From Rhizobiales bacterium IMCC20636 (GTDB lineage Bacteria > Pseudomonadota > Alphaproteobacteria > Rhizobiales > GCA-2746425), in NCBI GenBank assembly GCA_016865015.1, contig CP018226.1:2201001-2265000 (forward strand): a stretch of 64,000 nt of DNA. The letters run 5' to 3'. The position numbers and the translations under genes were made by a program. Below are positions 1 to 64,000 of this stretch, one piece after another (positions within the stretch are counted from its first letter, which is position 1; every line of letters begins with the position of its first letter). A model generated the notes under the pieces. It saw only the letters and a list, made by a program, of their open reading frames with translations, was not told the DNA's origin and searched no databases.

Positions 1-2
1 GT

Positions 3-755
3 GGCTATATTGGCTACTTTGTAGCCGATGTGACGGGTTATTGGCTACTGGCCTTTCCGGTGGCTTTTGTGGTCGTCGGACTGCTCGGAATTCTCATGCA
101 GGTGTTTGTTTTCCAGAAGATGGAAGGCGAGGATTTGCGCCAAACACTGGTGACGATTGGAATTTCCATTGTCATGGCGGATCTGATGTTGTGGGGGTTT
201 GGTGGAGACTTCTTCAACATTTCACCGCCGCAATGGCTCAGCGGGCCCTTGACCACATTCTTTGTCACAGGTGCCAAGAGCTCGGGCGAGCTGGTTTATC
301 TGAAATATCCGATCGTGCGGATCGTCATTTTCATCGCGTCTGTCATTATTGGGCTGGGGATGTGGATGCTGCTGAACCGTACGCGCATTGGCATGCTTAT
401 TCGCGCAGGTGTTGATGATCGCGACATGCTGTCTGCGACCGGTGCCCGAATTCAACTGGTGTTCATCGGCGTGTTCGCGTTTGGAGCCGGGCTGGCAGGT
501 GTTGCTGGGGTTGTGGGCGGCACCTTCCAGTCGGTCGCTCCTGGCGAAGACATCCGGTTTCTGCTGGCGTCACTGGTGGTGGTGATTGTGGGGGGCATGG
601 GCTCGATCCCCGGTGCTGCGATTGGCGCTCTGGTGATTGGTCTGGCAGAGCAACTTGGGTCTGTGTATTTTCCAACCTACGCAGTGGTACTGACCTTTCT
701 GATCATGGTTGTGGTTCTCGCATTCCGGCCTCAGGGCCTGTTGGGGAGAGCATAA
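3..755 (+). CDS. livH: LivH-type branched-chain amino-acid ABC transporter permease (5' end cut)
   Basis: This is an inner-membrane permease of the LivH family, one half of the channel of a HAAT-type importer. The reading frame is open from the first bases of the window, so the true start lies upstream and about 250 residues are visible. The visible part is almost wholly hydrophobic with about six membrane segments. It carries the family's glycine-rich loop near the C-terminus (GGMGSIPGAAIGALVIG) and ends in FRPQGLLGR, a typical LivH tail. A GTG at base 30 is in frame but falls inside the conserved region, so it is not the start. The LivM partner begins 3 bases after the stop. The periplasmic binding protein is not in the window and is presumably upstream. 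The substrate cannot be read from the permease; the downstream genes argue against simple leucine uptake. Confidence 0.9.
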   Translation, partial: GYIGYFVADVTGYWLLAFPVAFVVVGLLGILMQVFVFQKMEGEDLRQTLVTIGISIVMADLMLWGFGGDFFNISPPQWLSGPLTTFFVTGAKSSGELVYLKYPIVRIVIFIASVIIGLGMWMLLNRTRIGMLIRAGVDDRDMLSATGARIQLVFIGVFAFGAGLAGVAGVVGGTFQSVAPGEDIRFLLASLVVVIVGGMGSIPGAAIGALVIGLAEQLGSVYFPTYAVVLTFLIMVVVLAFRPQGLLGRA

Positions 756-758
756 AGC

Positions 759-1823
759 ATGGCTCTGATCGAGGAAACCGAAGCAGGCGAGGCGGACGAC
801 CGGAAGGTGGGCTGGGCCGAGCGCGTGCCGGTTCAATATTGGGTCGTCATCATCCTGCTGCTGATCATGCCCGCCTTTGCCAGTGACTTTACACTTTTTC
901 AGATTTTTGGATGGTCCTTCATTCTCGGAATGATTGCTCTCAGCCTCATGTTTCTGGCCGGTTATGGGGGCATGGTCAGTCTTGTCCAGATGACCATTGC
1001 CGGCTTGGCTGGCTACATGATTGCGATCTTTGGCGACAGTGCCATCACTGACATCAGTCAAGGTTGGCCGTGGTATGTATCGATCCCGATTGCCCTTATC
1101 ATAGCCATGCTGTTCGGCTCACTCGTGGGATGGCTCTCGGTGCGCACCGAAGGCATCTACACAATCATGATCACGCTAGCGATTGCATCGGCCTTCTTCT
1201 ACTTTGCACGGCAAAATTATGTGGTTTTCAACGGGTTTTCCGGGTTTAACGGGGTGCTGCCACCCATGCTGTTTGGGGTGGATTGGCGCGGCAGCCAAGC
1301 GTTTTACTATCTGACGCTTTTCTGGGCCTGTCTGTCCTATCTGGTGGTGTTGTATCTATCCCGTTCGCCATTCGGTCTGGCGCTTCAGGGCGTGCGTGAC
1401 AATCCGCGCCGCATGGCAGCTCTTGGGTTCAATGTGAATGCTCATCGGGTTGCAGCGTATGCCTTTGCAGCCTTGATTGCTGGCATTGGTGGCATTCTGC
1501 TGACCTGGCAATCAGCGCAGATTTCACCCGGAACCGCCGGTGTCGGGCCTGTTATCGATATTCTGATCATTGCTGTCATCGGTGGTCTTCGGCATCCGAT
1601 TGGCCCCTTCATAGGTGCGTTCATCTATGTGGTTCTGAAAACATTTTCTGTCGATTTTCTGACGGCGCTGGGTCTGGGCGGTGAACGCTTCCAATTGCTG
1701 ATAGGGATCAGTTTCCTTGTGATCGTGTTCTGGTCACCGGATGGCATTCTGGGCCTCTGGGAAAAATGGCGTCGCAGCCGCGGCAAAGACCCGTTGCGTG
1801 ATGCCGGGGAGAGCAAGCTATGA
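759..1823 (+). CDS. livM: LivM-type ABC transporter permease
   Basis: This is the second inner-membrane permease of the HAAT importer, 354 residues, the usual LivM length. A polar N-terminus of about 25 residues is followed by about nine hydrophobic segments. The LivM signature region is visible as a GVRDNPRRMAALGFNV stretch around residues 210-226, the cytoplasmic coupling loop that docks the ATPases. A GGLRHPIGPFIGA loop follows near residue 275. The ATG start is 3 bases after the livH stop, and the end overlaps the next gene by 4 bases (ATGA), which points to translational coupling. It must act with the LivH before it and the two ATPases after it. Substrate unknown. Confidence 0.92.
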   Translation: MALIEETEAGEADDRKVGWAERVPVQYWVVIILLLIMPAFASDFTLFQIFGWSFILGMIALSLMFLAGYGGMVSLVQMTIAGLAGYMIAIFGDSAITDISQGWPWYVSIPIALIIAMLFGSLVGWLSVRTEGIYTIMITLAIASAFFYFARQNYVVFNGFSGFNGVLPPMLFGVDWRGSQAFYYLTLFWACLSYLVVLYLSRSPFGLALQGVRDNPRRMAALGFNVNAHRVAAYAFAALIAGIGGILLTWQSAQISPGTAGVGPVIDILIIAVIGGLRHPIGPFIGAFIYVVLKTFSVDFLTALGLGGERFQLLIGISFLVIVFWSPDGILGLWEKWRRSRGKDPLRDAGESKL

Positions 1824-2611
1824 ATGCTCCCACAACAGTTTCAGAACGGTTGAATGCAACAGGAACGGCCAATGCGCTGGAGTTGCGTGGTGTTTCCAAG
1901 CTGTTTGGCGCTTTGGCGGCTCTGAGTGACATCAACATCACCGTGCGCCCCGGCGAGCGTCGCGCTGTGTTGGGGTCAAACGGTGCTGGCAAGACCACCT
2001 TGTTCAACTGCATTACCGGTGATTTCCTGCCAACAAGCGGTTCCATCCGGTTTTTTGGTGAAGACATCTCCGAGTTTCCGGCCCATGAGCGCATTCGGCG
2101 CGGATTGCGGCGGACCTATCAGATTTCATTGTTGTTCACCGGTCTGAGCGTTTTGGACAATGTCTATCTGGCTTGCTGCGGTGTCTCACGCGGCCGCTTT
2201 TCCCTCATTCGCCCGCGCCGTAATGATGCGCTGATGGCCAGTGCTGAGGATCTGGTGCGCGTTGTGCATATGGAAGATGCAAAGGACACGTTGGTTTCGG
2301 AATTGTCTTACGGACAACAACGGCAGCTTGAAATTGCCATGGCCTTGTCTGGCGCGCCTCGTTTCATCCTGTTTGATGAGCCCGCCGCAGGGCTGTCGCC
2401 AACAGAGCGCCGGGAACTGGTGGAGATTCTGACTGGCCTGCCATCCCATATGGGTTTCATCATCATTGAGCACGATATGGATGTGGCACTGCGGGTCGCT
2501 GAATCGGTGACCATGATGCACAATGGCCGTATCTTCAAGGAAGGCAAGCCCGCTGAAATTGAAGAAGATCCCGAAGTGCAGGCGCTTTATCTGGGGGGCG
2601 GTGATGGCTGA
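1820..2611 (+). CDS. livG: LivG-type ABC transporter ATP-binding protein
   Basis: This is a cytoplasmic ATPase of the HAAT importer, 263 residues. Walker A is GSNGAGKT at residues 52-59. The signature motif appears as [12 protein letters not shown], with Tyr in place of the usual Gly, as is common in LivG proteins, followed by Walker [11 protein letters not shown] and the H-loop region IIEHDMDV. It starts with an ATG overlapping the livM stop and ends 8 bases inside the next gene's start region, so all four transporter genes are coupled. The 20-residue N-terminal lead before the first conserved strand is slightly long, but no better start is evident. Confidence 0.93.
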
Positions 2612-4769
2612 ACGTTCAACCCCCGCTCTCGAGGTCCGGGATCTCAATGTCTATTATGGTCAATCCCATGCGTTGCAGGGCGTTGATTTGACATTGGACC
2701 ATGGCGTTCTGTCTGTGGTTGGACGCAATGGCATGGGCAAAACCACGCTTTGCAAGGCGATTATGGGTCTTGAGCCGATGGCTGCTGGCTCTATCAGTTT
2801 CTATGGGCAGTCGCTGGCCGGGTTGACTCCGGCTCAGATTGCCCGCCTTGGCATTGGCTATGTCCCACAAGGGCGGCGGTTGTGGCGCTCGTTGACTGTG
2901 GACGAGCATCTCAAGCTTGTCGCCCGCAAGGGCGGTGCCTGGACACCTGATCGCATCTATTCAACATTCCCCAGGCTTGCGGAGCGCAAGACCAATGGTG
3001 GCGCGCAATTGTCGGGCGGTGAACAGCAAATGCTGGCCATTGGCAGAGCCCTTTTGCTGAATCCCAAATTGCTGCTCATGGATGAGCCGACTGAAGGCCT
3101 GGCCCCGGTTATCGTCAATCAGGTTGCCGAAATGCTGAAACGGCTGGGCAGTGAAGGCGATGTCGATGTTTTGGTCATCGAGCAGAATATCGGCGTGGCG
3201 TGTTCGATTTCCGAGCAGGTTGCCATCATGGTCAATGGCACGATCAACCGTGTCATGGATGCTGGATTGCTGGCGGGTGACCGGGATTTGCAGCAAGCGC
3301 TCCTGGGTGTCGGCAGACATGCTCATGATGAAACACCCGATAGTGCTGAAGTCGACACGCCGGAGAGCAAGGACAAGGACCATGGTCCTGTCCGGATTTA
3401 TCTGTCCAATCCGAAAGTGCCGACCCGATGGTCTCAGCCGGTGCCGGTGCGGGTTATCGAAGGCAGTGCCAGAACGCAGACGCAGGAACATGCGAGCAGC
3501 GCAAATTCAAGTGAACCGATGCGCGCGCTTGCCAGAGGCACCGCGACGACGGTGCTGGTGGCAGGAACTCTGGACACCAAGGGTGATGAATTGCGCTTCA
3601 TGCGCGACTTGCTGAAGGCAAATGGTCTGCGGGTTCAATTGGTGGATCTGTCTACAAGCGGCAAACCGTCTGGCGCTGAAGTGCCACCTCATGTGGTTGC
3701 TGCGTTCCATCCCAGAGGCGTTTCTGGTGTCTTCACTGGTGACCGGGGCACCGCAGTTGCTGGCATGACGCTGGCTTTTGAGCGCTGGATTCGCCAACAG
3801 AACCATGTAGCAGGTGTTGTGTCTGCTGGCGGTTCCGGTGGTACGGCACTGGTCGCACCGGCGATGCGGGCTTTGCCGATTGGCGTGCCCAAACTCATCG
3901 TCTCCACGATCGCCAGCGGAAATGTCGGACAATATGTCGGCCCGGCGGATATCATGATGCTGCATTCGGTGGCCGATGTTCAGGGCCTGAACTCCATCAC
4001 GCGGGAAGTGCTGGCCAACGGGGCTCAGGCCATGGCTGGAATGGTCAAGAGCCGGGCGGGCGCGCAAGCTGTAACGAGCGAAAAACCGGCCATCGGTCTT
4101 ACCATGTTTGGTGTGACGACCCCTTGTATTCAGCAAGTTACCGCACAGCTTGAAGATGATTTTGACTGTTTGGTGTTCCACGCCACCGGTGTCGGTGGGC
4201 GGTCGATGGAGAAGCTTCTGGACAGTGGCATGCTATCGGCTGTGCTGGATCTGACAACAACCGAAATCTGCGACATGATCGCAGGCGGTGTCTTTCCTGC
4301 AACCGAGGACCGCTTTGGTGCCTCCATTCGTGCGGGGAAACCATATATCGGCGCATGCGGTGCACTGGACATGGTGAATTTTGCGGCACCGGAAACCGTG
4401 CCAGAGAAGTATCGTGGCCGAAACCTTTACGAGCATAATCCGCAGATTACGCTGATGCGCACGACGCCGGATGAAAATCGGACCATGGGCCAGTGGATCG
4501 GTGAAAAGCTGAACCTCATGACCGGACCTGTGCGGTTTTTCCTTCCGGAGGGTGGTGTCTCTCTGCTGGATGCGCCTGGCATGGCGTTTCATGATCCGGA
4601 AGCTGACGCGGCGCTGTTTAGTGCGCTGGAAGAAACCGTCCGCCAGACCACTAACCGTCAATTGATACGGGTTCCTCACAATATCAACGATCAGGCTTTT
4701 GCTGATCTGGTTGTTCAAACTTTCCGCAGCTTTCATTCGGTGCGGACCAAAAAAGCCTCAGGAGAATAA
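2604..4769 (+). CDS. LivF-type ABC ATPase fused to a Tm-1-like (UPF0261) domain
   Basis: This is a 721-residue two-domain protein. Residues 1-240 are a LivF ATPase with Walker A GRNGMGKT at 40-47, signature LSGGEQQ at 136-142 and Walker [13 protein letters not shown] polar linker of about 70 residues rich in Glu, Asp, Pro and Ser follows. From residue 315 to the end is a Tm-1-like ATP-binding domain, opening with the family's [16 protein letters not shown] motif. The start chosen is the ATG at 2604, which overlaps the livG end; the frame stays open upstream, but that stretch lies inside livG. Tm-1-like proteins are usually free-standing or joined to a PEP-hydrolase-like TIM barrel, and that partner is the very next gene, 3 bases on. 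The fusion ties the importer physically to the Tm-1/TIM-barrel pair. The biochemical role of the Tm-1 domain in bacteria is unknown to me. Confidence 0.9.
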
Positions 4770-4772
4770 TGC

Positions 4773-5600
4773 ATGTTTGATCGTAATCAGCTGATGAAAC
4801 GCTATCGTCAAATGATCGCCAAGGGTGAGCCGATCATTGGTGGCGGTGCCGGGACCGGACTGTCGGCCAAATGTGAAGAGGCAGGCGGAATTGATCTGAT
4901 TGTGATCTACAATTCAGGACGTTACCGCATGGCAGGGCGCGGCAGTCTGGCGGGTTTGATGCCCTATGGCGATGCCAATGCTGTTGTGATGGATATGGCT
5001 GGCGAAGTGCTGCCGGTGGTGAAACACACACCTGTGCTGGCTGGCGTGTGTGCCTCTGATCCGTTCCGGATGATGGATAAGTTTCTCGACGAAGTGAAGG
5101 CCGCCGGCTTTTCCGGCGTGCAGAACTTTCCCACTGTTGGCCTGATTGATGGAAACTTCCGGGCCAATTTGGAAGAGACCGGCATGTCCTATAGCCTCGA
5201 AGTCGACATGATTGCGCTGGCGCATGAAAAAGGGCTGCTGACCACGCCGTATGTGTTCTGCTCTGATGATGCGGCGGCTATGGCCGGGGCCGGGGCCGAT
5301 ATCATTGTCTGCCATCTTGGCCTGACAACCGGTGGTGCCATTGGTGCGGAAACATCGCTGACGCTGGAGCAGTGTCCTGCAATCGTCGATGAATGGGCTG
5401 CGGCGGCACTGGCGGTCAATCCTGATGTGATTGTGCTGGTCCATGGCGGGCCGGTCGCAATGCCGGAAGACGCCGCCTTTGTTCTGAAACATACCTCGAA
5501 TTGTCATGGCTTTTATGGCGCGTCCTCAATGGAACGGCTGCCGACTGAAATTGCACTGACGGAACAAACCAAAAAATTCAAACAAATCGGCCGCATGTAA
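4773..5600 (+). CDS. Phosphoenolpyruvate hydrolase-like TIM-barrel protein
   Basis: This 275-residue protein matches the PEP-hydrolase-like TIM-barrel family (PF09370 type), which is related to the PEP mutase/isocitrate lyase fold. Visible family features are [21 protein letters not shown] at the N-terminus, an [17 protein letters not shown] loop, the [11 protein letters not shown] strand and a C-terminal [12 protein letters not shown] segment. An SD-like GGAGAA lies 10-15 bases before the ATG. Members commonly neighbour, or are fused to, Tm-1-like domains, as here. The family name comes from distant similarity, and the actual reaction is unproven. The context suggests it acts on a product made in this island, but the substrate cannot be inferred. 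Confidence 0.85.
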
Positions 5601-5621
5601 GCGGCAACAAGGGAGCATGCC

Positions 5622-8600
5622 ATGACCGGGCAACTGATTGGACAATTGATCCTTTGGCTGATTTTAGCAGTCATCGTCATTTTCATTCTGTATTGGGTGA
5701 TGAATTGGCTTTACCGCCGCTCGACCAAGGAAATCGCGTTTGTCAGAACCGGATTTCTGGGTGAGCGGGTTGTGATCGACGGCGGCGCTTTTGTCTGGCC
5801 GATTGTTCATGACATTACGCCGGTCAATATGAACACCCTTCAACTGGAAGTCACGCGTGCACGTGAGCAGGCCCTGATCACCAAGGACCGCATCCGGGTT
5901 GACGTTGAGGCTGAGTTTTATGTGCGGGTTCGGCAGGACAAGAAGTCGGTCAGTGTTGCTGCCGCGACTCTTGGTCGACGCACTTTGGAGCCGGAACGTC
6001 TGCATTCACTGTTGGCTGGTAAATTTGTTTCGGCCTTGCGGACAACGGCCGCAGAAATGACGTCCGAGGAATTGCTGGAAAACCGCAATACCTATGTGGC
6101 GCGGGTGCTGGAAGCTGCTCAGGCCGGTCTGGAAAAGAACGGGCTGGAACTGGAAAGCCTTGCGATTACCGATATCGACCAATCTGATATCGAGTATTTC
6201 AATCCGTCCAACCGGTTTGACGCCGAAGGTTTGACGACAGTTATCAAATCCATCGAGGAACGCCGCAAGCTGCGCAATGATATTGAGCAGGATGCGATGA
6301 TCAAAATTCGCAGCCGCAATCTGGAAGCCGAAAAACAGGCACTGCAGATTGACAAGGAAAGCGAAGAAGCACGCCTTGATCAAGAACGCGAAGTTGAATT
6401 TCGTCGGGCGCAACAACGCACCGACCTGGTGCGCGAACGTGCAGAGCGCGAAAAAGAGGCCGAGCAGGCATCGCTGGTGTCCCGTGAAGCTATTGAAACA
6501 TCGCGTATCCAGAACGAGCAGCAGATCGCGGAATCCAGAATTGCTTCTGAACTGACCATCCGACAGAAAGAAATTTCCCGACAGAGAACCGTTGATGAGG
6601 CGGAAATTGTCAGCCGTGAAGCCATCGAAAAAGCGCGGATCGGTCAGGAACGTGTGCTGAGCGAAGAACGCATCAAAAATCAGCAACAGACGGATTCTGC
6701 CGATATCGTGGCCAAGGAAGCGATCGAAAAAGCCCGGATATCCCAGGAGCGGTCGGTGACCGAGGCGCGGATTGCCAAGGATAAAGATACCCAATCCATG
6801 GAAATCGAGCGTCAACGCTCTGTTGATGAAGCAGAAATTCTGGCGCGGGAAATGATCGAGAAGGCGCGGATCGCCCAAGAGCGCAGCATAACAGAGGCTC
6901 GCATTGCGCTTGAGCAGGGCACGAAAGAAAAAGAGATTGCCCGCAATCTGGCTGTTCAAGAGGCGGAAATTGCAGCGCGGGAAGCGTCGGAAAAGCTGCG
7001 CATTGCACAAGAGACGACAGTGAATGCAGAGCGCATCAAGTCGGATCGGGCAACTCGCGAACTGGAGATCGAACGCCAAAAAGTGCTTGAGGAAGCAGAG
7101 ATCGCTTCGCAGCAGGCAACAGAAGCGGCGCGTATCGCGCGTGAAAAGACACTGTCTGCTGACCGAATTGCCTCAGAGCAGGCAACCCGGGCACTGGATA
7201 TTGAACGTCAGCGCATCATTGAAGAAGCCACCATTGCCTCCCGAGAAAGCACGGACACAACTCGGATTGCACAGGAAGAGCGCATTCGCGCTCTGGAAAT
7301 TCAGCGCAACCGTGCTGTGGATGAAGCTGAAATTGCAGCACGTGAAGCCGTGGAAAAAGCGCGCATCTCCCAGGAGAAGCAGCTGTCCTTCGACCGCATT
7401 GCAGCGCGTGAAGAAACCGACGAGCGTGAGGTTGGACGCAAGGAGGCACTTGAAGCATCCGAAATTGCGGCCAAGGAAGCCACAGAAGCGCGCCGCATAG
7501 CCCAGGAAAAAGCTACGGCTGCCGAGCGCATTGCATTTGAGAAAGCCACTCGCGAGCTGGAAATTGCGCGCAATCAGGCGCTGGATGAAGCCGAAGTTGC
7601 GTCCAGAGAAGCCGTGGAAGCTGCCCGCATCGCGCAGGAGGCGAAACTCTCGCTGCAACGCATTGAAAGCGATGAGAAAACCAAGGAACGCGAAGTGGCA
7701 CGTGCGCGTGCTCTTGAAACCGCTGAACTTGCCAAGGCGGAGGCTCTGGAAGCGGCGCGGATCGCCAAGGAGAAGAAGGTTGCAGCAGAGCGGATTGCCT
7801 ATGAGCAGGATCTGCGTGAACGCGAGATTGCCCGCAATCGCACTGTAGATGCTGCCAGCATTGCTGCGCAGCAGGACATCAATGGCCGCCGTATTTCAGA
7901 AGAAGGCAAGACGCGTGCTGCCGAGATCGAGAAAGAAGCTGAAATCCGCTCCCGTGAAATCGAGAAGAACGAAGCCATCGAAAGTGCCGAGATATCGTCC
8001 CGGCGTTTGGTGGACCAGCTCCGCATCGAGAAAGAACGCGAAACCACATCGGAGAAAATTTCTCGTGATGAAAGCATTCGCAATTTGGAGATTGCCCGCA
8101 ACAAGGCTCTTGATGCCGCTCAGATAGCGGCTGATGAAGCCATTGAGGCAGCCCGTGTTGCCAAGGAAAAAACCGTCGACGCGGAAAAAATCCTGGCAGA
8201 GCAGGAACTGGATGCCAAGAAACTGGATCGCAAGAAGGTTCTGGAGCAAATCGAAATTGCTCGGGTCCAGGTTCTGCGGGAAGCCGAAATCGCGTCACAG
8301 GAAGAGGTCGAGCGTGCGCGCATAGCTTCTGAACGCGGTCTGGATGAAGCCAGAATTGGCCATCAGACAGAGCGGCGTCGCCTTGAGATCGGGCGTGAGA
8401 AAGCTGTTGAGCAGGCGCTAATGGATAAAGCGATCGAGCTGTATAAAAAGTCGCTTGATGAAAGTGCTGCAGCGGCTGAAGCCGATGTCGCCAAGGCGCG
8501 TGCCACGGAAGCTGCCGAAAAGGTCAAGACTGTCAAGGAGACCGAAGAAGCATCCAGACGCAAGACCGTTGATGTGGTCATGGCTGAGAAGCAGGCTGAA

Positions 8601-9119
8601 GAAAAACGCATTGGTGCGGAAGCTGAACGCATTCGTGCTGCCGTTGAAGCGGAAGCTCAAAAACTCATCAACGAAGCCGAGAACGTTCTTACCGATGAGG
8701 CGCGTCATTCGCTCTTCAAGCGGAAGATGCTGGAGCATGTCGAAGGCATTGTGGCTGCATCCGTCAAACCACTCGAGAAGATCAACGAAATCAAGATCAT
8801 GCAATTGGGTGGTTCCGGGACAAATGGTGTCGGCTGGGGCAATGGAAACGGTGGCTCGGATGGTGGATCGGGTGGCAACAGCGGCGGCAGCCCAACCGAC
8901 GAGGTCATCAATTCAGCTTTGCGCTACCGCGTCCAGGCACCGATGATCGACAGCTTGCTGTCGGATATCGGAATTGACGGAGCCAACATCGCGAAGCAGG
9001 GCGGCTTGATCCGGGAAGCCTCTGACATGACCCGCATGCAGGGCGAACTCAATCGCGCCCAGAAAGCCAAGGAAGATGGCAAGGACGGCAAAGATGCCAA
9101 ATCCGGAGACAAGAAATAA
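5622..9119 (+). CDS. Giant flotillin-family protein with a hendecad-repeat coiled coil
   Basis: This 1165-residue membrane-anchored SPFH protein is about twice the usual flotillin length. Residues 5-28 are one hydrophobic anchor. Residues 36-190 are the SPFH/band-7 domain (FVRTGFLGERVVIDGGAFV and onward). Residues 205-1000 are charged Ala/Glu/Arg/Ile coiled coil. Inside it, residues 290-883 divide exactly into 14 tandem units, twelve of 44 residues and two of 33, with Ile or Val recurring every 11 residues. A glycine-rich stretch (about 1063-1092) and a Lys/Asp tail follow. The stop overlaps the next ATG (TAATG). Flotillins assemble membrane platforms. By position it may scaffold the transporter or the molybdenum enzyme, but that is inference only. 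The large opposite-strand open frames here arise from the repeat codon bias. Confidence 0.93.
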   Translation: MTGQLIGQLILWLILAVIVIFILYWVMNWLYRRSTKEIAFVRTGFLGERVVIDGGAFVWPIVHDITPVNMNTLQLEVTRAREQALITKDRIRVDVEAEFYVRVRQDKKSVSVAAATLGRRTLEPERLHSLLAGKFVSALRTTAAEMTSEELLENRNTYVARVLEAAQAGLEKNGLELESLAITDIDQSDIEYFNPSNRFDAEGLTTVIKSIEERRKLRNDIEQDAMIKIRSRNLEAEKQALQIDKESEEARLDQEREVEFRRAQQRTDLVRERAEREKEAEQASLVSREAIETSRIQNEQQIAESRIASELTIRQKEISRQRTVDEAEIVSREAIEKARIGQERVLSEERIKNQQQTDSADIVAKEAIEKARISQERSVTEARIAKDKDTQSMEIERQRSVDEAEILAREMIEKARIAQERSITEARIALEQGTKEKEIARNLAVQEAEIAAREASEKLRIAQETTVNAERIKSDRATRELEIERQKVLEEAEIASQQATEAARIAREKTLSADRIASEQATRALDIERQRIIEEATIASRESTDTTRIAQEERIRALEIQRNRAVDEAEIAAREAVEKARISQEKQLSFDRIAAREETDEREVGRKEALEASEIAAKEATEARRIAQEKATAAERIAFEKATRELEIARNQALDEAEVASREAVEAARIAQEAKLSLQRIESDEKTKEREVARARALETAELAKAEALEAARIAKEKKVAAERIAYEQDLREREIARNRTVDAASIAAQQDINGRRISEEGKTRAAEIEKEAEIRSREIEKNEAIESAEISSRRLVDQLRIEKERETTSEKISRDESIRNLEIARNKALDAAQIAADEAIEAARVAKEKTVDAEKILAEQELDAKKLDRKKVLEQIEIARVQVLREAEIASQEEVERARIASERGLDEARIGHQTERRRLEIGREKAVEQALMDKAIELYKKSLDESAAAAEADVAKARATEAAEKVKTVKETEEASRRKTVDVVMAEKQAEEKRIGAEAERIRAAVEAEAQKLINEAENVLTDEARHSLFKRKMLEHVEGIVAASVKPLEKINEIKIMQLGGSGTNGVGWGNGNGGSDGGSGGNSGGSPTDEVINSALRYRVQAPMIDSLLSDIGIDGANIAKQGGLIREASDMTRMQGELNRAQKAKEDGKDGKDAKSGDKK
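6489..8270 (+). repeat. Tandem array of 132-bp (twelve) and 99-bp (two) coding repeats in the flotillin gene
   Basis: The translated region splits into 14 consecutive units whose lengths in order are 44, 33, 44, 44, 44, 44, 33, 44, 44, 44, 44, 44, 44 and 44 residues; these sum to exactly 594 residues. A consensus unit reads roughly AxEKARIAQE, then xxxxAERIAxE, then xATRELEIAR, then NxAxDEAEIAxRE. Isoleucines fall at unit positions 7, 18, 29 and 40, that is every 11 residues. The two short units are each missing exactly one 11-residue block. The DNA copies are diverged, so this is an old array and not a recent slippage product. Confidence 0.9.
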
Positions 9120-9556
9120 TGGCGCGCGTATACATCTCTTCCGTCATTAATGCCCCGGCAGCCAAGGTCTGGGAATATGTCAGGGACTTCAATGGCCTGC
9201 CGAAATGGCACCCACGTATTCGGGACAGCCGTATTGAAGATGCGCTGCCGTCAGACAAGGTGGGGTGCATTCGCAATTTTCATCTGCAAAATGGCGATGC
9301 TCTGCGTGAGCAATTGTTGGGCCTGTCCGACTACGACATGTTCTACACCTATGCGATCCTCGACAGCCCGATGCCCCTGACTGATTACATCTCCACATTG
9401 CGGCTGACACCGATCACCGACGGGGAGCGTTGTTTCGGCGAATGGTCAGCCGAGTTTTCCTGCGATCCTGCCAATGAAGCTGATCTGGTGACAGGTGTTG
9501 GCACCAATGTGTTCCAGGGCGGCTTTGACGCGCTGAAGCGACATTTTGGCAATTAG
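9119..9556 (+). CDS. SRPBCC (CoxG/polyketide-cyclase-like) protein 1
   Basis: This small soluble protein of 145 residues has the START/Bet v1-like SRPBCC fold. The N-terminus (SSVINAPAAKVWEYVRDFNGLPKWHP) is the classic first strand and helix of polyketide cyclase 2/CoxG-like proteins, and the C-terminal helix (GFDALKRHF) closes the ligand pocket. The ATG overlaps the flotillin stop. In CO dehydrogenase clusters, CoxG-type SRPBCC proteins accompany the molybdenum enzyme and are linked to its membrane attachment. Here the presence of CoxM-, CoxS-, CoxL-, CoxD- and CoxE-like genes directly downstream suggests an equivalent accessory role. A direct cyclase or ligand-carrier function is the alternative. 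Confidence 0.85.
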   Translation: MARVYISSVINAPAAKVWEYVRDFNGLPKWHPRIRDSRIEDALPSDKVGCIRNFHLQNGDALREQLLGLSDYDMFYTYAILDSPMPLTDYISTLRLTPITDGERCFGEWSAEFSCDPANEADLVTGVGTNVFQGGFDALKRHFGN

Positions 9557-9638
9557 AAAGCTGATGAAACAGGCTGCTGATCACATGATGGGACAAAACA
9601 ATATGACGCTCAAAAACGGTTGGATGGATTAGACGCTC

Positions 9639-10082
9639 ATGGTCAAGGTTCTCCGCAGCACAGTACTGTCAGCACCGATCGAAACGGTGTGGGATGTGCT
9701 GCGCGATTTCAACGGTCATGACCGCTGGCATCCGGCTGTGGCCACCAGCAAGATCGAGCGAAACAGTTCGAGCGATCAGGTTGGCTGCGTGCGGCGCTTT
9801 CGTCTGGAGGACGGCTCGGAATTGCGGGAACAATTGCTGTCATTGTCTGACATCGAACAGACATTCAGCTACTGCCTGCTCGATACGCCCATCCCATTGT
9901 TCAATTATGTGGCGCATGTGCGGCTGTTTCCGGTGACTGACGGCGATCAGACGTTTTGGGAATGGGAAAGCAAATTCGACACTAAAAAAGGCGAGGAAGA
10001 CGAGATGGCCGCGCTGGTGGGTGACGGCATTTACAGCGCCGGATTTGATGCCATTCGTACGCATCTGGGACTTGGGGACTAA
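9639..10082 (+). CDS. SRPBCC (CoxG/polyketide-cyclase-like) protein 2
   Basis: This 147-residue paralogue of the preceding gene has the same layout: STVLSAPIETVWDVLRDFNGHDRWHP at the start, a VGCVRRFRLEDGSELREQLL core and a GFDAIRTHLG C-terminal helix. The two proteins align end to end, including the (R/H)F-L-(E/Q)-(D/N)-G-LREQLL block, so this is a tandem duplication that has diverged well. It sits 82 bases after its sister and 2 bases before the FAD subunit gene. The 82-base spacer is the first gap of any size after the transporter genes and could hold an internal promoter, but I see no convincing one. Confidence 0.85.
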   Translation: MVKVLRSTVLSAPIETVWDVLRDFNGHDRWHPAVATSKIERNSSSDQVGCVRRFRLEDGSELREQLLSLSDIEQTFSYCLLDTPIPLFNYVAHVRLFPVTDGDQTFWEWESKFDTKKGEEDEMAALVGDGIYSAGFDAIRTHLGLGD

Positions 10083-10084
10083 AT

Positions 10085-10885
10085 ATGCTGACAGTTGAGA
10101 CATTTGATACTTTGGTGCAAGCCGCCAGCGCGATGACACCGCAAAGCCGTTATCTGGGCGGCGGTACGCTGGTGATGCGTGGCGTGAATTATGGCGACCA
10201 GAGTTTCCAGCGCATTGTCCGCGTCAAGGATCGCAGTTTAAGGGAAATCCGCAGTGAGGGTGGACGTATTGTTATTGGCGCAGGGGCGACGATGGCGAAT
10301 GTCATGGCAGCTTCCGAAACTGCCTTTCTGGCAAATGTCGCTCGCCAGGTTGGTGGGCCCGCCGTGCGCAATATGGCGACGGTTGGAGGCAATCTGTTTG
10401 CCGAGCATCCTTATGGCGATTTCACAACTGCTTTGCTGGCGTTGGATGCCACTGTGCGTCTGTCGGACGGGTCAGAGCAGCCAATTGAGAGTTTCCTGTC
10501 TTCCCGCTCGTCGATGCGGGGTCTGGTTGCTTCCGTCTCGGTGCCCCGGCCGATGGGCGACGAGTTTCGGTTTCGCAAGGTAAGCCGGGTCAAGCCAAAG
10601 GGTGTTTCAGTGATGAGCATCGCGGTTTGGCTGCCACGTCAGGGTGGACGCATTTCACAGGCACGCATTGCCTTTGGAGCGATGGGTGCAACGCCGTTGC
10701 GGGCCAAATCGGCAGAGCAGGCGCTGGATGGCGTGAACCTTGATGCACAAGGCATTGAACGCGCGCTTTCGGTCGCAACAACGGGCCTGAACCCAACGGA
10801 TGATTCCTTGGCGTCGGCCTGGTATCGAAATGAAGTTGCACCGGTGCATCTGCGCCGTGTTCTGCTAGGTGAGGAGAGCCGGTAA
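10085..10885 (+). CDS. FAD-binding medium subunit of a xanthine-oxidase-family molybdenum hydroxylase
   Basis: This 266-residue protein is of the CoxM/CutM family. It passes electrons from the iron-sulfur subunit to FAD. The two FAD-binding loops are visible: YLGGGTLVM near residue 23 and AVRNMATVGGNLFAEHPYG near residue 98, the latter containing the TVGGNL pyrophosphate loop. The C-terminal half is the CO-dehydrogenase flavoprotein C-terminal domain. The length is slightly below the usual 280-290. Its stop overlaps the start of the next gene (TAATG). With the next three genes it should form the heterotrimer or heterotetramer of a molybdenum hydroxylase. Substrate unknown. Confidence 0.92.
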   Translation: MLTVETFDTLVQAASAMTPQSRYLGGGTLVMRGVNYGDQSFQRIVRVKDRSLREIRSEGGRIVIGAGATMANVMAASETAFLANVARQVGGPAVRNMATVGGNLFAEHPYGDFTTALLALDATVRLSDGSEQPIESFLSSRSSMRGLVASVSVPRPMGDEFRFRKVSRVKPKGVSVMSIAVWLPRQGGRISQARIAFGAMGATPLRAKSAEQALDGVNLDAQGIERALSVATTGLNPTDDSLASAWYRNEVAPVHLRRVLLGEESR

Positions 10886-11367
10886 TGGTCAAAACTCCAA
10901 TACGCTTTACGCTCAACGGTTCTGAAACCGCCTTGTTTGTAGATGGTGGCGCGAACCTGCTCGACACCTTGCGGCGCGGTGTCGGCGATCTGTCACCCAA
11001 ATATGGCTGTGGCCAGGGCACATGTGGCACCTGCACCGTGTTGATTGATGGCGAACCACATCTCAGTTGCCTGACGCTGGCCGAAACGGCGGAAGGGCGC
11101 AGCATCGAGACGACAAATGGCCTGGCAAACGGTGCAGAATTGCATCCGTTGCAAAAGGCCTTCATGGAAAATTTCGGGGCGCAATGCGGGTATTGCACTC
11201 CTGGCATGCTGATGGCCGCCAAAGCATTGCTGAGCAAAAACCCAAATCCCAGCCGTGAAGAGATCGTTGAAGCAATTTCAGGGAATATCTGCCGCTGCAC
11301 CGGATATGAGCCGATTATCGATGCGATTATGATAGCCGCTGGCCAATTGCGTGGGAGGGTTGCCTGA
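10885..11367 (+). CDS. 2Fe-2S small subunit of a molybdenum hydroxylase
   Basis: This 160-residue electron-transfer subunit is of the CoxS/CutS family. It carries both expected iron-sulfur cluster motifs. The plant-ferredoxin type is CGQGTCGTC plus a fourth Cys in HLSCLT. The second, helical type is QCGYCTPG with CRCTGYEPI. All eight Cys are present, so both clusters should assemble. It overlaps its neighbours on both sides by single bases (TAATG and TGATG). The order medium, small, large is that of coxMSL in CO-dehydrogenase operons. Confidence 0.95.
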   Translation: MVKTPIRFTLNGSETALFVDGGANLLDTLRRGVGDLSPKYGCGQGTCGTCTVLIDGEPHLSCLTLAETAEGRSIETTNGLANGAELHPLQKAFMENFGAQCGYCTPGMLMAAKALLSKNPNPSREEIVEAISGNICRCTGYEPIIDAIMIAAGQLRGRVA

Positions 11368-13211
11368 TGTCCTCAATTGAATTCAGAAAAGATCTGTTTG
11401 CCGACGAGCGCGACGACACGCTGAAGGAGATCGGCAAGCCGACCATTCGCCAGGATATTCTGGGTCATGTGACGGGGCGGTCGCCTTATTTTGATGATCA
11501 TCTGTTCGACGGGTTGTTGCATATGCGTTGCGTGCGTTCTCCGCACCATCATGCACGCATTCGGTCGATCGATACGTCAGCGGCGGATCGTATGCCGGGG
11601 GTCCGGCGTGTGATCCGGCCGGAAGATGTGCCGAACAATCTCAACACGCTTCTGTCGCTGATCAATTTCGGCAAGGATGATGAGGCGTTGCTCCAGGGCA
11701 AGAAGGTTGCCTATGTTGGAGAGCCGGTGGTTGCGATCATCGCCGAGACAGAACGCCAGGCACGTGACGCGGTCGCGGTTGTGCGGGTTGACTATGAAGT
11801 GCTGCCACATGTGCTGGATGTGGAGGAGGCGCTTGAGCCGAATGCACCGGTGGTCAGTGAGACTTACCCCAACAATACGTTTGATTATCATGATCTCTAC
11901 GACCACCAGAAATTGCGGTTCGGGGATGTGGACAAAGGATTTGCAGAGGCCGACCATATTGTCGAAGGCCGCTATCAGATGTCGCCAATCGAGCAGGCAC
12001 CGACAGAGACCTGTGGAGCCATCGCAGCGCCGGAAACCAATAACCGGTTTGTCTGTTACACCTCGACACAGGCCTTGTTTTTCTCGCTGGGAACGACTGC
12101 CAAATTGCTGAATATGCCGTCGTCCCAGTTGCATTTCATCGGCGGTACTGTCGGCGGTGGTTTTGGCGGGAAGGTGGACAGTCTGCACGAACCGCTCGCC
12201 GTTCTGGGCTCAAAACTGACAGGTGCTCCCGTCAAATTCACTTTTGATAGGGCGGAAGAAATGCAGGTCGGTGCTCCGCGTGGTGCCGAGCGCTGGTTCA
12301 TCAAGGACGGGGTCATGAATGACGGGCGCATTGTGGCGCGTCAATTTACCGGATTCTTTGATTCCGGTGCTTACACCCGGCTCAGTTCCTACGCCATCAT
12401 CAAGGGAACAGGGCATCTGCCGGGGCCATATTCCATTCCCAATGTGGCTTCCAATGTCTATTGCGTTTACACCAACCGAACCCCGGCCACTGCCATGCGT
12501 GGCTTCGGCATTACCGGTGTCGATTTCTCCATTGAATGTCATATGGACAAGGTGGCTGAAACCGTCAGGATGAACCCGATCGAGCTGCGCATCCTCAATT
12601 CCTACCGAGACGGGGATATGAAGGCGCATCGTCGCCTCGCCAAGAACACGGCGCTGATCGAATGTTGTCAGGTGGCTGCCGGCAAGGCCAAATGGCCTAT
12701 CAGCGCGGACGCTGCTGCACAGTCCAGCCTGCAGGGCGGTGGTGGTGATCGAGCCATCATTCCGGAAACTGTCACCGATCAGGCTGGCCGGATTGGCGAA
12801 CGGCGCCGCAGCAAAATTCCGACGGCTCCGGGAGAAGGCGCAACGTCCAAAGGTCGTGTCGCAGCGGGATCTTCGGTGGCACCGATTGTTGCCGTGCCGC
12901 CGCAACGCGATGACATGGTCATTGATCCGTCGAGAACCGGTCACCGAAAAGCTGGCGCTGGTCCTGCTGTTCCACCTGTGCAGGCCACGCCTCAGGCTCC
13001 GCCGCGTTACACACCGCCGACGCCTGCGGCACCTGTTCAGACAATTCCGAGCTATACACCACCACCGGCAGCGCCTGTTGTTCAGCCATCACAGCCAGCA
13101 CCTGCGGTGCAACCACCTGCGCCTGAGCCATATCAGCCAAGTGAGCCGTTTCAAAAGGGCATCAAACGGCCCGGCGTATCTCGTTTCATTTCCGGCACAA
13201 GGAGGCGTTGA
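11367..13211 (+). CDS. Molybdenum hydroxylase large subunit, N-terminal half, with proline-rich tail
   Basis: This is a 614-residue protein. Residues 1-440 match the first half of the xanthine-oxidase-family large subunit: GHVTGRSPYFDD near the start, the cofactor-binding loop GGTVGGGFGGK ending near 269 and AMRGFG at 376-381. Homology then stops. Residues 440-614 are low complexity, with a Pro/Ala/Gln/Val-rich run from about 529 to 590 and a basic end (GTRRR). The rest of the enzyme is encoded by the next gene, which starts after a single base. AMRGFG lacks the Cys found at this loop in copper-containing form I CO dehydrogenase, so this is not a form I enzyme. No frameshift is needed: both halves have their own start, and there is a GGAGG site before the second. 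Split large subunits are known in nicotinate dehydrogenase (NdhL/NdhM). Confidence 0.88.
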   Translation: MSSIEFRKDLFADERDDTLKEIGKPTIRQDILGHVTGRSPYFDDHLFDGLLHMRCVRSPHHHARIRSIDTSAADRMPGVRRVIRPEDVPNNLNTLLSLINFGKDDEALLQGKKVAYVGEPVVAIIAETERQARDAVAVVRVDYEVLPHVLDVEEALEPNAPVVSETYPNNTFDYHDLYDHQKLRFGDVDKGFAEADHIVEGRYQMSPIEQAPTETCGAIAAPETNNRFVCYTSTQALFFSLGTTAKLLNMPSSQLHFIGGTVGGGFGGKVDSLHEPLAVLGSKLTGAPVKFTFDRAEEMQVGAPRGAERWFIKDGVMNDGRIVARQFTGFFDSGAYTRLSSYAIIKGTGHLPGPYSIPNVASNVYCVYTNRTPATAMRGFGITGVDFSIECHMDKVAETVRMNPIELRILNSYRDGDMKAHRRLAKNTALIECCQVAAGKAKWPISADAAAQSSLQGGGGDRAIIPETVTDQAGRIGERRRSKIPTAPGEGATSKGRVAAGSSVAPIVAVPPQRDDMVIDPSRTGHRKAGAGPAVPPVQATPQAPPRYTPPTPAAPVQTIPSYTPPPAAPVVQPSQPAPAVQPPAPEPYQPSEPFQKGIKRPGVSRFISGTRRR

Positions 13212-13212
13212 G

Positions 13213-14235
13213 ATGACTGTTCACAAAGGCCGTGGTTTTGCCTGCATCAACTATCCTATCGGCATGAATCTGGGCGGCGATCCCAGCCAGGCACTGGTTC
13301 ATTCCACACCTGATGGCAAATTCATGGTGTCGCTGAGTGCCATTGATCTGGGGCAAGGGATGAAATCGGTTACCCGCCAGATTGCAGCAGAAACGCTGGG
13401 TGTCCCGGTGGCAGATGTTTATGTGGACACCGCCGACAGTGACACGGGACCACATGATATGGGGTCTTTTGCCTCTCGCGGCACCCACCGTGTTGGCAAT
13501 GCGGTCATTCGCGCTGCTGCTGAAGCACGCGCCGCCATGATGGAAGCCGCTGCAGAAGAGCTGGAGGTCAACCCGGCCGATCTGGATACAGATGGCGAAG
13601 GCAACATTCATGTCAAAGGGGCGCCGGGTCGTTCGATTACTGTGGCGGACACAGCTATTGCAGCGCAGTTCAAACAGGGAAAGACGCTCTCCGGACGCGG
13701 TATTTTTCTCATCCCGACGTCCGAGGTGGATGCTGACACCGGGGAAATGACGCCGGTCTCATGCTTTGCCCATGCCGCAGTTGTTGTTGATCTGGAAGTT
13801 GATGATGAAACCGGTGAAGTGACTGTCAGCGAGGTGAATTCCGCCTATGAGGTTGGACGTGCGCTCAATCCGAAAATGGTTGAACAGCAACTGATCGGTG
13901 GTGCGTGGATGGGGATATCGCACGCACTTTATGAAACCACCGAGCCGTATTATCCAAACCGGTCTCATGGCCCGCAAGACTACAACACCTATCTGATGCC
14001 GGGTCCGGGTGATGTGGTGCCACACCACATTGCAGTTCTGGAACGGCCTGCCGAGGATGCCCCTTTTGGCGGCAAAGGGCCGGGCGAGATGTGCGCCAAT
14101 CCTTTGCTCCCCGCTGTTGCAAACGCAATTTACAATGCGGTGGGCGTGCGCTGCGATACGCTGCCGATCACTCCGGAAAAGGTTCTGCGCGGCATTCAGG
14201 CGAATGGTGGCGCGCAACCCAGGGAGATGTTCTAG
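13213..14235 (+). CDS. Molybdenum hydroxylase large subunit, C-terminal half
   Basis: This 340-residue protein holds the second half of the molybdopterin subunit. It has the IDLGQG cofactor loop at about residues 43-48, the GSFASRGTHRVGNAV loop and the active-site glutamate in GGKGPGE (Glu292). The start chosen is ATG 13213, 6 bases after an AGGAGG (spanning 13199-13204). The frame is open further upstream, but those bases encode the previous protein's proline-rich tail in another frame. With the preceding protein it should reconstitute one catalytic subunit, because every cofactor-binding loop is present once across the pair. The substrate is not evident; N-heterocycle hydroxylation is the commonest reaction for split forms. 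Confidence 0.9.
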   Translation: MTVHKGRGFACINYPIGMNLGGDPSQALVHSTPDGKFMVSLSAIDLGQGMKSVTRQIAAETLGVPVADVYVDTADSDTGPHDMGSFASRGTHRVGNAVIRAAAEARAAMMEAAAEELEVNPADLDTDGEGNIHVKGAPGRSITVADTAIAAQFKQGKTLSGRGIFLIPTSEVDADTGEMTPVSCFAHAAVVVDLEVDDETGEVTVSEVNSAYEVGRALNPKMVEQQLIGGAWMGISHALYETTEPYYPNRSHGPQDYNTYLMPGPGDVVPHHIAVLERPAEDAPFGGKGPGEMCANPLLPAVANAIYNAVGVRCDTLPITPEKVLRGIQANGGAQPREMF

Positions 14236-14238
14236 TCC

Positions 14239-15120
14239 GTGGCAGTTCGTCCTTCCATTGCTGGTATCAACTCGCCCGACAGCCTTCGGGCTGCGCTGAT
14301 TGGTGCGCAATATCTGGCGGATGACGGGCTTTCGACATCAGCCTATCTGGCGCTGGCGCTGGGAAAGCCGCTCTTGCTGGAAGGCGCGCCCGGTGTGGGT
14401 AAAACCGAAGCTGCCAAGGCCATTGGTGCGGTGTTGGGACGCAATGTCATTCGCCTGCAATGTTTTGAGGGGATCGACGCGGCAGCCGCCTTGTATGAAT
14501 GGAACTATACACGGCAGATGCTGGCCATTCGTCAGGCTGGCGATGAGTATGTGAATATTTATGGTGATGAGTTCCTGCTGGCGCGTCCCATGCTGGAAGC
14601 GCTGCGATCACCTGAAAACACGGTCTTGCTGATTGATGAAATCGACCGGTCGGATCATGAATTTGAGGCGTTCTTGCTGGAGTTTCTGTCTGACTTCCAG
14701 ATTTCAATTCCGGAAACCGGTACAATCCGCGCAACTCAGGCTCCGGTGGTGGTGCTGACATCAAACCGAACGCGTGATCTGCATGAGGCTTTACGCAGGC
14801 GGTGCGTCTATCACTGGATTGATTATCCCGATGCCGCGCTGGAAGCGGAAATCGTGATGACACGGGCCAGCAGCGTGGCACGGGCGACGGCTGATGCTGT
14901 TGTCGCGGCTGTCACGCAATTGCGGGCTGAACCGCTGGCGAAACCGCCGGGCGTGGCGGAAACCGTTGAATGGGCAGAAGCTGCAACATTGTTGCATTCG
15001 CAAGGCAATCCCTGGCCGCAGGCGTTTCGCAAGGCGATTGGTGTGGCCCTGAAGGATCATGATGATCTGACCTATATGCAGCCGCGACTTGATGGTGTTC
15101 TGCCGTCGGAGGCCGCCTGA
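14239..15120 (+). CDS. MoxR-family AAA+ ATPase (CoxD-like)
   Basis: This 293-residue AAA+ ATPase has Walker A GAPGVGKT at residues 49-56, Walker B VLLIDEIDRSD and a sensor-1 VLTSNRTRDL. The start is a GTG 3 bases after the previous stop; no ATG fits the conserved N-terminus. CoxD of CO-dehydrogenase operons is the closest functional model. There it works with the VWA protein CoxE to finish the active site of the molybdenum enzyme. Here the VWA partner follows with a TGATG overlap. A matching role in maturing the split molybdenum hydroxylase is likely but inferred. Confidence 0.92.
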   Translation: MAVRPSIAGINSPDSLRAALIGAQYLADDGLSTSAYLALALGKPLLLEGAPGVGKTEAAKAIGAVLGRNVIRLQCFEGIDAAAALYEWNYTRQMLAIRQAGDEYVNIYGDEFLLARPMLEALRSPENTVLLIDEIDRSDHEFEAFLLEFLSDFQISIPETGTIRATQAPVVVLTSNRTRDLHEALRRRCVYHWIDYPDAALEAEIVMTRASSVARATADAVVAAVTQLRAEPLAKPPGVAETVEWAEAATLLHSQGNPWPQAFRKAIGVALKDHDDLTYMQPRLDGVLPSEAA

Positions 15121-16220
15121 TGTTGCCACGTGCCATAGAACCCTTCGTCGATTTTGCTGGCGTGTTGCGGGCGCATCGTTTTGCAGTCGCACCGGACCAG
15201 ACCAGCGGATTCATCGAAGCGATCGGGCTGCTGGGCCCACGACATATGGATGATATCCACCGGGCTGCGTTATCGATGCTGGCCATCCCCCACGAGCGGG
15301 AACCGGAATTCGATGCGCTGTTCCGGGCCTTTTTCATGGGACAGACGGTTTCTGCACCCGCCAGCGCTGGTGATGACGAGGAAGAGGTTGAGGCCTTTGA
15401 AGCCAGTGATGGCGAATCCGAGGTGCCGGAAGGCGAAGAAATCGAAGATTCCGGCGCTGAAGCGACCATTGCCGAAAGTCTCAGTCAGCGCAGTTTCGGG
15501 GCGCGGGACAATGCATCTGTTTTACGGGATTTTGCGCGACGCGCGCCCGCCCGCCTGCCGCGGCGTTTGTCTTACAGGCGTTCTGCAGCGCGTCATGGGG
15601 ACAGGCTGAACATGCGCAAGGCACTGCGTGAAGCTGTGCAGCGCGACGGTGAAGTGTTTACGCTGCCGCAATTGCGGCGGAAAACCCGGCAGCGTCGGCT
15701 GTTGCTGCTGATTGATGTTTCCGGCTCGATGAAAGAGCAGACAGATGAAACCCTGCGCTTTGCGCACACGCTGGCGCAAGTGGCGGACCGGTTTGAGGCC
15801 TTTACGCTGGGCACGCGCCTTACCCGCATCACACCAGCGCTCGCGCCGAAAAACAGTCAGGAAGCTTTGGACAAAACCAGCCAATTGGTCGCGGATTTCG
15901 ATGGTGGGACCCGGATTGGTGATGCGCTTCAGGCCTTTCTGGCCGTGCCGCGCTTTTCTGGGTTTGCCCGTGGATCAGCTGTGATCGTGTTGTCTGATGG
16001 GTTGGAGCGCGGTGCGCCGAACGCTTTGATTGATGCGGTTTGGCGCTTGTCCCGCATGGCTTGGCGCGTGGACTGGCTGTCGCCGCTTGCCGGGGATGCT
16101 GACTACGTACCTCAAACCGAAGCTTTGTCCGCAATTCGCCCATATCTCGACAGTTTGTCAGATGGCAGCGATACGCGCGCTATTTGTAATCACATTTTGA
16201 ACCTTGCGAGGGCTGCATGA
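15120..16220 (+). CDS. VWA-domain protein, CoxE family
   Basis: This 366-residue cytosolic protein of the CoxE type has a helical N-terminal domain, a strongly acidic segment (about residues 84-118, Asp/Glu-rich) and a basic arginine-rich stretch. A C-terminal von Willebrand A domain begins near 190, with the MIDAS metal site DVSGSM at 199-204. MoxR ATPases and VWA proteins of this kind act as pairs that remodel or insert metal into client enzymes. It overlaps the MoxR gene by one base and the following amidohydrolase gene by 4 bases. No signal peptide or membrane segment is visible. Confidence 0.9.
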   Translation: MLPRAIEPFVDFAGVLRAHRFAVAPDQTSGFIEAIGLLGPRHMDDIHRAALSMLAIPHEREPEFDALFRAFFMGQTVSAPASAGDDEEEVEAFEASDGESEVPEGEEIEDSGAEATIAESLSQRSFGARDNASVLRDFARRAPARLPRRLSYRRSAARHGDRLNMRKALREAVQRDGEVFTLPQLRRKTRQRRLLLLIDVSGSMKEQTDETLRFAHTLAQVADRFEAFTLGTRLTRITPALAPKNSQEALDKTSQLVADFDGGTRIGDALQAFLAVPRFSGFARGSAVIVLSDGLERGAPNALIDAVWRLSRMAWRVDWLSPLAGDADYVPQTEALSAIRPYLDSLSDGSDTRAICNHILNLARAA

Positions 16221-17092
16221 TCGACGCACATCACCATATTTGGCAACAGAAGGATCTGCCCTGGTTGCTGGGACCAGAGCAACCGCGGATTTTTGGGCCA
16301 TATTCTGCCATCAAACGCGATTATCTGATTGACGAATATCTGAATGATCTCAAAGGGCTGGGTATCACGAAGTCGGTCTATGTTCAGGCAAACTGGGCGC
16401 CCAACTGGTTTGAAGATGAGGTTGCGTGGGTGCAATCTGTGGCGGACGCCAGTGGTTGGCCGCATGGCATTGTTGGTTACGCCGATTTCACGGTGGATGA
16501 TGTGCGTCCACAGCTGGATCGTCTGAAGAAGTATCCTTTGATGCGCGGTTTGCGCCAGCAATTGCACTGGCATGAAAACCCGCTCTACCGCTTTGCGGCA
16601 ACGCCAGATTTGCCGTCAAATGCTGTGTTGCAACGTAATGTGGCACATCTTGGTGATTATGGCTGGACGTTTGATTTGCAGGTTTTCTCCGGCCAGATGG
16701 ATGCTGCCGTGGAACTGGCGCATGCCTGTCCGGATGTGACCTTTATCTTGCAGCACGCAGGAATGCTTGAAGACAGCAGTGAAGAGGGTTGGGCCGCCTG
16801 GCGCAAGGGCATGAAACGATTGTCCAAATGCAAGAATGTGGTCACCAAACTTTCCGCATTCGGAACCTTTATCCAGCGCAATGATCCCGAGTTTATCGCC
16901 GAAATGGTTGCGGAGACTGTGGCGATCTTTGGAGCCAAGCGCTGCATGTTCGGGTCCAATTTTCCAATCGAGAAATTGTGGACGTCCTATGGGGAACTTT
17001 TCGCAGCGTTTCAGAAAGCCACCGCAAATCTGCCGAAAACCCAGCAGAAGGCGATTTTTCACGACACCGCAGCGCGGGTCTACCAACTCTGA
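16217..17092 (+). CDS. Amidohydrolase-family TIM-barrel hydrolase (lactonase-like)
   Basis: This 291-residue metal-dependent hydrolase is of the amidohydrolase-2 group, which includes L-fuconolactonase and 2-pyrone-4,6-dicarboxylate lactonase. The N-terminal metal motif is MIDAHHHIW. The strand QVFSGQMDAAVELAHACPDVTFILQHAG supplies the later His, and the C-terminal MFGSNFPIEKLW is the family's GSNFP motif, where Asp is often Asn. The start overlaps the VWA stop. In a catabolic island with a ring-hydroxylating enzyme, a lactone- or lactam-opening role is reasonable. The substrate is not identified. Confidence 0.85.
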   Translation: MIDAHHHIWQQKDLPWLLGPEQPRIFGPYSAIKRDYLIDEYLNDLKGLGITKSVYVQANWAPNWFEDEVAWVQSVADASGWPHGIVGYADFTVDDVRPQLDRLKKYPLMRGLRQQLHWHENPLYRFAATPDLPSNAVLQRNVAHLGDYGWTFDLQVFSGQMDAAVELAHACPDVTFILQHAGMLEDSSEEGWAAWRKGMKRLSKCKNVVTKLSAFGTFIQRNDPEFIAEMVAETVAIFGAKRCMFGSNFPIEKLWTSYGELFAAFQKATANLPKTQQKAIFHDTAARVYQL

Positions 17093-17149
17093 CGCACAAA
17101 TTTGCAATCACGGGCCGCTGGCCCAACGGACTTAAAGGGAGAAACACTT

Positions 17150-17998
17150 ATGGCGCTGACAATTCATATTCTCGATTATGGAGACATTGAACTGGAGACT
17201 TCATTTCTGGTGCTTGGTCATGAATGTGGCCGGGTGCGCAGGGTGCCGGTCTATGGCTTTCTGATCCTTGGCGGCGAATATCCGATTGTTGTGGATACTG
17301 GTTACCGGGATAACGCGATCATGGAATCGCTGGGCATGCGCGGGCTGCAGTTTCATGACAATATGATCGAAAACCAGTTGGCCAAGCATGGTGTGAAAAT
17401 GGGAGACGTGCGCTATGTGCTGCATACCCATCTGCACATTGATCATGCTGGCAAGGATGATCTGTTTCCGATGAACACCACTGTGGTGATGAACCGCAAG
17501 GAGATGGAGTTCTCCGTGTCGGGCATCATGTATCCGCAATATCCAAAACCGGACATTTTGCATCTGGTGGAGCGGATTTATGAGCCGGAAGCCATGCGCT
17601 TCCTTGATCTTGAAATCACTCAGGCTGAAGAAATCATCCCTGGCGTGTGGTGCGAGGCCGCTGGTGCCCACACCGAAGGTTCGATGAATGTGATCGTAGA
17701 AACCGCTGAAGGGCTGGCCTGTATCTGCGGTGATGTGATTTATGATTTCAACGACCAGATCGTCAATCATGTTCACACCAATATGGATATGGAGCCCCGG
17801 GTAACGGGCAATCATTCCGGGTCCAAGCGGGAAGAAAAGGGTGCGATCAAACGCCTGCTGAACAATTATAAATTCCTGCTGCCTGTGCATGATCGACCAG
17901 CGAAGATCGAGCGTCAGAAAGTGGTCGGCCGTTTGGGCATGACGGTTCCAGGGCCTTTGGTGGAAACCGTTCCCAACAGGGACTGGTTCCCCGCATAA
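17150..17998 (+). CDS. Metallo-beta-lactamase-fold hydrolase (N-acyl-homoserine-lactonase-like)
   Basis: This 282-residue MBL-fold protein has the zinc motif H94-x-H96-x-D98-H99 within HTHLHIDHAGKD, later ligands in GAHTEGSMN and CGDVIYDFND, and an end similar to the AttM/AhlD lactonase group. The start chosen is ATG 17150, with AAAGGGAG about 9 bases before it. A start 48 bases upstream is in frame but adds a poor N-terminus. It sits between two other predicted lactone or amide hydrolases, so a pathway role on the island's own substrate is more likely than quorum quenching. That is inference. Confidence 0.85.
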   Translation: MALTIHILDYGDIELETSFLVLGHECGRVRRVPVYGFLILGGEYPIVVDTGYRDNAIMESLGMRGLQFHDNMIENQLAKHGVKMGDVRYVLHTHLHIDHAGKDDLFPMNTTVVMNRKEMEFSVSGIMYPQYPKPDILHLVERIYEPEAMRFLDLEITQAEEIIPGVWCEAAGAHTEGSMNVIVETAEGLACICGDVIYDFNDQIVNHVHTNMDMEPRVTGNHSGSKREEKGAIKRLLNNYKFLLPVHDRPAKIERQKVVGRLGMTVPGPLVETVPNRDWFPA

Positions 17999-18018
17999 GG
18001 GGTTTGGAGGACAGTATC

Positions 18019-19620
18019 ATGAGCCATACCGCGATAGACCGGGAATTTCACAAGCTGATTGATGAATACGCGCCTCTTGCCCAGCTTGGCAGCGGTTTTG
18101 TGTTCACCGAAGGGCCGATCTGGCATCCGGTCAAGAAACATCTGCTGTTCTCGGATATGCCCGGCGACGTTCGCCGCAAATGGACCCCGGATGGGCGTGT
18201 TGAAGAGGTGATGCGCCCGTCCAACAAGGCCAACGGCATGACTTATGATGCCGATTTGAATCTGCTGGCCTGCGAGCATGCCACCAGTTCCGTGGCGCGT
18301 TTCCGACCGGATGGAACGCGGGAAGTGCTGTGTTCCCATTTTGAGGGCAGGGAGCTGAATTCTCCCAATGATATTTGCGTGCGTTCGGATGGCCGTATCT
18401 ACTTCACCGACCCGACTTACGGACGCATGGAGCATTTTGGCGTGCCGCGACCAACGCAACAGGGGTTTCAGGGCGTCTATATGCTTGAGGCGGGGCATAG
18501 GCCGGGCGACGAGCCTGTGCTGGTGTCTGACCGCTATATGTTCAACCAGCCAAATGGGTTGTGTTTTTCACCCTGTGAACGCTGGATGTGGGTGAATGAT
18601 ACGGATCAGGCCAACATTCGCATGTTTGATGTTGCTGATGACGGACGATTGACCAATGGGCGCATCTTTGCCTCTGGTATTGAAGACCGCCTCAAGCCCG
18701 GTCGGCCGGATGGCATGAAAGCTGATATTGATGGCAATGTCTGGGTTACGGCCCCCGGTGGTGTCTGGGTCTATTCATTCCATGGCATGCTGCTGGGAAA
18801 AGTGTCTGTTCCGGAAATGGTCGCCAATTTTCATTGGGGCGGTGACAATTGGGACACGCTGTTCATGACGTCCAGCACCTCGCTTTATTCCGTAAAAACA
18901 AAAATTCGCTCGCGCAATGAGCCCTTCATGAGTCCGAGAAACCAGGCCAGCGCAACGACAAATGTTCCTTCAGTACAATCAACGTCTCAAGCGCAACCAC
19001 AGTCTGGTGGAAGTGCCCTGAAAATCGACCCAGGCAAAGCGGTGTTGCTGATCCAGGACATGCAGAATGATGTCATCATGGATGGCGGTGCCTTTGCCGG
19101 CTCGGGCTCTCCCGAGCATGCAAAACAACAAAATGTGCTGGCCAATTCAGCGCGCCTTGCAGATGCCTGCCGCGCTGCTGGCGTGTTGGTTATTCATGTA
19201 TGGCTTGTCTGTGAACCAGGCCATCCGGCAATGGCACGCAACTCGCCTTTGATGGAGGGATTGATCGATGCGAACGCGCTGGTTCGCGGCACCTGGGGCG
19301 TTCAGCCTGCACCTGGCCTGGAGCCTAAAGCGGGTGATCTGGTGGTGGAAAAAATGACCATGAGTGCCTGGGAAAGCGGACGTCTGGAAAATTACATCAA
19401 GGGTGCTGGCCGCAACATCATCATCAATTCCGGTGCCTGGACCAATATGAGCATCGAGCACACCGCCAGAACGGGTGCTGACAAGGGCTATCAGATCATT
19501 CTTCCCGAAGATGCCTGTTCAACGATGAATGCTGACTGGCACCGCGCCTCCATCGAATATGCCATGACAAATGTGGCAACCGTCACCAATGTTGATGCGG
19601 TGATTGCAGCGCTGAGGTAG
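18019..19620 (+). CDS. SMP-30/gluconolactonase fused to an isochorismatase-like hydrolase domain
   Basis: This is a 533-residue two-domain protein. Residues 1-295 are an SMP-30/gluconolactonase/LRE beta-propeller: FVFTEGPIWHP near 34, the NSPNDICVRSDGRIYFTDPTYG metal-binding blade, and NGLCFSPCERWMWVNDT. A Ser/Gln-rich linker (about 300-335) follows. Residues 340-533 are isochorismatase-like with the expected Asp347 (QDMQND) and Lys445 (VEKMTMSAW). The catalytic Cys of the TNxC motif is Ser478 (TNMSIEHTAR). The ATG at 18019 has GGAGG 8 bases before it, which decides it over an upstream TTG. This is the last gene of the train. The fusion implies two successive hydrolytic steps, or one active and one structural domain. 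Confidence 0.87.
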   Translation: MSHTAIDREFHKLIDEYAPLAQLGSGFVFTEGPIWHPVKKHLLFSDMPGDVRRKWTPDGRVEEVMRPSNKANGMTYDADLNLLACEHATSSVARFRPDGTREVLCSHFEGRELNSPNDICVRSDGRIYFTDPTYGRMEHFGVPRPTQQGFQGVYMLEAGHRPGDEPVLVSDRYMFNQPNGLCFSPCERWMWVNDTDQANIRMFDVADDGRLTNGRIFASGIEDRLKPGRPDGMKADIDGNVWVTAPGGVWVYSFHGMLLGKVSVPEMVANFHWGGDNWDTLFMTSSTSLYSVKTKIRSRNEPFMSPRNQASATTNVPSVQSTSQAQPQSGGSALKIDPGKAVLLIQDMQNDVIMDGGAFAGSGSPEHAKQQNVLANSARLADACRAAGVLVIHVWLVCEPGHPAMARNSPLMEGLIDANALVRGTWGVQPAPGLEPKAGDLVVEKMTMSAWESGRLENYIKGAGRNIIINSGAWTNMSIEHTARTGADKGYQIILPEDACSTMNADWHRASIEYAMTNVATVTNVDAVIAALR

Positions 19621-20025
19621 GCACAAGGAAACCGGTAAAAGCTCCTTCAACTTTTTGCCTCAATTTGCTTGGGAAAAAGCGCCGTTTCATATGTTGGCAG
19701 ACATTGTCAAATGGGCAACATCCCTTGGTTACAAGCGTGTCCTGACACCAATATTTGATAAACATCCGCTCGAACCTGCAAGGGGCGAGTTGGGTACGGC
19801 TTTGAGCCGGTAACCAGAATAAGGTCGAGAGCCGTATGCCGGCCAAGCCCTTTCGGGGTTGTTTGGGATCCTGGAAAACTGTTTTGATTTCGCAGTGTGC
19901 ACCTGGGTCACATAAACAATAGTTATATTGGTTGGTTTGGATGTTATTGGACAGTTTTTTGTCTCGCCGATACGGTCAGGCTGCATTATTGAAAAATAAA
20001 TCGCCTTTTGGGAGAAATAGCGAAG
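19621..20025. other. Gap of 405 bases with no gene I can support
   Basis: This spacer follows the catabolic train and precedes a plus-strand secreted protein. One short frame, 19691-19813, could encode 40 residues (MLADIVKWATSLGYKRV and so on). It stays open upstream to the preceding gene, but it has no SD site and I recognise no family. It could be the decayed tail of a lost gene. The last 120 bases are AT-rich and presumably contain the promoter of the PEBP gene. No FixK box and no clear terminator are present. Confidence 0.5.
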
Positions 20026-20598
20026 ATGAGAAAAATGAAAAAAGCCTCGAATATTTTGGCATCACTTGGCCTTTTGGCAGCTATTAGTACGGGCTCGGCG
20101 AGCGCGGAAACGTTTACATTTACGTCATCGTCTTTTCCTGACAATGGCTTGATGGATTCAAAATATGCGGGCAAGGGTGGTCCCCGAAATTGTGACGGGG
20201 AGAACATTTCCCCACAATTATCGTGGTCCAATCCTCCGGAGGGCACCAAGAGTTTTGCCATTGTCGTCACTGATGCCGTTGGTCAGCATGGTCTCGGTGT
20301 GGACCACTGGGTGGCGTATGGCATTCCGGCGTCTACGACTTCGATTCCAGAGGGGGGAGGCAGTCAGCCACCCACTTCATTCGTTGGTGGCCTGAACATC
20401 ATTAAGAAGGACTTCTATCTTGGGCCGTGTCCTGATGTGGGCGATGCACCTCATCACTACGAATTCATGCTTGTTGCCACTTCTCTGGCGCCTGACGCAT
20501 TAAAGCCGGGCCTAACGCGTCCGGAATTTTTTGAAGCCATGAAAGACTACGGAATTACCGCCACAAGTTTCGTTGGCCGTTACGCCAGAAACAAATAA
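20026..20598 (+). CDS. Secreted YbhB/YbcL-type PEBP (Raf-kinase-inhibitor-like) protein
   Basis: This 190-residue exported protein has a positively charged start (MRKMKKASN), a hydrophobic core and a GSASA|ET cleavage site around residues 25-26, so it should be periplasmic. The mature part shows the bacterial PEBP motifs NCDGENISPQLSWSNPPEGTKSFAIVVTD and DHWVAYGIP. The start is ATG 20026 with a GGGAG about 11 bases before it. Bacterial PEBP proteins bind small anionic or phospho ligands, but their roles are mostly unknown. It stands alone between the catabolic train and the oxygen-limitation island. Confidence 0.9.
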   Translation: MRKMKKASNILASLGLLAAISTGSASAETFTFTSSSFPDNGLMDSKYAGKGGPRNCDGENISPQLSWSNPPEGTKSFAIVVTDAVGQHGLGVDHWVAYGIPASTTSIPEGGGSQPPTSFVGGLNIIKKDFYLGPCPDVGDAPHHYEFMLVATSLAPDALKPGLTRPEFFEAMKDYGITATSFVGRYARNK

Positions 20599-20733
20599 TA
20601 CGGATGGTGTGCCCCGCCAGAATGTTTCCTCTGTTGCGGAAGCTGACAAAGGAAATGCTCAAATGATATGCGGGGCGCACCAATAGCAGGAACAGAATTC
20701 CCGGCATCGTGAGACGACACCGAGAAAAACTGC

Positions 20734-20751
20734 GGGGTGTCATTTCACCCC
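20734..20751. terminator. Small hairpin between convergent PEBP and peroxiredoxin genes
   Basis: GGGGTG (20734-20739) pairs with CACCCC (20746-20751) across a 6-base loop, in the 179-base gap between convergent genes. It lacks a T-run on either strand, so it would be a weak intrinsic terminator at best. Confidence 0.3.
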
Positions 20752-20777
20752 TCCCGTAAACGAGCTAATTCTGCAGA

Positions 20778-21407
20778 TCAGTCCGCTTTTGTCAGGCGCA
20801 GATAAGGACGGATTTCTTCCCAACCTTGTGGGAACAGCTTGGCTGCTTTTTCATTGTCTATGGAGGGTGGAATGATGACTTTGTCGCCCGGTTTCCAATC
20901 TGCAGGTGTGGCAACGCTTTGCGCGTCGGCGAGTTGCAGTGCATCGATAACACGCAGGATTTCATCGAAATTGCGGCCAACATTCATCGGATAGGTGAGT
21001 GTCAGACGGATTTTCTTCTGTGGATCAATTATGAAAACCGATCGGACGGCCTGGGTCGCACTCTCGCTGGGGTGAATCATGTCGTACAGTTTTGATATTG
21101 TCAGATCAGCATCCGCGACAATCGGGAACTGCAGGTCGGTGTGCTGTGTGTCATTGACGTCGTCGATCCACTTCAGATGCTCGGCAACCGTGTCGGTGGA
21201 CAACCCCAGAGGTTTCGTGTTTCGCGCAGCAAACTCGGCCGCCAGTTGCGCCGTCCTGCCCATCTCTGTTGTACAGACCGGCGTGAAATCTGCCGGATGA
21301 CTGAAGAAAAACACCCAGGAATCGCCCGACCATTTGTGGAAATCGATTTCACCCTTGGTGGTGTCGATGGTGAAATTTGGCGCGATATCGCCGATATGTA
21401 TGGACAT
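20778..21407 (-). CDS. 1-Cys peroxiredoxin (Prx6 type)
   Basis: This 209-residue thiol peroxidase has its peroxidatic cysteine in PADFTPVCTTE (Cys45). It is the only Cys in the protein, so it is a 1-Cys enzyme needing an external reductant. The C-terminal dimer domain (WKPGDKVIIPPS and onward) fits Prx6. The ATG at 21407 is preceded by GGAGC 7 bases upstream and begins the conserved N-terminus; an upstream in-frame ATG would add 23 unconserved residues. A FixK box centred about 110 bases before the start, around -40 from a plausible transcription start, suggests induction under low oxygen. That would protect cells when oxygen returns. Confidence 0.92.
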   Translation of the reverse strand: MSIHIGDIAPNFTIDTTKGEIDFHKWSGDSWVFFFSHPADFTPVCTTEMGRTAQLAAEFAARNTKPLGLSTDTVAEHLKWIDDVNDTQHTDLQFPIVADADLTISKLYDMIHPSESATQAVRSVFIIDPQKKIRLTLTYPMNVGRNFDEILRVIDALQLADAQSVATPADWKPGDKVIIPPSIDNEKAAKLFPQGWEEIRPYLRLTKAD

Positions 21408-21510
21408 GCTTTTTGCTCCAAAGCTGGATTGACTACTGATATTGAGAGCCGCGTTTTCAACGCGGCTGGCTATCATGCGGTCTGTCTAACGCGGTTGGGC
21501 CCGGGAACAA

Positions 21511-21524
21511 TTGACTTTGATCAA
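21511..21524. promoter_or_regulatory. FixK/FNR box 1 (TTGAC-TTTG-ATCAA)
   Basis: The 14-base sequence TTGACTTTGATCAA matches the FNR/FixK consensus TTGAY-N4-RTCAA at every fixed position. It lies in the divergent region between peroxiredoxin (start 21407, minus strand) and the unknown protein at 21698. Its centre would sit near -40 for a minus-strand start around 21477. Confidence 0.75.
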
Positions 21525-21565
21525 TATTGGCAAGAACAATGTGGACCAGCGCTGAGAGCGCATGG

Positions 21566-21579
21566 TTGACAGAGATCAA
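21566..21579. promoter_or_regulatory. FixK/FNR box 2 (TTGAC-AGAG-ATCAA)
   Basis: TTGACAGAGATCAA is a second full consensus match, 55 bases centre to centre from box 1. Placed at -41.5 it would drive a plus-strand transcript starting near 21614, ahead of the gene at 21698. The pair of boxes suggests each divergent gene has its own activator site. Confidence 0.75.
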
Positions 21580-21697
21580 TGACGAAAAGTACGGATCAGC
21601 TATCCAGTGATTTGGTGGATCACAAAGCTTGGCTTTTTCGCTTCACAATGTGCCCGGCTGATTCCGCGGCTGCTAGATTTTACAAATGGAGAAACTC

Positions 21698-22342
21698 ATG
21701 AATGCTGCATCCTCATATAATAATAATAATAATAATACGACTGAAGCAGTCGGTATTTTCCAATCCGCGGAAAATATGCAAGCGGCTGTGGATGACCTGT
21801 TATCGCAAGGTTTCAACAGGATGGACCTCAGTGTGATGGCTTCTGAAACAGCAGTCGAAAAAAAGCTGCACCAATTCTACGTTCCTGTTCGTGAACTTGA
21901 AGACCGAGCAGGCGTGCCAACAACCGCATTTTTTTCTACGGAGGCAATTGGCGATGCAATGGGCGCGGTCATTGGAGTGTTGGTCTATGTCCCGGCACTG
22001 GTCGGCGGCGCTGCAATTGTTGCCTCGGGAGGGACACTTGCTGCTGCAGTCGCGGCTTTGGCGATCGGTGGTGGAATCGGCGGGACGTTTGGCGCGATCA
22101 TTGCCGGTTTGATTGGCAAAAATCATTCCGAACAAATTGAAGAACAACTTCTTGCAGGCGGTTTATTGCTGTGGGTTCGTACGCGTGACAAGATTCATGA
22201 AGAACGCGCCCTTGCAATTCTGGCCGGACACGATGCAACCGGGGTTCATCTTCATACATTGCCATCTCTTGCTGGAGACGGGTGTAGTTTGCCTGTGGAA
22301 GATATTGTTGAAGTAACATCAGCACATGCCGACAATTCGTGA
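21698..22342 (+). CDS. Membrane protein of unknown function with poly-Asn start and glycine-zipper hairpin
   Basis: I do not recognise a named family for this 214-residue protein. After a poly-Asn run (six AAT codons) there is a soluble segment (VGIFQSAENMQAAVDDLLSQGF) similar in style to small flavin- or stress-associated alpha/beta domains that detect a factor of two related helices. Two long Gly/Ala-rich hydrophobic segments follow (GDAMGAVIGVLVYVPALVGG and LAIGGGIGGTFGAIIAGLIG), typical of a glycine-zipper membrane hairpin. A second soluble segment containing LLLWVRTRDKIHEERALAIL ends the protein. ATG 21698 was chosen because GGAG lies 6 bases before it; ATG 21686 is in frame and would add 4 residues. 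The upstream FixK box implies induction at low oxygen. Confidence 0.75.
   Translation: MNAASSYNNNNNNTTEAVGIFQSAENMQAAVDDLLSQGFNRMDLSVMASETAVEKKLHQFYVPVRELEDRAGVPTTAFFSTEAIGDAMGAVIGVLVYVPALVGGAAIVASGGTLAAAVAALAIGGGIGGTFGAIIAGLIGKNHSEQIEEQLLAGGLLLWVRTRDKIHEERALAILAGHDATGVHLHTLPSLAGDGCSLPVEDIVEVTSAHADNS
21718..21735 (+). repeat. (TAA)6 trinucleotide microsatellite inside the coding region
   Basis: Six perfect TAA units (read as AAT codons, Asn) lie 20 bases into the gene at 21698. Gain or loss of units would keep the frame and only change the length of the Asn run. AAT repeats are out of character with the GC-rich surroundings. Confidence 0.85.
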
Positions 22343-22533
22343 TGGATTGAACCGGACGTTGCGATTGATGCTGGTTTCGTGTTCGGTTTTACGCAGTCTC
22401 TGTTGGCAAAAGCTCTGCTAGCGTGAAACGGTCAACTTCGGTCACTTCGAGGCTTTGGGGATCGCGCGTCATCACGATGGTGGGTCTGGTCGCATTTGGT
22501 CCTCGGCATTTGACTCAATTGTGTATCCGCAGA

Positions 22534-22547
22534 TTGATAAGCGTCAA
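22534..22547. promoter_or_regulatory. FixK/FNR box 3 (TTGAT-AAGC-GTCAA)
   Basis: TTGATAAGCGTCAA matches TTGAY-N4-RTCAA at every fixed base. Its centre is 64 bases before the ATG of the AhpD-like gene, the right distance for a class II activator site with a short leader. It would also control the ftsH gene behind it if the two are co-transcribed. Confidence 0.75.
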
Positions 22548-22604
22548 TTGGATGTTGGCCGAAACGGGTAGGTTGTGACAATCAAAATTCGGAGGATGTC
22601 ACAA

Positions 22605-22952
22605 ATGAAAAACTACCCAGAAATAGCCCAGCAATATCACTCAGGATATGCGGACTTGGCCGCAGTCATTCCGAACACCACGTCCGCTTTCGGCCGACTG
22701 GTGATGGATGCCACCGAGGGCGGTGCATTGTCGGTCAAGACAAAGGAACTGATTGCATTTGCAATTGCGATTGCCGTGCGATGTGATGGCTGTCTTGCGC
22801 ATCATTCGCAAGCTGTTTTCAAGGCCGGCGCGACCCGGCAGGAAGTGGCCGAAATGATTGGGGTTGCAATCCTCATGGGCGGCGGCCCATCATCGGTGTA
22901 TGGTGTCGAAGCACTGCGTGCTTTCGATGCATTTGCCGGGTTCACGCAGTGA
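22605..22952 (+). CDS. AhpD-like carboxymuconolactone decarboxylase family protein
   Basis: This 115-residue all-helical protein of the CMD/AhpD family has the redox motif C60-x-x-C63 followed by H66-H67 (RCDGCLAHH), the AhpD-type thiol active site and proton relay. ATG 22605 is chosen because GGAGGA lies 8 bases before it; two upstream in-frame starts would place this SD inside the gene. It likely handles peroxides or acts as a thiol reductase. The 1-Cys peroxiredoxin encoded 1.2 kb away needs an external reductant, so a functional link is possible though unproven. Control by the FixK box just upstream is likely. Confidence 0.88.
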   Translation: MKNYPEIAQQYHSGYADLAAVIPNTTSAFGRLVMDATEGGALSVKTKELIAFAIAIAVRCDGCLAHHSQAVFKAGATRQEVAEMIGVAILMGGGPSSVYGVEALRAFDAFAGFTQ

Positions 22953-23010
22953 CATTTTTCAATCTCGCCGTTTCCAGATGCTCCGGTAAACCTGAAGGTA
23001 AGTTTTAGAC

Positions 23011-24855
23011 ATGGACAAGAAAAAGCAGTTCAACTGGACCTTCTGGATTGCTGCGGGATTGATATGGCTGGGGATCCAAGCCTGGCTTGGGTATCGCAGC
23101 GTTGCTCCTCTGCAATACAGCGAGTTTCTCACCCATCTTGAGAAGGGTGAAATCTCGGAACTGACAGTGACGGAAACAATGGTCGAGGGGCGTTTTACCA
23201 ACCCTGTTGATGGCAAGGAATATTTTGTCGCCCACAGGATCGAACCCGATTTTGCCTCCGAACTGGAAAAGTATGACGTGTCCTTCACGGGTGGGTCGGA
23301 CCAGAACTGGCTGACCAACCTGATTTCCTGGGTTGCGCCGGTGTTGTTGTTCTTCGGGTTATGGATGTTCCTGATGCGCCGGATGTCTGGCGGGCAGGGG
23401 TTGGGCAGCCTGGTCAATATCGGAAAGTCCAAGGCGAAGGTCTATCTGGAGACGAAAACAGGTGTCAATTTTGCCGACGTCGCGGGGGTGGATGAAGCCA
23501 AGAGTGAATTGCAGGAAATTGTGTCTTTCCTGAAAGACAAGGACAAATATGGTCGCCTTGGTGCTCATATTCCCAAGGGTATTTTGCTGGTTGGTCCACC
23601 GGGAACCGGCAAAACGCTGCTTGCGCGCGCTGTTGCGGGTGAGGCGGGTGTGCCGTTTTTCTCGATATCGGGGTCCGAATTCGTTGAAATGTTTGTCGGG
23701 GTCGGTGCTGCGCGTGTGCGCGATCTCTTTGAGCAAGCCCGCAAGGCGGTGCCCTGCATTATCTTCATTGATGAACTGGACGCTCTCGGTCGGGCACGAT
23801 CACCGGTCTCGGGCTATGGCGGCGGGGACGAAAAAGAGCAGACGCTGAACCAGCTTCTGTCGGAATTGGACGGGTTCGATCCGCGCGTCGGGATTGTTCT
23901 TCTGGCTGCGACAAACCGGCCTGAGGTTCTGGATGCTGCTTTGTTACGTGCGGGCAGGTTCGATCGCCAGATCGTCGTTGATCGGCCCGAACGCAAGGGG
24001 CGGACGGCAATTTTGAAGGTTCATACCAAAGGCATCACGATGGGCGATGATGTCGATCTCGATCAGGTCGCTGCCATCACGCCGGGATTCACCGGCGCAG
24101 ATCTTGCGAACCTCGTGAACGAAGCGGCCATCGTGGCCACGCGGCGAGACGGGGACAAGGTGACGATGGCGGATCTGACGGCGGCGGTTGAACGTATCGT
24201 TGCCGGGGTCGAGCGCAAGTCCCGCGTTCTCGGCAAGGCGGAACGTTCGCGCGTGGCGCATCACGAAATGGGCCACGCGCTGGCTGCGGCAAATGTTGCC
24301 CATGCAGATCCCGTTCACAAGGTCTCCATCATTCCACGTTCGATTGGTGCTTTGGGCTATACAATGCAACGCCCAACAGAAGATCGGTTTCTGACCACGT
24401 TTGCCGAGTTGAAAGATCACATGACCGTTCTCATGGCTGGCAGGGCAGCGGAGGATCTGATATTCGAAGAGATATCAACCGGTGCATCGGACGACTTGGC
24501 CAAGGCAACAGATATCGCGCGGCAATGTGTCATGCGGTTCGGAATGGCAGAGTCGGTCGGACAGGCGGTTCTGGAGGGAAAGCGCGGTCAGTATCTGGAC
24601 CAGCAGACCTTTGGGATGGGAGGTAGAGATTATTCTGAAGAGACGGCCCGCGAGATTGATCTGGCTGTGCGCCAAATGATCGAGGATGCTTATCAGCAGG
24701 CCAAAACGCTCCTGTCAGCGCATCTGTCCGATCTGAAGGCGGGAGCTGCCATGTTGTTGGAAAAAGAAACAATCACACCTATGGATTTCGCCCCTATTTC
24801 CCGGACAAAAAACGCCGAAAATTCGCAAAATCCTAAAATTTCCGAGAATTCGTGA
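23011..24855 (+). CDS. ftsH: FtsH-family membrane AAA+ zinc protease (probably an accessory copy)
   Basis: This 614-residue protein has two N-terminal membrane segments (residues 8-27 and about 98-115) flanking a short periplasmic domain. A AAA+ module carries Walker A GPPGTGKT near 195 and Walker [13 protein letters not shown]. An M41 protease domain carries the zinc motif H418-E-M-G-H422 and the third ligand region [13 protein letters not shown]. The HEMGH variant (Met for the usual Ala), the short length and a Ser/Asn-rich tail distinguish it from housekeeping FtsH, which normally sits next to tilS or folP. It degrades membrane and short-lived regulatory proteins. It lies 58 bases after the AhpD gene and 42 before another membrane-protein gene, so it is probably a stress-specific copy in the low-oxygen set. 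Confidence 0.93.
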
Positions 24856-24897
24856 AGACTGAGCTATTCGAAAAAAAGCTACGGGGGAGCCAAGCTG

Positions 24898-25479
24898 ATG
24901 ACTGACAGAGTTTCAAAACTCGTCGAGCGAATAAATGCTTTGGAAGCTGAGTTGGAAGAGGAGTTCGAGAACCGTCGGAAACAGTTCAAATACTCAGTTG
25001 AGCAGCACAAGATTGTTTTCGGACATGATATTGAACGACAGCATGAAAAGCTGAAGCGCAGGCTCCTGCCTTACATTATTGGTGCGCGCCCTTTGATGTT
25101 TCTCACGGCGCCGATCATTTATTCCGTGATGATTCCGTTTGTTCTGCTGGATGTATTTGTGACCATCTACCAAGTGATCTGCTTTCCAGTCTATCAGATT
25201 GGGAAGGTTCAAAGAGCTAACTATATTTCGTTTGACCGCAATCAACTGTCCTATCTCAATGGGTTGGAGAAGTTGAATTGCATGTATTGTTCATACGGTA
25301 ACGGGTTGTTGGCCTATGCCAGTGAGGTAGCTGCGCAGACTGAAAAACACTGGTGCCCGATCAAACACGCAAAGCGCATGGAGGGCGTGCATCGCCACTA
25401 TGCCGAGTTTTTCGAATTCGGTGATGCTGAAGGCTATCGGAAGAAACATGGCCAAGAGGATCACGATGCCGGATCGTGA
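24898..25479 (+). CDS. Membrane protein of unknown function with CxxC and HWC motifs
   Basis: This 193-residue protein starts with a charged coiled-coil helix (residues 5-60, Glu/Lys/Arg-rich). One or two membrane segments follow (LMFLTAPIIYSVMIPFVLLDVFVTIYQVI, about 65-97). The C-terminal domain contains NCMYCSYGNG, then TEKHWCPIKHAKR. Together the three cysteines and several histidines look like a metal or redox site. I have seen this C-terminal pattern in conserved hypothetical proteins of proteobacteria, but no function is known to me. A GGGGGAG site 8 bases before the ATG supports the start. It follows ftsH closely and may be co-expressed. Confidence 0.8.
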   Translation: MTDRVSKLVERINALEAELEEEFENRRKQFKYSVEQHKIVFGHDIERQHEKLKRRLLPYIIGARPLMFLTAPIIYSVMIPFVLLDVFVTIYQVICFPVYQIGKVQRANYISFDRNQLSYLNGLEKLNCMYCSYGNGLLAYASEVAAQTEKHWCPIKHAKRMEGVHRHYAEFFEFGDAEGYRKKHGQEDHDAGS

Positions 25480-25577
25480 CAAACTTTGCTCAAGGCAACT
25501 CAATTCGCGATAATCGGATTTGTGGTCCCTGCATGAAAACCAAGAGAAGCTTTCGTTCTGTATACACGAGAAAGACT

Positions 25578-26759
25578 CTAAGTCAGCAAATCGCGGCAAG
25601 CACGTGCCACAACAGCTTCTTCGTTGGTGGGTATCACCAGAACCTTGGCGGTTGAGTGCTGCGCACTGATTGTTATTGCATTTTCGTTATTTTCGGCGTC
25701 GTCGATAGCAATGCCCAGCCAGTCCAGGCGTTGACAGATCAGCTTGCGCACAAGAGCTGAATTCTCGCCGATACCAGCGGTGAACACCAAGGCATCAATC
25801 CCCCCGATTGAGGGCAGAAGTCCGGCCAGATTGCCGGCGGCCCGGAAGCAGAAAAGGTCTATGGCCTCATGGGCCTGCGGAGCATCGCTGGTTTGGAGGA
25901 CCTGCATATCATTGCTGATGCCCGAGACCCCCAGAAGACCGGACTTGCGGTAGAGCAAGGTTTCAATCTCCGCAGCATCCATGCCTTTGGCCTGCATGAG
26001 ATAGAGAACAACTCCGGGGTCCAACGCGCCACAACGGCGTCCCATCATCAAACCATCCAGCGCGGTGAATCCCATACTGGTTGACACGCTTTGTCGATCC
26101 TTCATTGCGCACATGCTGGAGCCATTGCCAAGATGGGCCACGATCACGCGACCGGACGCATGTTCACCCAGATATTCTGGCAGTACGCTTGCGATGTAAT
26201 CGTAGGATAGCCCGTGAAACCCGTAACGGATGACACCTTCGTCGGTCAGGGCGCGGGGCAGGGCGAAAAGCTGGGCCAGCCTGTCCTGACTTCGGTGAAA
26301 ACTTGTATCGAAACAGGCGATTTGAGGAATGTCCGGTTGCCCTTTTGCGATGGCGCGGATTGCAGCAATGTTGTGAGGTTGATGCAATGGGGCGAGAGGC
26401 ACGAGTGCTTCAAGCTGTTGCAGAACGATTGGGGAAATCAGTGTCGGAGCAGTGAAGTTCTGGCCACCATGAACAACCCGGTGCCCGACAGCCAGGAGCG
26501 GTTGCTTGCCGTACTGCGCTGCAAGCCAGGGCAGCAACTGTCCAATCAGGGTTTCGTGGTCAGACAAAACATCCAGCGATGACAGCGCGCCAGCGTCAAG
26601 CGCGACACCATTGGATTTTCGTGCCGAAAAAACCGGTGTGCCCCCAATTCCCGCGATCTTACCTCTGATCTGGGGTGTTGTGGAAGGATCATTGCTATCA
26701 AAGATCGCGAACTTCACACTCGACGACCCGGCGTTGAGCGTTAAAAATACTCCGCTCAT
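25578..26759 (-). CDS. ackA: Acetate kinase
   Basis: This 393-residue cytosolic enzyme converts acetyl phosphate plus ADP to acetate plus ATP. The N-terminal LTLNAGSSSVKFAIF, HRVVHGG, the GFHGLSYDYIA segment and the later GIGENSALVR are all family signatures, and the length is normal. It is the last gene of the minus-strand operon phaC-fabI-phaB-maoC/pta-ackA, and its start overlaps the MaoC/Pta stop by 4 bases (ATGA). With the Pta domain upstream it gives substrate-level phosphorylation when respiration is limited. Expression is probably driven from the FixK box at 31755. Confidence 0.96.
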   Translation of the reverse strand: MSGVFLTLNAGSSSVKFAIFDSNDPSTTPQIRGKIAGIGGTPVFSARKSNGVALDAGALSSLDVLSDHETLIGQLLPWLAAQYGKQPLLAVGHRVVHGGQNFTAPTLISPIVLQQLEALVPLAPLHQPHNIAAIRAIAKGQPDIPQIACFDTSFHRSQDRLAQLFALPRALTDEGVIRYGFHGLSYDYIASVLPEYLGEHASGRVIVAHLGNGSSMCAMKDRQSVSTSMGFTALDGLMMGRRCGALDPGVVLYLMQAKGMDAAEIETLLYRKSGLLGVSGISNDMQVLQTSDAPQAHEAIDLFCFRAAGNLAGLLPSIGGIDALVFTAGIGENSALVRKLICQRLDWLGIAIDDAENNENAITISAQHSTAKVLVIPTNEEAVVARACRDLLT

Positions 26760-28153
26760 GCAATGCTGCCAATCGAATGGTGGTGTACGTATAGTTGCGC
26801 GATTGCCGCAGAGGCGAGACGGGACATCACCCCGTCGGCCCGGCTGGTCAACACGATTGGAATTCGGGCACCCAGGACGATACCGGCGGCATCCGCACCT
26901 GCGAGATAGATCAGTTGCTTTGCGAGCATGTTCCCCGCTTCAAGATCCGGGACGATCAGGATATCTGCCTGGCCGGCGACCTGGGACTCAATCCCCTTGG
27001 TTTCTGCAGCCGACTTTGACACTGCATTGTCAAATGCCAAGGGGCCGTCGAGCAGTCCGCCAGTGATTTGTCCACGATCCGCCATTTTGCATAGTGCGGC
27101 CGCATCGACTGTCGAGGGTATGTTTGGCGTCACGGTTTCGACTGCGGACAGTATAGCCACTTTGGGCAATTCGATGCCAAGGGCGTGGGCAAGACTGATC
27201 GCATTTTGAACGATATCACTTTTGGTTTTCAAATCTGGATAGATGTTGATGGCGGCATCGCTGATCAATAGTGGTTTGGGGTAGTTTGGAACGTCGAACG
27301 CGAAGATATGGCTCATCCGTCGTTCGGTGCGCAGACCCGTATCCTTGTTTACTACGGGGCCGAGCAATTCATCGGTGTGTATCTTTCCCTTCATCAGCAT
27401 ATCGACCTTGTCTGCACGCGCCAGAGATACGGCCATTTCGGCGGCAGCATGGCTGTGAGGCACATCAACGATTTCAATCCCGTTCAGATCGCGACTGATT
27501 TCGGTGGCTGTTGCTTCGATTTTTGCCTTGGGTCCGACCAGAATGGGAACAATCATCCCCTGGACTCCGGCTTCCAGAGCGCCCTCAAGGGAAAGCGCGT
27601 CGCATGGATGTACGACGGCCGTACGCACAGGTGCCAAGGACGATGTCGCCTTGATGAGTGCATCAAATCGTGCACCGCGTTCATGCAGATGGACCTCTGG
27701 CAGGTTGACACGAGGCCTCCGGACTTTTTCTGTCGGAGCGATCACGAGGGCCTGACCCTCGATGACGGTTTCTCCGCGTTGATTTGTACACAGACAGTCC
27801 AGGGTTACGTGGTGGTGTTTTTCGCTTTTATCCACAACGGTGACCCGAATGGTCACTGTATCGCCCAAGCCCACGGCGTGGCGAAAGCTCAGATTTTGGT
27901 TGAGATAGATTGTTCCGGGGCCGGGAAGCTCTGTTCCCAGAACGGCTGAAATCAAAGCTCCACCCCACATGCCATGGGCAATGATTTTGTGGAACAGATC
28001 TGAACTGGCGTAGTCTGCATCGACATGCGCGGGATTCACATCTCCAGACATGACAGCAAATAATTCAATGTCATCATGTTTCAGCGTTCGTGTCAGCTCT
28101 GCCGTATCGCCGACCTTGATTTCATCAAACGTTCTGTTTTCAATGAACTGCAT
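26756..28153 (-). CDS. Bifunctional MaoC-like enoyl-CoA hydratase / phosphate acetyltransferase
   Basis: This is a 465-residue fusion. Residues 1-145 are a hot-dog MaoC/PhaJ-type domain with the hydratase signature (NPAHVDADYASSDLFHKIIAHGMWGGALISAVLG, catalytic Asp and His visible). Residues 160-465 are a phosphate acetyl/butyryltransferase domain (MLMKGKIHTDELLGPVVNKDTG near 255 and VPDLEAGNMLAKQL near 405). Fusions of this kind are known in proteobacteria. In a PHA operon, the hydratase half could interconvert crotonyl-CoA and (R)-3-hydroxybutyryl-CoA, while the Pta half feeds acetate kinase. The transferase half may prefer acetyl- or butyryl-CoA; the sequence alone does not decide. Confidence 0.92.
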   Translation of the reverse strand: MQFIENRTFDEIKVGDTAELTRTLKHDDIELFAVMSGDVNPAHVDADYASSDLFHKIIAHGMWGGALISAVLGTELPGPGTIYLNQNLSFRHAVGLGDTVTIRVTVVDKSEKHHHVTLDCLCTNQRGETVIEGQALVIAPTEKVRRPRVNLPEVHLHERGARFDALIKATSSLAPVRTAVVHPCDALSLEGALEAGVQGMIVPILVGPKAKIEATATEISRDLNGIEIVDVPHSHAAAEMAVSLARADKVDMLMKGKIHTDELLGPVVNKDTGLRTERRMSHIFAFDVPNYPKPLLISDAAINIYPDLKTKSDIVQNAISLAHALGIELPKVAILSAVETVTPNIPSTVDAAALCKMADRGQITGGLLDGPLAFDNAVSKSAAETKGIESQVAGQADILIVPDLEAGNMLAKQLIYLAGADAAGIVLGARIPIVLTSRADGVMSRLASAAIAQLYVHHHSIGSIA

Positions 28154-28223
28154 GTTTTCCTGTCTCTTTCTCGGACACGCTTCATGATTTTGTCCGCATT
28201 TGATCGCTGAGTTGGTTGGGTTA

Positions 28224-28251
28224 GGTTCCCCGGCGGGCGGGCCGGGGAACC
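28224..28251 (-). terminator. Strong intercistronic hairpin between phaB and maoC/pta
   Basis: GGTTCCCCGGC (28224-28234) pairs perfectly over 11 bases with GCCGGGGAACC (28241-28251) around a 6-base loop. A second hairpin, GCTCCA/TGGAGC (28289-28294 with 28301-28306), lies just after the phaB stop. Neither is followed by a T-run on the minus strand. They may be partial terminators or RNA-stabilising structures that set lower expression of pta-ackA than of the PHA genes. Confidence 0.6.
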
Positions 28252-28312
28252 GACTTCATTGAGCGCAGTTCCGCTTATCTCAAACACTGCTCCATGGGAT
28301 TGGAGCGGCGGC

Positions 28313-29035
28313 TCATGACATGTATTCGCCGCCATTCACATTGATCGTTGCACCCGTGATGAAATCAGCGTCGTCGCCGGCCAGAAATGTAATTGCGCGT
28401 GCAATGTCAGTAGGTTGGCCCAAGCGCCCGACAGGCGTTGCGTTGACGATCTGTTCTATGATGTCATCTGAGACAGCCGCCACCATGTCGGTATCACAGT
28501 AACCGGGCGCGACCGCATTGACGGTGATACCTTTGGCAGCGCTCTCCAGAGCCAATGCCTTGGTAAAGCCGAGGATGCCTGCCTTGGCAGCAGAATAGTT
28601 GGTCTGTCCGAATTGCCCTTTCAGACCATTGATCGAGGACACGTTGATGATGCGTCCAAACAGACGCTTGCGCATTCCGGGTATTACGCAGTGGCTCATG
28701 TTGAAGACGGAACCCAGATTCGTATTGATTACCGCTGTCCATTGCTCAGGTGTCATGTGGTGCAGGGTTGCATCGCGCGTAATGCCAGCATTGTTCACCA
28801 GAATGTCGACCGGCCCCAGATCTTGTTCGATCTGTTTGACGCCGGCTTCACAGGCGGCAAAATCGGCAACGTCCCATTTGTATGTGGCGATCCCCGTTTC
28901 TTTCCTGAACGCCTCTGCGGCCTTGTCATTGCCATGATAGGTGACAGCTACTTTGCATCCAGCGTCGCGTAAAGCGATGGCCGCTGCCCGACCAAGGCCG
29001 CGTGTTCCGCCCGTGACGATTGCTACTCGTGTCAT
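28313..29035 (-). CDS. phaB: Acetoacetyl-CoA reductase
   Basis: This 240-residue short-chain dehydrogenase has the NADP-binding TGGTRGLGRA near residue 8, the NNAGIT motif and the catalytic Ser-Tyr-Lys set with YSAAKAG. The protein matches the PhaB/PhbB group closely (NMSHCVIPGMRKRLFGRIINVSSINGLKGQ region). It reduces acetoacetyl-CoA to (R)-3-hydroxybutyryl-CoA, the monomer for the PHA synthase encoded in the same operon. The GGAG-containing SD overlaps the gap of 30 bases after fabI. PHA formation is a sink for reducing power when oxygen is short. Confidence 0.95.
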   Translation of the reverse strand: MTRVAIVTGGTRGLGRAAAIALRDAGCKVAVTYHGNDKAAEAFRKETGIATYKWDVADFAACEAGVKQIEQDLGPVDILVNNAGITRDATLHHMTPEQWTAVINTNLGSVFNMSHCVIPGMRKRLFGRIINVSSINGLKGQFGQTNYSAAKAGILGFTKALALESAAKGITVNAVAPGYCDTDMVAAVSDDIIEQIVNATPVGRLGQPTDIARAITFLAGDDADFITGATINVNGGEYMS

Positions 29036-29065
29036 AATATTCTCCTTGAATGATGTGGTGTGATG

Positions 29066-29842
29066 TCACGCGCGGATGTGATAGCCGCCATCGACGAAAG
29101 CGACATTCCCCGTCACGTTGCGTGACAGGTCACTGACCAGACCGACCGCCATCTGGCCGACGTCGTCGGTGCTGACGAGCCGTTGTTCGGGCGCGCGCTT
29201 GCGTGCCGCATCAATCAGTTCGTCAAAGTGGTCGATGCCGGATCCGGCGCGTGTTTGCAGAGGACCGGGAGAGATGGCGTTGACCCTGATGTGCTGCGGC
29301 CCAAGCTCGGATGCGAGGTAACGCATCGTGCCTTCGAGCGCAGATTTGACCGGCCCCATGATGTTGTAATGATCGACGACTTTTTCGGCGCCATAGTAAC
29401 TCATCGTCAGAATGCTGCCGCCGTTCTTCATCAACGGTGTTGCCAGTCGCGTCATGCGGATCAGGGAATGAACAGAAATATCCATTGCCTGGGCAAAGCC
29501 TGCCTTCGAACATTCGCTCACTGGTCCGTGCAAGTCGTCCTTGGGGCAGTAGGCAATAGAGTGCAGCATGAAATCGAGCTGACCCCATTCCTTGTCAATA
29601 CGCTCGAAGACGGCTTCCATCTGGCCATCGACTTCCACGTCCATGGGCATGAACAGTGGATTGCCCAGTTTTGCCACAACTGGCTCAACGAATGGCTTTG
29701 ATTTCTCATGGCCATAAGTAATGGCGAGTTCTGCGCCAACTTCGTGGAAGGCCATTGCGCAGCCCGCGGCGATGGAATGTTCGTTCGCTATGCCGACCAC
29801 GAGCCCGCGTTTGCCTTTAAGTAATGTATCCAACATCGTCAT
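29066..29842 (-). CDS. fabI: Enoyl-ACP reductase, FabI family
   Basis: This 258-residue SDR-type enoyl reductase has the FabI hallmark KRGLVVGIANEHSIAAG at the N-terminus and the Tyr-x6-Lys active site in MSYYGAEKVVDHYNIMGPVKSALE. The product should reduce enoyl-ACP or, in this setting, perhaps crotonyl-CoA with NAD(P)H. A GGAG inside the end of phaC serves as its ribosome-binding site, and its ATG follows the phaC stop directly. A FabI copy in a PHA operon is unlikely to be the only housekeeping one. A role in redox balance or in making straight-chain acyl units under low oxygen is an inference. Confidence 0.92.
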   Translation of the reverse strand: MTMLDTLLKGKRGLVVGIANEHSIAAGCAMAFHEVGAELAITYGHEKSKPFVEPVVAKLGNPLFMPMDVEVDGQMEAVFERIDKEWGQLDFMLHSIAYCPKDDLHGPVSECSKAGFAQAMDISVHSLIRMTRLATPLMKNGGSILTMSYYGAEKVVDHYNIMGPVKSALEGTMRYLASELGPQHIRVNAISPGPLQTRAGSGIDHFDELIDAARKRAPEQRLVSTDDVGQMAVGLVSDLSRNVTGNVAFVDGGYHIRA

Positions 29843-31690
29843 TTACTCCTGAAAGACATAGGTACCAGGGGCGTCGCAAAGGGGCGCGTAGCCCTTTGTT
29901 TTTGCACCCATCAACGGTGGTTTGACCGGTTCACCAGATCTTTCCGTCAACCAGTCGACGAGAGCAGGCCACCATGAGCCATCGACGACCTCCGTTTCAG
30001 CCATCCAGCGGTCCGGGTCGACATAGGACGCATCCTTGGTCTTTGTGTGCATCCGGAAATGCCGGCGGGGATGGCCAGGTTCCGAAACAATTCCGGCGTT
30101 ATGTCCACCACTTGTCAGTAGAAAGGTCACGTCAGTATCGGACAGCAGATTGAACTTGTAGACCGAGTGCCAGGGCGCAACGTGATCGCGTTCGGTGCCG
30201 ACCATGAAGACTGGCGCGCGGATATCGGAAACTGCGATGGGACGACCTCCGACGCGGTAGCGCCCTTCGGCCAGATCATTCTTGAGGAACAGGCTCCGCA
30301 GATATTCCGAATGCATTCTGTAAGGCATGCGCGTTGCATCGGCATTCCATGCCATGAGGTCGTTCAACCCGGACCGTTCACCCATCAGATAGTCATGGAT
30401 GACCCGTGACCAGATGAGATCATTTGAACGCAGAAGCTGGAAGGCTCCGGCCATTTGCGTCGTGTCCAGATAGCCTTTCTCCCACATCATGTCTTCGAGA
30501 TATGTCAGCTGGCTTTCATTGATGAACAGCGTCAATTCTCCCGCTTCGGTGAAATCCACCTGCGCTGCGAGAAGCGTCAGGCTCTTCAACCGCGTATCGC
30601 CATCACGTGCCATTGCCGAAGCCGCAATGGACAGCAATGTTCCACCCAGGCAATATCCCAAGGCGTGAATTTTCTGGCCTTTGGTGATTGCATCCACTGC
30701 ATCGATTGTTTCCATGATGCCCATCGACAAATAGTCATCCATTCCAAGATCCCGGTCTTCGGCATCCGGGTTCTTCCAGGAAACCATGAAAACGGTGAAA
30801 CCCTGACCGGTCAGATAGCGGACCAGGGAATTCTTGGTCCCAAGATCAAGGATGTAATATTTCATGATCCAGGCGGGGACGATCAGAATGGGTTCTGGCC
30901 GCACCTTGTCCGTGGTTGGCGCATATTGGATCAGCTCGATCAGATGGTTGCGAAACACGACCTTGCCGGGTGATGTTGCCAGATTGCGTCCAACTTGAAA
31001 TTCTTCAGTTCCAGGTTGCTTTTTGCCGGTGTTTGCCCGCGATGCGTCTTCGATGAAATTCTGCCAACCGCGCACCAGATTCATCCCGCCCTGGTCGACC
31101 GTCTTGGTCAGTACTTCGGGGTTGGTCAGGATGAAGTTCGAGGGAGAAAACACATCGAGAATCTGCCGAACCGCAAATGTCACCACGTTTTCATGCTGGC
31201 TGGTTACACCCTCGACGCCTGTTGTCGCGTTGTGCCACCATTGCTGGTTCAGCAGGAATGACTGGTAAATGGCGTTGAAAGGCCATTTTCGCCATTGTTC
31301 GTTTTTGAACCTCCTGTCCTGGGGGAGTGGTTCAATGCAGGTTTCTGTTGTTTCAGGATGGCTTGCGCAAAGTGCAGCATAGTTGGCAAAACGCGACGAT
31401 TTTTTGAACGCTTTTTCCACCAGTTCAAGCTGTTTTCCGGGCGCGGAAGACAGATGCAATGCCCAATCCGCATAGGCGGCGGCAAGGGCGATTGGAGACA
31501 AGCCTCCGGTAAAGCGTGCCTGAGCCGCTCTCAATCCCTTATCGAGTGCTTGCTCCATGCTGATGTGTGTTTGCGACACGTGATCGGAGGCCTGAACGTA
31601 TGGAGAGGGTACTGGGTGAATGTGAGTGGGGAGTTTAGGATCGTTTTCAGATGACTTTGCGTTGCCATGAAGTGAAGTGATGTTGGTCAT
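29843..31690 (-). CDS. phaC: Class I polyhydroxyalkanoate synthase
   Basis: This 615-residue PHA synthase is of typical class I length. The lipase-like box GYCLGG holds the catalytic Cys, with the Asp and His partners in the C-terminal half (GTERDHVAPWHSVYKF and SGGHNAGIV). An N-terminal PhaC domain (KRRF-like EQWRKWPFNAIYQSFLL) precedes the alpha/beta-hydrolase fold. The start at 31690 begins a plausible N-terminus (MTNITSLHGN); an upstream in-frame start adds 26 basic residues, overlaps the promoter and is less likely. It polymerises 3-hydroxyacyl-CoA at granule surfaces. It is the first gene of the minus-strand operon, with a FixK box centred 71 bases before its ATG. Confidence 0.95.
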   Translation of the reverse strand: MTNITSLHGNAKSSENDPKLPTHIHPVPSPYVQASDHVSQTHISMEQALDKGLRAAQARFTGGLSPIALAAAYADWALHLSSAPGKQLELVEKAFKKSSRFANYAALCASHPETTETCIEPLPQDRRFKNEQWRKWPFNAIYQSFLLNQQWWHNATTGVEGVTSQHENVVTFAVRQILDVFSPSNFILTNPEVLTKTVDQGGMNLVRGWQNFIEDASRANTGKKQPGTEEFQVGRNLATSPGKVVFRNHLIELIQYAPTTDKVRPEPILIVPAWIMKYYILDLGTKNSLVRYLTGQGFTVFMVSWKNPDAEDRDLGMDDYLSMGIMETIDAVDAITKGQKIHALGYCLGGTLLSIAASAMARDGDTRLKSLTLLAAQVDFTEAGELTLFINESQLTYLEDMMWEKGYLDTTQMAGAFQLLRSNDLIWSRVIHDYLMGERSGLNDLMAWNADATRMPYRMHSEYLRSLFLKNDLAEGRYRVGGRPIAVSDIRAPVFMVGTERDHVAPWHSVYKFNLLSDTDVTFLLTSGGHNAGIVSEPGHPRRHFRMHTKTKDASYVDPDRWMAETEVVDGSWWPALVDWLTERSGEPVKPPLMGAKTKGYAPLCDAPGTYVFQE

Positions 31691-31754
31691 CGCCCGAACC
31701 TTTCGATATTTTCGTGATTTCTCGTGATTGATAACTGAACCGGATTTGCGAGGA

Positions 31755-31768
31755 TTGATCTTCGTCAA
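31755..31768. promoter_or_regulatory. FixK/FNR box 4 (TTGAT-CTTC-GTCAA), shared divergent promoter
   Basis: TTGATCTTCGTCAA is a full consensus match placed between phaC (minus strand, ATG at 31690) and the HlyD-type gene (plus strand, ATG at 31867). The single box is centred 71 bases from the phaC start and 105 bases from the hlyD start, so one site could serve both directions. Confidence 0.75.
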
Positions 31769-31866
31769 TCTTCAGGCAGGCGGACTGTTTAAGCAGCATC
31801 AAGATGAAAAGGTTGCGTCGGGATGCGCTTGGTTTCTCAGTTTGGATTAAAGATGGGACTTAGGTC

Positions 31867-32847
31867 ATGAAGAAAAAAATAGTCGCCGCGCTGGTGTTGC
31901 TGGTTGCGATCGGCGTGGGGGGTGCGCTTTGGTGGCAGTCCTTGCAGGGATCGCGCTTGCCTGAGGGTATCAGTATGTCCAACGGCCGTATTGAGGCAGA
32001 ACGCATTGAAGTTGCGACGAAACTGGCCGGACGGGTCTCTGAAGTCCTGATATCCGAAGGGGACTGGGTTGAAGCGGGGCAAGTATTGGCTCACATGGAG
32101 ACCACAGAATTGCAGGCCCAGCTGCATCAGGCTTCGGCAACGGTTCGGCAGGCCCAGCAGCAAGAAGTGCAGGCAAAAGCGGTCTTGCGACAACGGCAAT
32201 CGGAATTGACCACAGCACAGGCCGAGTTTTCGCGTGTTGAACAATTGGCCCAGAAGGAGTTTGCCTCACAGGCAAATCTGGATGCGCAGCGCACTGTCCT
32301 TGAATCGGCCCAAGCCGCCGTTTCAGTAGCTGAGGCCGGGATTCTTTTGGCCGAAGCCACAATTACTGCAGCTGAGGCAGCAGTGGAACGTCTGCAAAGT
32401 CTGATCGACGACGCCAGTCTTGAAGCACCGCGTGCCGGGCGTGTCCAATATGTGCTGGTGCATGCCGGGGAAGTCGCTGCGGCTGGAAGCAGCATCGTCA
32501 CGCTCACCGATCTTACCGACATGTATATGTCGGTGTATTTGCCATCCCGGGATGCGGGACGGTTGGCGATTGGTGCGGAAGCGCGGATCATTCTGGATGC
32601 GATTCCGGACTATGTGATCCCGGCAACTGTCACGTTCGTGGCAAGCACGGCACAATTCACTCCCAGATCGGTCGAAACCGAGGAAGAGCGCGACCAGTTG
32701 ATGTTTCGGGTCAAGCTGACCATCGCGCCAGAATTGCTCACGGCCTATCAGGATCGTGCACGCGCCGGTGTGCCTGGTGTGGGTTACGTTCGCGTGGATG
32801 ATAATGTGGACTGGCCCGAAGAGCTGGTTGTGAGACTTCCACAATGA
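31867..32847 (+). CDS. HlyD-family periplasmic adaptor (YhiI-like)
   Basis: This 326-residue membrane-fusion protein has an N-terminal signal anchor (KKKIVAALVLLVAIGVGGALWW). A lipoyl/barrel-sandwich half (GRVSEVLISEGDWVEAGQVLAHMET) and a long alpha hairpin of Gln/Ala/Glu-rich coiled coil (about residues 80-180) follow. The second lipoyl half (LEAPRAGRVQYVLVHAGEVAAAG) and a beta-barrel domain complete the protein. It should bridge the inner-membrane ABC complex encoded by the next two genes to an outer-membrane channel. The layout yhiI-rbbA-yhhJ is the one known from E. coli. Its end overlaps the next gene by 4 bases. Confidence 0.92.
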   Translation: MKKKIVAALVLLVAIGVGGALWWQSLQGSRLPEGISMSNGRIEAERIEVATKLAGRVSEVLISEGDWVEAGQVLAHMETTELQAQLHQASATVRQAQQQEVQAKAVLRQRQSELTTAQAEFSRVEQLAQKEFASQANLDAQRTVLESAQAAVSVAEAGILLAEATITAAEAAVERLQSLIDDASLEAPRAGRVQYVLVHAGEVAAAGSSIVTLTDLTDMYMSVYLPSRDAGRLAIGAEARIILDAIPDYVIPATVTFVASTAQFTPRSVETEEERDQLMFRVKLTIAPELLTAYQDRARAGVPGVGYVRVDDNVDWPEELVVRLPQ

Positions 32848-35579
32848 ACTTGCCATCGGTTGCGACGCTGTCTGGCGTCACACATAATTATGGGCAGATT
32901 GCCGCGCTGGACGATGTGACGCTGGATATTCCGGCTGGCTGCATGGCAGGTCTGATCGGCCCCGACGGCGTGGGGAAATCGACGCTTCTGGCCTTGGTCT
33001 CCGGGGTGCGGCGTCTTCAGACCGGCGATGTGCATGTGCTGGATGGTGACATTCGCAACCGTGACCATCTGAAGGCCTGCAATCGTCGCATCGCCTATAT
33101 GCCGCAGGGTCTGGGACGTAATCTCTACCCGACTCTGACTGTTTTCGAGAATCTGGATTTCTTCGGGCGGCTCTTCGCACAGCCTGAAGCTGAGCGTCGT
33201 GCACGGATTGCCGATCTGCTGCAGGCGACAGGTCTTGATCCTTTTCCGGATCGTCCGGCAGGCAAATTGTCGGGGGGTATGAAGCAGAAGCTTTCACTTT
33301 GTTCGGCGCTTATTCATGATCCCGATCTTTTGATTCTCGATGAGCCGACGACTGGGGTCGACCCGCTGTCGCGCCAGCAGTTCTGGGATCTTATTGATCG
33401 CATCCGCCAGGAGCGCCCAGCGATGAGCGTGGTCGTTGCGACAGCCTATATGGAAGAGGCTGAACGTTTTGATTGGCTGGCGGCGATATCGGATGGCAAG
33501 GTCATTGCAACAGGAACGCCGTCCGAGATCCGACAGAATGCAGACCAGCCGACGCTGGAAAAAGCCTTCATCGCCATGCTGCCAGAAGCCGCGCGGCGTG
33601 GTCATCGTGAGGTCGTCGTTCCACCAAGGCAGGCGGCAGATGGGCCTCCTGCCATTCAGGCAAAGTCCCTGACGCGTAAATTTGGCGACTTTGTAGCCGT
33701 GGATTCTGTGGATTTCGAGATCGAGCGCGGCGAGATTTTCGGCTTTCTGGGGTCGAACGGGTGCGGCAAGACAACGACGATGAAGATGCTGACCGGTTTG
33801 CTGCCAGCGAGTTCCGGTGAGGCGCTGCTATTCGGTGAAACACTGAATTCAGGTGATATGCAGACGCGCCAACGCGTGGGCTATATGTCGCAATCCTTTT
33901 CGCTCTACAGCGAATTGACTGTGCGACAAAATCTCGATCTGCACGCAGAACTGTACCAAATTCCCGTTGAAAAGCGGAAAAATCGTGTGGCGGAGATGAT
34001 GAGTACGTTCGAGTTGGGACATGTTGCTGATGCGCGGCCCGATGCGTTGCCACTTGGAATACGCCAACGTCTTCAACTTGCTGTGGCGGTGATACATTCG
34101 CCCGAGGTTTTGATTCTGGACGAACCGACATCCGGCGTCGACCCGGTCGCTCGGGATGCGTTTTGGCTCCATTTGATTGGGCTCTCCCGTAACGATGGGG
34201 TGACGATTTTTGTCTCGACCCATTTCATGAATGAAGCGGAAAGATGCGACCGAATTTCTTTGATGCATGCCGCGCGGGTGCTGGCTGTTGGAGCTCCCGC
34301 TGATATCGCGAAGTCAAAAAATACTGAAAGTCTGAACGACGCCTTTGTCGATTATCTGCGTGTGGCCGAGGGGAGCGATGAACCAAATCCGCCGACGACC
34401 GCACCGCCTGTGCCAATGGCATCCGATCAGATGGCTACTGCCGGACGCGGCGGTGGTGGTTTTGCGCGCATGTGGGCATTTGCGCGTCGGGAAACTATGG
34501 AAATTCTGCGTGACCGGTTGCGTTTGACGTTTGCATTCTTGGGTCCGATCATTTTGATGCTGACATTCGGATATGGCATCTCGTTTGATGTGACAGACCT
34601 TCCCTATGCTGTGCTGGATCAGGATCAGAGTGCCGAAAGCCGCACGCTTATGGAAGCTTTCTCCGGTTCGCGCTATTTCGAGGAACGCGAAGCTGCCCTC
34701 AGTGCAACTGAACTTGATGAGCGTCTCAGAAGTGGCGAAATTGCCATCGCTATCGAAATCCCACCTGATTTCGGCCGTTTACTCCAACAGTCGGCACAGC
34801 CCGAAGTGCGTGTCGCTATTGATGCTGCTATGCCTTTTCGCGCCGAGACGACGCGCGGATATCTGCAAGGTCTGGCTCTGTCTTACATGGCGGATCAGAT
34901 TGAACGTACCTATGGCAAGACCATCGACACCAGTGCTGCGAATATAGAGACGCGATTTCGCTACAATCAGGGGTTCAAAAGCGTCTTTGCAATTGTGCCA
35001 TCGGTCATCATGCTGATGCTGGTTCTGATTCCATCAATGATGGCCGCCATGGGAGTGGTGCGGGAAAAGGAAACCGGTTCGATCGCCAATTTTCGGTCCA
35101 CACCGGTTACGCGCACGGAATTCATTCTGGGCAAACAACTACCATACGTCGTCATTGCAATGATCAGTTTCCTGACTTTGCTTGTTGTGGCCTATGGCGT
35201 GTTTGGCGTTCCGGTCAAAGGGTCGATCATGGCTCTTTTCGCGGGGACGCTGTTATACGTATTGGCGACAACCGGATTTGGTGTTTTGGTTTCCACGTTC
35301 ACCAAGACACAAGTCGCAGCAACTTTTGCGGCTGCCATCATCTCTATCATTCCGGCAGTCAATTTCTCTGGCTTACTGGTACCCGTTGCGTCGCTTTCGG
35401 GGGGAGGTCGTTTGATCGGTCTTGGTTTTCCGTCCTCCTGGTATCAACAAATCAGTGTCGGCACATTTACCAAAGATCTTGGGTTTGCCGAGTTGGGGCA
35501 AAACCATCTTGCCTTGGCCGGGTTTGCCCTTCTTTTCATCGCGGCGTCGGTTCTGGCGCTCCGTAAACAGGAAATTTGA
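32844..35579 (+). CDS. rbbA: RbbA-like double-ATPase/permease ABC transporter
   Basis: This 911-residue protein is the same length and layout as E. coli RbbA (YhiH). Residues 5-240 are a first ABC ATPase (Walker A GPDGVGKST, signature LSGGMKQKLSLC). Residues 275-505 are a second (GSNGCGKTT, with the degenerate signature LPLGIRQRLQLAV). Residues 545-911 are an ABC-2 permease with an N-terminal membrane anchor, a large extracytoplasmic domain and about five further membrane segments. RbbA was reported to bind ribosomes in E. coli; the genetic context (HlyD before, YhhJ after) fits an exporter better. The second domain's weak signature suggests one degenerate ATP site. Confidence 0.92.
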   Translation: MNLPSVATLSGVTHNYGQIAALDDVTLDIPAGCMAGLIGPDGVGKSTLLALVSGVRRLQTGDVHVLDGDIRNRDHLKACNRRIAYMPQGLGRNLYPTLTVFENLDFFGRLFAQPEAERRARIADLLQATGLDPFPDRPAGKLSGGMKQKLSLCSALIHDPDLLILDEPTTGVDPLSRQQFWDLIDRIRQERPAMSVVVATAYMEEAERFDWLAAISDGKVIATGTPSEIRQNADQPTLEKAFIAMLPEAARRGHREVVVPPRQAADGPPAIQAKSLTRKFGDFVAVDSVDFEIERGEIFGFLGSNGCGKTTTMKMLTGLLPASSGEALLFGETLNSGDMQTRQRVGYMSQSFSLYSELTVRQNLDLHAELYQIPVEKRKNRVAEMMSTFELGHVADARPDALPLGIRQRLQLAVAVIHSPEVLILDEPTSGVDPVARDAFWLHLIGLSRNDGVTIFVSTHFMNEAERCDRISLMHAARVLAVGAPADIAKSKNTESLNDAFVDYLRVAEGSDEPNPPTTAPPVPMASDQMATAGRGGGGFARMWAFARRETMEILRDRLRLTFAFLGPIILMLTFGYGISFDVTDLPYAVLDQDQSAESRTLMEAFSGSRYFEEREAALSATELDERLRSGEIAIAIEIPPDFGRLLQQSAQPEVRVAIDAAMPFRAETTRGYLQGLALSYMADQIERTYGKTIDTSAANIETRFRYNQGFKSVFAIVPSVIMLMLVLIPSMMAAMGVVREKETGSIANFRSTPVTRTEFILGKQLPYVVIAMISFLTLLVVAYGVFGVPVKGSIMALFAGTLLYVLATTGFGVLVSTFTKTQVAATFAAAIISIIPAVNFSGLLVPVASLSGGGRLIGLGFPSSWYQQISVGTFTKDLGFAELGQNHLALAGFALLFIAASVLALRKQEI

Positions 35580-35580
35580 G

Positions 35581-36708
35581 ATGCGGCAGTGGCTATCCAA
35601 CATCTTTCGTCTTGGTCTGAAAGAACTGCGCAGTCTCAGAGCTGACCCCGTTCTGCTATTGCTGATTGTCTATGTCTTCAGCTTTGCAGTCTACGCGGTC
35701 GCTACGGGCGCAAAACTGGAGGTTGTCAACGCCTCGGTTGCTTACGTCGATCTGGACCGGTCCGATCTGACAGGACGGATCATCGGCGCTATTCTGCCGC
35801 CGGAATTTGACACGCCTGAAGAAATATCTGCCTCTGAGGTGGATCAAGTCATGAACGATGGCGACTATGTTTTCGTGCTGAACTTTCCGCCCCGGTTTGA
35901 GGCGGATGTTCTGGCTGGGAACCAGCCTTCGTTGCAATTGAACGTCGATGCCACGGCGATGGTACAGGCGGGTAACGGGTCGGTCTTTCTTCAGGAGATC
36001 ATAACCGCTGAAGTCATAAAATTCGTTGCGCGTGACGACACATCCAACACATTGCCGATAGATCTGATTGTCACAGCTCAGTTCAACCCCAACCTGCAAT
36101 CGACCTGGTTTTCGTCGGTCATGCAGGTGATCAACAACGTCACGATCCTGTCGGTGTTGCTGACCGGGGCGGCCTTGATCCGGGAAAGAGAACACGGAAC
36201 CATCGAGCATTTGTTGGTTATGCCGGTGTCGCCTTCTGAAATCATGCTTGCCAAGATCTGGGCCAATGGTCTGGCGATCATCATAGCGGCCGTTTTGTCG
36301 CTCTGGTTGGTGGTTCAGGGCATCCTCGGTGTTCCCATCGCCGGATCAATCACCTTGTTTGTCGTGGGGACTGTTCTTTATTTGGGGTCTGTCACAGGTC
36401 TGGGCATTCTTCTGGCGACCTTCACTACTTCCATGCCGCAATTTGGTCTTCTGGCACTGCCGGTTCTGGTGGTTATGAATCTGCTTTCGGGCAGCACCAC
36501 TCCGATCGAGAGCATTCCAGACTGGCTGCAAACCGTCATGCAGATTGCGCCTTCGACGCATTTTGTTGCGTTCTCGCAGGCCATTCTCTATCGGGGGGCG
36601 GGTTTGGAAACTGTCTGGATCAACATGCTGGTGATGGTTGCACTGAGCGCCATCTTTTTTACTGTAGCGCTCCTGCGGTTTCGAAAGACCATGGCTTCAT
36701 CGCATTGA
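35581..36708 (+). CDS. yhhJ: ABC-2 type permease (YhhJ-like)
   Basis: This 375-residue inner-membrane permease has an N-terminal anchor (about residues 20-45), a periplasmic domain of about 130 residues, then five or six membrane segments (for instance VTILSVLLTGAALIREREHGTIEHLLVMPVS with the conserved coupling helix). ATG 35581 lies one base after the rbbA stop; the frame is open further upstream but overlaps rbbA. It pairs with the RbbA permease half to form the transmembrane channel. The exported substrate is unknown. It is the last gene of the operon begun by the HlyD protein. Confidence 0.9.
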   Translation: MRQWLSNIFRLGLKELRSLRADPVLLLLIVYVFSFAVYAVATGAKLEVVNASVAYVDLDRSDLTGRIIGAILPPEFDTPEEISASEVDQVMNDGDYVFVLNFPPRFEADVLAGNQPSLQLNVDATAMVQAGNGSVFLQEIITAEVIKFVARDDTSNTLPIDLIVTAQFNPNLQSTWFSSVMQVINNVTILSVLLTGAALIREREHGTIEHLLVMPVSPSEIMLAKIWANGLAIIIAAVLSLWLVVQGILGVPIAGSITLFVVGTVLYLGSVTGLGILLATFTTSMPQFGLLALPVLVVMNLLSGSTTPIESIPDWLQTVMQIAPSTHFVAFSQAILYRGAGLETVWINMLVMVALSAIFFTVALLRFRKTMASSH

Positions 36709-37039
36709 TTCGATAGTGTCCAACTTTGCCAATATGGACGAGCAATCTCACGCCTGTTTGTCTGAATTTAATTCGCCTGCGGTCTGCTCCAGCACATCTG
36801 TCAACGGATTGGTTTGTGCCTTCAAACCCTTCCCAATGCAGAAAAGGCTCTCGACCAACAGGCGAGGGCCGCCACTCGTTGAAATTTGTCATGATGTTCG
36901 TTGATTGACCTTCGTCAATCCTGCTGTCTTCCGGTCTGCCATTTTCCAAACAAAGCCTGAAGCTTTCGGCCCATTGGCTTGAATTTCAAAGATCAGCTTG
37001 TGGCCCGAACTGGGCGCTCGATGACCAAAGGAGAATACT
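36709..37039. other. 331-base spacer carrying the promoter of the arginine/N-ATPase operon
   Basis: No gene is credible here. The only notable element is the FixK box at 36905-36918; a transcript starting about 41 bases past its centre would have a leader of about 90 bases. I see no strong terminator hairpin for the preceding yhhJ gene. Short frames in this region have no SD sites and no recognisable product. Confidence 0.6.
36905..36918. promoter_or_regulatory. FixK/FNR box 5 (TTGAC-CTTC-GTCAA)
   Basis: TTGACCTTCGTCAA is a perfect palindromic consensus site, 128 bases (centre) before the permease ATG. It is the only strong operator ahead of a 13-gene run (37040-48262) without a gap over 30 bases, so it may control all of it. 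It differs from box 4 by a single base. Confidence 0.75.
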
Positions 37040-38509
37040 ATGTCGACAGATAATGCAGCAATCGACAAACAAGAGAGCCCCAAGGCATCGGGGAAATTGG
37101 GGCTGCTGACGCTGACCGCGTTGGTCATCGGCTCAATGATTGGTGGCGGCGTCTTCAGCCTTCCCCAAAACATGGCACGAGGTGCATCCGCAGGGGCCAT
37201 CACAATTGGCTGGCTGATCACTGGGATCGGGATGTTGGCGCTTGCATTTGTCTACAAGAATCTCTCGGCCCGCAAGCCGACGCTTGACGCTGGGCCTTAT
37301 GCCTATGCCCGCGCCGGGTTTGGCAACTTCATCGGGTTCAACAGCGCTTGGGGCTACTGGGTGAGCGCATGGATCGGAAACGTCTCTTATGTCGTCCTGA
37401 TCTTTGGTGCGCTGAGTTATTTCTACGCTCCATTTGGTGCGGAGGGGAACACATGGCCAGCTATTATTGGTGCCTCGATCTGCCTCTGGCTTGTGCATGC
37501 ACTTGTTCTGATGGGTATCCGTCAGGCGGCCATTATCAATGTGATCACGACCATTGCCAAGCTGGGGCCGATCTTCCTGTTCATTGTTCTGGTGTTCGTT
37601 GCCTTCAACATGCCAACTTTTCAGCTCGATTTCTGGGGCACTGAAGCGCTGTCATTGGGCAGCATCACGACCCAGGTTCAGAGCACGATGCTTGTTACAC
37701 TTTGGGTCTTTATTGGCATCGAAGGGGCCAGCGTCGATTCTGGACGTGCGCGCAAACGCAGCGACATTGGTACGGCCACGATCCTCGGCTTCGTTACGGT
37801 TCTACTTCTCTATCTGCTGGTGTCACTGTTGTCTCTGGGTGTCATGTCCCAACCTGAACTGGCCGCTCTGCCAGCGGCTGCTTCCATGGCCAATGTATTG
37901 GAATCCGTGGTCGGCCCATGGGGTTCGGTGTTGGTGCGTATCGGTTTGGTTATCTCGGTTGCCGGTGCATTCCTCAGCTGGACGCTTTTGGCCGCAGAAA
38001 TCCCGTATCGGGCAGCCCAAGAAGGGATTTTACCCGACTTCTTTGCCAAGGAAAATGATAATGGATCACCCTCCGGCTCGCTTTGGGTTACCAATATCTG
38101 CGTGCAGGCGGTTCTGTTCCTGACACTCTACGCGAACTCAACCTATCTGGCGCTTTTCTATATTGCCTCCACCGCTATTCTGGTTCCCTACGTGTTTTCA
38201 GGTGCCTATGCGCTCAAGCTCGCGGTGACTGGCGAAAGCTACGCTCCGCAAGAGGGGCGTGGGCGCGATATGGCGATCGGCGGGCTGGCTACGATCTATG
38301 GCAGTTGGCTGGTTTACGCAGCTGGCCCTACCTACCTGCTGATGTGTGCCATTATCTATGCGATCGGTATCCCGGTCTATCTTTGGGCGCGCAATTCCAA
38401 CAACGAACGTGCCTTCACCCCTGCTGAAATGTTGATTGCTCTGGGTCTCATCGGGGCCGCCATCGTGGCGGCATATCTGATGTGGACTGGCGCTATCAGC
38501 GCTCTGTGA
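37040..38509 (+). CDS. arcD: APC-family arginine/ornithine antiporter (ArcD-like)
   Basis: This 489-residue amino-acid permease of the basic amino acid/polyamine antiporter group has about 12-13 membrane segments. The first segment carries the APC substrate-binding signature [13 protein letters not shown] second family motif is the [20 protein letters not shown] segment. The ATG has AAAGGAG 6 bases before it. Placed first in the arginine deiminase operon, it most likely exchanges external arginine for ornithine without net energy cost. The promoter carries the FixK box at 36905. Confidence 0.92.
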
Positions 38510-38538
38510 CATTTGCATTTACCAAAGGAGAAATAGCC

Positions 38539-39771
38539 ATGGATCAAACCAACACTCTTGGAGTGCATTCTGAAACAGGCACGTTGCGGCAGGTGATCGT
38601 CTGCCGCCCCGGTCTTGCCCATCGTCGGTTGACACCGAATAACTGTCAGGAACTGTTGTTCGATGATGTCTTCTGGGTGAAACAGGCCCAGAAGGATCAC
38701 GATGTCTTTGCGACGACAATGCGTGACGAAGGTGTCGAAGTTCTGGATGTCAACGACTTGCTGGCCGAGACGCTGGACCTTCCAAACGGACGCGACTGGG
38801 TGTTGGATCATCGGGTCACACCAAACCAGACCGGCGTTGGAATGATGTCGGAATTACGAGCCTGGATGGATGAATTGCCGGGAACTCAGCTGGCAGAGTT
38901 TCTTCTTGGCGGGCTTGCCACCGACGATGTGCCGTTTGAGTTGACAGGCTTGTTCGGCAGCTATCTTGGCCATCACGGATTCATCTTGCCGCCGCTGCCA
39001 AACGCTTTGTTCACTCGCGACAATTCGGCGTGGATCTTTGGGGGCGTGGCAGTCAATCCCATGCACTGGGCTGCACGGCGTCCGGAAACCCTGCTGAACA
39101 CGGCAATCTACAAGTTCCACCCGAAATTTGCCGGCAAGACGACGATCCATTGGGGTGATCCGACTGTTGATCATGGTCTGGCAACTCTGGAAGGCGGCGA
39201 CATCATGCCTGTGGGCAATGGTACTGTGCTGGTTGGTATGGGCGAACGGTCATCGCCCCAAGGTGTTGGTCAGTTGGCCGAGGCGCTTTTTGAAACTGGT
39301 GCAGCACAACGGGTGCTTGCCTTCGCCATCCCCAAATCGCGTGCGGCAATGCACCTTGATACGGTGTTTACCCTGTGTGGTGGTGACGTGGTTACAACCT
39401 TCAAAGAGGTCGCTGACGAGTTGGTCTGCTACGACATTCGTCCCGGCGAAGGTTCCGCCCCGTTGCAATTCCGTCACGATCCGCGTCCGATATTCGACAT
39501 CGTCGCCGAGGTGCTTGGCTACAAGAAGCTCCAGATCGTACCGACAGGCGGCACCACAGAAGAAGAGCGCGCCCGCGAGCAGTGGAACGATGGTAACAAT
39601 GTGCTGGCCCTGCGGCCGGGCGTGGTGGTTGGCTACGACCGAAACGATGATACCAACGCTGCACTCAAAGCCGCTGGAATCCAGGTTCTGGCGATCCCGG
39701 GTGCGGAGCTTGGGCGCGGTCGCGGCGGCGGCCACTGCATGAGCTGTCCTACGATGCGCGATCCCGTTTAA
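38539..39771 (+). CDS. arcA: Arginine deiminase
   Basis: This 410-residue enzyme cleaves arginine to citrulline and ammonia. It has the N-terminal [18 protein letters not shown], the catalytic [12 protein letters not shown] region, HLDTVFT with the catalytic His, and the nucleophilic cysteine in GGGHCMSCP near the C-terminus. All are intact and the length is normal. ATG 38539 follows AAAGGAG by 8 bases; the upstream in-frame extension overlaps nothing conserved. It is the second gene of the operon, 29 bases after the permease. Confidence 0.97.
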
Positions 39772-39787
39772 ACCGAAAGGCTGCCAA

Positions 39788-40789
39788 ATGGCTTACAATC
39801 TGAAAAACCGACACTTTCTGACCCTGAGAGACTTCTCCCCCAGGGAAATTGCCTTTCTTCTCAAACTCGCCAGTGATTTGAAGACCGCCAAATATACTGG
39901 CACCGAAATGCCGAAGCTGCAGGGCAAGGATATTGCGCTGATCTTTGAAAAGGACAGCACCCGCACGCGTGTCGGATTCGAGGTGGCGGCTTATGATCAG
40001 GGCGCCCGGGTGACTTATCTCGGCCCAACCGGATCCCATATCGGGCATAAGGAGTCCGTCAAGGATACTGCGCGCGTTCTGGGACGGATTTACGATGCGA
40101 TCGAATATCGCGGATTTGGTCAAAAAATCGTTGAAGAGCTGGCCGAATTTTCGGGTGTGCCGGTCTATAATGGGCTGACCAATGAATTTCATCCAACGCA
40201 GATACTTGCAGATTTCCTGACCATGCAGGAGCATGTCGACAAGCCGCTGCATCGCGTCGCCTATGCTTTCCTTGGGGATGCGGGTAACAATATGGGCGAC
40301 AGTCTGTTGATTGGCGGGGCGAAGATGGGGATGGATGTGCGGCTCTGTGCGCCCAAAGCCTGCTGGCCAACTCAGGCAATCCGAGATGAAGCAGAGGCCA
40401 TAGCCGAGGAAACGGGTGCCCGGATCATGATTACCGAAGACGTGGATGCTGCCGTCAAAGGTGTCGACTTCGTCTACACCGATGTCTGGGTTTCCATGGG
40501 AGAGCCCAAGGAGAAATGGGCCGAACGGATCAAGCTTCTGACACCTTATCAGGTGACCGCTGATGTGATGGCGAAAACCGGCAATCCACGGGCCTGTTTC
40601 ATGCATTGCCTGCCCGCCTTTCATAATGCCGAAACTACGGTGGGAGCCGAAATAAAGGCAGAGTTTGGCCTCGACGCGATGGAAGTCACCGAAGAGGTGT
40701 TCGAAAGCCCGGCCTCCATTGTCTTCGATCAGGCGGAAAACCGGATGCACACGATCAAGGCGGTTTTGGTCGCCACGTTGGGAGCGTAA
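39788..40789 (+). CDS. arcB: Catabolic ornithine carbamoyltransferase
   Basis: This 333-residue enzyme splits citrulline with phosphate into ornithine and carbamoyl phosphate when running in the catabolic direction. The carbamoyl-phosphate loop STRTR lies in [12 protein letters not shown], a second site is HPTQ in [10 protein letters not shown], and the ornithine-loop motif is HCLPAFH. Its length matches catabolic forms (about 335 residues), which are longer than anabolic ArgF. The operon context with ArcA and ArcC also indicates the catabolic role. SD GAAAGG precedes the ATG. Confidence 0.96.
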
Positions 40790-40790
40790 G

Positions 40791-43508
<2,718 letters not shown>

Positions 43509-43512
<4 letters not shown>

Positions 43513-43796
43513 CCCGTGATACGGACAAACTGGCTGAAGAGATAGCGCGCCAGGCCGAACGCATGAAATTCACGCGGGAAAACCCTGGTCCAAGTCCTTT
43601 GCGTGGCATCGGCACTTTCGGGATGATCGGCTGGTCGATTGCCGTGCCAACGGTCGGTGGCGCGTTTTTGGGGCACTGGCTCGACCGTGTCGCTCCGCAA
43701 GCTTTTCCGTGGACGATAGCCTTGATCCTCGGTGGCGTGGTACTGGGCGGCTTTATCGCAGCGGCATGGATTAACAAGGAAGGAGGCGGCAAATGA
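43509..43796 (+). CDS. atpQ: AtpQ, N-type ATPase small membrane subunit (AtpI/AtpZ-like)
   Basis: This 95-residue protein has a charged N-terminus of about 30 residues followed by two membrane helices (GMIGWSIAVPTVGGAFLGHWLD and WTIALILGGVVLGGFIAAAWI). It resembles AtpI/AtpZ proteins that help assemble the c-ring or carry divalent cations. Position 3 in the operon identifies it as AtpQ of N-type ATPases. It overlaps both neighbours by 4 bases (ATGA). Confidence 0.88.
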
Positions 43797-44092
43797 TGTC
43801 TTTTGATTGGACCGCAGTGGCTTTGGGACTGGCGATTGGCACCGCAATGAGTGTGCTGTTTTTCGCAGGTCTTGGACTGGGGATGCAGATTGCTCTGCGT
43901 TCCGCCAGGCCCGTTGCCCTGTTGTTGGTAAGCGCCATAGTCCGGATGGCTGTTCTTTTGGGCGTTGGCTTTCTGGTTGTGGGGCAGGCTGGGCCATGGT
44001 CCCTTTTGGGATACGCTTCCGCGTTTCTGATCGTGCGCTTCATAACGACGACAGTCGCGCGCATCAGCGCACCAATCGGTGATGCGCAATGA
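43793..44092 (+). CDS. atpR: AtpR, N-type ATPase-specific membrane protein
   Basis: This 99-residue protein has three hydrophobic helices (about 7-30, 40-61 and 66-86). It contains a conserved-looking Arg in SAIVRMAVLL and another in FLIVRFITTTVAR. Dibrova and colleagues described AtpR as a marker of N-type ATPase operons; it is thought to form a partner of AtpQ or the c-ring, with the membrane arginines facing the ring's carboxylates. It overlaps the neighbouring genes by 4 bases on each side. Confidence 0.87.
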   Translation: MMSFDWTAVALGLAIGTAMSVLFFAGLGLGMQIALRSARPVALLLVSAIVRMAVLLGVGFLVVGQAGPWSLLGYASAFLIVRFITTTVARISAPIGDAQ

Positions 44093-44778
44093 ACCTGTCT
44101 CCTGATCAAACCGTGATTTGGAATGCATGGGGCTTCCCGATAAATGCGACGATCTTCTACACCTGGATTGTCATGGCTTTGCTGACGATCGCTTCCATCC
44201 TGTTCACCCGAAACCTGCGTCCGGATGTGCCGCCGAACCGCTGGCGGACAACTCTGGAAGTCATCGTACAGGGCGTTCAATCCCAAATCGCGGAAGTCGC
44301 GGGGCGTTCGGAGCGCCACCTGCTGTATTATGCTGGCACACTCTTTCTGTTTGTCGCGACATCAAACCTGTTGCTGGTCATACCGGGGTTCGAGCCGCCG
44401 ACCGCCTCTCTGTCGACGACCACGGCGCTGGCGTTGTCGGTTCTGATCGCAGTGCCGCTTTTCGGGATTTCCAGCCGGGGTCTGGGTGGTTATCTCAAAA
44501 CCTACCTGGAACCCTCCTTCATCATGCTTCCGTTCAACATCATCTCGGAGTTTTCACGTGGGATATCGCTCGCCATCCGTCTTTACGGAAACATCATGAG
44601 CGGTGCTGTGATCGCGGCAATCCTGCTCGGCGTCGCGCCGTTCTTCTTTCCGGTGGTGATGGACGTTCTTGGCCTGCTGACCGGCCTGATACAGGCCTAC
44701 ATCTTCGCAATTCTGGCGACCGTTTACATCTCCAGTGCCACTGCTTCACCCTCTATGCCAAAAAAGGAAAGCCAATGA
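44089..44778 (+). CDS. atpB: N-type ATPase subunit a
   Basis: This 229-residue stator channel subunit has about five membrane segments. The essential arginine facing the rotor is Arg164 in ISLAIRLYGNIMSG, and LLTGLIQAYIFAILATVYI is the final conserved helix with its Gln. The NLLLVIPGFEPPTASLSTT loop is also typical. It forms the two ion half-channels next to the c-ring. The stop overlaps the c-subunit start by 4 bases. Confidence 0.94.
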   Translation: MNLSPDQTVIWNAWGFPINATIFYTWIVMALLTIASILFTRNLRPDVPPNRWRTTLEVIVQGVQSQIAEVAGRSERHLLYYAGTLFLFVATSNLLLVIPGFEPPTASLSTTTALALSVLIAVPLFGISSRGLGGYLKTYLEPSFIMLPFNIISEFSRGISLAIRLYGNIMSGAVIAAILLGVAPFFFPVVMDVLGLLTGLIQAYIFAILATVYISSATASPSMPKKESQ

Positions 44779-45062
44779 CAGAACTAGCCATCATCGCAGC
44801 CGTCTCGATCTTCACCGCTGGCCTGACCGTCTCATTTGGAGCTATTGGTCCTGCCCTTGGAGAAGGGCGTGCCGCTGCAACTGCGTTGAGCGCCATCGCC
44901 CAGCAACCTGATGCTGCCTCGACCATTTCGCGCACTCTGTTTGTCAGCCTTGCGATGATCGAGTCGACAGCGATCTATTGCTTCGTCGTAGCCATGATCC
45001 TGATTTTTGCAAATCCGTTCTGGATTGCAGCGCTGGAAGTGGCCAAGGCGGCAGGTAGCTGA
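44775..45062 (+). CDS. atpE: N-type ATPase subunit c with two membrane carboxylates
   Basis: This 95-residue hairpin protein has two helices (about 5-38 and 54-83). The first helix has GPALGEGRA with Glu30, aligned with Gln32 of the Ilyobacter tartaricus Na+ rotor. The second has MIESTAIY with Glu63-Ser64-Thr65, matching the EST triplet of Na+-binding rings. The site thus combines a Na+-like EST triplet with an added carboxylate. The polar loop is IAQQPDA. A two-glutamate N-type rotor from Burkholderia pseudomallei was reported as proton-specific, so the coupling ion cannot be called from the motif alone. Confidence 0.94.
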   Translation: MTELAIIAAVSIFTAGLTVSFGAIGPALGEGRAAATALSAIAQQPDAASTISRTLFVSLAMIESTAIYCFVVAMILIFANPFWIAALEVAKAAGS

Positions 45063-45065
45063 TTT

Positions 45066-45836
45066 ATGTCGATTGACTGGATCACTGTCGCCGCACAGAT
45101 CGCCAATTTTCTGGTGCTGGTCTGGCTATTGAAGCGGTTTCTCTACCGTCCCATTCTGGATGGCATTGATGCGCGTGAGACCGAAATCAAGGAGCGGATG
45201 CAAAAAGCGGTCCATGCCAGGGAACAGGCGGAAGAAACCGAACGGGCCTACCACGAGAAGGTGCAGGCCCTGAATGTCGCGCAATCGGAGATGACGGAAA
45301 CGATCCGCAAGACTGCCGAGAAACAGCGTGATGTCCTGTTGGCTGAGGCGCAACAAAAACTGGAGCGCGAACATGCAAGCTGGCAGACGCATCTGGACGC
45401 TGAAGCGCGCAAATACATAAATCGGATGCACAGCGCCGGTGCCGGGGCTCTGTTGTCGCTGACCCGCAAGGCATTGGGCGATCTGTCCGACGAAACGCTG
45501 GAAGCACGCATGGCGCGCCATCTGATCAAGAAAATCAAACCGATGGCGCCCGATCTGCGCCGTGCGGCGGGACAGGCCTCAGTGGCCATCGTAACATCGC
45601 ATGAAGCGTTGCCTGCACCTGTCGAAGAGGAATTGACCTCGGAACTGCGAAATTTGTTTCCTCAGATATCCCTGCAGTTTGAGACAGACACAAATCAGGC
45701 TCCGGGGCTTGTTCTTCGGGTTGGCGGGGCGCAGTTGGCGTGGACTGTCGATTCCTACATCGATGGGCTCGACGCATTGATCGAAGAGCAATTGGCTGCA
45801 GGCAGTGACAACAGGGTGCAATCCCATGAGCGGTGA
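45066..45836 (+). CDS. atpF: N-type ATPase subunit b with delta-like C-terminal extension
   Basis: This 256-residue peripheral-stalk subunit is about 100 residues longer than ordinary b. It has one N-terminal membrane helix ([22 protein letters not shown]), then [10 protein letters not shown], then a long coiled coil to about residue 160. The remaining part ends in [30 protein letters not shown], which resembles the C-terminal region of F1 subunit delta (the GGxxLRVG...DGSxxxxLxxL pattern). The operon has no separate delta gene, so the extension probably takes its place. Its end overlaps the alpha start by 11 bases. Confidence 0.9.
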
Positions 45837-47364
45837 AGACATTCAAACCGAACAATCACCGGAGACCGTTCTCAATATTCTTCTCAACGCGTCGTCACCG
45901 GCCCCGCATCTCAGTGAGATTGGAACGGTTGCCGAAATTGCCGACGGGATCGCTATCGTCGCGGGACTGGAGCAGGCGTTGTCAGACGAGTTGCTGCAAT
46001 TTGCGAGTGGTGTGCAGGGCATTGTTCTCGATCTTGAGCCGGGACGTCTCGGCGTGGTTTTGCTGGGACCGTTCGATCGTGTCACGATTGGTGAGAGTGT
46101 GATGCGCACCCACAAGGTCGTCAGCACCAAGGTTGGCGAGGCCTTGTTGGGGCGCGTCGTTGATGCCCTTGGCAATCCACTTGATGACAAGGGCCCGATC
46201 CGAGGGCAAGCCGTCAAACCTGTGGAAGCGGAAGCACCCAAAATCCTTGACCGGCAGGCCATTTCACGGCCGCTGGCAACGGGAATCAAGGTGATAGATG
46301 CGGCTGTGCCTATTGGATTGGGGCAACGCCAATTGATTATTGGCGACAGGCAAACCGGCAAGACATCATTGGCTGTCGATGCGATCCTTAATCAGAAAAA
46401 TACCGATTTGATCTGCATTTACTGCGCTATCGGGCAGCGCGGTGATGCAGTGGCGAAGGTGATCGGAGCGATTCAGGAAGGCGGCATGACGAAGCGGACG
46501 ATTGTTCTGGCCGCAGGCGATGAAGACGCGGCCGGTCTGGCCTATGTGGCGCCTTATGCCGCATTGACGATGGCCGAGTATTTTGCGGGTCAATCGAAAG
46601 ACGTATTGGTGATCCTGGATGACCTCACGCATCATGCAAGATCTTACCGCGAGTTGTCTTTGCTGCTGCGTCGCCCACCGGGGCGCGAGGCCTTTCCCGG
46701 TGACATCTTTTACATTCATGCGCGATTGCTTGAGCGGGCAGGGCAGTTCACCGCAGCTGCTGGCGGCGGGGCGATCACCGTGTTACCCGTGGTTGAGACG
46801 CAGGCCGAAAATCTGTCTGCATATATTCCGACAAATCTGATCTCGATCACGGATGGGCAGATTTACCTGTCGCCCAGGCTGGTGCGCAAAAACCAGTTTC
46901 CGGCGGTCGATCTGGGCGTCTCTGTCAGCCGTGTCGGGGGCAAGGCGCAAACCAAGGCGTTCCGTTCTGTGGCCGGAAATTTGCGCGTCACCCTGTCGCA
47001 ATTCGAGGAGCTGGAAGATTTCGCTCGCTTTGGTACCCGTTTGGACGATGCGACGCGTCAACGCCTGACACGGGGGGCTGCTGTGCGTACGGCGTTGCGG
47101 CAAGCCGAACGGGACCCGATGCCCGCCGTCGAGCAACTCGCCGTTCTCGTTGCGGCGATGGACGGACGCTTTGACGGACTGAACGAGTCTGAAATGCTGA
47201 CCGTGATGGCCGCACTCCGGACCGCTGCCGAACTTGAATTTGGTGATTTGGCAAAGCGTATCGATCAAAATGACCCACTGACCGATGAGGACCGGAGCCG
47301 GATGCTGGAACTGGGGCGCATTGCGCGTGAAGGACTTGGAGGCGACAATGACGCAAACGCTTGA
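45826..47364 (+). CDS. atpA: N-type ATPase subunit alpha
   Basis: This 512-residue non-catalytic subunit has Walker A GDRQTGKT, the VYCAIGQR-like [17 protein letters not shown], and [44 protein letters not shown], a hallmark of alpha subunits. ATG 45826 gives a suitable acidic N-terminus; an in-frame start 21 bases upstream lies deeper inside the b gene. It ends 17 bases inside the gamma reading frame. Alpha near the end of the operon, after b, is diagnostic of the N-type gene order. Confidence 0.95.
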
Positions 47365-48262
47365 AGTCCTGTCGCGCCGCACTGCCAGCATGCAGAGCAT
47401 CCGAAGCATCGTTCATACCATGAAGACCCTGTCGGTGATCAATTCAGCGCCTTATGAGCATGCTGCTCGCGCAATCGAAGCTTATCATGACACTGTTCTT
47501 GATGGCCTCCATGCCTTCCTCAGCCAGATTGGTCCGTATCAGGCCAATTCATCTGCTGTCGCGACCAAAGTCATGATTGTGTTTGGATCGGATCACGGAT
47601 TATGCGGAAACTATAATGAGGTCCTTGCAGGCCACGTCGCGGAACAACTCGCCGATGCGTTGGGAGAGGCCACTGTCTTGTGTATCGGAGCGCAGATGGC
47701 GGACGCCTTGCGGGATCAGGGCATTGTGCCGGGAACGACGTTCTTTCCTCCAGCATCTGTGGACGGGATTGGCCGGCTTGCCAATCTGCTGACGCGACAT
47801 CTTGACGAATTGCAGCGCAACCAAAATACGGGCGAGATGGCTGTCTCGCTTGCCTATTTCACGCGTCACGGGGACAAGGGCCAACGCCCGGAGGTGATGG
47901 CTCTGTTGCCGCTCAGCGAGGATCTTGTACATGAATTACAGGATAAACCCTGGGTGTCGCGCAGCCTGCCGTGTTTCTCGTTGCCACCGCCCAAGCTTTT
48001 TCAGGCACTGATCCGGGGGCATCTGTTTGCCAGTCTGTTCCGGGCATCCGCTGAAGCGCTTGTGACCGAAAACGCGGCGCGTCTGGCCCTGATGCAACAG
48101 GCGGAGCAATCGGTCGATGACAGATTGGAGGATTTGACCTCTGAGACACGCTCGGTGCGTCAGAGCGAAATCACGACCGAACTGCTTGATGTGATCATTG
48201 GGTTCGAAGCGTTGAAGAAAAAATCAAAACCTCACCACGGAGCAACTCCCCGAGAGGTGTAA
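47348..48262 (+). CDS. atpG: N-type ATPase subunit gamma
   Basis: This 304-residue central-stalk subunit has an N-terminal helix with [24 protein letters not shown], the region running inside the alpha/beta hexamer, a Rossmann-like middle ([22 protein letters not shown]) and the C-terminal helix ([19 protein letters not shown]). It is somewhat diverged from housekeeping gamma, as expected for the N-type. ATG 47348 overlaps the alpha end. It is the last gene of the 13-gene arginine/N-ATPase run. Confidence 0.92.
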
Positions 48263-48491
48263 GAGAATTCATCTTTCCGCAATTCAGTGGAAAACGACAT
48301 GAAGTAGCTCGTCACGACTTTACGGACGATCACCTGAGCCAGAACAACTGGAGAGCTTGGAGCCTGTGAGTGGTGTTCTGCCTCTTTCCACACGGCTTGG
48401 AACGTTGAAAAGAGGCTGCTTGAGACTGAAATTTCGGTGTCGACGAAATGGCATGCGACGGGAGCTTGATAGAACAAAGCGGATGGAACGG

Positions 48492-49253
48492 CTAATGTAT
48501 CAGCCGGTATTTCTCTGGCGTTGCCATTTCAATGACGCCACGATTTTTCAGATCGCCAAAGGCACGACTGACCGTTTCTGTCGTCATGCCCAAGTGATCG
48601 GCAATATCTCGTCGGCACATCGGCAGGACAATGAATCCCAGACTGGATCTCGAGGCTGCGAAATCCTTCAGGAATCCCAACAGGCGCTCGGGCGCTTTCT
48701 GGTAAACCAGAGAAAAAAGTTGCTGTTCACGCTGCACCAACAAATCTCGCATCAGCGTTCTCAGCTCTTCACGCAACGTAATATTCACCGCTAGCACTTG
48801 CTCCAGAACCAATCGTGAAACTGATTTCAAAATGACGTGATCAATGGCTTCAGCAGTGAAGTGCCAGGTATCAAGATCTGAAACTCCGAGATAGTCGCCC
48901 TTCTTTGCAAAAGAGAATATCTGCCGCTCTCCGTCTGCTTTGATTGTACAGAGGCGTACCGTACCGGACACAATTCGATACACAGCATCTGCGGGGTCTC
49001 CATGGAGAAGAATTGTGCTTCCTGGCTGGTGATGCTGCTCGAATGAGGAGGTGTGAAACAGCGCGTCCAGATGCGTTTGCTCTTTTGGGATTTCGCGTGG
49101 CTTTATGGCAGCTTTTGACTTGATTTCCTCGTCGTACAACGTTCGGATATGTCTTTGCTGAGGCGGTAGGGCGGGTACAAATTGTTCACTACCTGGTGCG
49201 AATTGTCCTTTTTCGAAGGTGGGTGAGGAACAGTGTTTTCTCAGTGATGTCAT
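48492..49253 (-). CDS. Crp/Fnr-family regulator of the FixK type
   Basis: This 253-residue transcription factor has an unusual N-terminal extension of about 70 residues, then the cyclic-nucleotide-like beta barrel (HQPGSTILLHGDPADAVYRIVSGTVRL), a long dimerisation helix and a C-terminal winged helix. The recognition helix ETVSR (Glu226, Ser229, Arg230) is the one that reads TTGAY half-sites. It has only three Cys (8, 102, 213) and no N-terminal cluster of four, so it should not sense oxygen as FNR does; a FixK-type regulator fits. Cys213 lies right before the helix-turn-helix and may be redox-sensitive, as was reported for a Cys in Bradyrhizobium FixK2. A FixK box upstream suggests autoregulation. 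Confidence 0.9.
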   Translation of the reverse strand: MTSLRKHCSSPTFEKGQFAPGSEQFVPALPPQQRHIRTLYDEEIKSKAAIKPREIPKEQTHLDALFHTSSFEQHHQPGSTILLHGDPADAVYRIVSGTVRLCTIKADGERQIFSFAKKGDYLGVSDLDTWHFTAEAIDHVILKSVSRLVLEQVLAVNITLREELRTLMRDLLVQREQQLFSLVYQKAPERLLGFLKDFAASRSSLGFIVLPMCRRDIADHLGMTTETVSRAFGDLKNRGVIEMATPEKYRLIH

Positions 49254-49813
49254 AGAGAAGCTCCAGTGTCAGGTCGCTCGTGTCCCGGTCAGTGACTCTC
49301 ACTGGTACCAAGGGATATGGCCTGTTTTCTTTGAAACAGCTGGCCGGAATGTGCCGCGCAAAACAGAATTGTGTAATCAACCACAAGTCATAGATAGCAG
49401 GACGGCACTATCGGTCTTTGATCTCTGTCAATCGGGCGTACTTAGTTCATGCCAAGATCGAGCAAAATCCAATTATTCTGTGGTCCATCTTACCGAGTGC
49501 GAACAGCACGCAATCGTTGGGCCAGACTCAATTGATATTCAGCTTTCAATTTTGATGACCGAAGAGATATGAACGATTATCACTGCAATGGTGGCGAATT
49601 GAGGGCCTGCAGCCGGGCAAGGGAGGACTTGGTCGCGTTGGCTGTGACAGTTTGCTTGTTGGTGCACGGGGGCTTGTGGTGTTTGCGCTCTGCAGGTCGC
49701 TGCCTGAGAAGGTTTCCCAACTCAAACACCATTCGCATTTTGGTCGCTCATATGCAGACTAAAGCTGTCATTTCGCCGGGCAATGATCTTCATCTGATGA
49801 ATGACGATTCGGC
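49254..49813. other. 560-base spacer between the FixK-like gene and the amino-acid transporter
   Basis: No convincing gene is present. The AT content is higher than in the flanks, fitting a promoter region for the regulator, and the FixK box lies at 49418. A plus-strand frame, 49569-49817, could encode 82 residues (MNDYHCNGGELRA and so on). It has no SD, no hydrophobic or charged pattern typical of real small proteins, and runs into the converging permease gene. I treat it as chance. No repeats or tRNA-like structures stand out. Confidence 0.55.
49418..49431. promoter_or_regulatory. FixK/FNR box 6 (TTGAT-CTCT-GTCAA)
   Basis: TTGATCTCTGTCAA is a full consensus match centred 172 bases before the ATG of the FixK-like regulator on the minus strand. 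The position suits a transcription start near 49384. It would let the regulator act on its own gene, positively or negatively. Confidence 0.7.
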
Positions 49814-50503
49814 CTAGTGCAGGTCATTTCCCAATTGACCAAAACGGCCTTCTGCCCATTTTGAAAAGCGCAAGACCGGATAGCAATACAGGAAATAAAA
49901 GAAGGCGATCAGCAGATAGATGAACATGATGTCACCTGGCATGCGCATGATTGCAACTTCGCCCTGACGGGTCAACTCAGCGATGCCAATGACAGATAGG
50001 ACTGCGGTACTCTTGATGACAATCACATAGACGCTGGCCATCGGTGGTATGGTCAGTTTCAGAGCCTGCGGAATGATGACATTGCGATAGGTCTGGGTTT
50101 TTGACATGCCGACTGAGCGAGCCGCTTCGCTTTGTCCATTAGGCACTGCAAATATCGCAGAAGCCACAATTTCCGTCACATAGCTTGACGTATAGAGCGA
50201 TAGCGACACGATTGCGGCTGTGTAGCTGTCGAATGAGAGCCATGCGATGCCAAGCGATGGCAGCACAAAATAAATGATATACAACTGCACAAGGTAGGGT
50301 GATCCGCGCAATATGTGGAGGTATGCGTTGATGCATTTTTCCAGCACAACGTTACCAAGCGTCTTTCCGATACCCAGCGTAAAGCCGATCAGTGATCCGA
50401 ACAGGATTGAGATCATCGATATCTGAAATGTGACCCAAAGCCCTTTTATCAGGAAGGGCCAAAGGCTCTGAACAATTGAGAGTTTATCTGCGATCATTTC
50501 CAC
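49814..50503 (-). CDS. Polar amino-acid ABC transporter permease 2
   Basis: This 229-residue HisM/GlnP-type permease has about five membrane segments and the coupling motif EAARSVGMSKTQTYRNVIIPQALKLTIPP. It is the last gene of a minus-strand transporter set, 11 bases after its partner permease. Paired HisM/HisQ-like permeases form the heterodimeric channel of group PAAT importers. The specific amino acid cannot be read from the sequence. The DapF-like epimerase at the head of the cluster hints at an unusual or D-amino acid. Confidence 0.92.
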   Translation of the reverse strand: MEMIADKLSIVQSLWPFLIKGLWVTFQISMISILFGSLIGFTLGIGKTLGNVVLEKCINAYLHILRGSPYLVQLYIIYFVLPSLGIAWLSFDSYTAAIVSLSLYTSSYVTEIVASAIFAVPNGQSEAARSVGMSKTQTYRNVIIPQALKLTIPPMASVYVIVIKSTAVLSVIGIAELTRQGEVAIMRMPGDIMFIYLLIAFFYFLYCYPVLRFSKWAEGRFGQLGNDLH

Positions 50504-50514
50504 ATCAACTCTCC

Positions 50515-51213
50515 TCAGTTGGCTTTCCAGGCGTTACCGCCCAACTTGTTTTGTGCCATGCCCGACAGGACCAGCATCAATGCGTAGATACCAAGATAGC
50601 ACACTGCGGTTGTGACGTAGCTTTCAGTCGCAATCACTGTCTCCGAGAACATCTGCAACCCGGCACCCATCAGTTCAAACACGGCAATAATCGACAACAG
50701 GGATGTATCCTTGATCAACACAGCGGTTTGGCCCAGCAAAGGGGGCATCACATTGGCCAGAGCTTGCGGCAGAGTGACGTTCATCAACGTTTGTCGCGGC
50801 GTCATGCCAACGGATAGCGCGCCTTCGATCTGACCGCGATTGACTGATTCAATGCCGGCCCGGATGATTTCGCCCATATAGGGAGCAGTGTGGATTGTAA
50901 GGGCAATGATGCCGGTTTGTGTCTCGTCAAAGAAATCGCCATAGCCACGGGGCAGAAGGGAAGGAAGGCCATAATATACGAGATAAATCTGAATGAGCAG
51001 CGGTGTCGATCGAATGAATTGGATATAGGCCGCAACGGGTCGCCAGATCAGCGGGTTGCTGGACATGCGTGCGAGCGCGACAAAGGTTCCGATTATCAGT
51101 GCCAGAAACAGGCAAAGTGCTGATATCCAGAGCGTCTGGCCAACACCAGCAATGAAGACATCTGCATAATTTCCGACAATCCGAAAATTAAAATAGTTCT
51201 GAAGCCAATCCAT
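50515..51213 (-). CDS. Polar amino-acid ABC transporter permease 1
   Basis: This 232-residue HisQ/GlnP-type permease has the coupling motif EGALSVGMTPRQTLMNVTLPQALANVMPP and about five membrane segments. It lies 90 bases after the binding-protein gene, separated by a strong hairpin, and 11 bases before permease 2. It should pair with permease 2 and the ATPase encoded at 52229. Confidence 0.92.
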   Translation of the reverse strand: MDWLQNYFNFRIVGNYADVFIAGVGQTLWISALCLFLALIIGTFVALARMSSNPLIWRPVAAYIQFIRSTPLLIQIYLVYYGLPSLLPRGYGDFFDETQTGIIALTIHTAPYMGEIIRAGIESVNRGQIEGALSVGMTPRQTLMNVTLPQALANVMPPLLGQTAVLIKDTSLLSIIAVFELMGAGLQMFSETVIATESYVTTAVCYLGIYALMLVLSGMAQNKLGGNAWKAN

Positions 51214-51258
51214 AATCTATCCGAGGGCGTTGACGCGCAGCCCAATGCGGCGGGGCAG

Positions 51259-51283
51259 TCCGGGGCACCTGAGGCGCCCCGGA
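51259..51283 (-). terminator. Intercistronic hairpin between binding protein and permease genes
   Basis: TCCGGGGC (51259-51266) pairs with GCCCCGGA (51276-51283) across 9 bases, 21 bases past the binding-protein stop. There is no T-run. Such hairpins after binding-protein genes usually raise their mRNA level over that of the permeases. Confidence 0.65.
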
Positions 51284-51303
51284 GCGGTAGTCATATGATT
51301 TTC

Positions 51304-52101
51304 TTACTTGTGGTCAGCTTCCCAAGCAGTGGAATTCCACCAGTACTCAAGCTTCTCGTCAAGACGGCCATCGGCACGGATGAGACGCATATAATTGTTG
51401 AGCGCCAGCAGCAGATGCATGGAGTCAGGACGTGTTGCAAAGCCCAGAGGCTCCTGTGCAAGAAGGCCGTCCAGAACCAGGATCTCGTCAATGGAGCTTT
51501 TGAAGCCGGCAATGGTTGCCTTGTCAGAAAGACCGGCTTTTGCACGGCCTGAAACAACAGCCTGAACCACCTGAGCGGTGCCGCCTGCAAATTCCTTCAA
51601 CTCAGCGTTTGGCAGCCTCTTGCGTGCTGTATCAGCCCAGGAAGATGCCTGTGTGGCGCCAACGGATACGCCCTCTGCATTCAGCTCTTGCCAATTTGTG
51701 TAGCCGGAATCTTTCAAAGCAAAAGCAATGGTCTCTGAAAAGAAGACAGGCTCGGTGAACACAATTTGCATGTGGCGTTTTGCTGTTGGTGTCATGTCAG
51801 CAGCAATGAAATCCGCTTTGCCCGATGACAGAGCAGGGATCAAACCCTTCCAGTCATAATCCTGAACGATCAGTTTGACTTCCATGTCGTCGGCCATCAT
51901 CTGGGCGAGTTCAATGGCAAAGCCGGTGCGCTCACCGTTTTTATCGACGAAGCTCACGGGTGGACCCTGAGTCTGCACGGCGATGGTCATTTCACCTGTC
52001 CGTACAATCTTTTCCATTGTGGATTCGGCCCACGATGCTGTTGATGTCAATGCAAGCAGTGCTGCACTGACGGTCGTTGTAATGAGTGTTGTCAGTTTCA
52101 T
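51304..52101 (-). CDS. Periplasmic amino-acid-binding protein
   Basis: This 265-residue solute-binding protein of family 3 has a Sec signal peptide (MKLTTLITTTVSAALLALTSTASWA, cleavage before ES). The mature protein has the typical GEMTIAVQTQGPPVSFVDKNGERTGFAIELAQ opening, with GKADFIAADMTPTAKR as the second ligand-contact strand. A GGAG lies 11 bases before the ATG. It delivers the ligand to the two permeases downstream. The 127-base spacer between it and the ATPase gene could hold a second promoter. Confidence 0.93.
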   Translation of the reverse strand: MKLTTLITTTVSAALLALTSTASWAESTMEKIVRTGEMTIAVQTQGPPVSFVDKNGERTGFAIELAQMMADDMEVKLIVQDYDWKGLIPALSSGKADFIAADMTPTAKRHMQIVFTEPVFFSETIAFALKDSGYTNWQELNAEGVSVGATQASSWADTARKRLPNAELKEFAGGTAQVVQAVVSGRAKAGLSDKATIAGFKSSIDEILVLDGLLAQEPLGFATRPDSMHLLLALNNYMRLIRADGRLDEKLEYWWNSTAWEADHK

Positions 52102-52228
52102 TTTCTGATGTTCTCCACTTTGGTTTCTAGATTTTTGATCGTTACTTCATGATCCAGACACAATCGCTTAATATAGCTTATGCACTGTATTGCCAGATCA
52201 TGTCCCCCTCACGAACCTGCATTATAGC

Positions 52229-52981
52229 TTAGAGAATCTGCCGAAGGAAATCCTGCGCGCGGTCGGATTGCGGGTTGTCAAAGAAATCATCGGGATTGTT
52301 TTCTTCTATGATCGCGCCTTCATCCATAAAAATTACGCGATGAGCGGCTTCCCGTGCAAACCCCATTTCATGTGTGACAACTGCCATTGTCATGCCATCC
52401 GCTGCAAGGCCGCGCATCAGTTCAAGAACGCCGCCAACCGTTTCCGGGTCCAGCGCTGACGTTGCTTCATCGAACAGCATGACTTTCGGTTTCATGGCCA
52501 GTGAGCGGGCAATTGCCACACGTTGCTGCTGGCCACCTGACAGCATGGATGGATAATTATTGGCGCGGTCGGGAATGCCGACCTTTTCCAGCAGGTCATT
52601 TGCAATTTCTTCCGCTTCCTTGCGGCTGCGCTTCGCCACAATTATCTGCGGCATGACAATGTTTTCCATCGCTGTCTTGTGCTGGAACAGATTGAAATGC
52701 TGAAAGACCATGCCAACTTCTGCGCGCAGGGCATTTATGTTGGTTTTCTTGGCTGTAACGTTTACGCCGTCAACGGTAATTGTGCCGCTGTCGATTTCGT
52801 TCAATCTGTTGATGGAACGCAGTAGCGTTGACTTGCCAGAGCCGGACGGACCAATGATGACCACAACTTCACCCCGGTCAATGTGGTTTGTCACATTGTC
52901 CAATGCCCGAACCGGTTCGGGGCGCGACTTGAGATGGTAGGTCTTGCAGACCTTGTCGATCACAATCATCGGATTATTCAT
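52229..52981 (-). CDS. Polar amino-acid ABC transporter ATP-binding protein
   Basis: This 250-residue ATPase of the GlnQ/HisP group has Walker [10 protein letters not shown], signature [14 protein letters not shown] and Walker [15 protein letters not shown], followed by the H-loop [12 protein letters not shown] 52981 overlaps the epimerase stop (ATGA) and is preceded by GGAGG; an upstream in-frame start would sit inside the epimerase gene. The overlap shows that the epimerase and transporter are expressed together. It energises uptake through the permease pair. Confidence 0.94.
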
Positions 52982-53886
52982 ATGGCACGTCCCTCCAGAC
53001 CGGTTAGGCGGCCACTGAAACAAAACTCGACGGGACCCGTCAAGACTGCGTTGTTGTTTTCTTCAAGGACCACATTAACCGAACCGGCTAACATTTCCAC
53101 ATTTATCTCTTTTTTATCCGTCAGCCCCAACAATTGCGCCGCGCGTGCTGCGACGCAGGCTCCAGATCCGCAGGCTTGTGTCAGAATGCCCGGTCGCTCG
53201 AAAACAGACAGACGAAGACGTCCATCGCCCATTATCTGCGCAACACCAACATTGACCTTTTGCGGGAAGAGTGGATCATTCTGGATGGGTGGAGCCAGGT
53301 CTGCCACATTGATATGATCCAGATCATCAACGAAGAAGGTGATATGCGGATTGCCGATGCTGAGCGCAACACCATTCGTCAGAGGGCCGTTGCTGACGGG
53401 CACATGGAGCGTATCCACTTCCCGTGCCAGGGGAATTGATTTCCAGTGCGTTGAAATCTGCCCCATTTCCACGCTCACCTGTCGGTCTCCACGACGCCAG
53501 CAGCGCAGCGGACCGACTACAGTTTCAAGCAGAAGTTCATCCAAGCCGGTTTCTTCCAGCATGAGCCATGCAAAGCATCTTGTGGCATTGCCGCAAGCTT
53601 CCGCATCCTGTCCATCGATGTTGATGATGCGCATGAAGGCATAGGCGCCACTGGCAGCGCCAAATGATGTTGGCGGTTCGATGATCAGAAGCTGATCTCC
53701 ACCCACGCCCGTGTTCACATCGCAGATCTGAATTGTCTCATTTATGGTTGGTACATAAGGAAATTTGCGGCCGTCAACGATGACAAAATGATTGTGCAAT
53801 CCCTGCATCTTCACAAAGTCCCGTCCTGATGACGGGATTATGTGTGACCAGTTTCTGGATTGTATCGGAGAGGAACTTGCTTGCAT
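52978..53886 (-). CDS. DapF-like amino-acid epimerase/racemase
   Basis: This 302-residue cofactor-independent epimerase of the diaminopimelate epimerase fold keeps both catalytic cysteines: Cys98 in EACGNATRC and Cys239 in TQACGSGAC. It also keeps the GNPH and FERPG..T motifs. Differences from true DapF are LHNHF in place of the usual LGNDF at the substrate loop (near residue 32), Ala101 for Gly after the first Cys, and a 23-residue N-terminal extension. With its transporter overlap, this is more likely a catabolic racemase acting on an imported amino acid than the cell-wall/lysine enzyme. The substrate cannot be named from sequence; histidine racemases and other DapF relatives are known. Confidence 0.85.
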
Positions 53887-53954
53887 TGAACCGTTTGAAA
53901 CCTAGGTGGGGTTAAACTGTGAACCCTGAGCAACGGATATGCAAGTTTTTGAGT

Positions 53955-53998
53955 GGAGCCTCACGGTCTGCTGGATTTGTGCAGTGCTGTGAGGCTCC
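53955..53998 (-). terminator. Long hairpin after the alanine dehydrogenase gene
   Basis: GGAGCCTCAC (53955-53964) pairs perfectly with GTGAGGCTCC (53989-53998), and CTGC/GCAG can pair inside the 24-base loop. It lies 21 bases after the ald stop on the minus strand. No T-run follows, but the stem is strong and probably ends or attenuates the ald transcript before the epimerase gene. Confidence 0.6.
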
Positions 53999-54019
53999 CA
54001 GATGATTTGTGAATTATCG

Positions 54020-55135
54020 TCAGTTCAAAAGTGTTTCAGCTGGTACATATTCATAGCCCAGTGATTGGGCGACGGGCTCGCAAGTGACCTTGCCGTTGCA
54101 GACATTCAAACCGTTGCGCAGATGCGCGTCCTTGGACAAGGCAGCTTTCCATCCCAGATTTGCGATCCGCAATGCGTGGGGCAGGGTGGTGTTATTGAGC
54201 GCGTAGGTTGAGGTCCGGGCAACACCGCCTGGCATGTTGGCGACGCAGTAATGGACGATGCCATCAACCACATAGGTCGGCTCGGCATGTGTTGTTGCCT
54301 TTGAAGTTTCAAAACAGCCGCCCTGATCAATCGCGACATCGACCAGCACCGCACCGTTCTTCATGGTGCCAAGCATTTCACGGGTTACCAGTTTCGGTGC
54401 CGCTGCGCCTGGAACCAGAACCGCACCGATGACCAGATCGGCCTCGGCAACGCTGGTGGCCAGATTGGCGCGGTTTGAATAGAGCGTTTTGACGCGAGAG
54501 CCGAAATGCGCATCGAGGCGCTCAAGAGCTTCCGGACTACGATCCAGAATGGTGACATCGGCACCAAGGCCAACAGCCATCTGCGCGGCGTTGTATCCGA
54601 CCACACCACCGCCGATGATCAACACATTGGCCGGTGCAACACCCGGAACGCCGCCCAGCAGAATACCGCAGCCGCCGTGAGATTTCTCCAACGCTGTGGC
54701 GCCGGCCTGGATCGACATGCGCCCGGCCACCTGGCTCATTGGTTTCAGCAATGGCAATCCGCCATTGCGATCCGTGACTGTTTCATAGGCGATGCAAACG
54801 GCACCAGATTTAACCAGGTCTCTGGTCTGGTCAGGGTCTGGCGCAAGATGCAGATAGGTATAGAGGATCTGGCCTTTGCGCAGTTGGGCGCGCTCACTGG
54901 CCTGAGGTTCCTTGACCTTTACAACCATGTCGCATTCCGCAAAAATTTCAGCCGCTGTGTCGACGATCCGGGCGCCGGCATCCACATAATCCTGATCCAG
55001 AGCGCCAATACCGCTTCCAGCTTCTGTTTCGACCAGAACTTCATGCTGATGAGCCACCAGTTCCGTAACACTTTCCGGTGTCAGGCCGACGCGATATTCA
55101 TGGTTTTTGATTTCTTTAGGTGTCCCGATACGCAT
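54020..55135 (-). CDS. ald: Alanine dehydrogenase
   Basis: This 371-residue NAD-dependent enzyme interconverts alanine and pyruvate plus ammonia. The N-terminal [21 protein letters not shown], the [14 protein letters not shown] segment, the NAD-binding [22 protein letters not shown] and the [17 protein letters not shown]-terminal motif are all present. ATG 55135 begins the conserved N-terminus. In taurine or amino-sulfonate catabolism, Ald regenerates pyruvate for an aminotransferase, but no such aminotransferase is in the window, so general amino-acid catabolism is equally likely. It is divergent from an Lrp/AsnC gene. Confidence 0.95.
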
Positions 55136-55280
55136 TGTTTTTTCCCAACGCCATGAGAGGTCTATTCTCTGACAGGATTGTTTCACAATTCAGGCGAGAG
55201 TTTTTGCGGAATATTGTAGGAATTAATCGATTTTTTTGCCTATAATTCGAATTAGTATATAATTCTTCGGAGAAAATGGC

Positions 55281-55739
55281 ATGGATCGGATTGATGGCAG
55301 TATATTGCGGCACCTTCAAAGAAACTCTGCCATACCTGTGTCCGAACTCGCCAACGATGTTGGTCTGTCTGCTTCTGCCTGTCATCGCAGGATCAAATTG
55401 CTTGAGGATGATGGCGTCATTGAAGGGTATGCAGCCCGCATTGATCGGGCAAAACTGGGCCTCAAAATCATGGTGTTTGTCGAAATAGCACTCACATCAC
55501 AAAGCCAGGATGTGCTCAATGCTTTCGAGCAGGCTGTGCTGCGCTTTGAAGACATTCTTGAATGTCATCTGACCACCGGTGATGCGGATTATCTGCTCAG
55601 AATTGCGGCCCGTGATGTGGCTGATTATGACGGGATCCATCGCAATTGTCTTGCGAAGCTTCCCGGTGTGTCGAGCATGCAAACGAGCTTCATCCTGCGC
55701 TCGATCAAAGGTACTCAGGAATTCCCGGTTCGTATCTAA
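55281..55739 (+). CDS. Lrp/AsnC-family transcriptional regulator
   Basis: This 152-residue regulator has an N-terminal winged helix (IDGSILRHLQRNSAIPVSELANDVGLSASACHRRIKLLEDDGVIEGY) and a C-terminal RAM domain that binds amino acids (ECHLTTGDADYLLRIAARDVADY). It is divergent from ald across a 145-base AT-rich spacer. Lrp-type regulators commonly control the divergent ald gene in response to alanine, and that is the simplest reading here. A weak SD (CGGAG) lies 8 bases before the ATG. Confidence 0.93.
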   Translation: MDRIDGSILRHLQRNSAIPVSELANDVGLSASACHRRIKLLEDDGVIEGYAARIDRAKLGLKIMVFVEIALTSQSQDVLNAFEQAVLRFEDILECHLTTGDADYLLRIAARDVADYDGIHRNCLAKLPGVSSMQTSFILRSIKGTQEFPVRI

Positions 55740-55770
55740 CGTTTGAATATTGCGGCGTTGAAACTGTGCC

Positions 55771-56772
55771 TTATGGATCGACGATTTGAGCGCATGTCAC
55801 GGCAATCAAATTGTAGACATCATCTGTATCGCAGCCACGGGACAAATCATTGGCAGGGTTTGCAAGTCCCTGTAAAATCGGTCCGATTGCCTCTGCGCCG
55901 CCGATGCGTTGGGCAATCTTATAGCCGATATTTGCCGCTTCCAGATTCGGGAAGATGAAGATGTTGGCATCGCCCTGAATAGTGGCATCGGGAGCCTTTG
56001 CTGCGGCGACTTCCGGCACAAAGGCGGCATCAAACTGCATCTCGCCCGAGATTTTCAAATTCGGCGCGCGTGATTGCACCAGTTTGGTCGCTGCGACCAC
56101 CGCATCGACTTTTGGATCGGTTGCGCTGCCATATGTGGAAAAACTCAACATGGCGACACGTGGCTCCACACCGATCAACCGTTGAAAGGATGCAGCCGAG
56201 GCAACTGCAATTGACGCCAGTTGGTCCACATTTGGTGCGATACTGAGGCCACCATCAGCAAATACAAAAATGCCTTTCCTGGCGTGGTGCGGTTTGTTCA
56301 GAATCATCAGAAAGAAGCTTGAAACCAAGTCTGTATCTGGCGCAGTGCCGATGATTTGCAAGGCAGCGCGGACGGTATCGGCCGTGGTTGTTATTGCACC
56401 GGCTATGGTTCCGTCCGCATGGTGTTCGCGAACCATCATGGCAGCGAAAGCAAGCGGGTTCAGCACAGTCTTGGCAGCTTGCTGCTGCGTGACGCCCTTA
56501 TGCTGGCGCAGTTTGTAGTACTTCTCTGCGAAGATGCTGATTAACTCGGATTTGTTCGGATCAATGATGGACAGACCGTCCGGCATGGTGCTTGGAAAAC
56601 CGGCGCTTTTTTGAATTCGTTCCTGATTGCCAATCAATGTGATGCGGGCGAGGCCATCTTCAACCGCGCGCAGAGCGCCGGACTGGATGCGACCATCTTC
56701 GCCTTCGGCCAGCACAATGTGACGGCGGGTTTCATGAGCGGCCCGGAAAATGGCCTCCATTGGATTTTCCAT
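55771..56772 (-). CDS. pta: Phosphate acetyltransferase of the sulfonate pathway
   Basis: This 333-residue enzyme converts acetyl phosphate to acetyl-CoA. It has EGEDGRIQSGALRAVEDGLARITLIG near the start and family motifs LSFSTYGSA and IFPNLEAANIGYKIAQRIGGAEAIGPILQGLANPANDLSRG. ATG 56772 is preferred because AAGG precedes it; an internal ATG 12 bases on is possible. It follows xsc on the same strand, and xsc-pta pairs are the conserved core of sulfoacetaldehyde dissimilation. It differs from the MaoC-fused Pta domain at 26756, so the window has two Pta activities in different circuits. Confidence 0.94.
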   Translation of the reverse strand: MENPMEAIFRAAHETRRHIVLAEGEDGRIQSGALRAVEDGLARITLIGNQERIQKSAGFPSTMPDGLSIIDPNKSELISIFAEKYYKLRQHKGVTQQQAAKTVLNPLAFAAMMVREHHADGTIAGAITTTADTVRAALQIIGTAPDTDLVSSFFLMILNKPHHARKGIFVFADGGLSIAPNVDQLASIAVASAASFQRLIGVEPRVAMLSFSTYGSATDPKVDAVVAATKLVQSRAPNLKISGEMQFDAAFVPEVAAAKAPDATIQGDANIFIFPNLEAANIGYKIAQRIGGAEAIGPILQGLANPANDLSRGCDTDDVYNLIAVTCAQIVDP

Positions 56773-56842
56773 TGAAACACAAATCCTTGAGGGGTTTTTT
56801 GGGTCAGTGGGATTTGTATCCCGAGGAGGCTTTGGTTGATAA

Positions 56843-56875
56843 GACCAGCGCATTGCCTTTTTGCATGCGCTGGTC
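56843..56875 (-). terminator. Strong hairpin between xsc and pta
   Basis: GACCAGCGCAT (56843-56853) pairs perfectly over 11 bases with ATGCGCTGGTC (56865-56875) around an 11-base loop. It lies 35 bases after the xsc stop on the minus strand, in a 137-base spacer. Only a short T-rich stretch follows, so it probably tunes xsc against pta rather than ending all transcription. Confidence 0.65.
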
Positions 56876-56909
56876 TGTTTGCGTCCGTCTTGTTGAAGCG
56901 GAGTGTTGG

Positions 56910-58688
56910 TTATGCGCCGGTCTGCGGACGCATGTCAGCGGGATCAATACCGGCAACCGAAACAGGTTTCTTCATGGCGTCGCGGCGGAACGGCTCACCC
57001 AGTTCCTGATTCAGAACCACTTCGATCAGCGTTGTGATCTTGTCTTCCATCTGTTCCTTGACGGCCGTGTTCAGAGCGTCAGTCAACGCGTCCATGGTGG
57101 TGACCTGAACACCTTTCAATCCGCAACCTTCTGCAACCTTCGCGTATTTCACGCCCAGATTCAGTTCTGTTCCGACAAAGTTATCTTCATACCAAAGAGT
57201 GGTGTTTCGCTTTTCAGCACCCCATTGGTAATTGCGGAAAACGATCATGGTCACAGCTGGCCAGTCATTGCGACCACAGGCTGTCAATTCATTCATCGAA
57301 ATGCCAAAGGCACCATCGCCGGCAAATCCGACAACCGGCACATCCGGGCAGCCGATCTTGGCACCCAAAATAGATGGGAAGCCGTAGCCACAAGGTCCAA
57401 ACAGGCCTGGTGCCAGATATTTACGGCCTTGTTCGAAGGTCGGATAGGCGTTGCCAATGGCACAATTGTTGCCGATGTCCGACGATATGATGGCGTCTTT
57501 TGGCAGTGCTGCCTGGATCGCACGCCAGGCCATGCGTGGAGACATGCGTTCCGGCTCGCGATTGCGTGCACGCTCGTTCCATGTTGTGCCGGGATCATCA
57601 TCTTCATGATCCATGGAGCTCAATTGCTGCAGCCATGCTGATTTGATCTGGTGAATCTGCGATTCACGCTGCTTGCGGTCGTGATTGCCAGCATCGTCCG
57701 ACAATTGTGCCAGCAATTGTTGTGCAACCAGCTTTGCATCGCCCTGAATGCCGACGGTGACTTTCTTGGTCAGGCCGATACGGTCTGAATTCATATCGAC
57801 CTGGATGACCTTGGCATCTTTCGGCCAATAGTCGATGCCGTAACCGGGCAGGGTGGAGAACGGGTTGAGGCGTGTCCCCAGTGCCAGCACCACATCAGCT
57901 TTGGAAATCAGTTCCATCGCAGCTTTCGACCCATTGTAGCCAAGCGGTCCGACAAAGAGGGGGTGACTTCCGGGAAATGCGTCATTGTGCTGATAGCCGC
58001 AGCAGACCGGGGCGCTGAGGCGTTCTGCCAAAGCTGCGGACGCTGGAATGGCACCAGACAGGATCACACCGGCGCCGTTGAGAACGACCGGGAATTTTGC
58101 TCCCGAGAGCAGTTTCGCGGCTTCGGCAATGGCTTCACTGCCGCCAGAAGGACGCTCAAGGCGGACGATCTGTGGCAATTCGATATCGATGACCTGCGTC
58201 CAGTAATCACGCGGGACGTTGATTTGGGCCGGAGCTGATCCGCGCCAGGCTTTTTCGATGACGCGGTTGAGAACTTCTGCCATGCGGGATGGATCGCGCA
58301 CTTCTTCCTGATAGCAAACCATGTCTTCAAACAGTTTCATCTGTTCGATTTCCTGAAAGCCACCCTGACCAATGGTCTTATTGGCTGCCTGTGGTGTGAC
58401 CAGCAGAAGTGGTGTGTGGTTCCAATAGGCGGTTTTCACAGGGGTCACGAAATTGGTGATGCCGGGGCCGTTTTGAGCAATCGCCATGCTCATTTTGCCG
58501 GTTGACCGTGTGTAACCATCTGCGGTCATGCCGGCATTGGTTTCATGAGCACAATCCCAGAACTTAATTCCCGCCTGGGGGAACAAATCCGAGATTGGCA
58601 TCATCGCGGAACCGATAATGCCAAAAGCGTGTTCAATGCCGTGCATCTGCAAGACTTTTACAAATGCCTCTTCGGTTGTCATTTTCAT
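56910..58688 (-). CDS. xsc: Sulfoacetaldehyde acetyltransferase
   Basis: This 592-residue thiamine-diphosphate enzyme splits sulfoacetaldehyde with phosphate into sulfite and acetyl phosphate. It shows the TPP-fold domains in order: an N-terminal PYR domain (HGIEHAFGIIGSAMMPISDLFPQAG), a middle domain (PVVLNGAGVILSGA) and a C-terminal PP domain with the GDGAFGISMNELTACGRNDWP cofactor motif. The length and the EKRNTTLWYEDNFVGTELN segment are those of Xsc rather than acetolactate synthase. The GMC dehydrogenase gene lies upstream on the same strand and pta downstream, matching the reaction order. Confidence 0.95.
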   Translation of the reverse strand: MKMTTEEAFVKVLQMHGIEHAFGIIGSAMMPISDLFPQAGIKFWDCAHETNAGMTADGYTRSTGKMSMAIAQNGPGITNFVTPVKTAYWNHTPLLLVTPQAANKTIGQGGFQEIEQMKLFEDMVCYQEEVRDPSRMAEVLNRVIEKAWRGSAPAQINVPRDYWTQVIDIELPQIVRLERPSGGSEAIAEAAKLLSGAKFPVVLNGAGVILSGAIPASAALAERLSAPVCCGYQHNDAFPGSHPLFVGPLGYNGSKAAMELISKADVVLALGTRLNPFSTLPGYGIDYWPKDAKVIQVDMNSDRIGLTKKVTVGIQGDAKLVAQQLLAQLSDDAGNHDRKQRESQIHQIKSAWLQQLSSMDHEDDDPGTTWNERARNREPERMSPRMAWRAIQAALPKDAIISSDIGNNCAIGNAYPTFEQGRKYLAPGLFGPCGYGFPSILGAKIGCPDVPVVGFAGDGAFGISMNELTACGRNDWPAVTMIVFRNYQWGAEKRNTTLWYEDNFVGTELNLGVKYAKVAEGCGLKGVQVTTMDALTDALNTAVKEQMEDKITTLIEVVLNQELGEPFRRDAMKKPVSVAGIDPADMRPQTGA

Positions 58689-58715
58689 GGCAGTGTCCTT
58701 TCACCAAACCCTGAG

Positions 58716-58734
58716 CCGCATGAACAACATGCGG
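58716..58734 (+). terminator. Plus-strand intrinsic terminator in the xsc leader
   Basis: CCGCATG (58716-58722) pairs with CATGCGG (58728-58734) over a 5-base loop and is followed on the plus strand by TTTTATTATTGTTTTT. It has ideal intrinsic-terminator form, but in the direction opposite to the genes. On the minus strand it is a hairpin 28 bases before the xsc ATG, preceded by A-rich sequence. Confidence 0.6.
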
Positions 58735-58754
58735 TTTTATTATTGTTTTTACGA

Positions 58755-58786
58755 GATCCTAGAGGCTCCGTCTGTCCTCTAGGATC
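58755..58786 (-). terminator. Inverted repeat overlapping the stop of the GMC gene
   Basis: GATCCTAGAGG (58755-58765) is a perfect inverted copy of CCTCTAGGATC (58776-58786) with a 10-base loop. The stop codon of the GMC gene lies inside the stem. Without a T-run it is a candidate attenuator or RNA-processing site between the GMC and xsc genes. Confidence 0.6.
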
Positions 58787-60366
58787 AAATCACTTGCTTT
58801 CTCGCCAATCATAATGGCTGGCGCATTCGTGTTGCCGGATATTATTTCCGGCATGATGGAGCAATCCGCGACGCGCAATCCCTCTATTCCGTGTACCCGC
58901 AACCGTTCATCCACCACTGCCTGCTCATCGGAACCCATTTTGCAGGTGCCTGTCGGGTGGTAGATCGTGGTTGCGGTGTTGCGAATCCATTCCAGAATTT
59001 CTGCATCATCCTGATGCGCTGCTTTCGGTGAGTGCAAGCTGGCAATTTTGCTGTCCAACGGCTTCTGTCTGGCGATCCTTTGGGCAATCTTTACACCCTC
59101 GATAATCGTGTCGCAGTCCGTTTTCGTCGACAAATAGTTTGGATGAATCGTTGGATATCCGGATGGATCGCTGGTGTTCAGGCGTATTTCTCCTCGGCTT
59201 TCAGGTCTTAGCTGGCACACTGACATGGTGAAGGCCGAAAATGGATGCACGCCTTCACCGGGACTGTCAGCAGACCATGGCTGAATGTGAAACTGGATGT
59301 CGGGTGTTTCCAGTTCCTCTCTGGTTTTCATGAACCCAGTAGCAAGGCTGGCGGCCATGGTCATGGGTCCAGCTCTGAACAAAACGTATTTCAGAGCAAT
59401 TCGGGCCTGATCAAACAGGCTGCGCACTTCGTCGTTCAATGTCGGTTCGTTACATTTGTAGACCAGACGCGCCTGCAGATGATCCTGGAGGTTCTTGCCA
59501 ACGCCGGGCAGGTCGGCGACCACATCGATATTGGCCGCTTTCAACTGCTCGGCTTCGCCAATGCCTGACTGCATCAACAATTGCGGTGAGCCGATCGTGC
59601 CGGACGACATGATGACTTCGTGGCGGATTTTGACCGTCTGTTCGATGCCTTGCGCGTTCTTGAAGACCACGCCTGTCACACGCTGGTTTTCAAGAGTCAG
59701 GCGTTGCACATTTGCGCGCGTGATGATTTGCAGGTTGTCGCGTGACTTTACAGGATTGAGATAGGCAACAGCAGCGCTGCAGCGGCGACCGTTGCGTGTG
59801 GTCAGCTGGAAATAGCCAACGCCTTCCTGCTTCGCGCCATTATAGTCGTCATTATAGGCGTAACCTTCATTCTGGGCTGCTGCGACCCAGGCATCGCAGA
59901 TCGGACGGTTGATGCGCATGTTGGAAACATCCAGCGGCCCACCGGTCCCATGAAAGTCGTCCGCGCCGCGTTCCTGATTTTCTGCACGTTTGAACAATGG
60001 CAGCACATCATCCCAGCCCCAGCCCGAGTTGCCCATCTGGCGCCAGCGGTCATAATCCCGCGCTTGGCCGCGCACATAGAGCAGGCCGTTGAGAGATGAC
60101 GATCCCCCCAGCACCTTGCCGCGCGGCCATTCCAGCTTGCGGTCATTGAGGCCGGGATCGGGTTCGGTGGCGTAGCACCAGTCTACGCTGGGGTTGTGCA
60201 TGGTCTTGAAATAGCCAACAGGAATGTGAATCCACGGGTTCCAATCCCGTCCGCCAGCTTCCAGCAGTATCACCTTGATGGATGGATCGGCGCTTAAGCG
60301 GTTGGCAATCACGCAACCGGCGGAACCAGCGCCGATAATGACATAGTCGGCCTCCAATTGGTCCAT
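58759..60366 (-). CDS. iseJ: GMC-family FAD dehydrogenase, candidate isethionate dehydrogenase
   Basis: This 535-residue glucose-methanol-choline oxidoreductase has the N-terminal ADP-binding fold IIGAGSAGCVIANRL, the GMC signatures RGKVLGGSSSLNGLLYVRG and SSGTIGSPQLLMQSGIG, and the active-site His in YHPTGTCKMG. It is usually annotated as choline dehydrogenase. Its place before xsc and pta, divergent from a TRAP transporter, fits IseJ, the membrane-associated, cytochrome-c-linked isethionate dehydrogenase known from sulfonate-degrading bacteria. Choline or another alcohol is the alternative. No signal peptide is visible. Confidence 0.85.
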   Translation of the reverse strand: MDQLEADYVIIGAGSAGCVIANRLSADPSIKVILLEAGGRDWNPWIHIPVGYFKTMHNPSVDWCYATEPDPGLNDRKLEWPRGKVLGGSSSLNGLLYVRGQARDYDRWRQMGNSGWGWDDVLPLFKRAENQERGADDFHGTGGPLDVSNMRINRPICDAWVAAAQNEGYAYNDDYNGAKQEGVGYFQLTTRNGRRCSAAVAYLNPVKSRDNLQIITRANVQRLTLENQRVTGVVFKNAQGIEQTVKIRHEVIMSSGTIGSPQLLMQSGIGEAEQLKAANIDVVADLPGVGKNLQDHLQARLVYKCNEPTLNDEVRSLFDQARIALKYVLFRAGPMTMAASLATGFMKTREELETPDIQFHIQPWSADSPGEGVHPFSAFTMSVCQLRPESRGEIRLNTSDPSGYPTIHPNYLSTKTDCDTIIEGVKIAQRIARQKPLDSKIASLHSPKAAHQDDAEILEWIRNTATTIYHPTGTCKMGSDEQAVVDERLRVHGIEGLRVADCSIMPEIISGNTNAPAIMIGEKASDLILEDRRSL

Positions 60367-60462
60367 GACACCTTATCCTCCCTGGAACGCCAAATGTGAC
60401 GTTCACGATTGTCTGTCAGTTACACTTCTGACTTGCTAACGACACAATAATATGTATTTTTG

Positions 60463-60475
60463 AGACTGCAAGTCT
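60463..60475. promoter_or_regulatory. Palindrome AGACT-GCA-AGTCT in the divergent promoter
   Basis: A perfect 5+3+5 palindrome lies in the 137-base spacer between the GMC gene (minus) and the TRAP genes (plus), with flanking TT and AA extending the symmetry. It lies 29 bases before the TRAP binding-protein ATG. It is a candidate operator for the IclR-type regulator at the window end. Confidence 0.4.
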
Positions 60476-60503
60476 TAATTATTGATGTTTCTGGGAGGAA
60501 CTC

Positions 60504-61736
60504 ATGAAAGTCTCAAAGGCCCTCAGTGGTATATCTCGTCGTGACCTTTTCAAATTGTCCGGGCAATACGGCCTGACGACAACGCTCTTGGCTGCCGGTG
60601 CAATGGGAGGCGGTATCACTCTTGCATCCCTGGCCCAGGCGGCGGAGTCGACCTATACCAAGCGCTACAAGAAAGAAGCCAAGCACACGCTGAAATTCGG
60701 TGCTTCCGGTTTCAATGCACGCAATCTTCTGATCGAACGTGCCGGTGCGCTTGAATTTGCCCGTGATCTGGAAGAACGCACGGAAGGTGAAATTCGCGTT
60801 GAGTTTATTGGTGATAATCAGATCTGTGGCCAATTGTCCTGTGTCGAGAAAACCCAGTTGGGGATCGTGGATATCTATGCCGCATCGACCCAGAATTCAG
60901 CAGGTGGTGCGCCTTATCTGAATGTGCTGGATTATGCCTATATGTTCCCCGGCCGTGCATCCCAGTATCACTTCCTCTACAGCCCTGAAAGCCAACGCAT
61001 TCTGCGTGATCCGCTGGAAAAACGTCATGGGTTGAAATTCCTGTTCAGCCATTGCGAATTGCGCGGCATTCAGCTGGGTTTGAAATTTGAAGACAAGCCG
61101 ACTGTTACCAAGCTGGAAGAGCTGTTTGGCACCAAAAACCGTGTGACAGGTACGCAGCTTGGCCGGATCGCCATGCAGTTGCTGAACCTCAACCCTGTGC
61201 CTGTTGCCTGGGAAGAGACCCTTGATGGTTTGAAGCAGGGCCTCATCGATGGGGCGGAAACATGGGCGTCGGCCGTGGCTTATGCCAATATGTCTCCCGT
61301 GGTGTCCCAATCGGTTGATCTGAAATTCTTCTGCGGCACCGAGCATACGTCCATGTCAGCAAAAGTGTTCGACGCGATGGACGGTCATTTGCAGGACGCA
61401 ATCATGGAATCGTCCTATCTGGCACAGGTTCATGTGCAAGCGGCTAACGAAGCGGCGCTGGTGAAAACCGTTGGTTTCTCCGATCCACAGCTTCCGGATA
61501 CGATTTTCGTGAAGAACAATGTGCGTCCGGCCTTCCTGCCTGCCGATCAGATCAAGATGGCGGAAGAAATGTGTTCTCCGGAATTCAATCCTGAGCCATG
61601 GGCTCCTTGGCGCGAGCGTCTCAACAACTGGTCTGGCGGTATCGATACTTACGCGGATATCCACAAGGTGGCGCGTGAAGTTCCTGCTGATATGCTGCCT
61701 GAAAATGTTGAACCACGTCGTTGGTGGCGCGGTTAG
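60504..61736 (+). CDS. TRAP transporter substrate-binding protein, Tat-exported
   Basis: This 410-residue DctP-family periplasmic binding protein starts with a twin-arginine signal (SRRDLFK at about residues 11-17, hydrophobic stretch, cleavage near AQA|AES around 46). Tat export implies folding before export. The mature part has the TRAP DctP pattern (LEFARDLEERTEGEIRVEFIGDNQI and the DGLKQGLIDGAE region with the ligand-contact Arg-type strand). GGGAGGA precedes the ATG. It is followed by the two membrane subunits and diverges from the GMC-xsc-pta set, so the ligand is probably isethionate or a related C2 sulfonate. Confidence 0.9.
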   Translation: MKVSKALSGISRRDLFKLSGQYGLTTTLLAAGAMGGGITLASLAQAAESTYTKRYKKEAKHTLKFGASGFNARNLLIERAGALEFARDLEERTEGEIRVEFIGDNQICGQLSCVEKTQLGIVDIYAASTQNSAGGAPYLNVLDYAYMFPGRASQYHFLYSPESQRILRDPLEKRHGLKFLFSHCELRGIQLGLKFEDKPTVTKLEELFGTKNRVTGTQLGRIAMQLLNLNPVPVAWEETLDGLKQGLIDGAETWASAVAYANMSPVVSQSVDLKFFCGTEHTSMSAKVFDAMDGHLQDAIMESSYLAQVHVQAANEAALVKTVGFSDPQLPDTIFVKNNVRPAFLPADQIKMAEEMCSPEFNPEPWAPWRERLNNWSGGIDTYADIHKVAREVPADMLPENVEPRRWWRG

Positions 61737-61849
61737 GCGATCTGACTTTCAGGCGGTTTGCAGTGAAGCGCAGACCGCCTGACTGATTAACCGCGTCCAG
61801 CTTGAAGCTGGCAAACAGGGCGAGATGATTTCTGGGGAGGAAATCAGTT

Positions 61850-62518
61850 ATGGGCTCCATTTTTGGAGATGTTGCGGCTGTTATCGCCGCAATTCTTTCA
61901 GGCGATTCCTGGACGATGAAAGAGGCGTTTGGCGGCCCCGGAATCTGGGTGGTCGGCTTGCTTGCTGTCCTGCTGGGTGCCTGGCTGTTTGCAAAACTCT
62001 ATCAGGTCAGCCCCTTCATCGAGAAGCATCTGGAACGGGCGCTGATGGTGTGGAGCTATCTGCTGATCGCCGGTATCATATTCGTCGAGGTGTTCCGGCG
62101 CTTTATCCTGAATGAACAGGCCCCCTGGTCCACAACTCTGCCGCCTTATCTGTTCCTGATCATGACCTGGTTCGGCTGTGCCTATAATGTGCGCTTGCGG
62201 ACCCATCTGGCGTTTTCAGAATTTCGCAGCGATATGCCTCGCATGGCACAGATGCTGTGCCTTTGGCTGGATGCCATTTTATGGATCGGGTTCTGCTGGG
62301 TTGTTGTCGTGACTTCATCGCGCGTTGTTGCGAATTCGGCGGCGAACTTTCAGATCATGCTGGGAACCGATGATGTCATGCAGTGGTGGTTCCTGCTCAC
62401 TGTTCCCATCAGTTTTGTGATGCTGGCGGCACGCGCCTATCAGAACCTCAGTGAAGACATTGCCAATTTCCGGTCTGGTGAAGACCTGATTTCGACCGCT
62501 GTCATTGGCGGCGAGTGA
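61850..62518 (+). CDS. TRAP transporter small permease subunit (DctQ)
   Basis: This 222-residue DctQ subunit has four to five hydrophobic segments. The family's LxxWSYLLIAGIIFVEVFRRF first helix and the NVRLRTHLAF motif are visible. An extra hydrophobic N-terminus (GIWVVGLLAVLLGAWLFAKLYQV) makes it longer than the usual 160-180 residues. GGGGAGG lies 9 bases before the ATG. It supports the DctM channel in the inner membrane. Confidence 0.9.
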   Translation: MGSIFGDVAAVIAAILSGDSWTMKEAFGGPGIWVVGLLAVLLGAWLFAKLYQVSPFIEKHLERALMVWSYLLIAGIIFVEVFRRFILNEQAPWSTTLPPYLFLIMTWFGCAYNVRLRTHLAFSEFRSDMPRMAQMLCLWLDAILWIGFCWVVVVTSSRVVANSAANFQIMLGTDDVMQWWFLLTVPISFVMLAARAYQNLSEDIANFRSGEDLISTAVIGGE

Positions 62519-62528
62519 GGAGAGTACC

Positions 62529-63890
62529 ATGACCGACGGAACCTGGATTACGCTTATTTCAATAGGGGTTACCCTGTTTTTCATGCTGGGCGTCCCCGTA
62601 TTTCTCGTCATCGCCTACTGGGTGTTGGGGTGCAGCCTCGTCATCGGGTTGCCGCTTGATAATATCGGGACTGCCTTGTCTGATGTGTTTACAGATGGCT
62701 TTGCGCTGCTGGCGATGCCGCTGTTCATCCTGACGGGCGATCTGATCAACAAATCCGGCATCGCAAGGCGGCTGTCAGACTTTGCCTATTCGTGTCTGGG
62801 TTGGTTGCGGGGCGGGTTGGCGATGGCGGCATTGGGGGCGTGTGGCCTGTTTGCGGCCATTTCTGGGTCCAATTCAGCGACCACAGCGACGATCGGCTCG
62901 ATGCTGCATCCCGAGATGGTGAAGGGCGGCTATGACGAGCGCTTTTCAGCCGCGACGGCCGCCGCTGGCGGCACGGTCGGCATCATCATTCCACCATCGA
63001 TTATTTTCATCATTTACGGGTTCCTGATGAACCTGCCGATTTCGGACCTGTTCATTGCCGGAATCATTCCCGGCACGCTGATGGTCGTTGGCATGCAATT
63101 TGCCTGCTGGATCATTTGTCGTCTCAATGGTTGGGGCCATATCATTCCGTTGCAATTGACCCGGGTTTTGAAAACCGCCTTTGGTGCGTGGCTCGGCTTT
63201 TTTGCGATTGGGCTCGTGCTGTACGGTATCTATACCGGCAAGTTTTCGCCAACAGAAGCTGCTGGTGTGACGGTCGGGTTCTGCATCATTGTCGGGCTTG
63301 TGTCCCTGCCGCTTTACAAGTTGATGGGATCGCGTGACGAGAGCCGTCCCCATACCGAGAAAACCTATGCTGAAATGCTTGTTGTTCAGGGCTTCAAGCT
63401 GAGCGAGATTCCCAGCATCACGCTGAGATCGGCGCAGATCACCGGCATTCTGGCTCCTCTGATCGGGATTTTGGTTGTCATGCAACAGATCCTGTCCAGC
63501 CTTGGCGCGGCGGAGACCATCACCGCCTTTGTGACTGGCATGGGCGGCTATCACGCAGTGCTGTTCACATCCATGGCGATTGTGTTTGTCTTCGGGATGA
63601 TCTTGGAAAGCCTGCCGGTGACTATCATTCTGGCACCGATCCTCGCTCCGATTGCCGCGTCCATTGGCGTTGATCCAATTCAGTTTGCTGTCATCTTCCT
63701 GGTGGGTGCGTCGATTGGTTTCATCACGCCGCCCTATGGGTTGAATCTCTATGTGGCCAGTGGTGTGACGGGTGTTCCATATTTCAGATTGCTGCGCTAT
63801 ACGGTTCCTTACCTCGCGGCGCTGATTGCGGTCTGGTTTGTTGTGGCTCTCGTTCCAGAACTGTCAACCTTCCTGCTGCCATCCCGTTAG
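62529..63890 (+). CDS. TRAP transporter large permease subunit (DctM)
   Basis: This 453-residue transport channel has about 12 membrane segments. Typical DctM motifs are visible: PLFILTGDLINKSGIARRLSDFAYSCLGWLRGGLAMA, the SGSNSATTATIGSMLHPEM helical hairpin and GTVGIIIPPSIIFIIYG. ATG 62529 is chosen because GAGGAGAG lies 6 bases before it; the frame is open for 24 bases upstream inside dctQ. It uses an ion gradient, usually Na+, to import the substrate delivered by the binding protein. With the DctP and DctQ genes it forms the IseKLM-type transporter. Confidence 0.93.
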   Translation: MTDGTWITLISIGVTLFFMLGVPVFLVIAYWVLGCSLVIGLPLDNIGTALSDVFTDGFALLAMPLFILTGDLINKSGIARRLSDFAYSCLGWLRGGLAMAALGACGLFAAISGSNSATTATIGSMLHPEMVKGGYDERFSAATAAAGGTVGIIIPPSIIFIIYGFLMNLPISDLFIAGIIPGTLMVVGMQFACWIICRLNGWGHIIPLQLTRVLKTAFGAWLGFFAIGLVLYGIYTGKFSPTEAAGVTVGFCIIVGLVSLPLYKLMGSRDESRPHTEKTYAEMLVVQGFKLSEIPSITLRSAQITGILAPLIGILVVMQQILSSLGAAETITAFVTGMGGYHAVLFTSMAIVFVFGMILESLPVTIILAPILAPIAASIGVDPIQFAVIFLVGASIGFITPPYGLNLYVASGVTGVPYFRLLRYTVPYLAALIAVWFVVALVPELSTFLLPSR

Positions 63891-63918
63891 AAGGACCAGC
63901 GAAAACGGATCGGCAGGC

Positions 63919-64000
63919 ATGGCAGACCAGAGCGACATCAACGATACGATACCAACAAATCTGCGTTTGCTGCTCGTGCTTGAGGAATTGTCCAATGCTG
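63919..64000 (+). CDS. Start of an IclR-type transcriptional regulator (3' end cut)
   Basis: Only 27 codons are visible before the window ends. The peptide runs from MADQSDINDT to IPTNLRLLLVLEELSNA. The pattern (P-T-N-L-R-xx-x-LxxL) is how IclR helix-turn-helix domains begin. IclR regulators control isethionate clusters (IseR), and its position after the TRAP genes fits. The frame continues to the last base. The family call rests on a short fragment and is moderate. Confidence 0.6.
   Translation, partial: MADQSDINDTIPTNLRLLLVLEELSNA

Follow-up and report, generated by a model that had tools for sequence, protein, structure and literature searches.

Molybdenum hydroxylases with a divided Mo-binding subunit are exemplified by the nicotinate dehydrogenase NdhFSLM of Eubacterium barkeri, an enzyme with a four-gene make-up (PMC10331938; this and the other papers cited here are drawn on for the available parts of their texts). 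For aerobic CO dehydrogenase, CoxG has been proposed to recruit the enzyme to the membrane (PMC4240915). Human flotillin forms a membrane-attached cage with a 186-residue helical core (PMC11260169). The Tm-1/UPF0261 proteins, which span bacteria to land plants and include the tomato Tm-1 that blocks a tobamovirus, have been described as co-evolving with a TIM-barrel domain, with which they form a pair (PMC5028733).

Relatives of all these proteins are encoded side by side at the start of the window, by which we mean the whole 64,000-nucleotide stretch of Rhizobiales bacterium IMCC20636 DNA that was analysed (Table 1). The initial annotation had described a plus-strand run with near-zero spacing that forms one unit, and every gene it named could be assigned by Pfam; from LivH to the last gene all lie on the + strand, with gaps of -8 to +82 bp (LivF start taken as 2604). 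The window start truncates LivH, the 5' end of which lies 255 bp upstream, and some 5.5 kb of the cluster precede the window, with genes for a LivK-type binding protein, an iron-dependent alcohol dehydrogenase (Fe-ADH), an aldehyde dehydrogenase (ALDH) and an AraC protein. The whole unit comprises about 21 genes. The same gene order is found in several other alphaproteobacterial families, mostly at 50-85% protein identity outside the genus itself. Because the order is conserved across families, the clustering is not a matter of chance, and the objection that the genes lack synteny elsewhere falls away. Among 385 sampled genomes of the class, 19 have the fused Tm-1 and 8 the Mo half; in 6 of these 8, it follows a fused Tm-1 at a distance of 7.6-8.4 kb downstream. 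In the best reading, the island has spread among families as a single catabolic unit. The conserved association of an importer, a flotillin and a tagged Mo enzyme suggests an undescribed bacterial catabolic pathway at a specialised membrane patch; the literature searched, which took in few subscription papers and no preprints, yielded neither a description of the island nor a name for it.

Table 1. Features of the island in the window (positions from the first letter of the window)
Feature	Position	Strand	Basis and remarks
LivH-type permease	1..755	+	Pfam BPD_transp_2; complete gene = L002 17745-18755
LivM-type permease	759..1823	+	Pfam BPD_transp_2
LivG-type ATPase	1820..2611	+	Pfam ABC_tran; nearest NCBIfam UrtD/LivG, under cut-off
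LivF ATPase fused to UPF0261 (Tm-1) domain (about 3549-4766)	2604..4769	+	Pfam
PEP_hydrolase-like TIM-barrel protein, Tm-1 partner	4773..5600	+	Pfam PF09370; PDB 2p10
Giant flotillin, 1165 aa	5622..9119	+	Pfam Band_7 + Flot
SRPBCC protein 1 (CoxG-like)	9119..9556	+	Pfam PF10604
SRPBCC protein 2 (CoxG-like)	9639..10082	+	Pfam PF10604
FAD subunit, Mo hydroxylase	10085..10885	+	Pfam FAD_binding_5 + CO_deh_flav_C
2Fe-2S subunit, Mo hydroxylase	10885..11367	+	Pfam Fer2/Fer2_2
MoN, N-terminal half of Mo-binding subunit (MoCoBD_1)	11367..13211	+	Pfam; best PDB match 3hrd_A
MoN C-terminal tag, ends in three Arg	13179..13208	+	Comparison of 28 island loci
MoC, C-terminal half of Mo-binding subunit	13213..14235	+	Pfam MoCoBD_2; best PDB match 3hrd_B
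MoxR/CoxD-like AAA ATPase	14239..15120	+	Pfam AAA; NCBIfam MadB under cut-off
CoxE-like VWA protein	15120..16220	+	Pfam VWA_CoxE
Amidohydrolase_2 protein (Amidohydro_2), fuconolactonase-like	16217..17092	+	Pfam; PDB 4dlf; NCBIfam under cut-off
Metallo-beta-lactamase-fold (MBL) hydrolase, lactonase-like	17150..17998	+	Pfam; start set by relatives' lengths
SMP-30/gluconolactonase-like domain fused to isochorismatase-fold domain	18019..19620	+	Pfam; start site uncertain

The domain fused to the LivF ATPase belongs to UPF0261, its N and C domains scoring 199 and 302 bits against a Pfam cut-off of 27 each, and it is the only UPF0261/Tm-1 match in the whole genome. In an alignment of 21 fused proteins, an Arg-Trp pair is invariant in the linker between ATPase and Tm-1 (near 3426-3431). 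The initial annotation had singled out the combination of this fusion with flotillin as one to look for in other genomes, and the two were found together in 48 of 51 fused loci, a set not free of near copies (L074 and G001 are one contig); the other three lie on fragments that end there. Flotillin was found at none of 26 unfused Tm-1 loci (17 + 9 from separate surveys). This linkage, the tagged MoN tail and the sister clusters that lack a Mo enzyme (both below) go beyond the initial annotation. The loci that we call type I form one Tm-1 clade (support 100/99) in a tree built without L079, which was too short. In L079, Tm-1 is in two pieces (72-80% identity), PEP_hydrolase is 84% identical and there is no island. 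The binding protein encoded upstream of the window is nearest to PDB entries 4zpj and 4ey3, the latter presumably an aromatic-acid binder.

Both the SPFH/Band_7 and the Flot domain of the 1165-residue protein exceed their Pfam cut-offs, which places it in the flotillin family, and it is the only PF15975 match in the genome. A hydrophobic N-terminal segment, recognised by eye, is followed by the SPFH domain, a rod (about 6213-8768) and the Flot domain. The rod has the periodicity of an 11-residue repeat. Rod length could be measured in 44 of 49 rows (5 could not), and the 13 distinct lengths fall into two classes modulo 11; a test on the largest single class (7 of 13) gives p about 6e-4, and a hand calculation for the two classes gives p near 1e-8. 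From a second landmark, readable in 21 of the 49 rows, 17 rows again fall in two classes; the other four (G190, G375, L091, L101) lie outside them because the landmark pattern landed elsewhere in the rod.

The Mo-binding subunit is split at the same place in 34 of 34 relatives. Since they share this site and MoC of the window starts at 13213, a GTG start at 12739 for the MoCoBD_2 reading frame is not supported. The split corresponds to that between NdhL and NdhM, and 3hrd_A and 3hrd_B are the best PDB matches of the two halves, so that in subunit make-up the enzyme resembles the NdhFSLM type; the margins are narrow (MoN: 183 bits vs 167 for a CoxL; MoC: 155 bits vs 149 for 4-hydroxybenzoyl-CoA reductase). 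The nearest NCBIfam entries, XdhA for MoN (267 of 780 bits) and 4-hydroxybenzoyl-CoA reductase for MoC, are both far under cut-off. The catalytic Glu motif was readable in 27 of 34 rows; in the remaining 7 the pattern matched another place. A Lys stands in all 33 readable relatives at a site that is Arg in 3hrd, Ala in two CoxL rows and Glu in the quinoline enzyme. By eye, against a xanthine oxidase row outside the alignment, Val and Lys occupy the apparent places of Glu802 and Arg880, the residues that mark purine hydroxylases (xanthine dehydrogenase). CoxL is one undivided chain, defined by a Cys-containing active-site loop; CO oxidation was rejected because the island subunit is split and its loop has RGFG at the place of CSFR in two CoxL rows. 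Riboflavin/lumichrome breakdown was likewise set aside, as it uses different genes in the available text of PMC12746152, and no cluster like the island appeared among the literature matches listed for homarine breakdown.

MoN continues into a Pro-rich tail (about 12705-13208). All 28 island loci, which form 16 clusters at 90% identity, have its terminal three Arg, and 27 of them have the longer tag motif, the 28th being a variant; none of 6 non-island relatives has the tag. Among the loci compared, it occurs only where a flotillin is encoded alongside. We favour, with a probability of roughly 0.45, a single catabolic unit that leads from the importer, through a Mo hydroxylase which we infer to be tethered at a flotillin microdomain, to hydrolases of lactonase fold. 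The Liv-type ABC importer would take up a small carboxylated, probably cyclic compound. At the point of entry, the Tm-1 domain on its ATPase and the TIM-barrel partner may work on this compound itself or on an early intermediate. On the cytoplasmic side, the flotillin would assemble its 11-residue-repeat rods into a microdomain or cage attached to the membrane, where the Pro-rich tail and tag may hold the Mo hydroxylase. By analogy, the MoxR/CoxE pair would mature this enzyme; its electrons would pass to the membrane quinone, aided by the two SRPBCC proteins. Opening of the oxidised ring would fall to the lactonase-fold hydrolases, after which Fe-ADH and ALDH, where present, could convert the hydroxy acid so formed into a dicarboxylate. 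In sister clusters the importer, Tm-1, flotillin and SRPBCC genes recur, probably a reuse of the same core, and a quinone-reductase-type enzyme takes the place of the Mo hydroxylase.

The link from tag to flotillin is deduced from their joint occurrence, and the two may be linked only through the single origin of the type I clade. It is also conceivable, if somewhat unlikely, that the same catabolic unit works with ordinary soluble enzymes, the flotillin having no role beyond support of the importer or of membrane fluidity, and the tag serving enzyme assembly, for instance by binding the MoxR/CoxE chaperone. Type II clusters have the flotillin and the fused ATPase without the tagged enzyme, and the link of these two would therefore be to the importer; moreover, the MoxR and CoxE genes adjoin the tagged subunit. 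However, L109 and L110 have MoxR and CoxE but no MoN tail (in L109 the MoN frame is in two pieces), and among the loci compared the tag follows the flotillin rather than the chaperones.

The hydrolases bear on the chemistry of the unit. The initial annotation had proposed membrane-associated import, hydroxylation and hydrolytic opening of a heterocyclic or lactone-forming compound. The parts fit import, Mo-dependent oxidation and lactone-type hydrolysis; the opening of a ring at an amide has lost ground. Cysteine amidases of the isochorismatase type have an Asp-Lys-Cys triad. In the island domain the Lys motif was readable in 13 of 13 and the Asp motif in 12 of 13, but Ser replaces the catalytic Cys in 13 of 13, which sets the domain apart from these amidases and leaves amide ring opening not assured. 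The MBL protein of the window has the HxHxDH metal motif, and its gene is present in 12 of the 13 loci having both neighbours (absent from G218).

In Agrobacterium, the Blc/AttKLM genes open and oxidise a gamma-lactone. A comparable pathway for the island appears doubtful. In it, a gamma-lactone, either butyrolactone or an acyl-homoserine lactone, would be opened and oxidised by the MBL lactonase together with Fe-ADH and ALDH, and the role of the Mo enzyme would be to produce that lactone or to oxidise a side chain. This pathway agrees with the nearest NCBIfam entries, which are AiiA (AHL lactonase) and 4-pyridoxolactonase for MBL (62.7 of 375 and 60.7 of 325 bits), 4-hydroxybutyrate dehydrogenase for Fe-ADH (298.8 of 500 bits) and 2,5-dioxovalerate dehydrogenase for ALDH (515.3 of 750 bits), and with the type II clusters, which encode a PcaD-like enol-lactonase as well as an amidohydrolase whose closest matches are Xaa-Pro dipeptidase and carboxypeptidase entries (ochratoxinase ranks lower). 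Yet all these NCBIfam matches are under the curated cut-offs, and among 27 type I loci with the upstream side covered ALDH is present in 10 and missing from 17. These ALDH figures also count against the favoured reading, as does Fe-ADH, present in 24 of the 27 at an identity of only 30-44% outside Roseibium and the genus itself. Quite improbable is an oxidative sugar-acid pathway, in which the Mo enzyme turns an aldose into a lactone opened by the fuconolactonase-like and SMP-30-like enzymes: it has a precedent in the Mo-dependent deoxyribose dehydrogenase plus lactonase of Pseudomonas simiae deoxyribose catabolism (PMC6365646) and finds support in a Yoonia island that extends into two SDR genes and, between them, one for a hydrolase whose nearest entry is 2,4-didehydro-3-deoxy-L-rhamnonate hydrolase (412 of 500 bits, under cut-off), but the deoxyribose enzyme is of the iorAB type whereas in that of the island the FAD subunit is separate and the Mo subunit split, the extension is seen in one locus, and the binding protein has the nearest structures given above. 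The Amidohydrolase_2 protein reaches 105.7 of 400 bits for L-fucono-1,5-lactonase, under cut-off. Three frames of the Yoonia record (LivG, PEP_hydrolase and 2Fe-2S) are each in two pieces, so this copy may be damaged or misread.

The favoured tethering at a flotillin microdomain has a more far-reaching form, which we consider improbable: a tall membrane-attached flotillin chamber around the importer, with the Mo hydroxylase as cargo recruited by a C-terminal targeting peptide, would add a third type of metabolic compartment to the microcompartments and encapsulins of bacteria. Its height would vary by steps of 11 residues and be greater in those clusters whose evolution went along with the bulky Mo enzyme. 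Among the 44 measured rows, rods span 580-852 residues in type I vs 280-437 in type II. The 852-residue rod, which would extend about 128 nm if straight and is thus very tall for a cage, belongs to L078, where the stretch covered contains no Mo enzyme. Targeting to an encapsulin or microcompartment proper was rejected, as neither encapsulin PF04454 nor BMC shell PF00936 has a match in the genome (controls positive in 3 and 2 of 14 genomes); in a search with the PF19307 (SrpI-like) profile, the controls were silent in all.

In this cluster Tm-1/UPF0261 is tied to a particular importer, a set of enzymes and a scaffold, and Tm-1 function thereby becomes testable. The only flotillin detected in the genome is here bound genetically to one pathway and to a candidate client enzyme whose tag can be removed, and the role of bacterial flotillins could thus be addressed directly. 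Compared with known systems, the island shares with NdhFSLM (3hrd) the FAD and 2Fe-2S subunits and a Mo subunit split at the corresponding place, and differs in the Pro-rich, tagged tail of MoN and in the MoxR/CoxE and SRPBCC genes alongside. With coxMSLDEFG it shares FAD, Fe-S and Mo subunits and CoxD-, CoxE- and CoxG-like genes, but its large subunit is split and no gene was identified as CoxF. Cargo of encapsulins and microcompartments carries targeting peptides, and MoN resembles such cargo in its flexible linker and conserved C-terminal peptide, although in a genome without a match to PF04454 or PF00936. SPFH and Flot domains are common to the island protein and the flotillin cage/HflKC; island-type rods, however, reach 852 residues, far beyond the human core, and stand in a catabolic operon. 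Finally, as in bacterial Tm-1/UPF0261 pairs and plant Tm-1L, the Tm-1 and TIM-barrel domains lie side by side (PDB 3wry, 2p10), but the island joins Tm-1 to an ABC ATPase in one protein and links it with a flotillin, an arrangement not mentioned in the available text of PMC5028733.

Every gene that the initial annotation had named in the island was identified by Pfam. In the 4.79-Mb single-contig genome, of which the window covers bases 2201001-2265000, the genes from LivH to the last one lie on one strand with intergenic spacing of -8 to +82 bp, taking position 2604 as the LivF start. Upstream of the window, the unit also includes a LivK-type binding protein, an Fe-alcohol dehydrogenase (Fe-ADH), an aldehyde dehydrogenase (ALDH) and an AraC-type regulator. 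A 280-bp gap 5' of LivH could be the promoter site; no convincing terminator was found after position 19620 (one found versus 1.0 expected by shuffling). Neighbourhood maps of type I loci, i.e. full islands with the Mo hydroxylase, gave the order binding protein, Fe-ADH, (ALDH), AraC, LivH, LivM, LivG, LivF::Tm-1, PEP_hydrolase, flotillin, SRPBCC, SRPBCC, FAD, 2Fe-2S, MoN, MoC, MoxR, CoxE, Amidohydro_2, MBL, SMP-30::isochorismatase. Thirteen loci were covered through the last gene (G000, G001, G002, G017, G023, G025, G039, G040, G041, G190, G218, G375 and L107 on a Yoonia plasmid), and MBL is absent from G218. The Roseibium, Silicimonas and Boseongicola loci keep the same order up to MoxR or CoxE, where the compared 20-kb stretches end. 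This conserved gene order bears out the proposal that the genes form one unit; the island is a real, conserved unit.

By query coverage, the LivF::Tm-1 fusion is present in 12 of the 61 genomes searched in the bacterial order, including one incomplete copy on a 5.9-kb contig (G028). A sample of 385 genomes from the class included 34 with a Tm-1 relative (E <= 1e-70), fused in 19 when fusion is defined as an open frame over 700 aa, and eight with a MoC relative (E <= 1e-60), which in six follows a fused Tm-1 at a distance of 7.6-8.4 kb downstream. Six of the 19 fused loci are type I and 11 are type II, a sister cluster with a quinone-reductase-type enzyme instead of the Mo hydroxylase; two are cut by contig ends before the type can be read. 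A Shinella plasmid has close matches to Tm-1 and MoC. Because of its split frames (table), the Yoonia copy may be damaged or misread.

Coordinates of features in the window and in the loci compared with it
Locus	Coordinates	Feature
Window	3426-3431	LivF/Tm-1 linker: invariant Arg-Trp inside a conserved short segment (alignment of 21 fused proteins)
L002 (stretch reaching upstream of the window)	4792-12250	just 5' of the island: ProX/V/W-like betaine-type ABC transporter, dimethylglycine-dehydrogenase (DMGDH)/GcvT-like and choline-kinase-like proteins (named by eye); a DMGDH-like gene adjoins the island in G001 and G002 as well
L038 (G001)	4984-5493	SnoaL-like gene between both SRPBCC genes; absent from the window's genome
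L107 (Yoonia plasmid)	5602-15148	LivG, PEP_hydrolase and 2Fe-2S frames, each in two pieces
L107 (Yoonia plasmid)	23418-25752	beyond the island: SDR, hydrolase near 2,4-didehydro-3-deoxy-L-rhamnonate hydrolase, SDR
L078 (Labrenzia sp. DG1229)	14333-20815	first SRPBCC gene is the last of the island, followed by unrelated genes
L079 (uncultured Pseudomonadales contig)	8790-10822	Tm-1 (two pieces) and PEP_hydrolase close to type I, without the surrounding island

In type II clusters, LivH, LivM, the binding protein, LivG, LivF::Tm-1, PEP_hydrolase, flotillin and an SRPBCC protein are retained, but a quinone-reductase-like dehydrogenase forms one protein with the second SRPBCC. Nine of the 11 type II loci in the class sample have three further genes beside them, encoding an FAA hydrolase, a PcaD-like alpha/beta hydrolase and an amidohydrolase nearest to dipeptidases and carboxypeptidases; of these three, G138 has the amidohydrolase only, and G181, at a contig end, shows the last two. 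In type III loci (G048, L092, L093) Tm-1 is unfused and flotillin is missing. Finally, the Mo module occurs without this importer and flotillin on a Sinorhizobium plasmid, in Nonomuraea, on a haloarchaeal plasmid and on three contigs of two sampled genomes. Therefore, the island joins two separable parts, the Mo module and a core made up of importer, Tm-1 pair, flotillin and SRPBCC. PEP_hydrolase-like domains are also found in 577-596 aa proteins upstream of type II clusters (G394, G138, G164, G401), and near the Tm-1 pair Azospirillum has a protein of similar size and Mesorhizobium a sigma-54 regulator; the TIM barrel may have a part in ligand sensing.

Flotillin is present in 48 of 51 fused loci, a count that includes near copies. 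The other three (G398, L081, L097) are fragments ending there, with the flotillin start visible in L081 and L097. None was seen in the 26 unfused Tm-1 loci, a few of which are on short contigs (e.g. G348, L090). UPF0261 and Flot each have one match in the whole genome, both within the island. In the Tm-1 tree, type I forms one clade (support 100/99) and the fused loci as a whole come close to forming one, with the unfused G046 nested within; the linkage may thus have arisen once, and its occurrences do not amount to many independent events.

The flotillin rod has an 11-residue period and a 44-residue super-repeat. In 44 measured of 49 rows, rod length took 13 distinct values, all 5 or 8 modulo 11 (largest single class, p about 6e-4); by our arithmetic the chance of 13 independent lengths falling into two of eleven classes is near 1e-8, although the observed lengths share ancestry. 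Type I rods span 580-852 residues versus 280-437 in type II, with no overlap, yet L078 keeps an 852-residue rod with no Mo enzyme in the stretch covered. The helical core of human flotillin is described as 186 residues long, and the wall of the cage as free of holes (PMC11260169). We infer that the island rods pack in register, as a cage wall would need.

For both Mo halves the best PDB match is nicotinate dehydrogenase (3hrd), whose two Mo subunits are described in a review (PMC10331938). Because 3hrd leads CoxL and 4-hydroxybenzoyl-CoA reductase by narrow margins only, the likeness rests mainly on the subunit split. GGGFGGKVD is present in 34/34 relatives, and Lys stands where 3hrd has Arg in all 33 readable rows. 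Island MoN proteins (530-641 aa) carry a Pro-rich tail closed by a conserved tag: all 28, representing 16 clusters at 90% MoC identity, end in three Arg, and 27 share the longer pattern, L103 being a variant. Five non-island relatives (446-460 aa) are tailless, and a sixth, L109, has MoN in two frames, also without the tail. The tag was found on no other protein among 1381 gene models of 79 loci. Searches for encapsulin and microcompartment shell families were negative, so none of the receptors that usually bind such tags was detected; within the island, flotillin is the best candidate for a putative receptor.

The Amidohydro_2, MBL and SMP-30 proteins are lactonase-like, the first two scoring under curated NCBIfam cut-offs; MBL retains HxHxDH. 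Since Ser replaces Cys in 13/13 isochorismatase-fold domains (Lys was read in 13, Asp in 12), this domain is, judged by its residues, not a standard cysteine amidase. The Fe-ADH resembles 4-hydroxybutyrate dehydrogenase and the ALDH 2,5-dioxovalerate dehydrogenase, both below cut-off; they occur in 24 and 10, respectively, of 27 covered type I loci.

We propose that a compound would be imported, undergo Mo-dependent oxidation at a flotillin microdomain, have its ring opened in a lactone-type step and, in loci with the required genes, be oxidized to a dicarboxylate. What Tm-1 and its partner would do in this scheme is a guess from their position. The chemistry suggested at the outset, hydroxylation and hydrolytic opening of a heterocyclic or lactone-forming compound, is plausible; the substrate may be an N-heteroaromatic acid, a lactone or a sugar acid. 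No description of the island was found in the literature searched, outside which most subscription papers fall; the MoN tag and the flotillin linkage, newly reported here, are its most interesting features. For CO dehydrogenase, CoxG has been proposed to bring the enzyme to the membrane and the AAA protein to have a role in sulfuration (PMC4240915); by analogy, the CoxG-like and AAA proteins of the island may act in the same ways.
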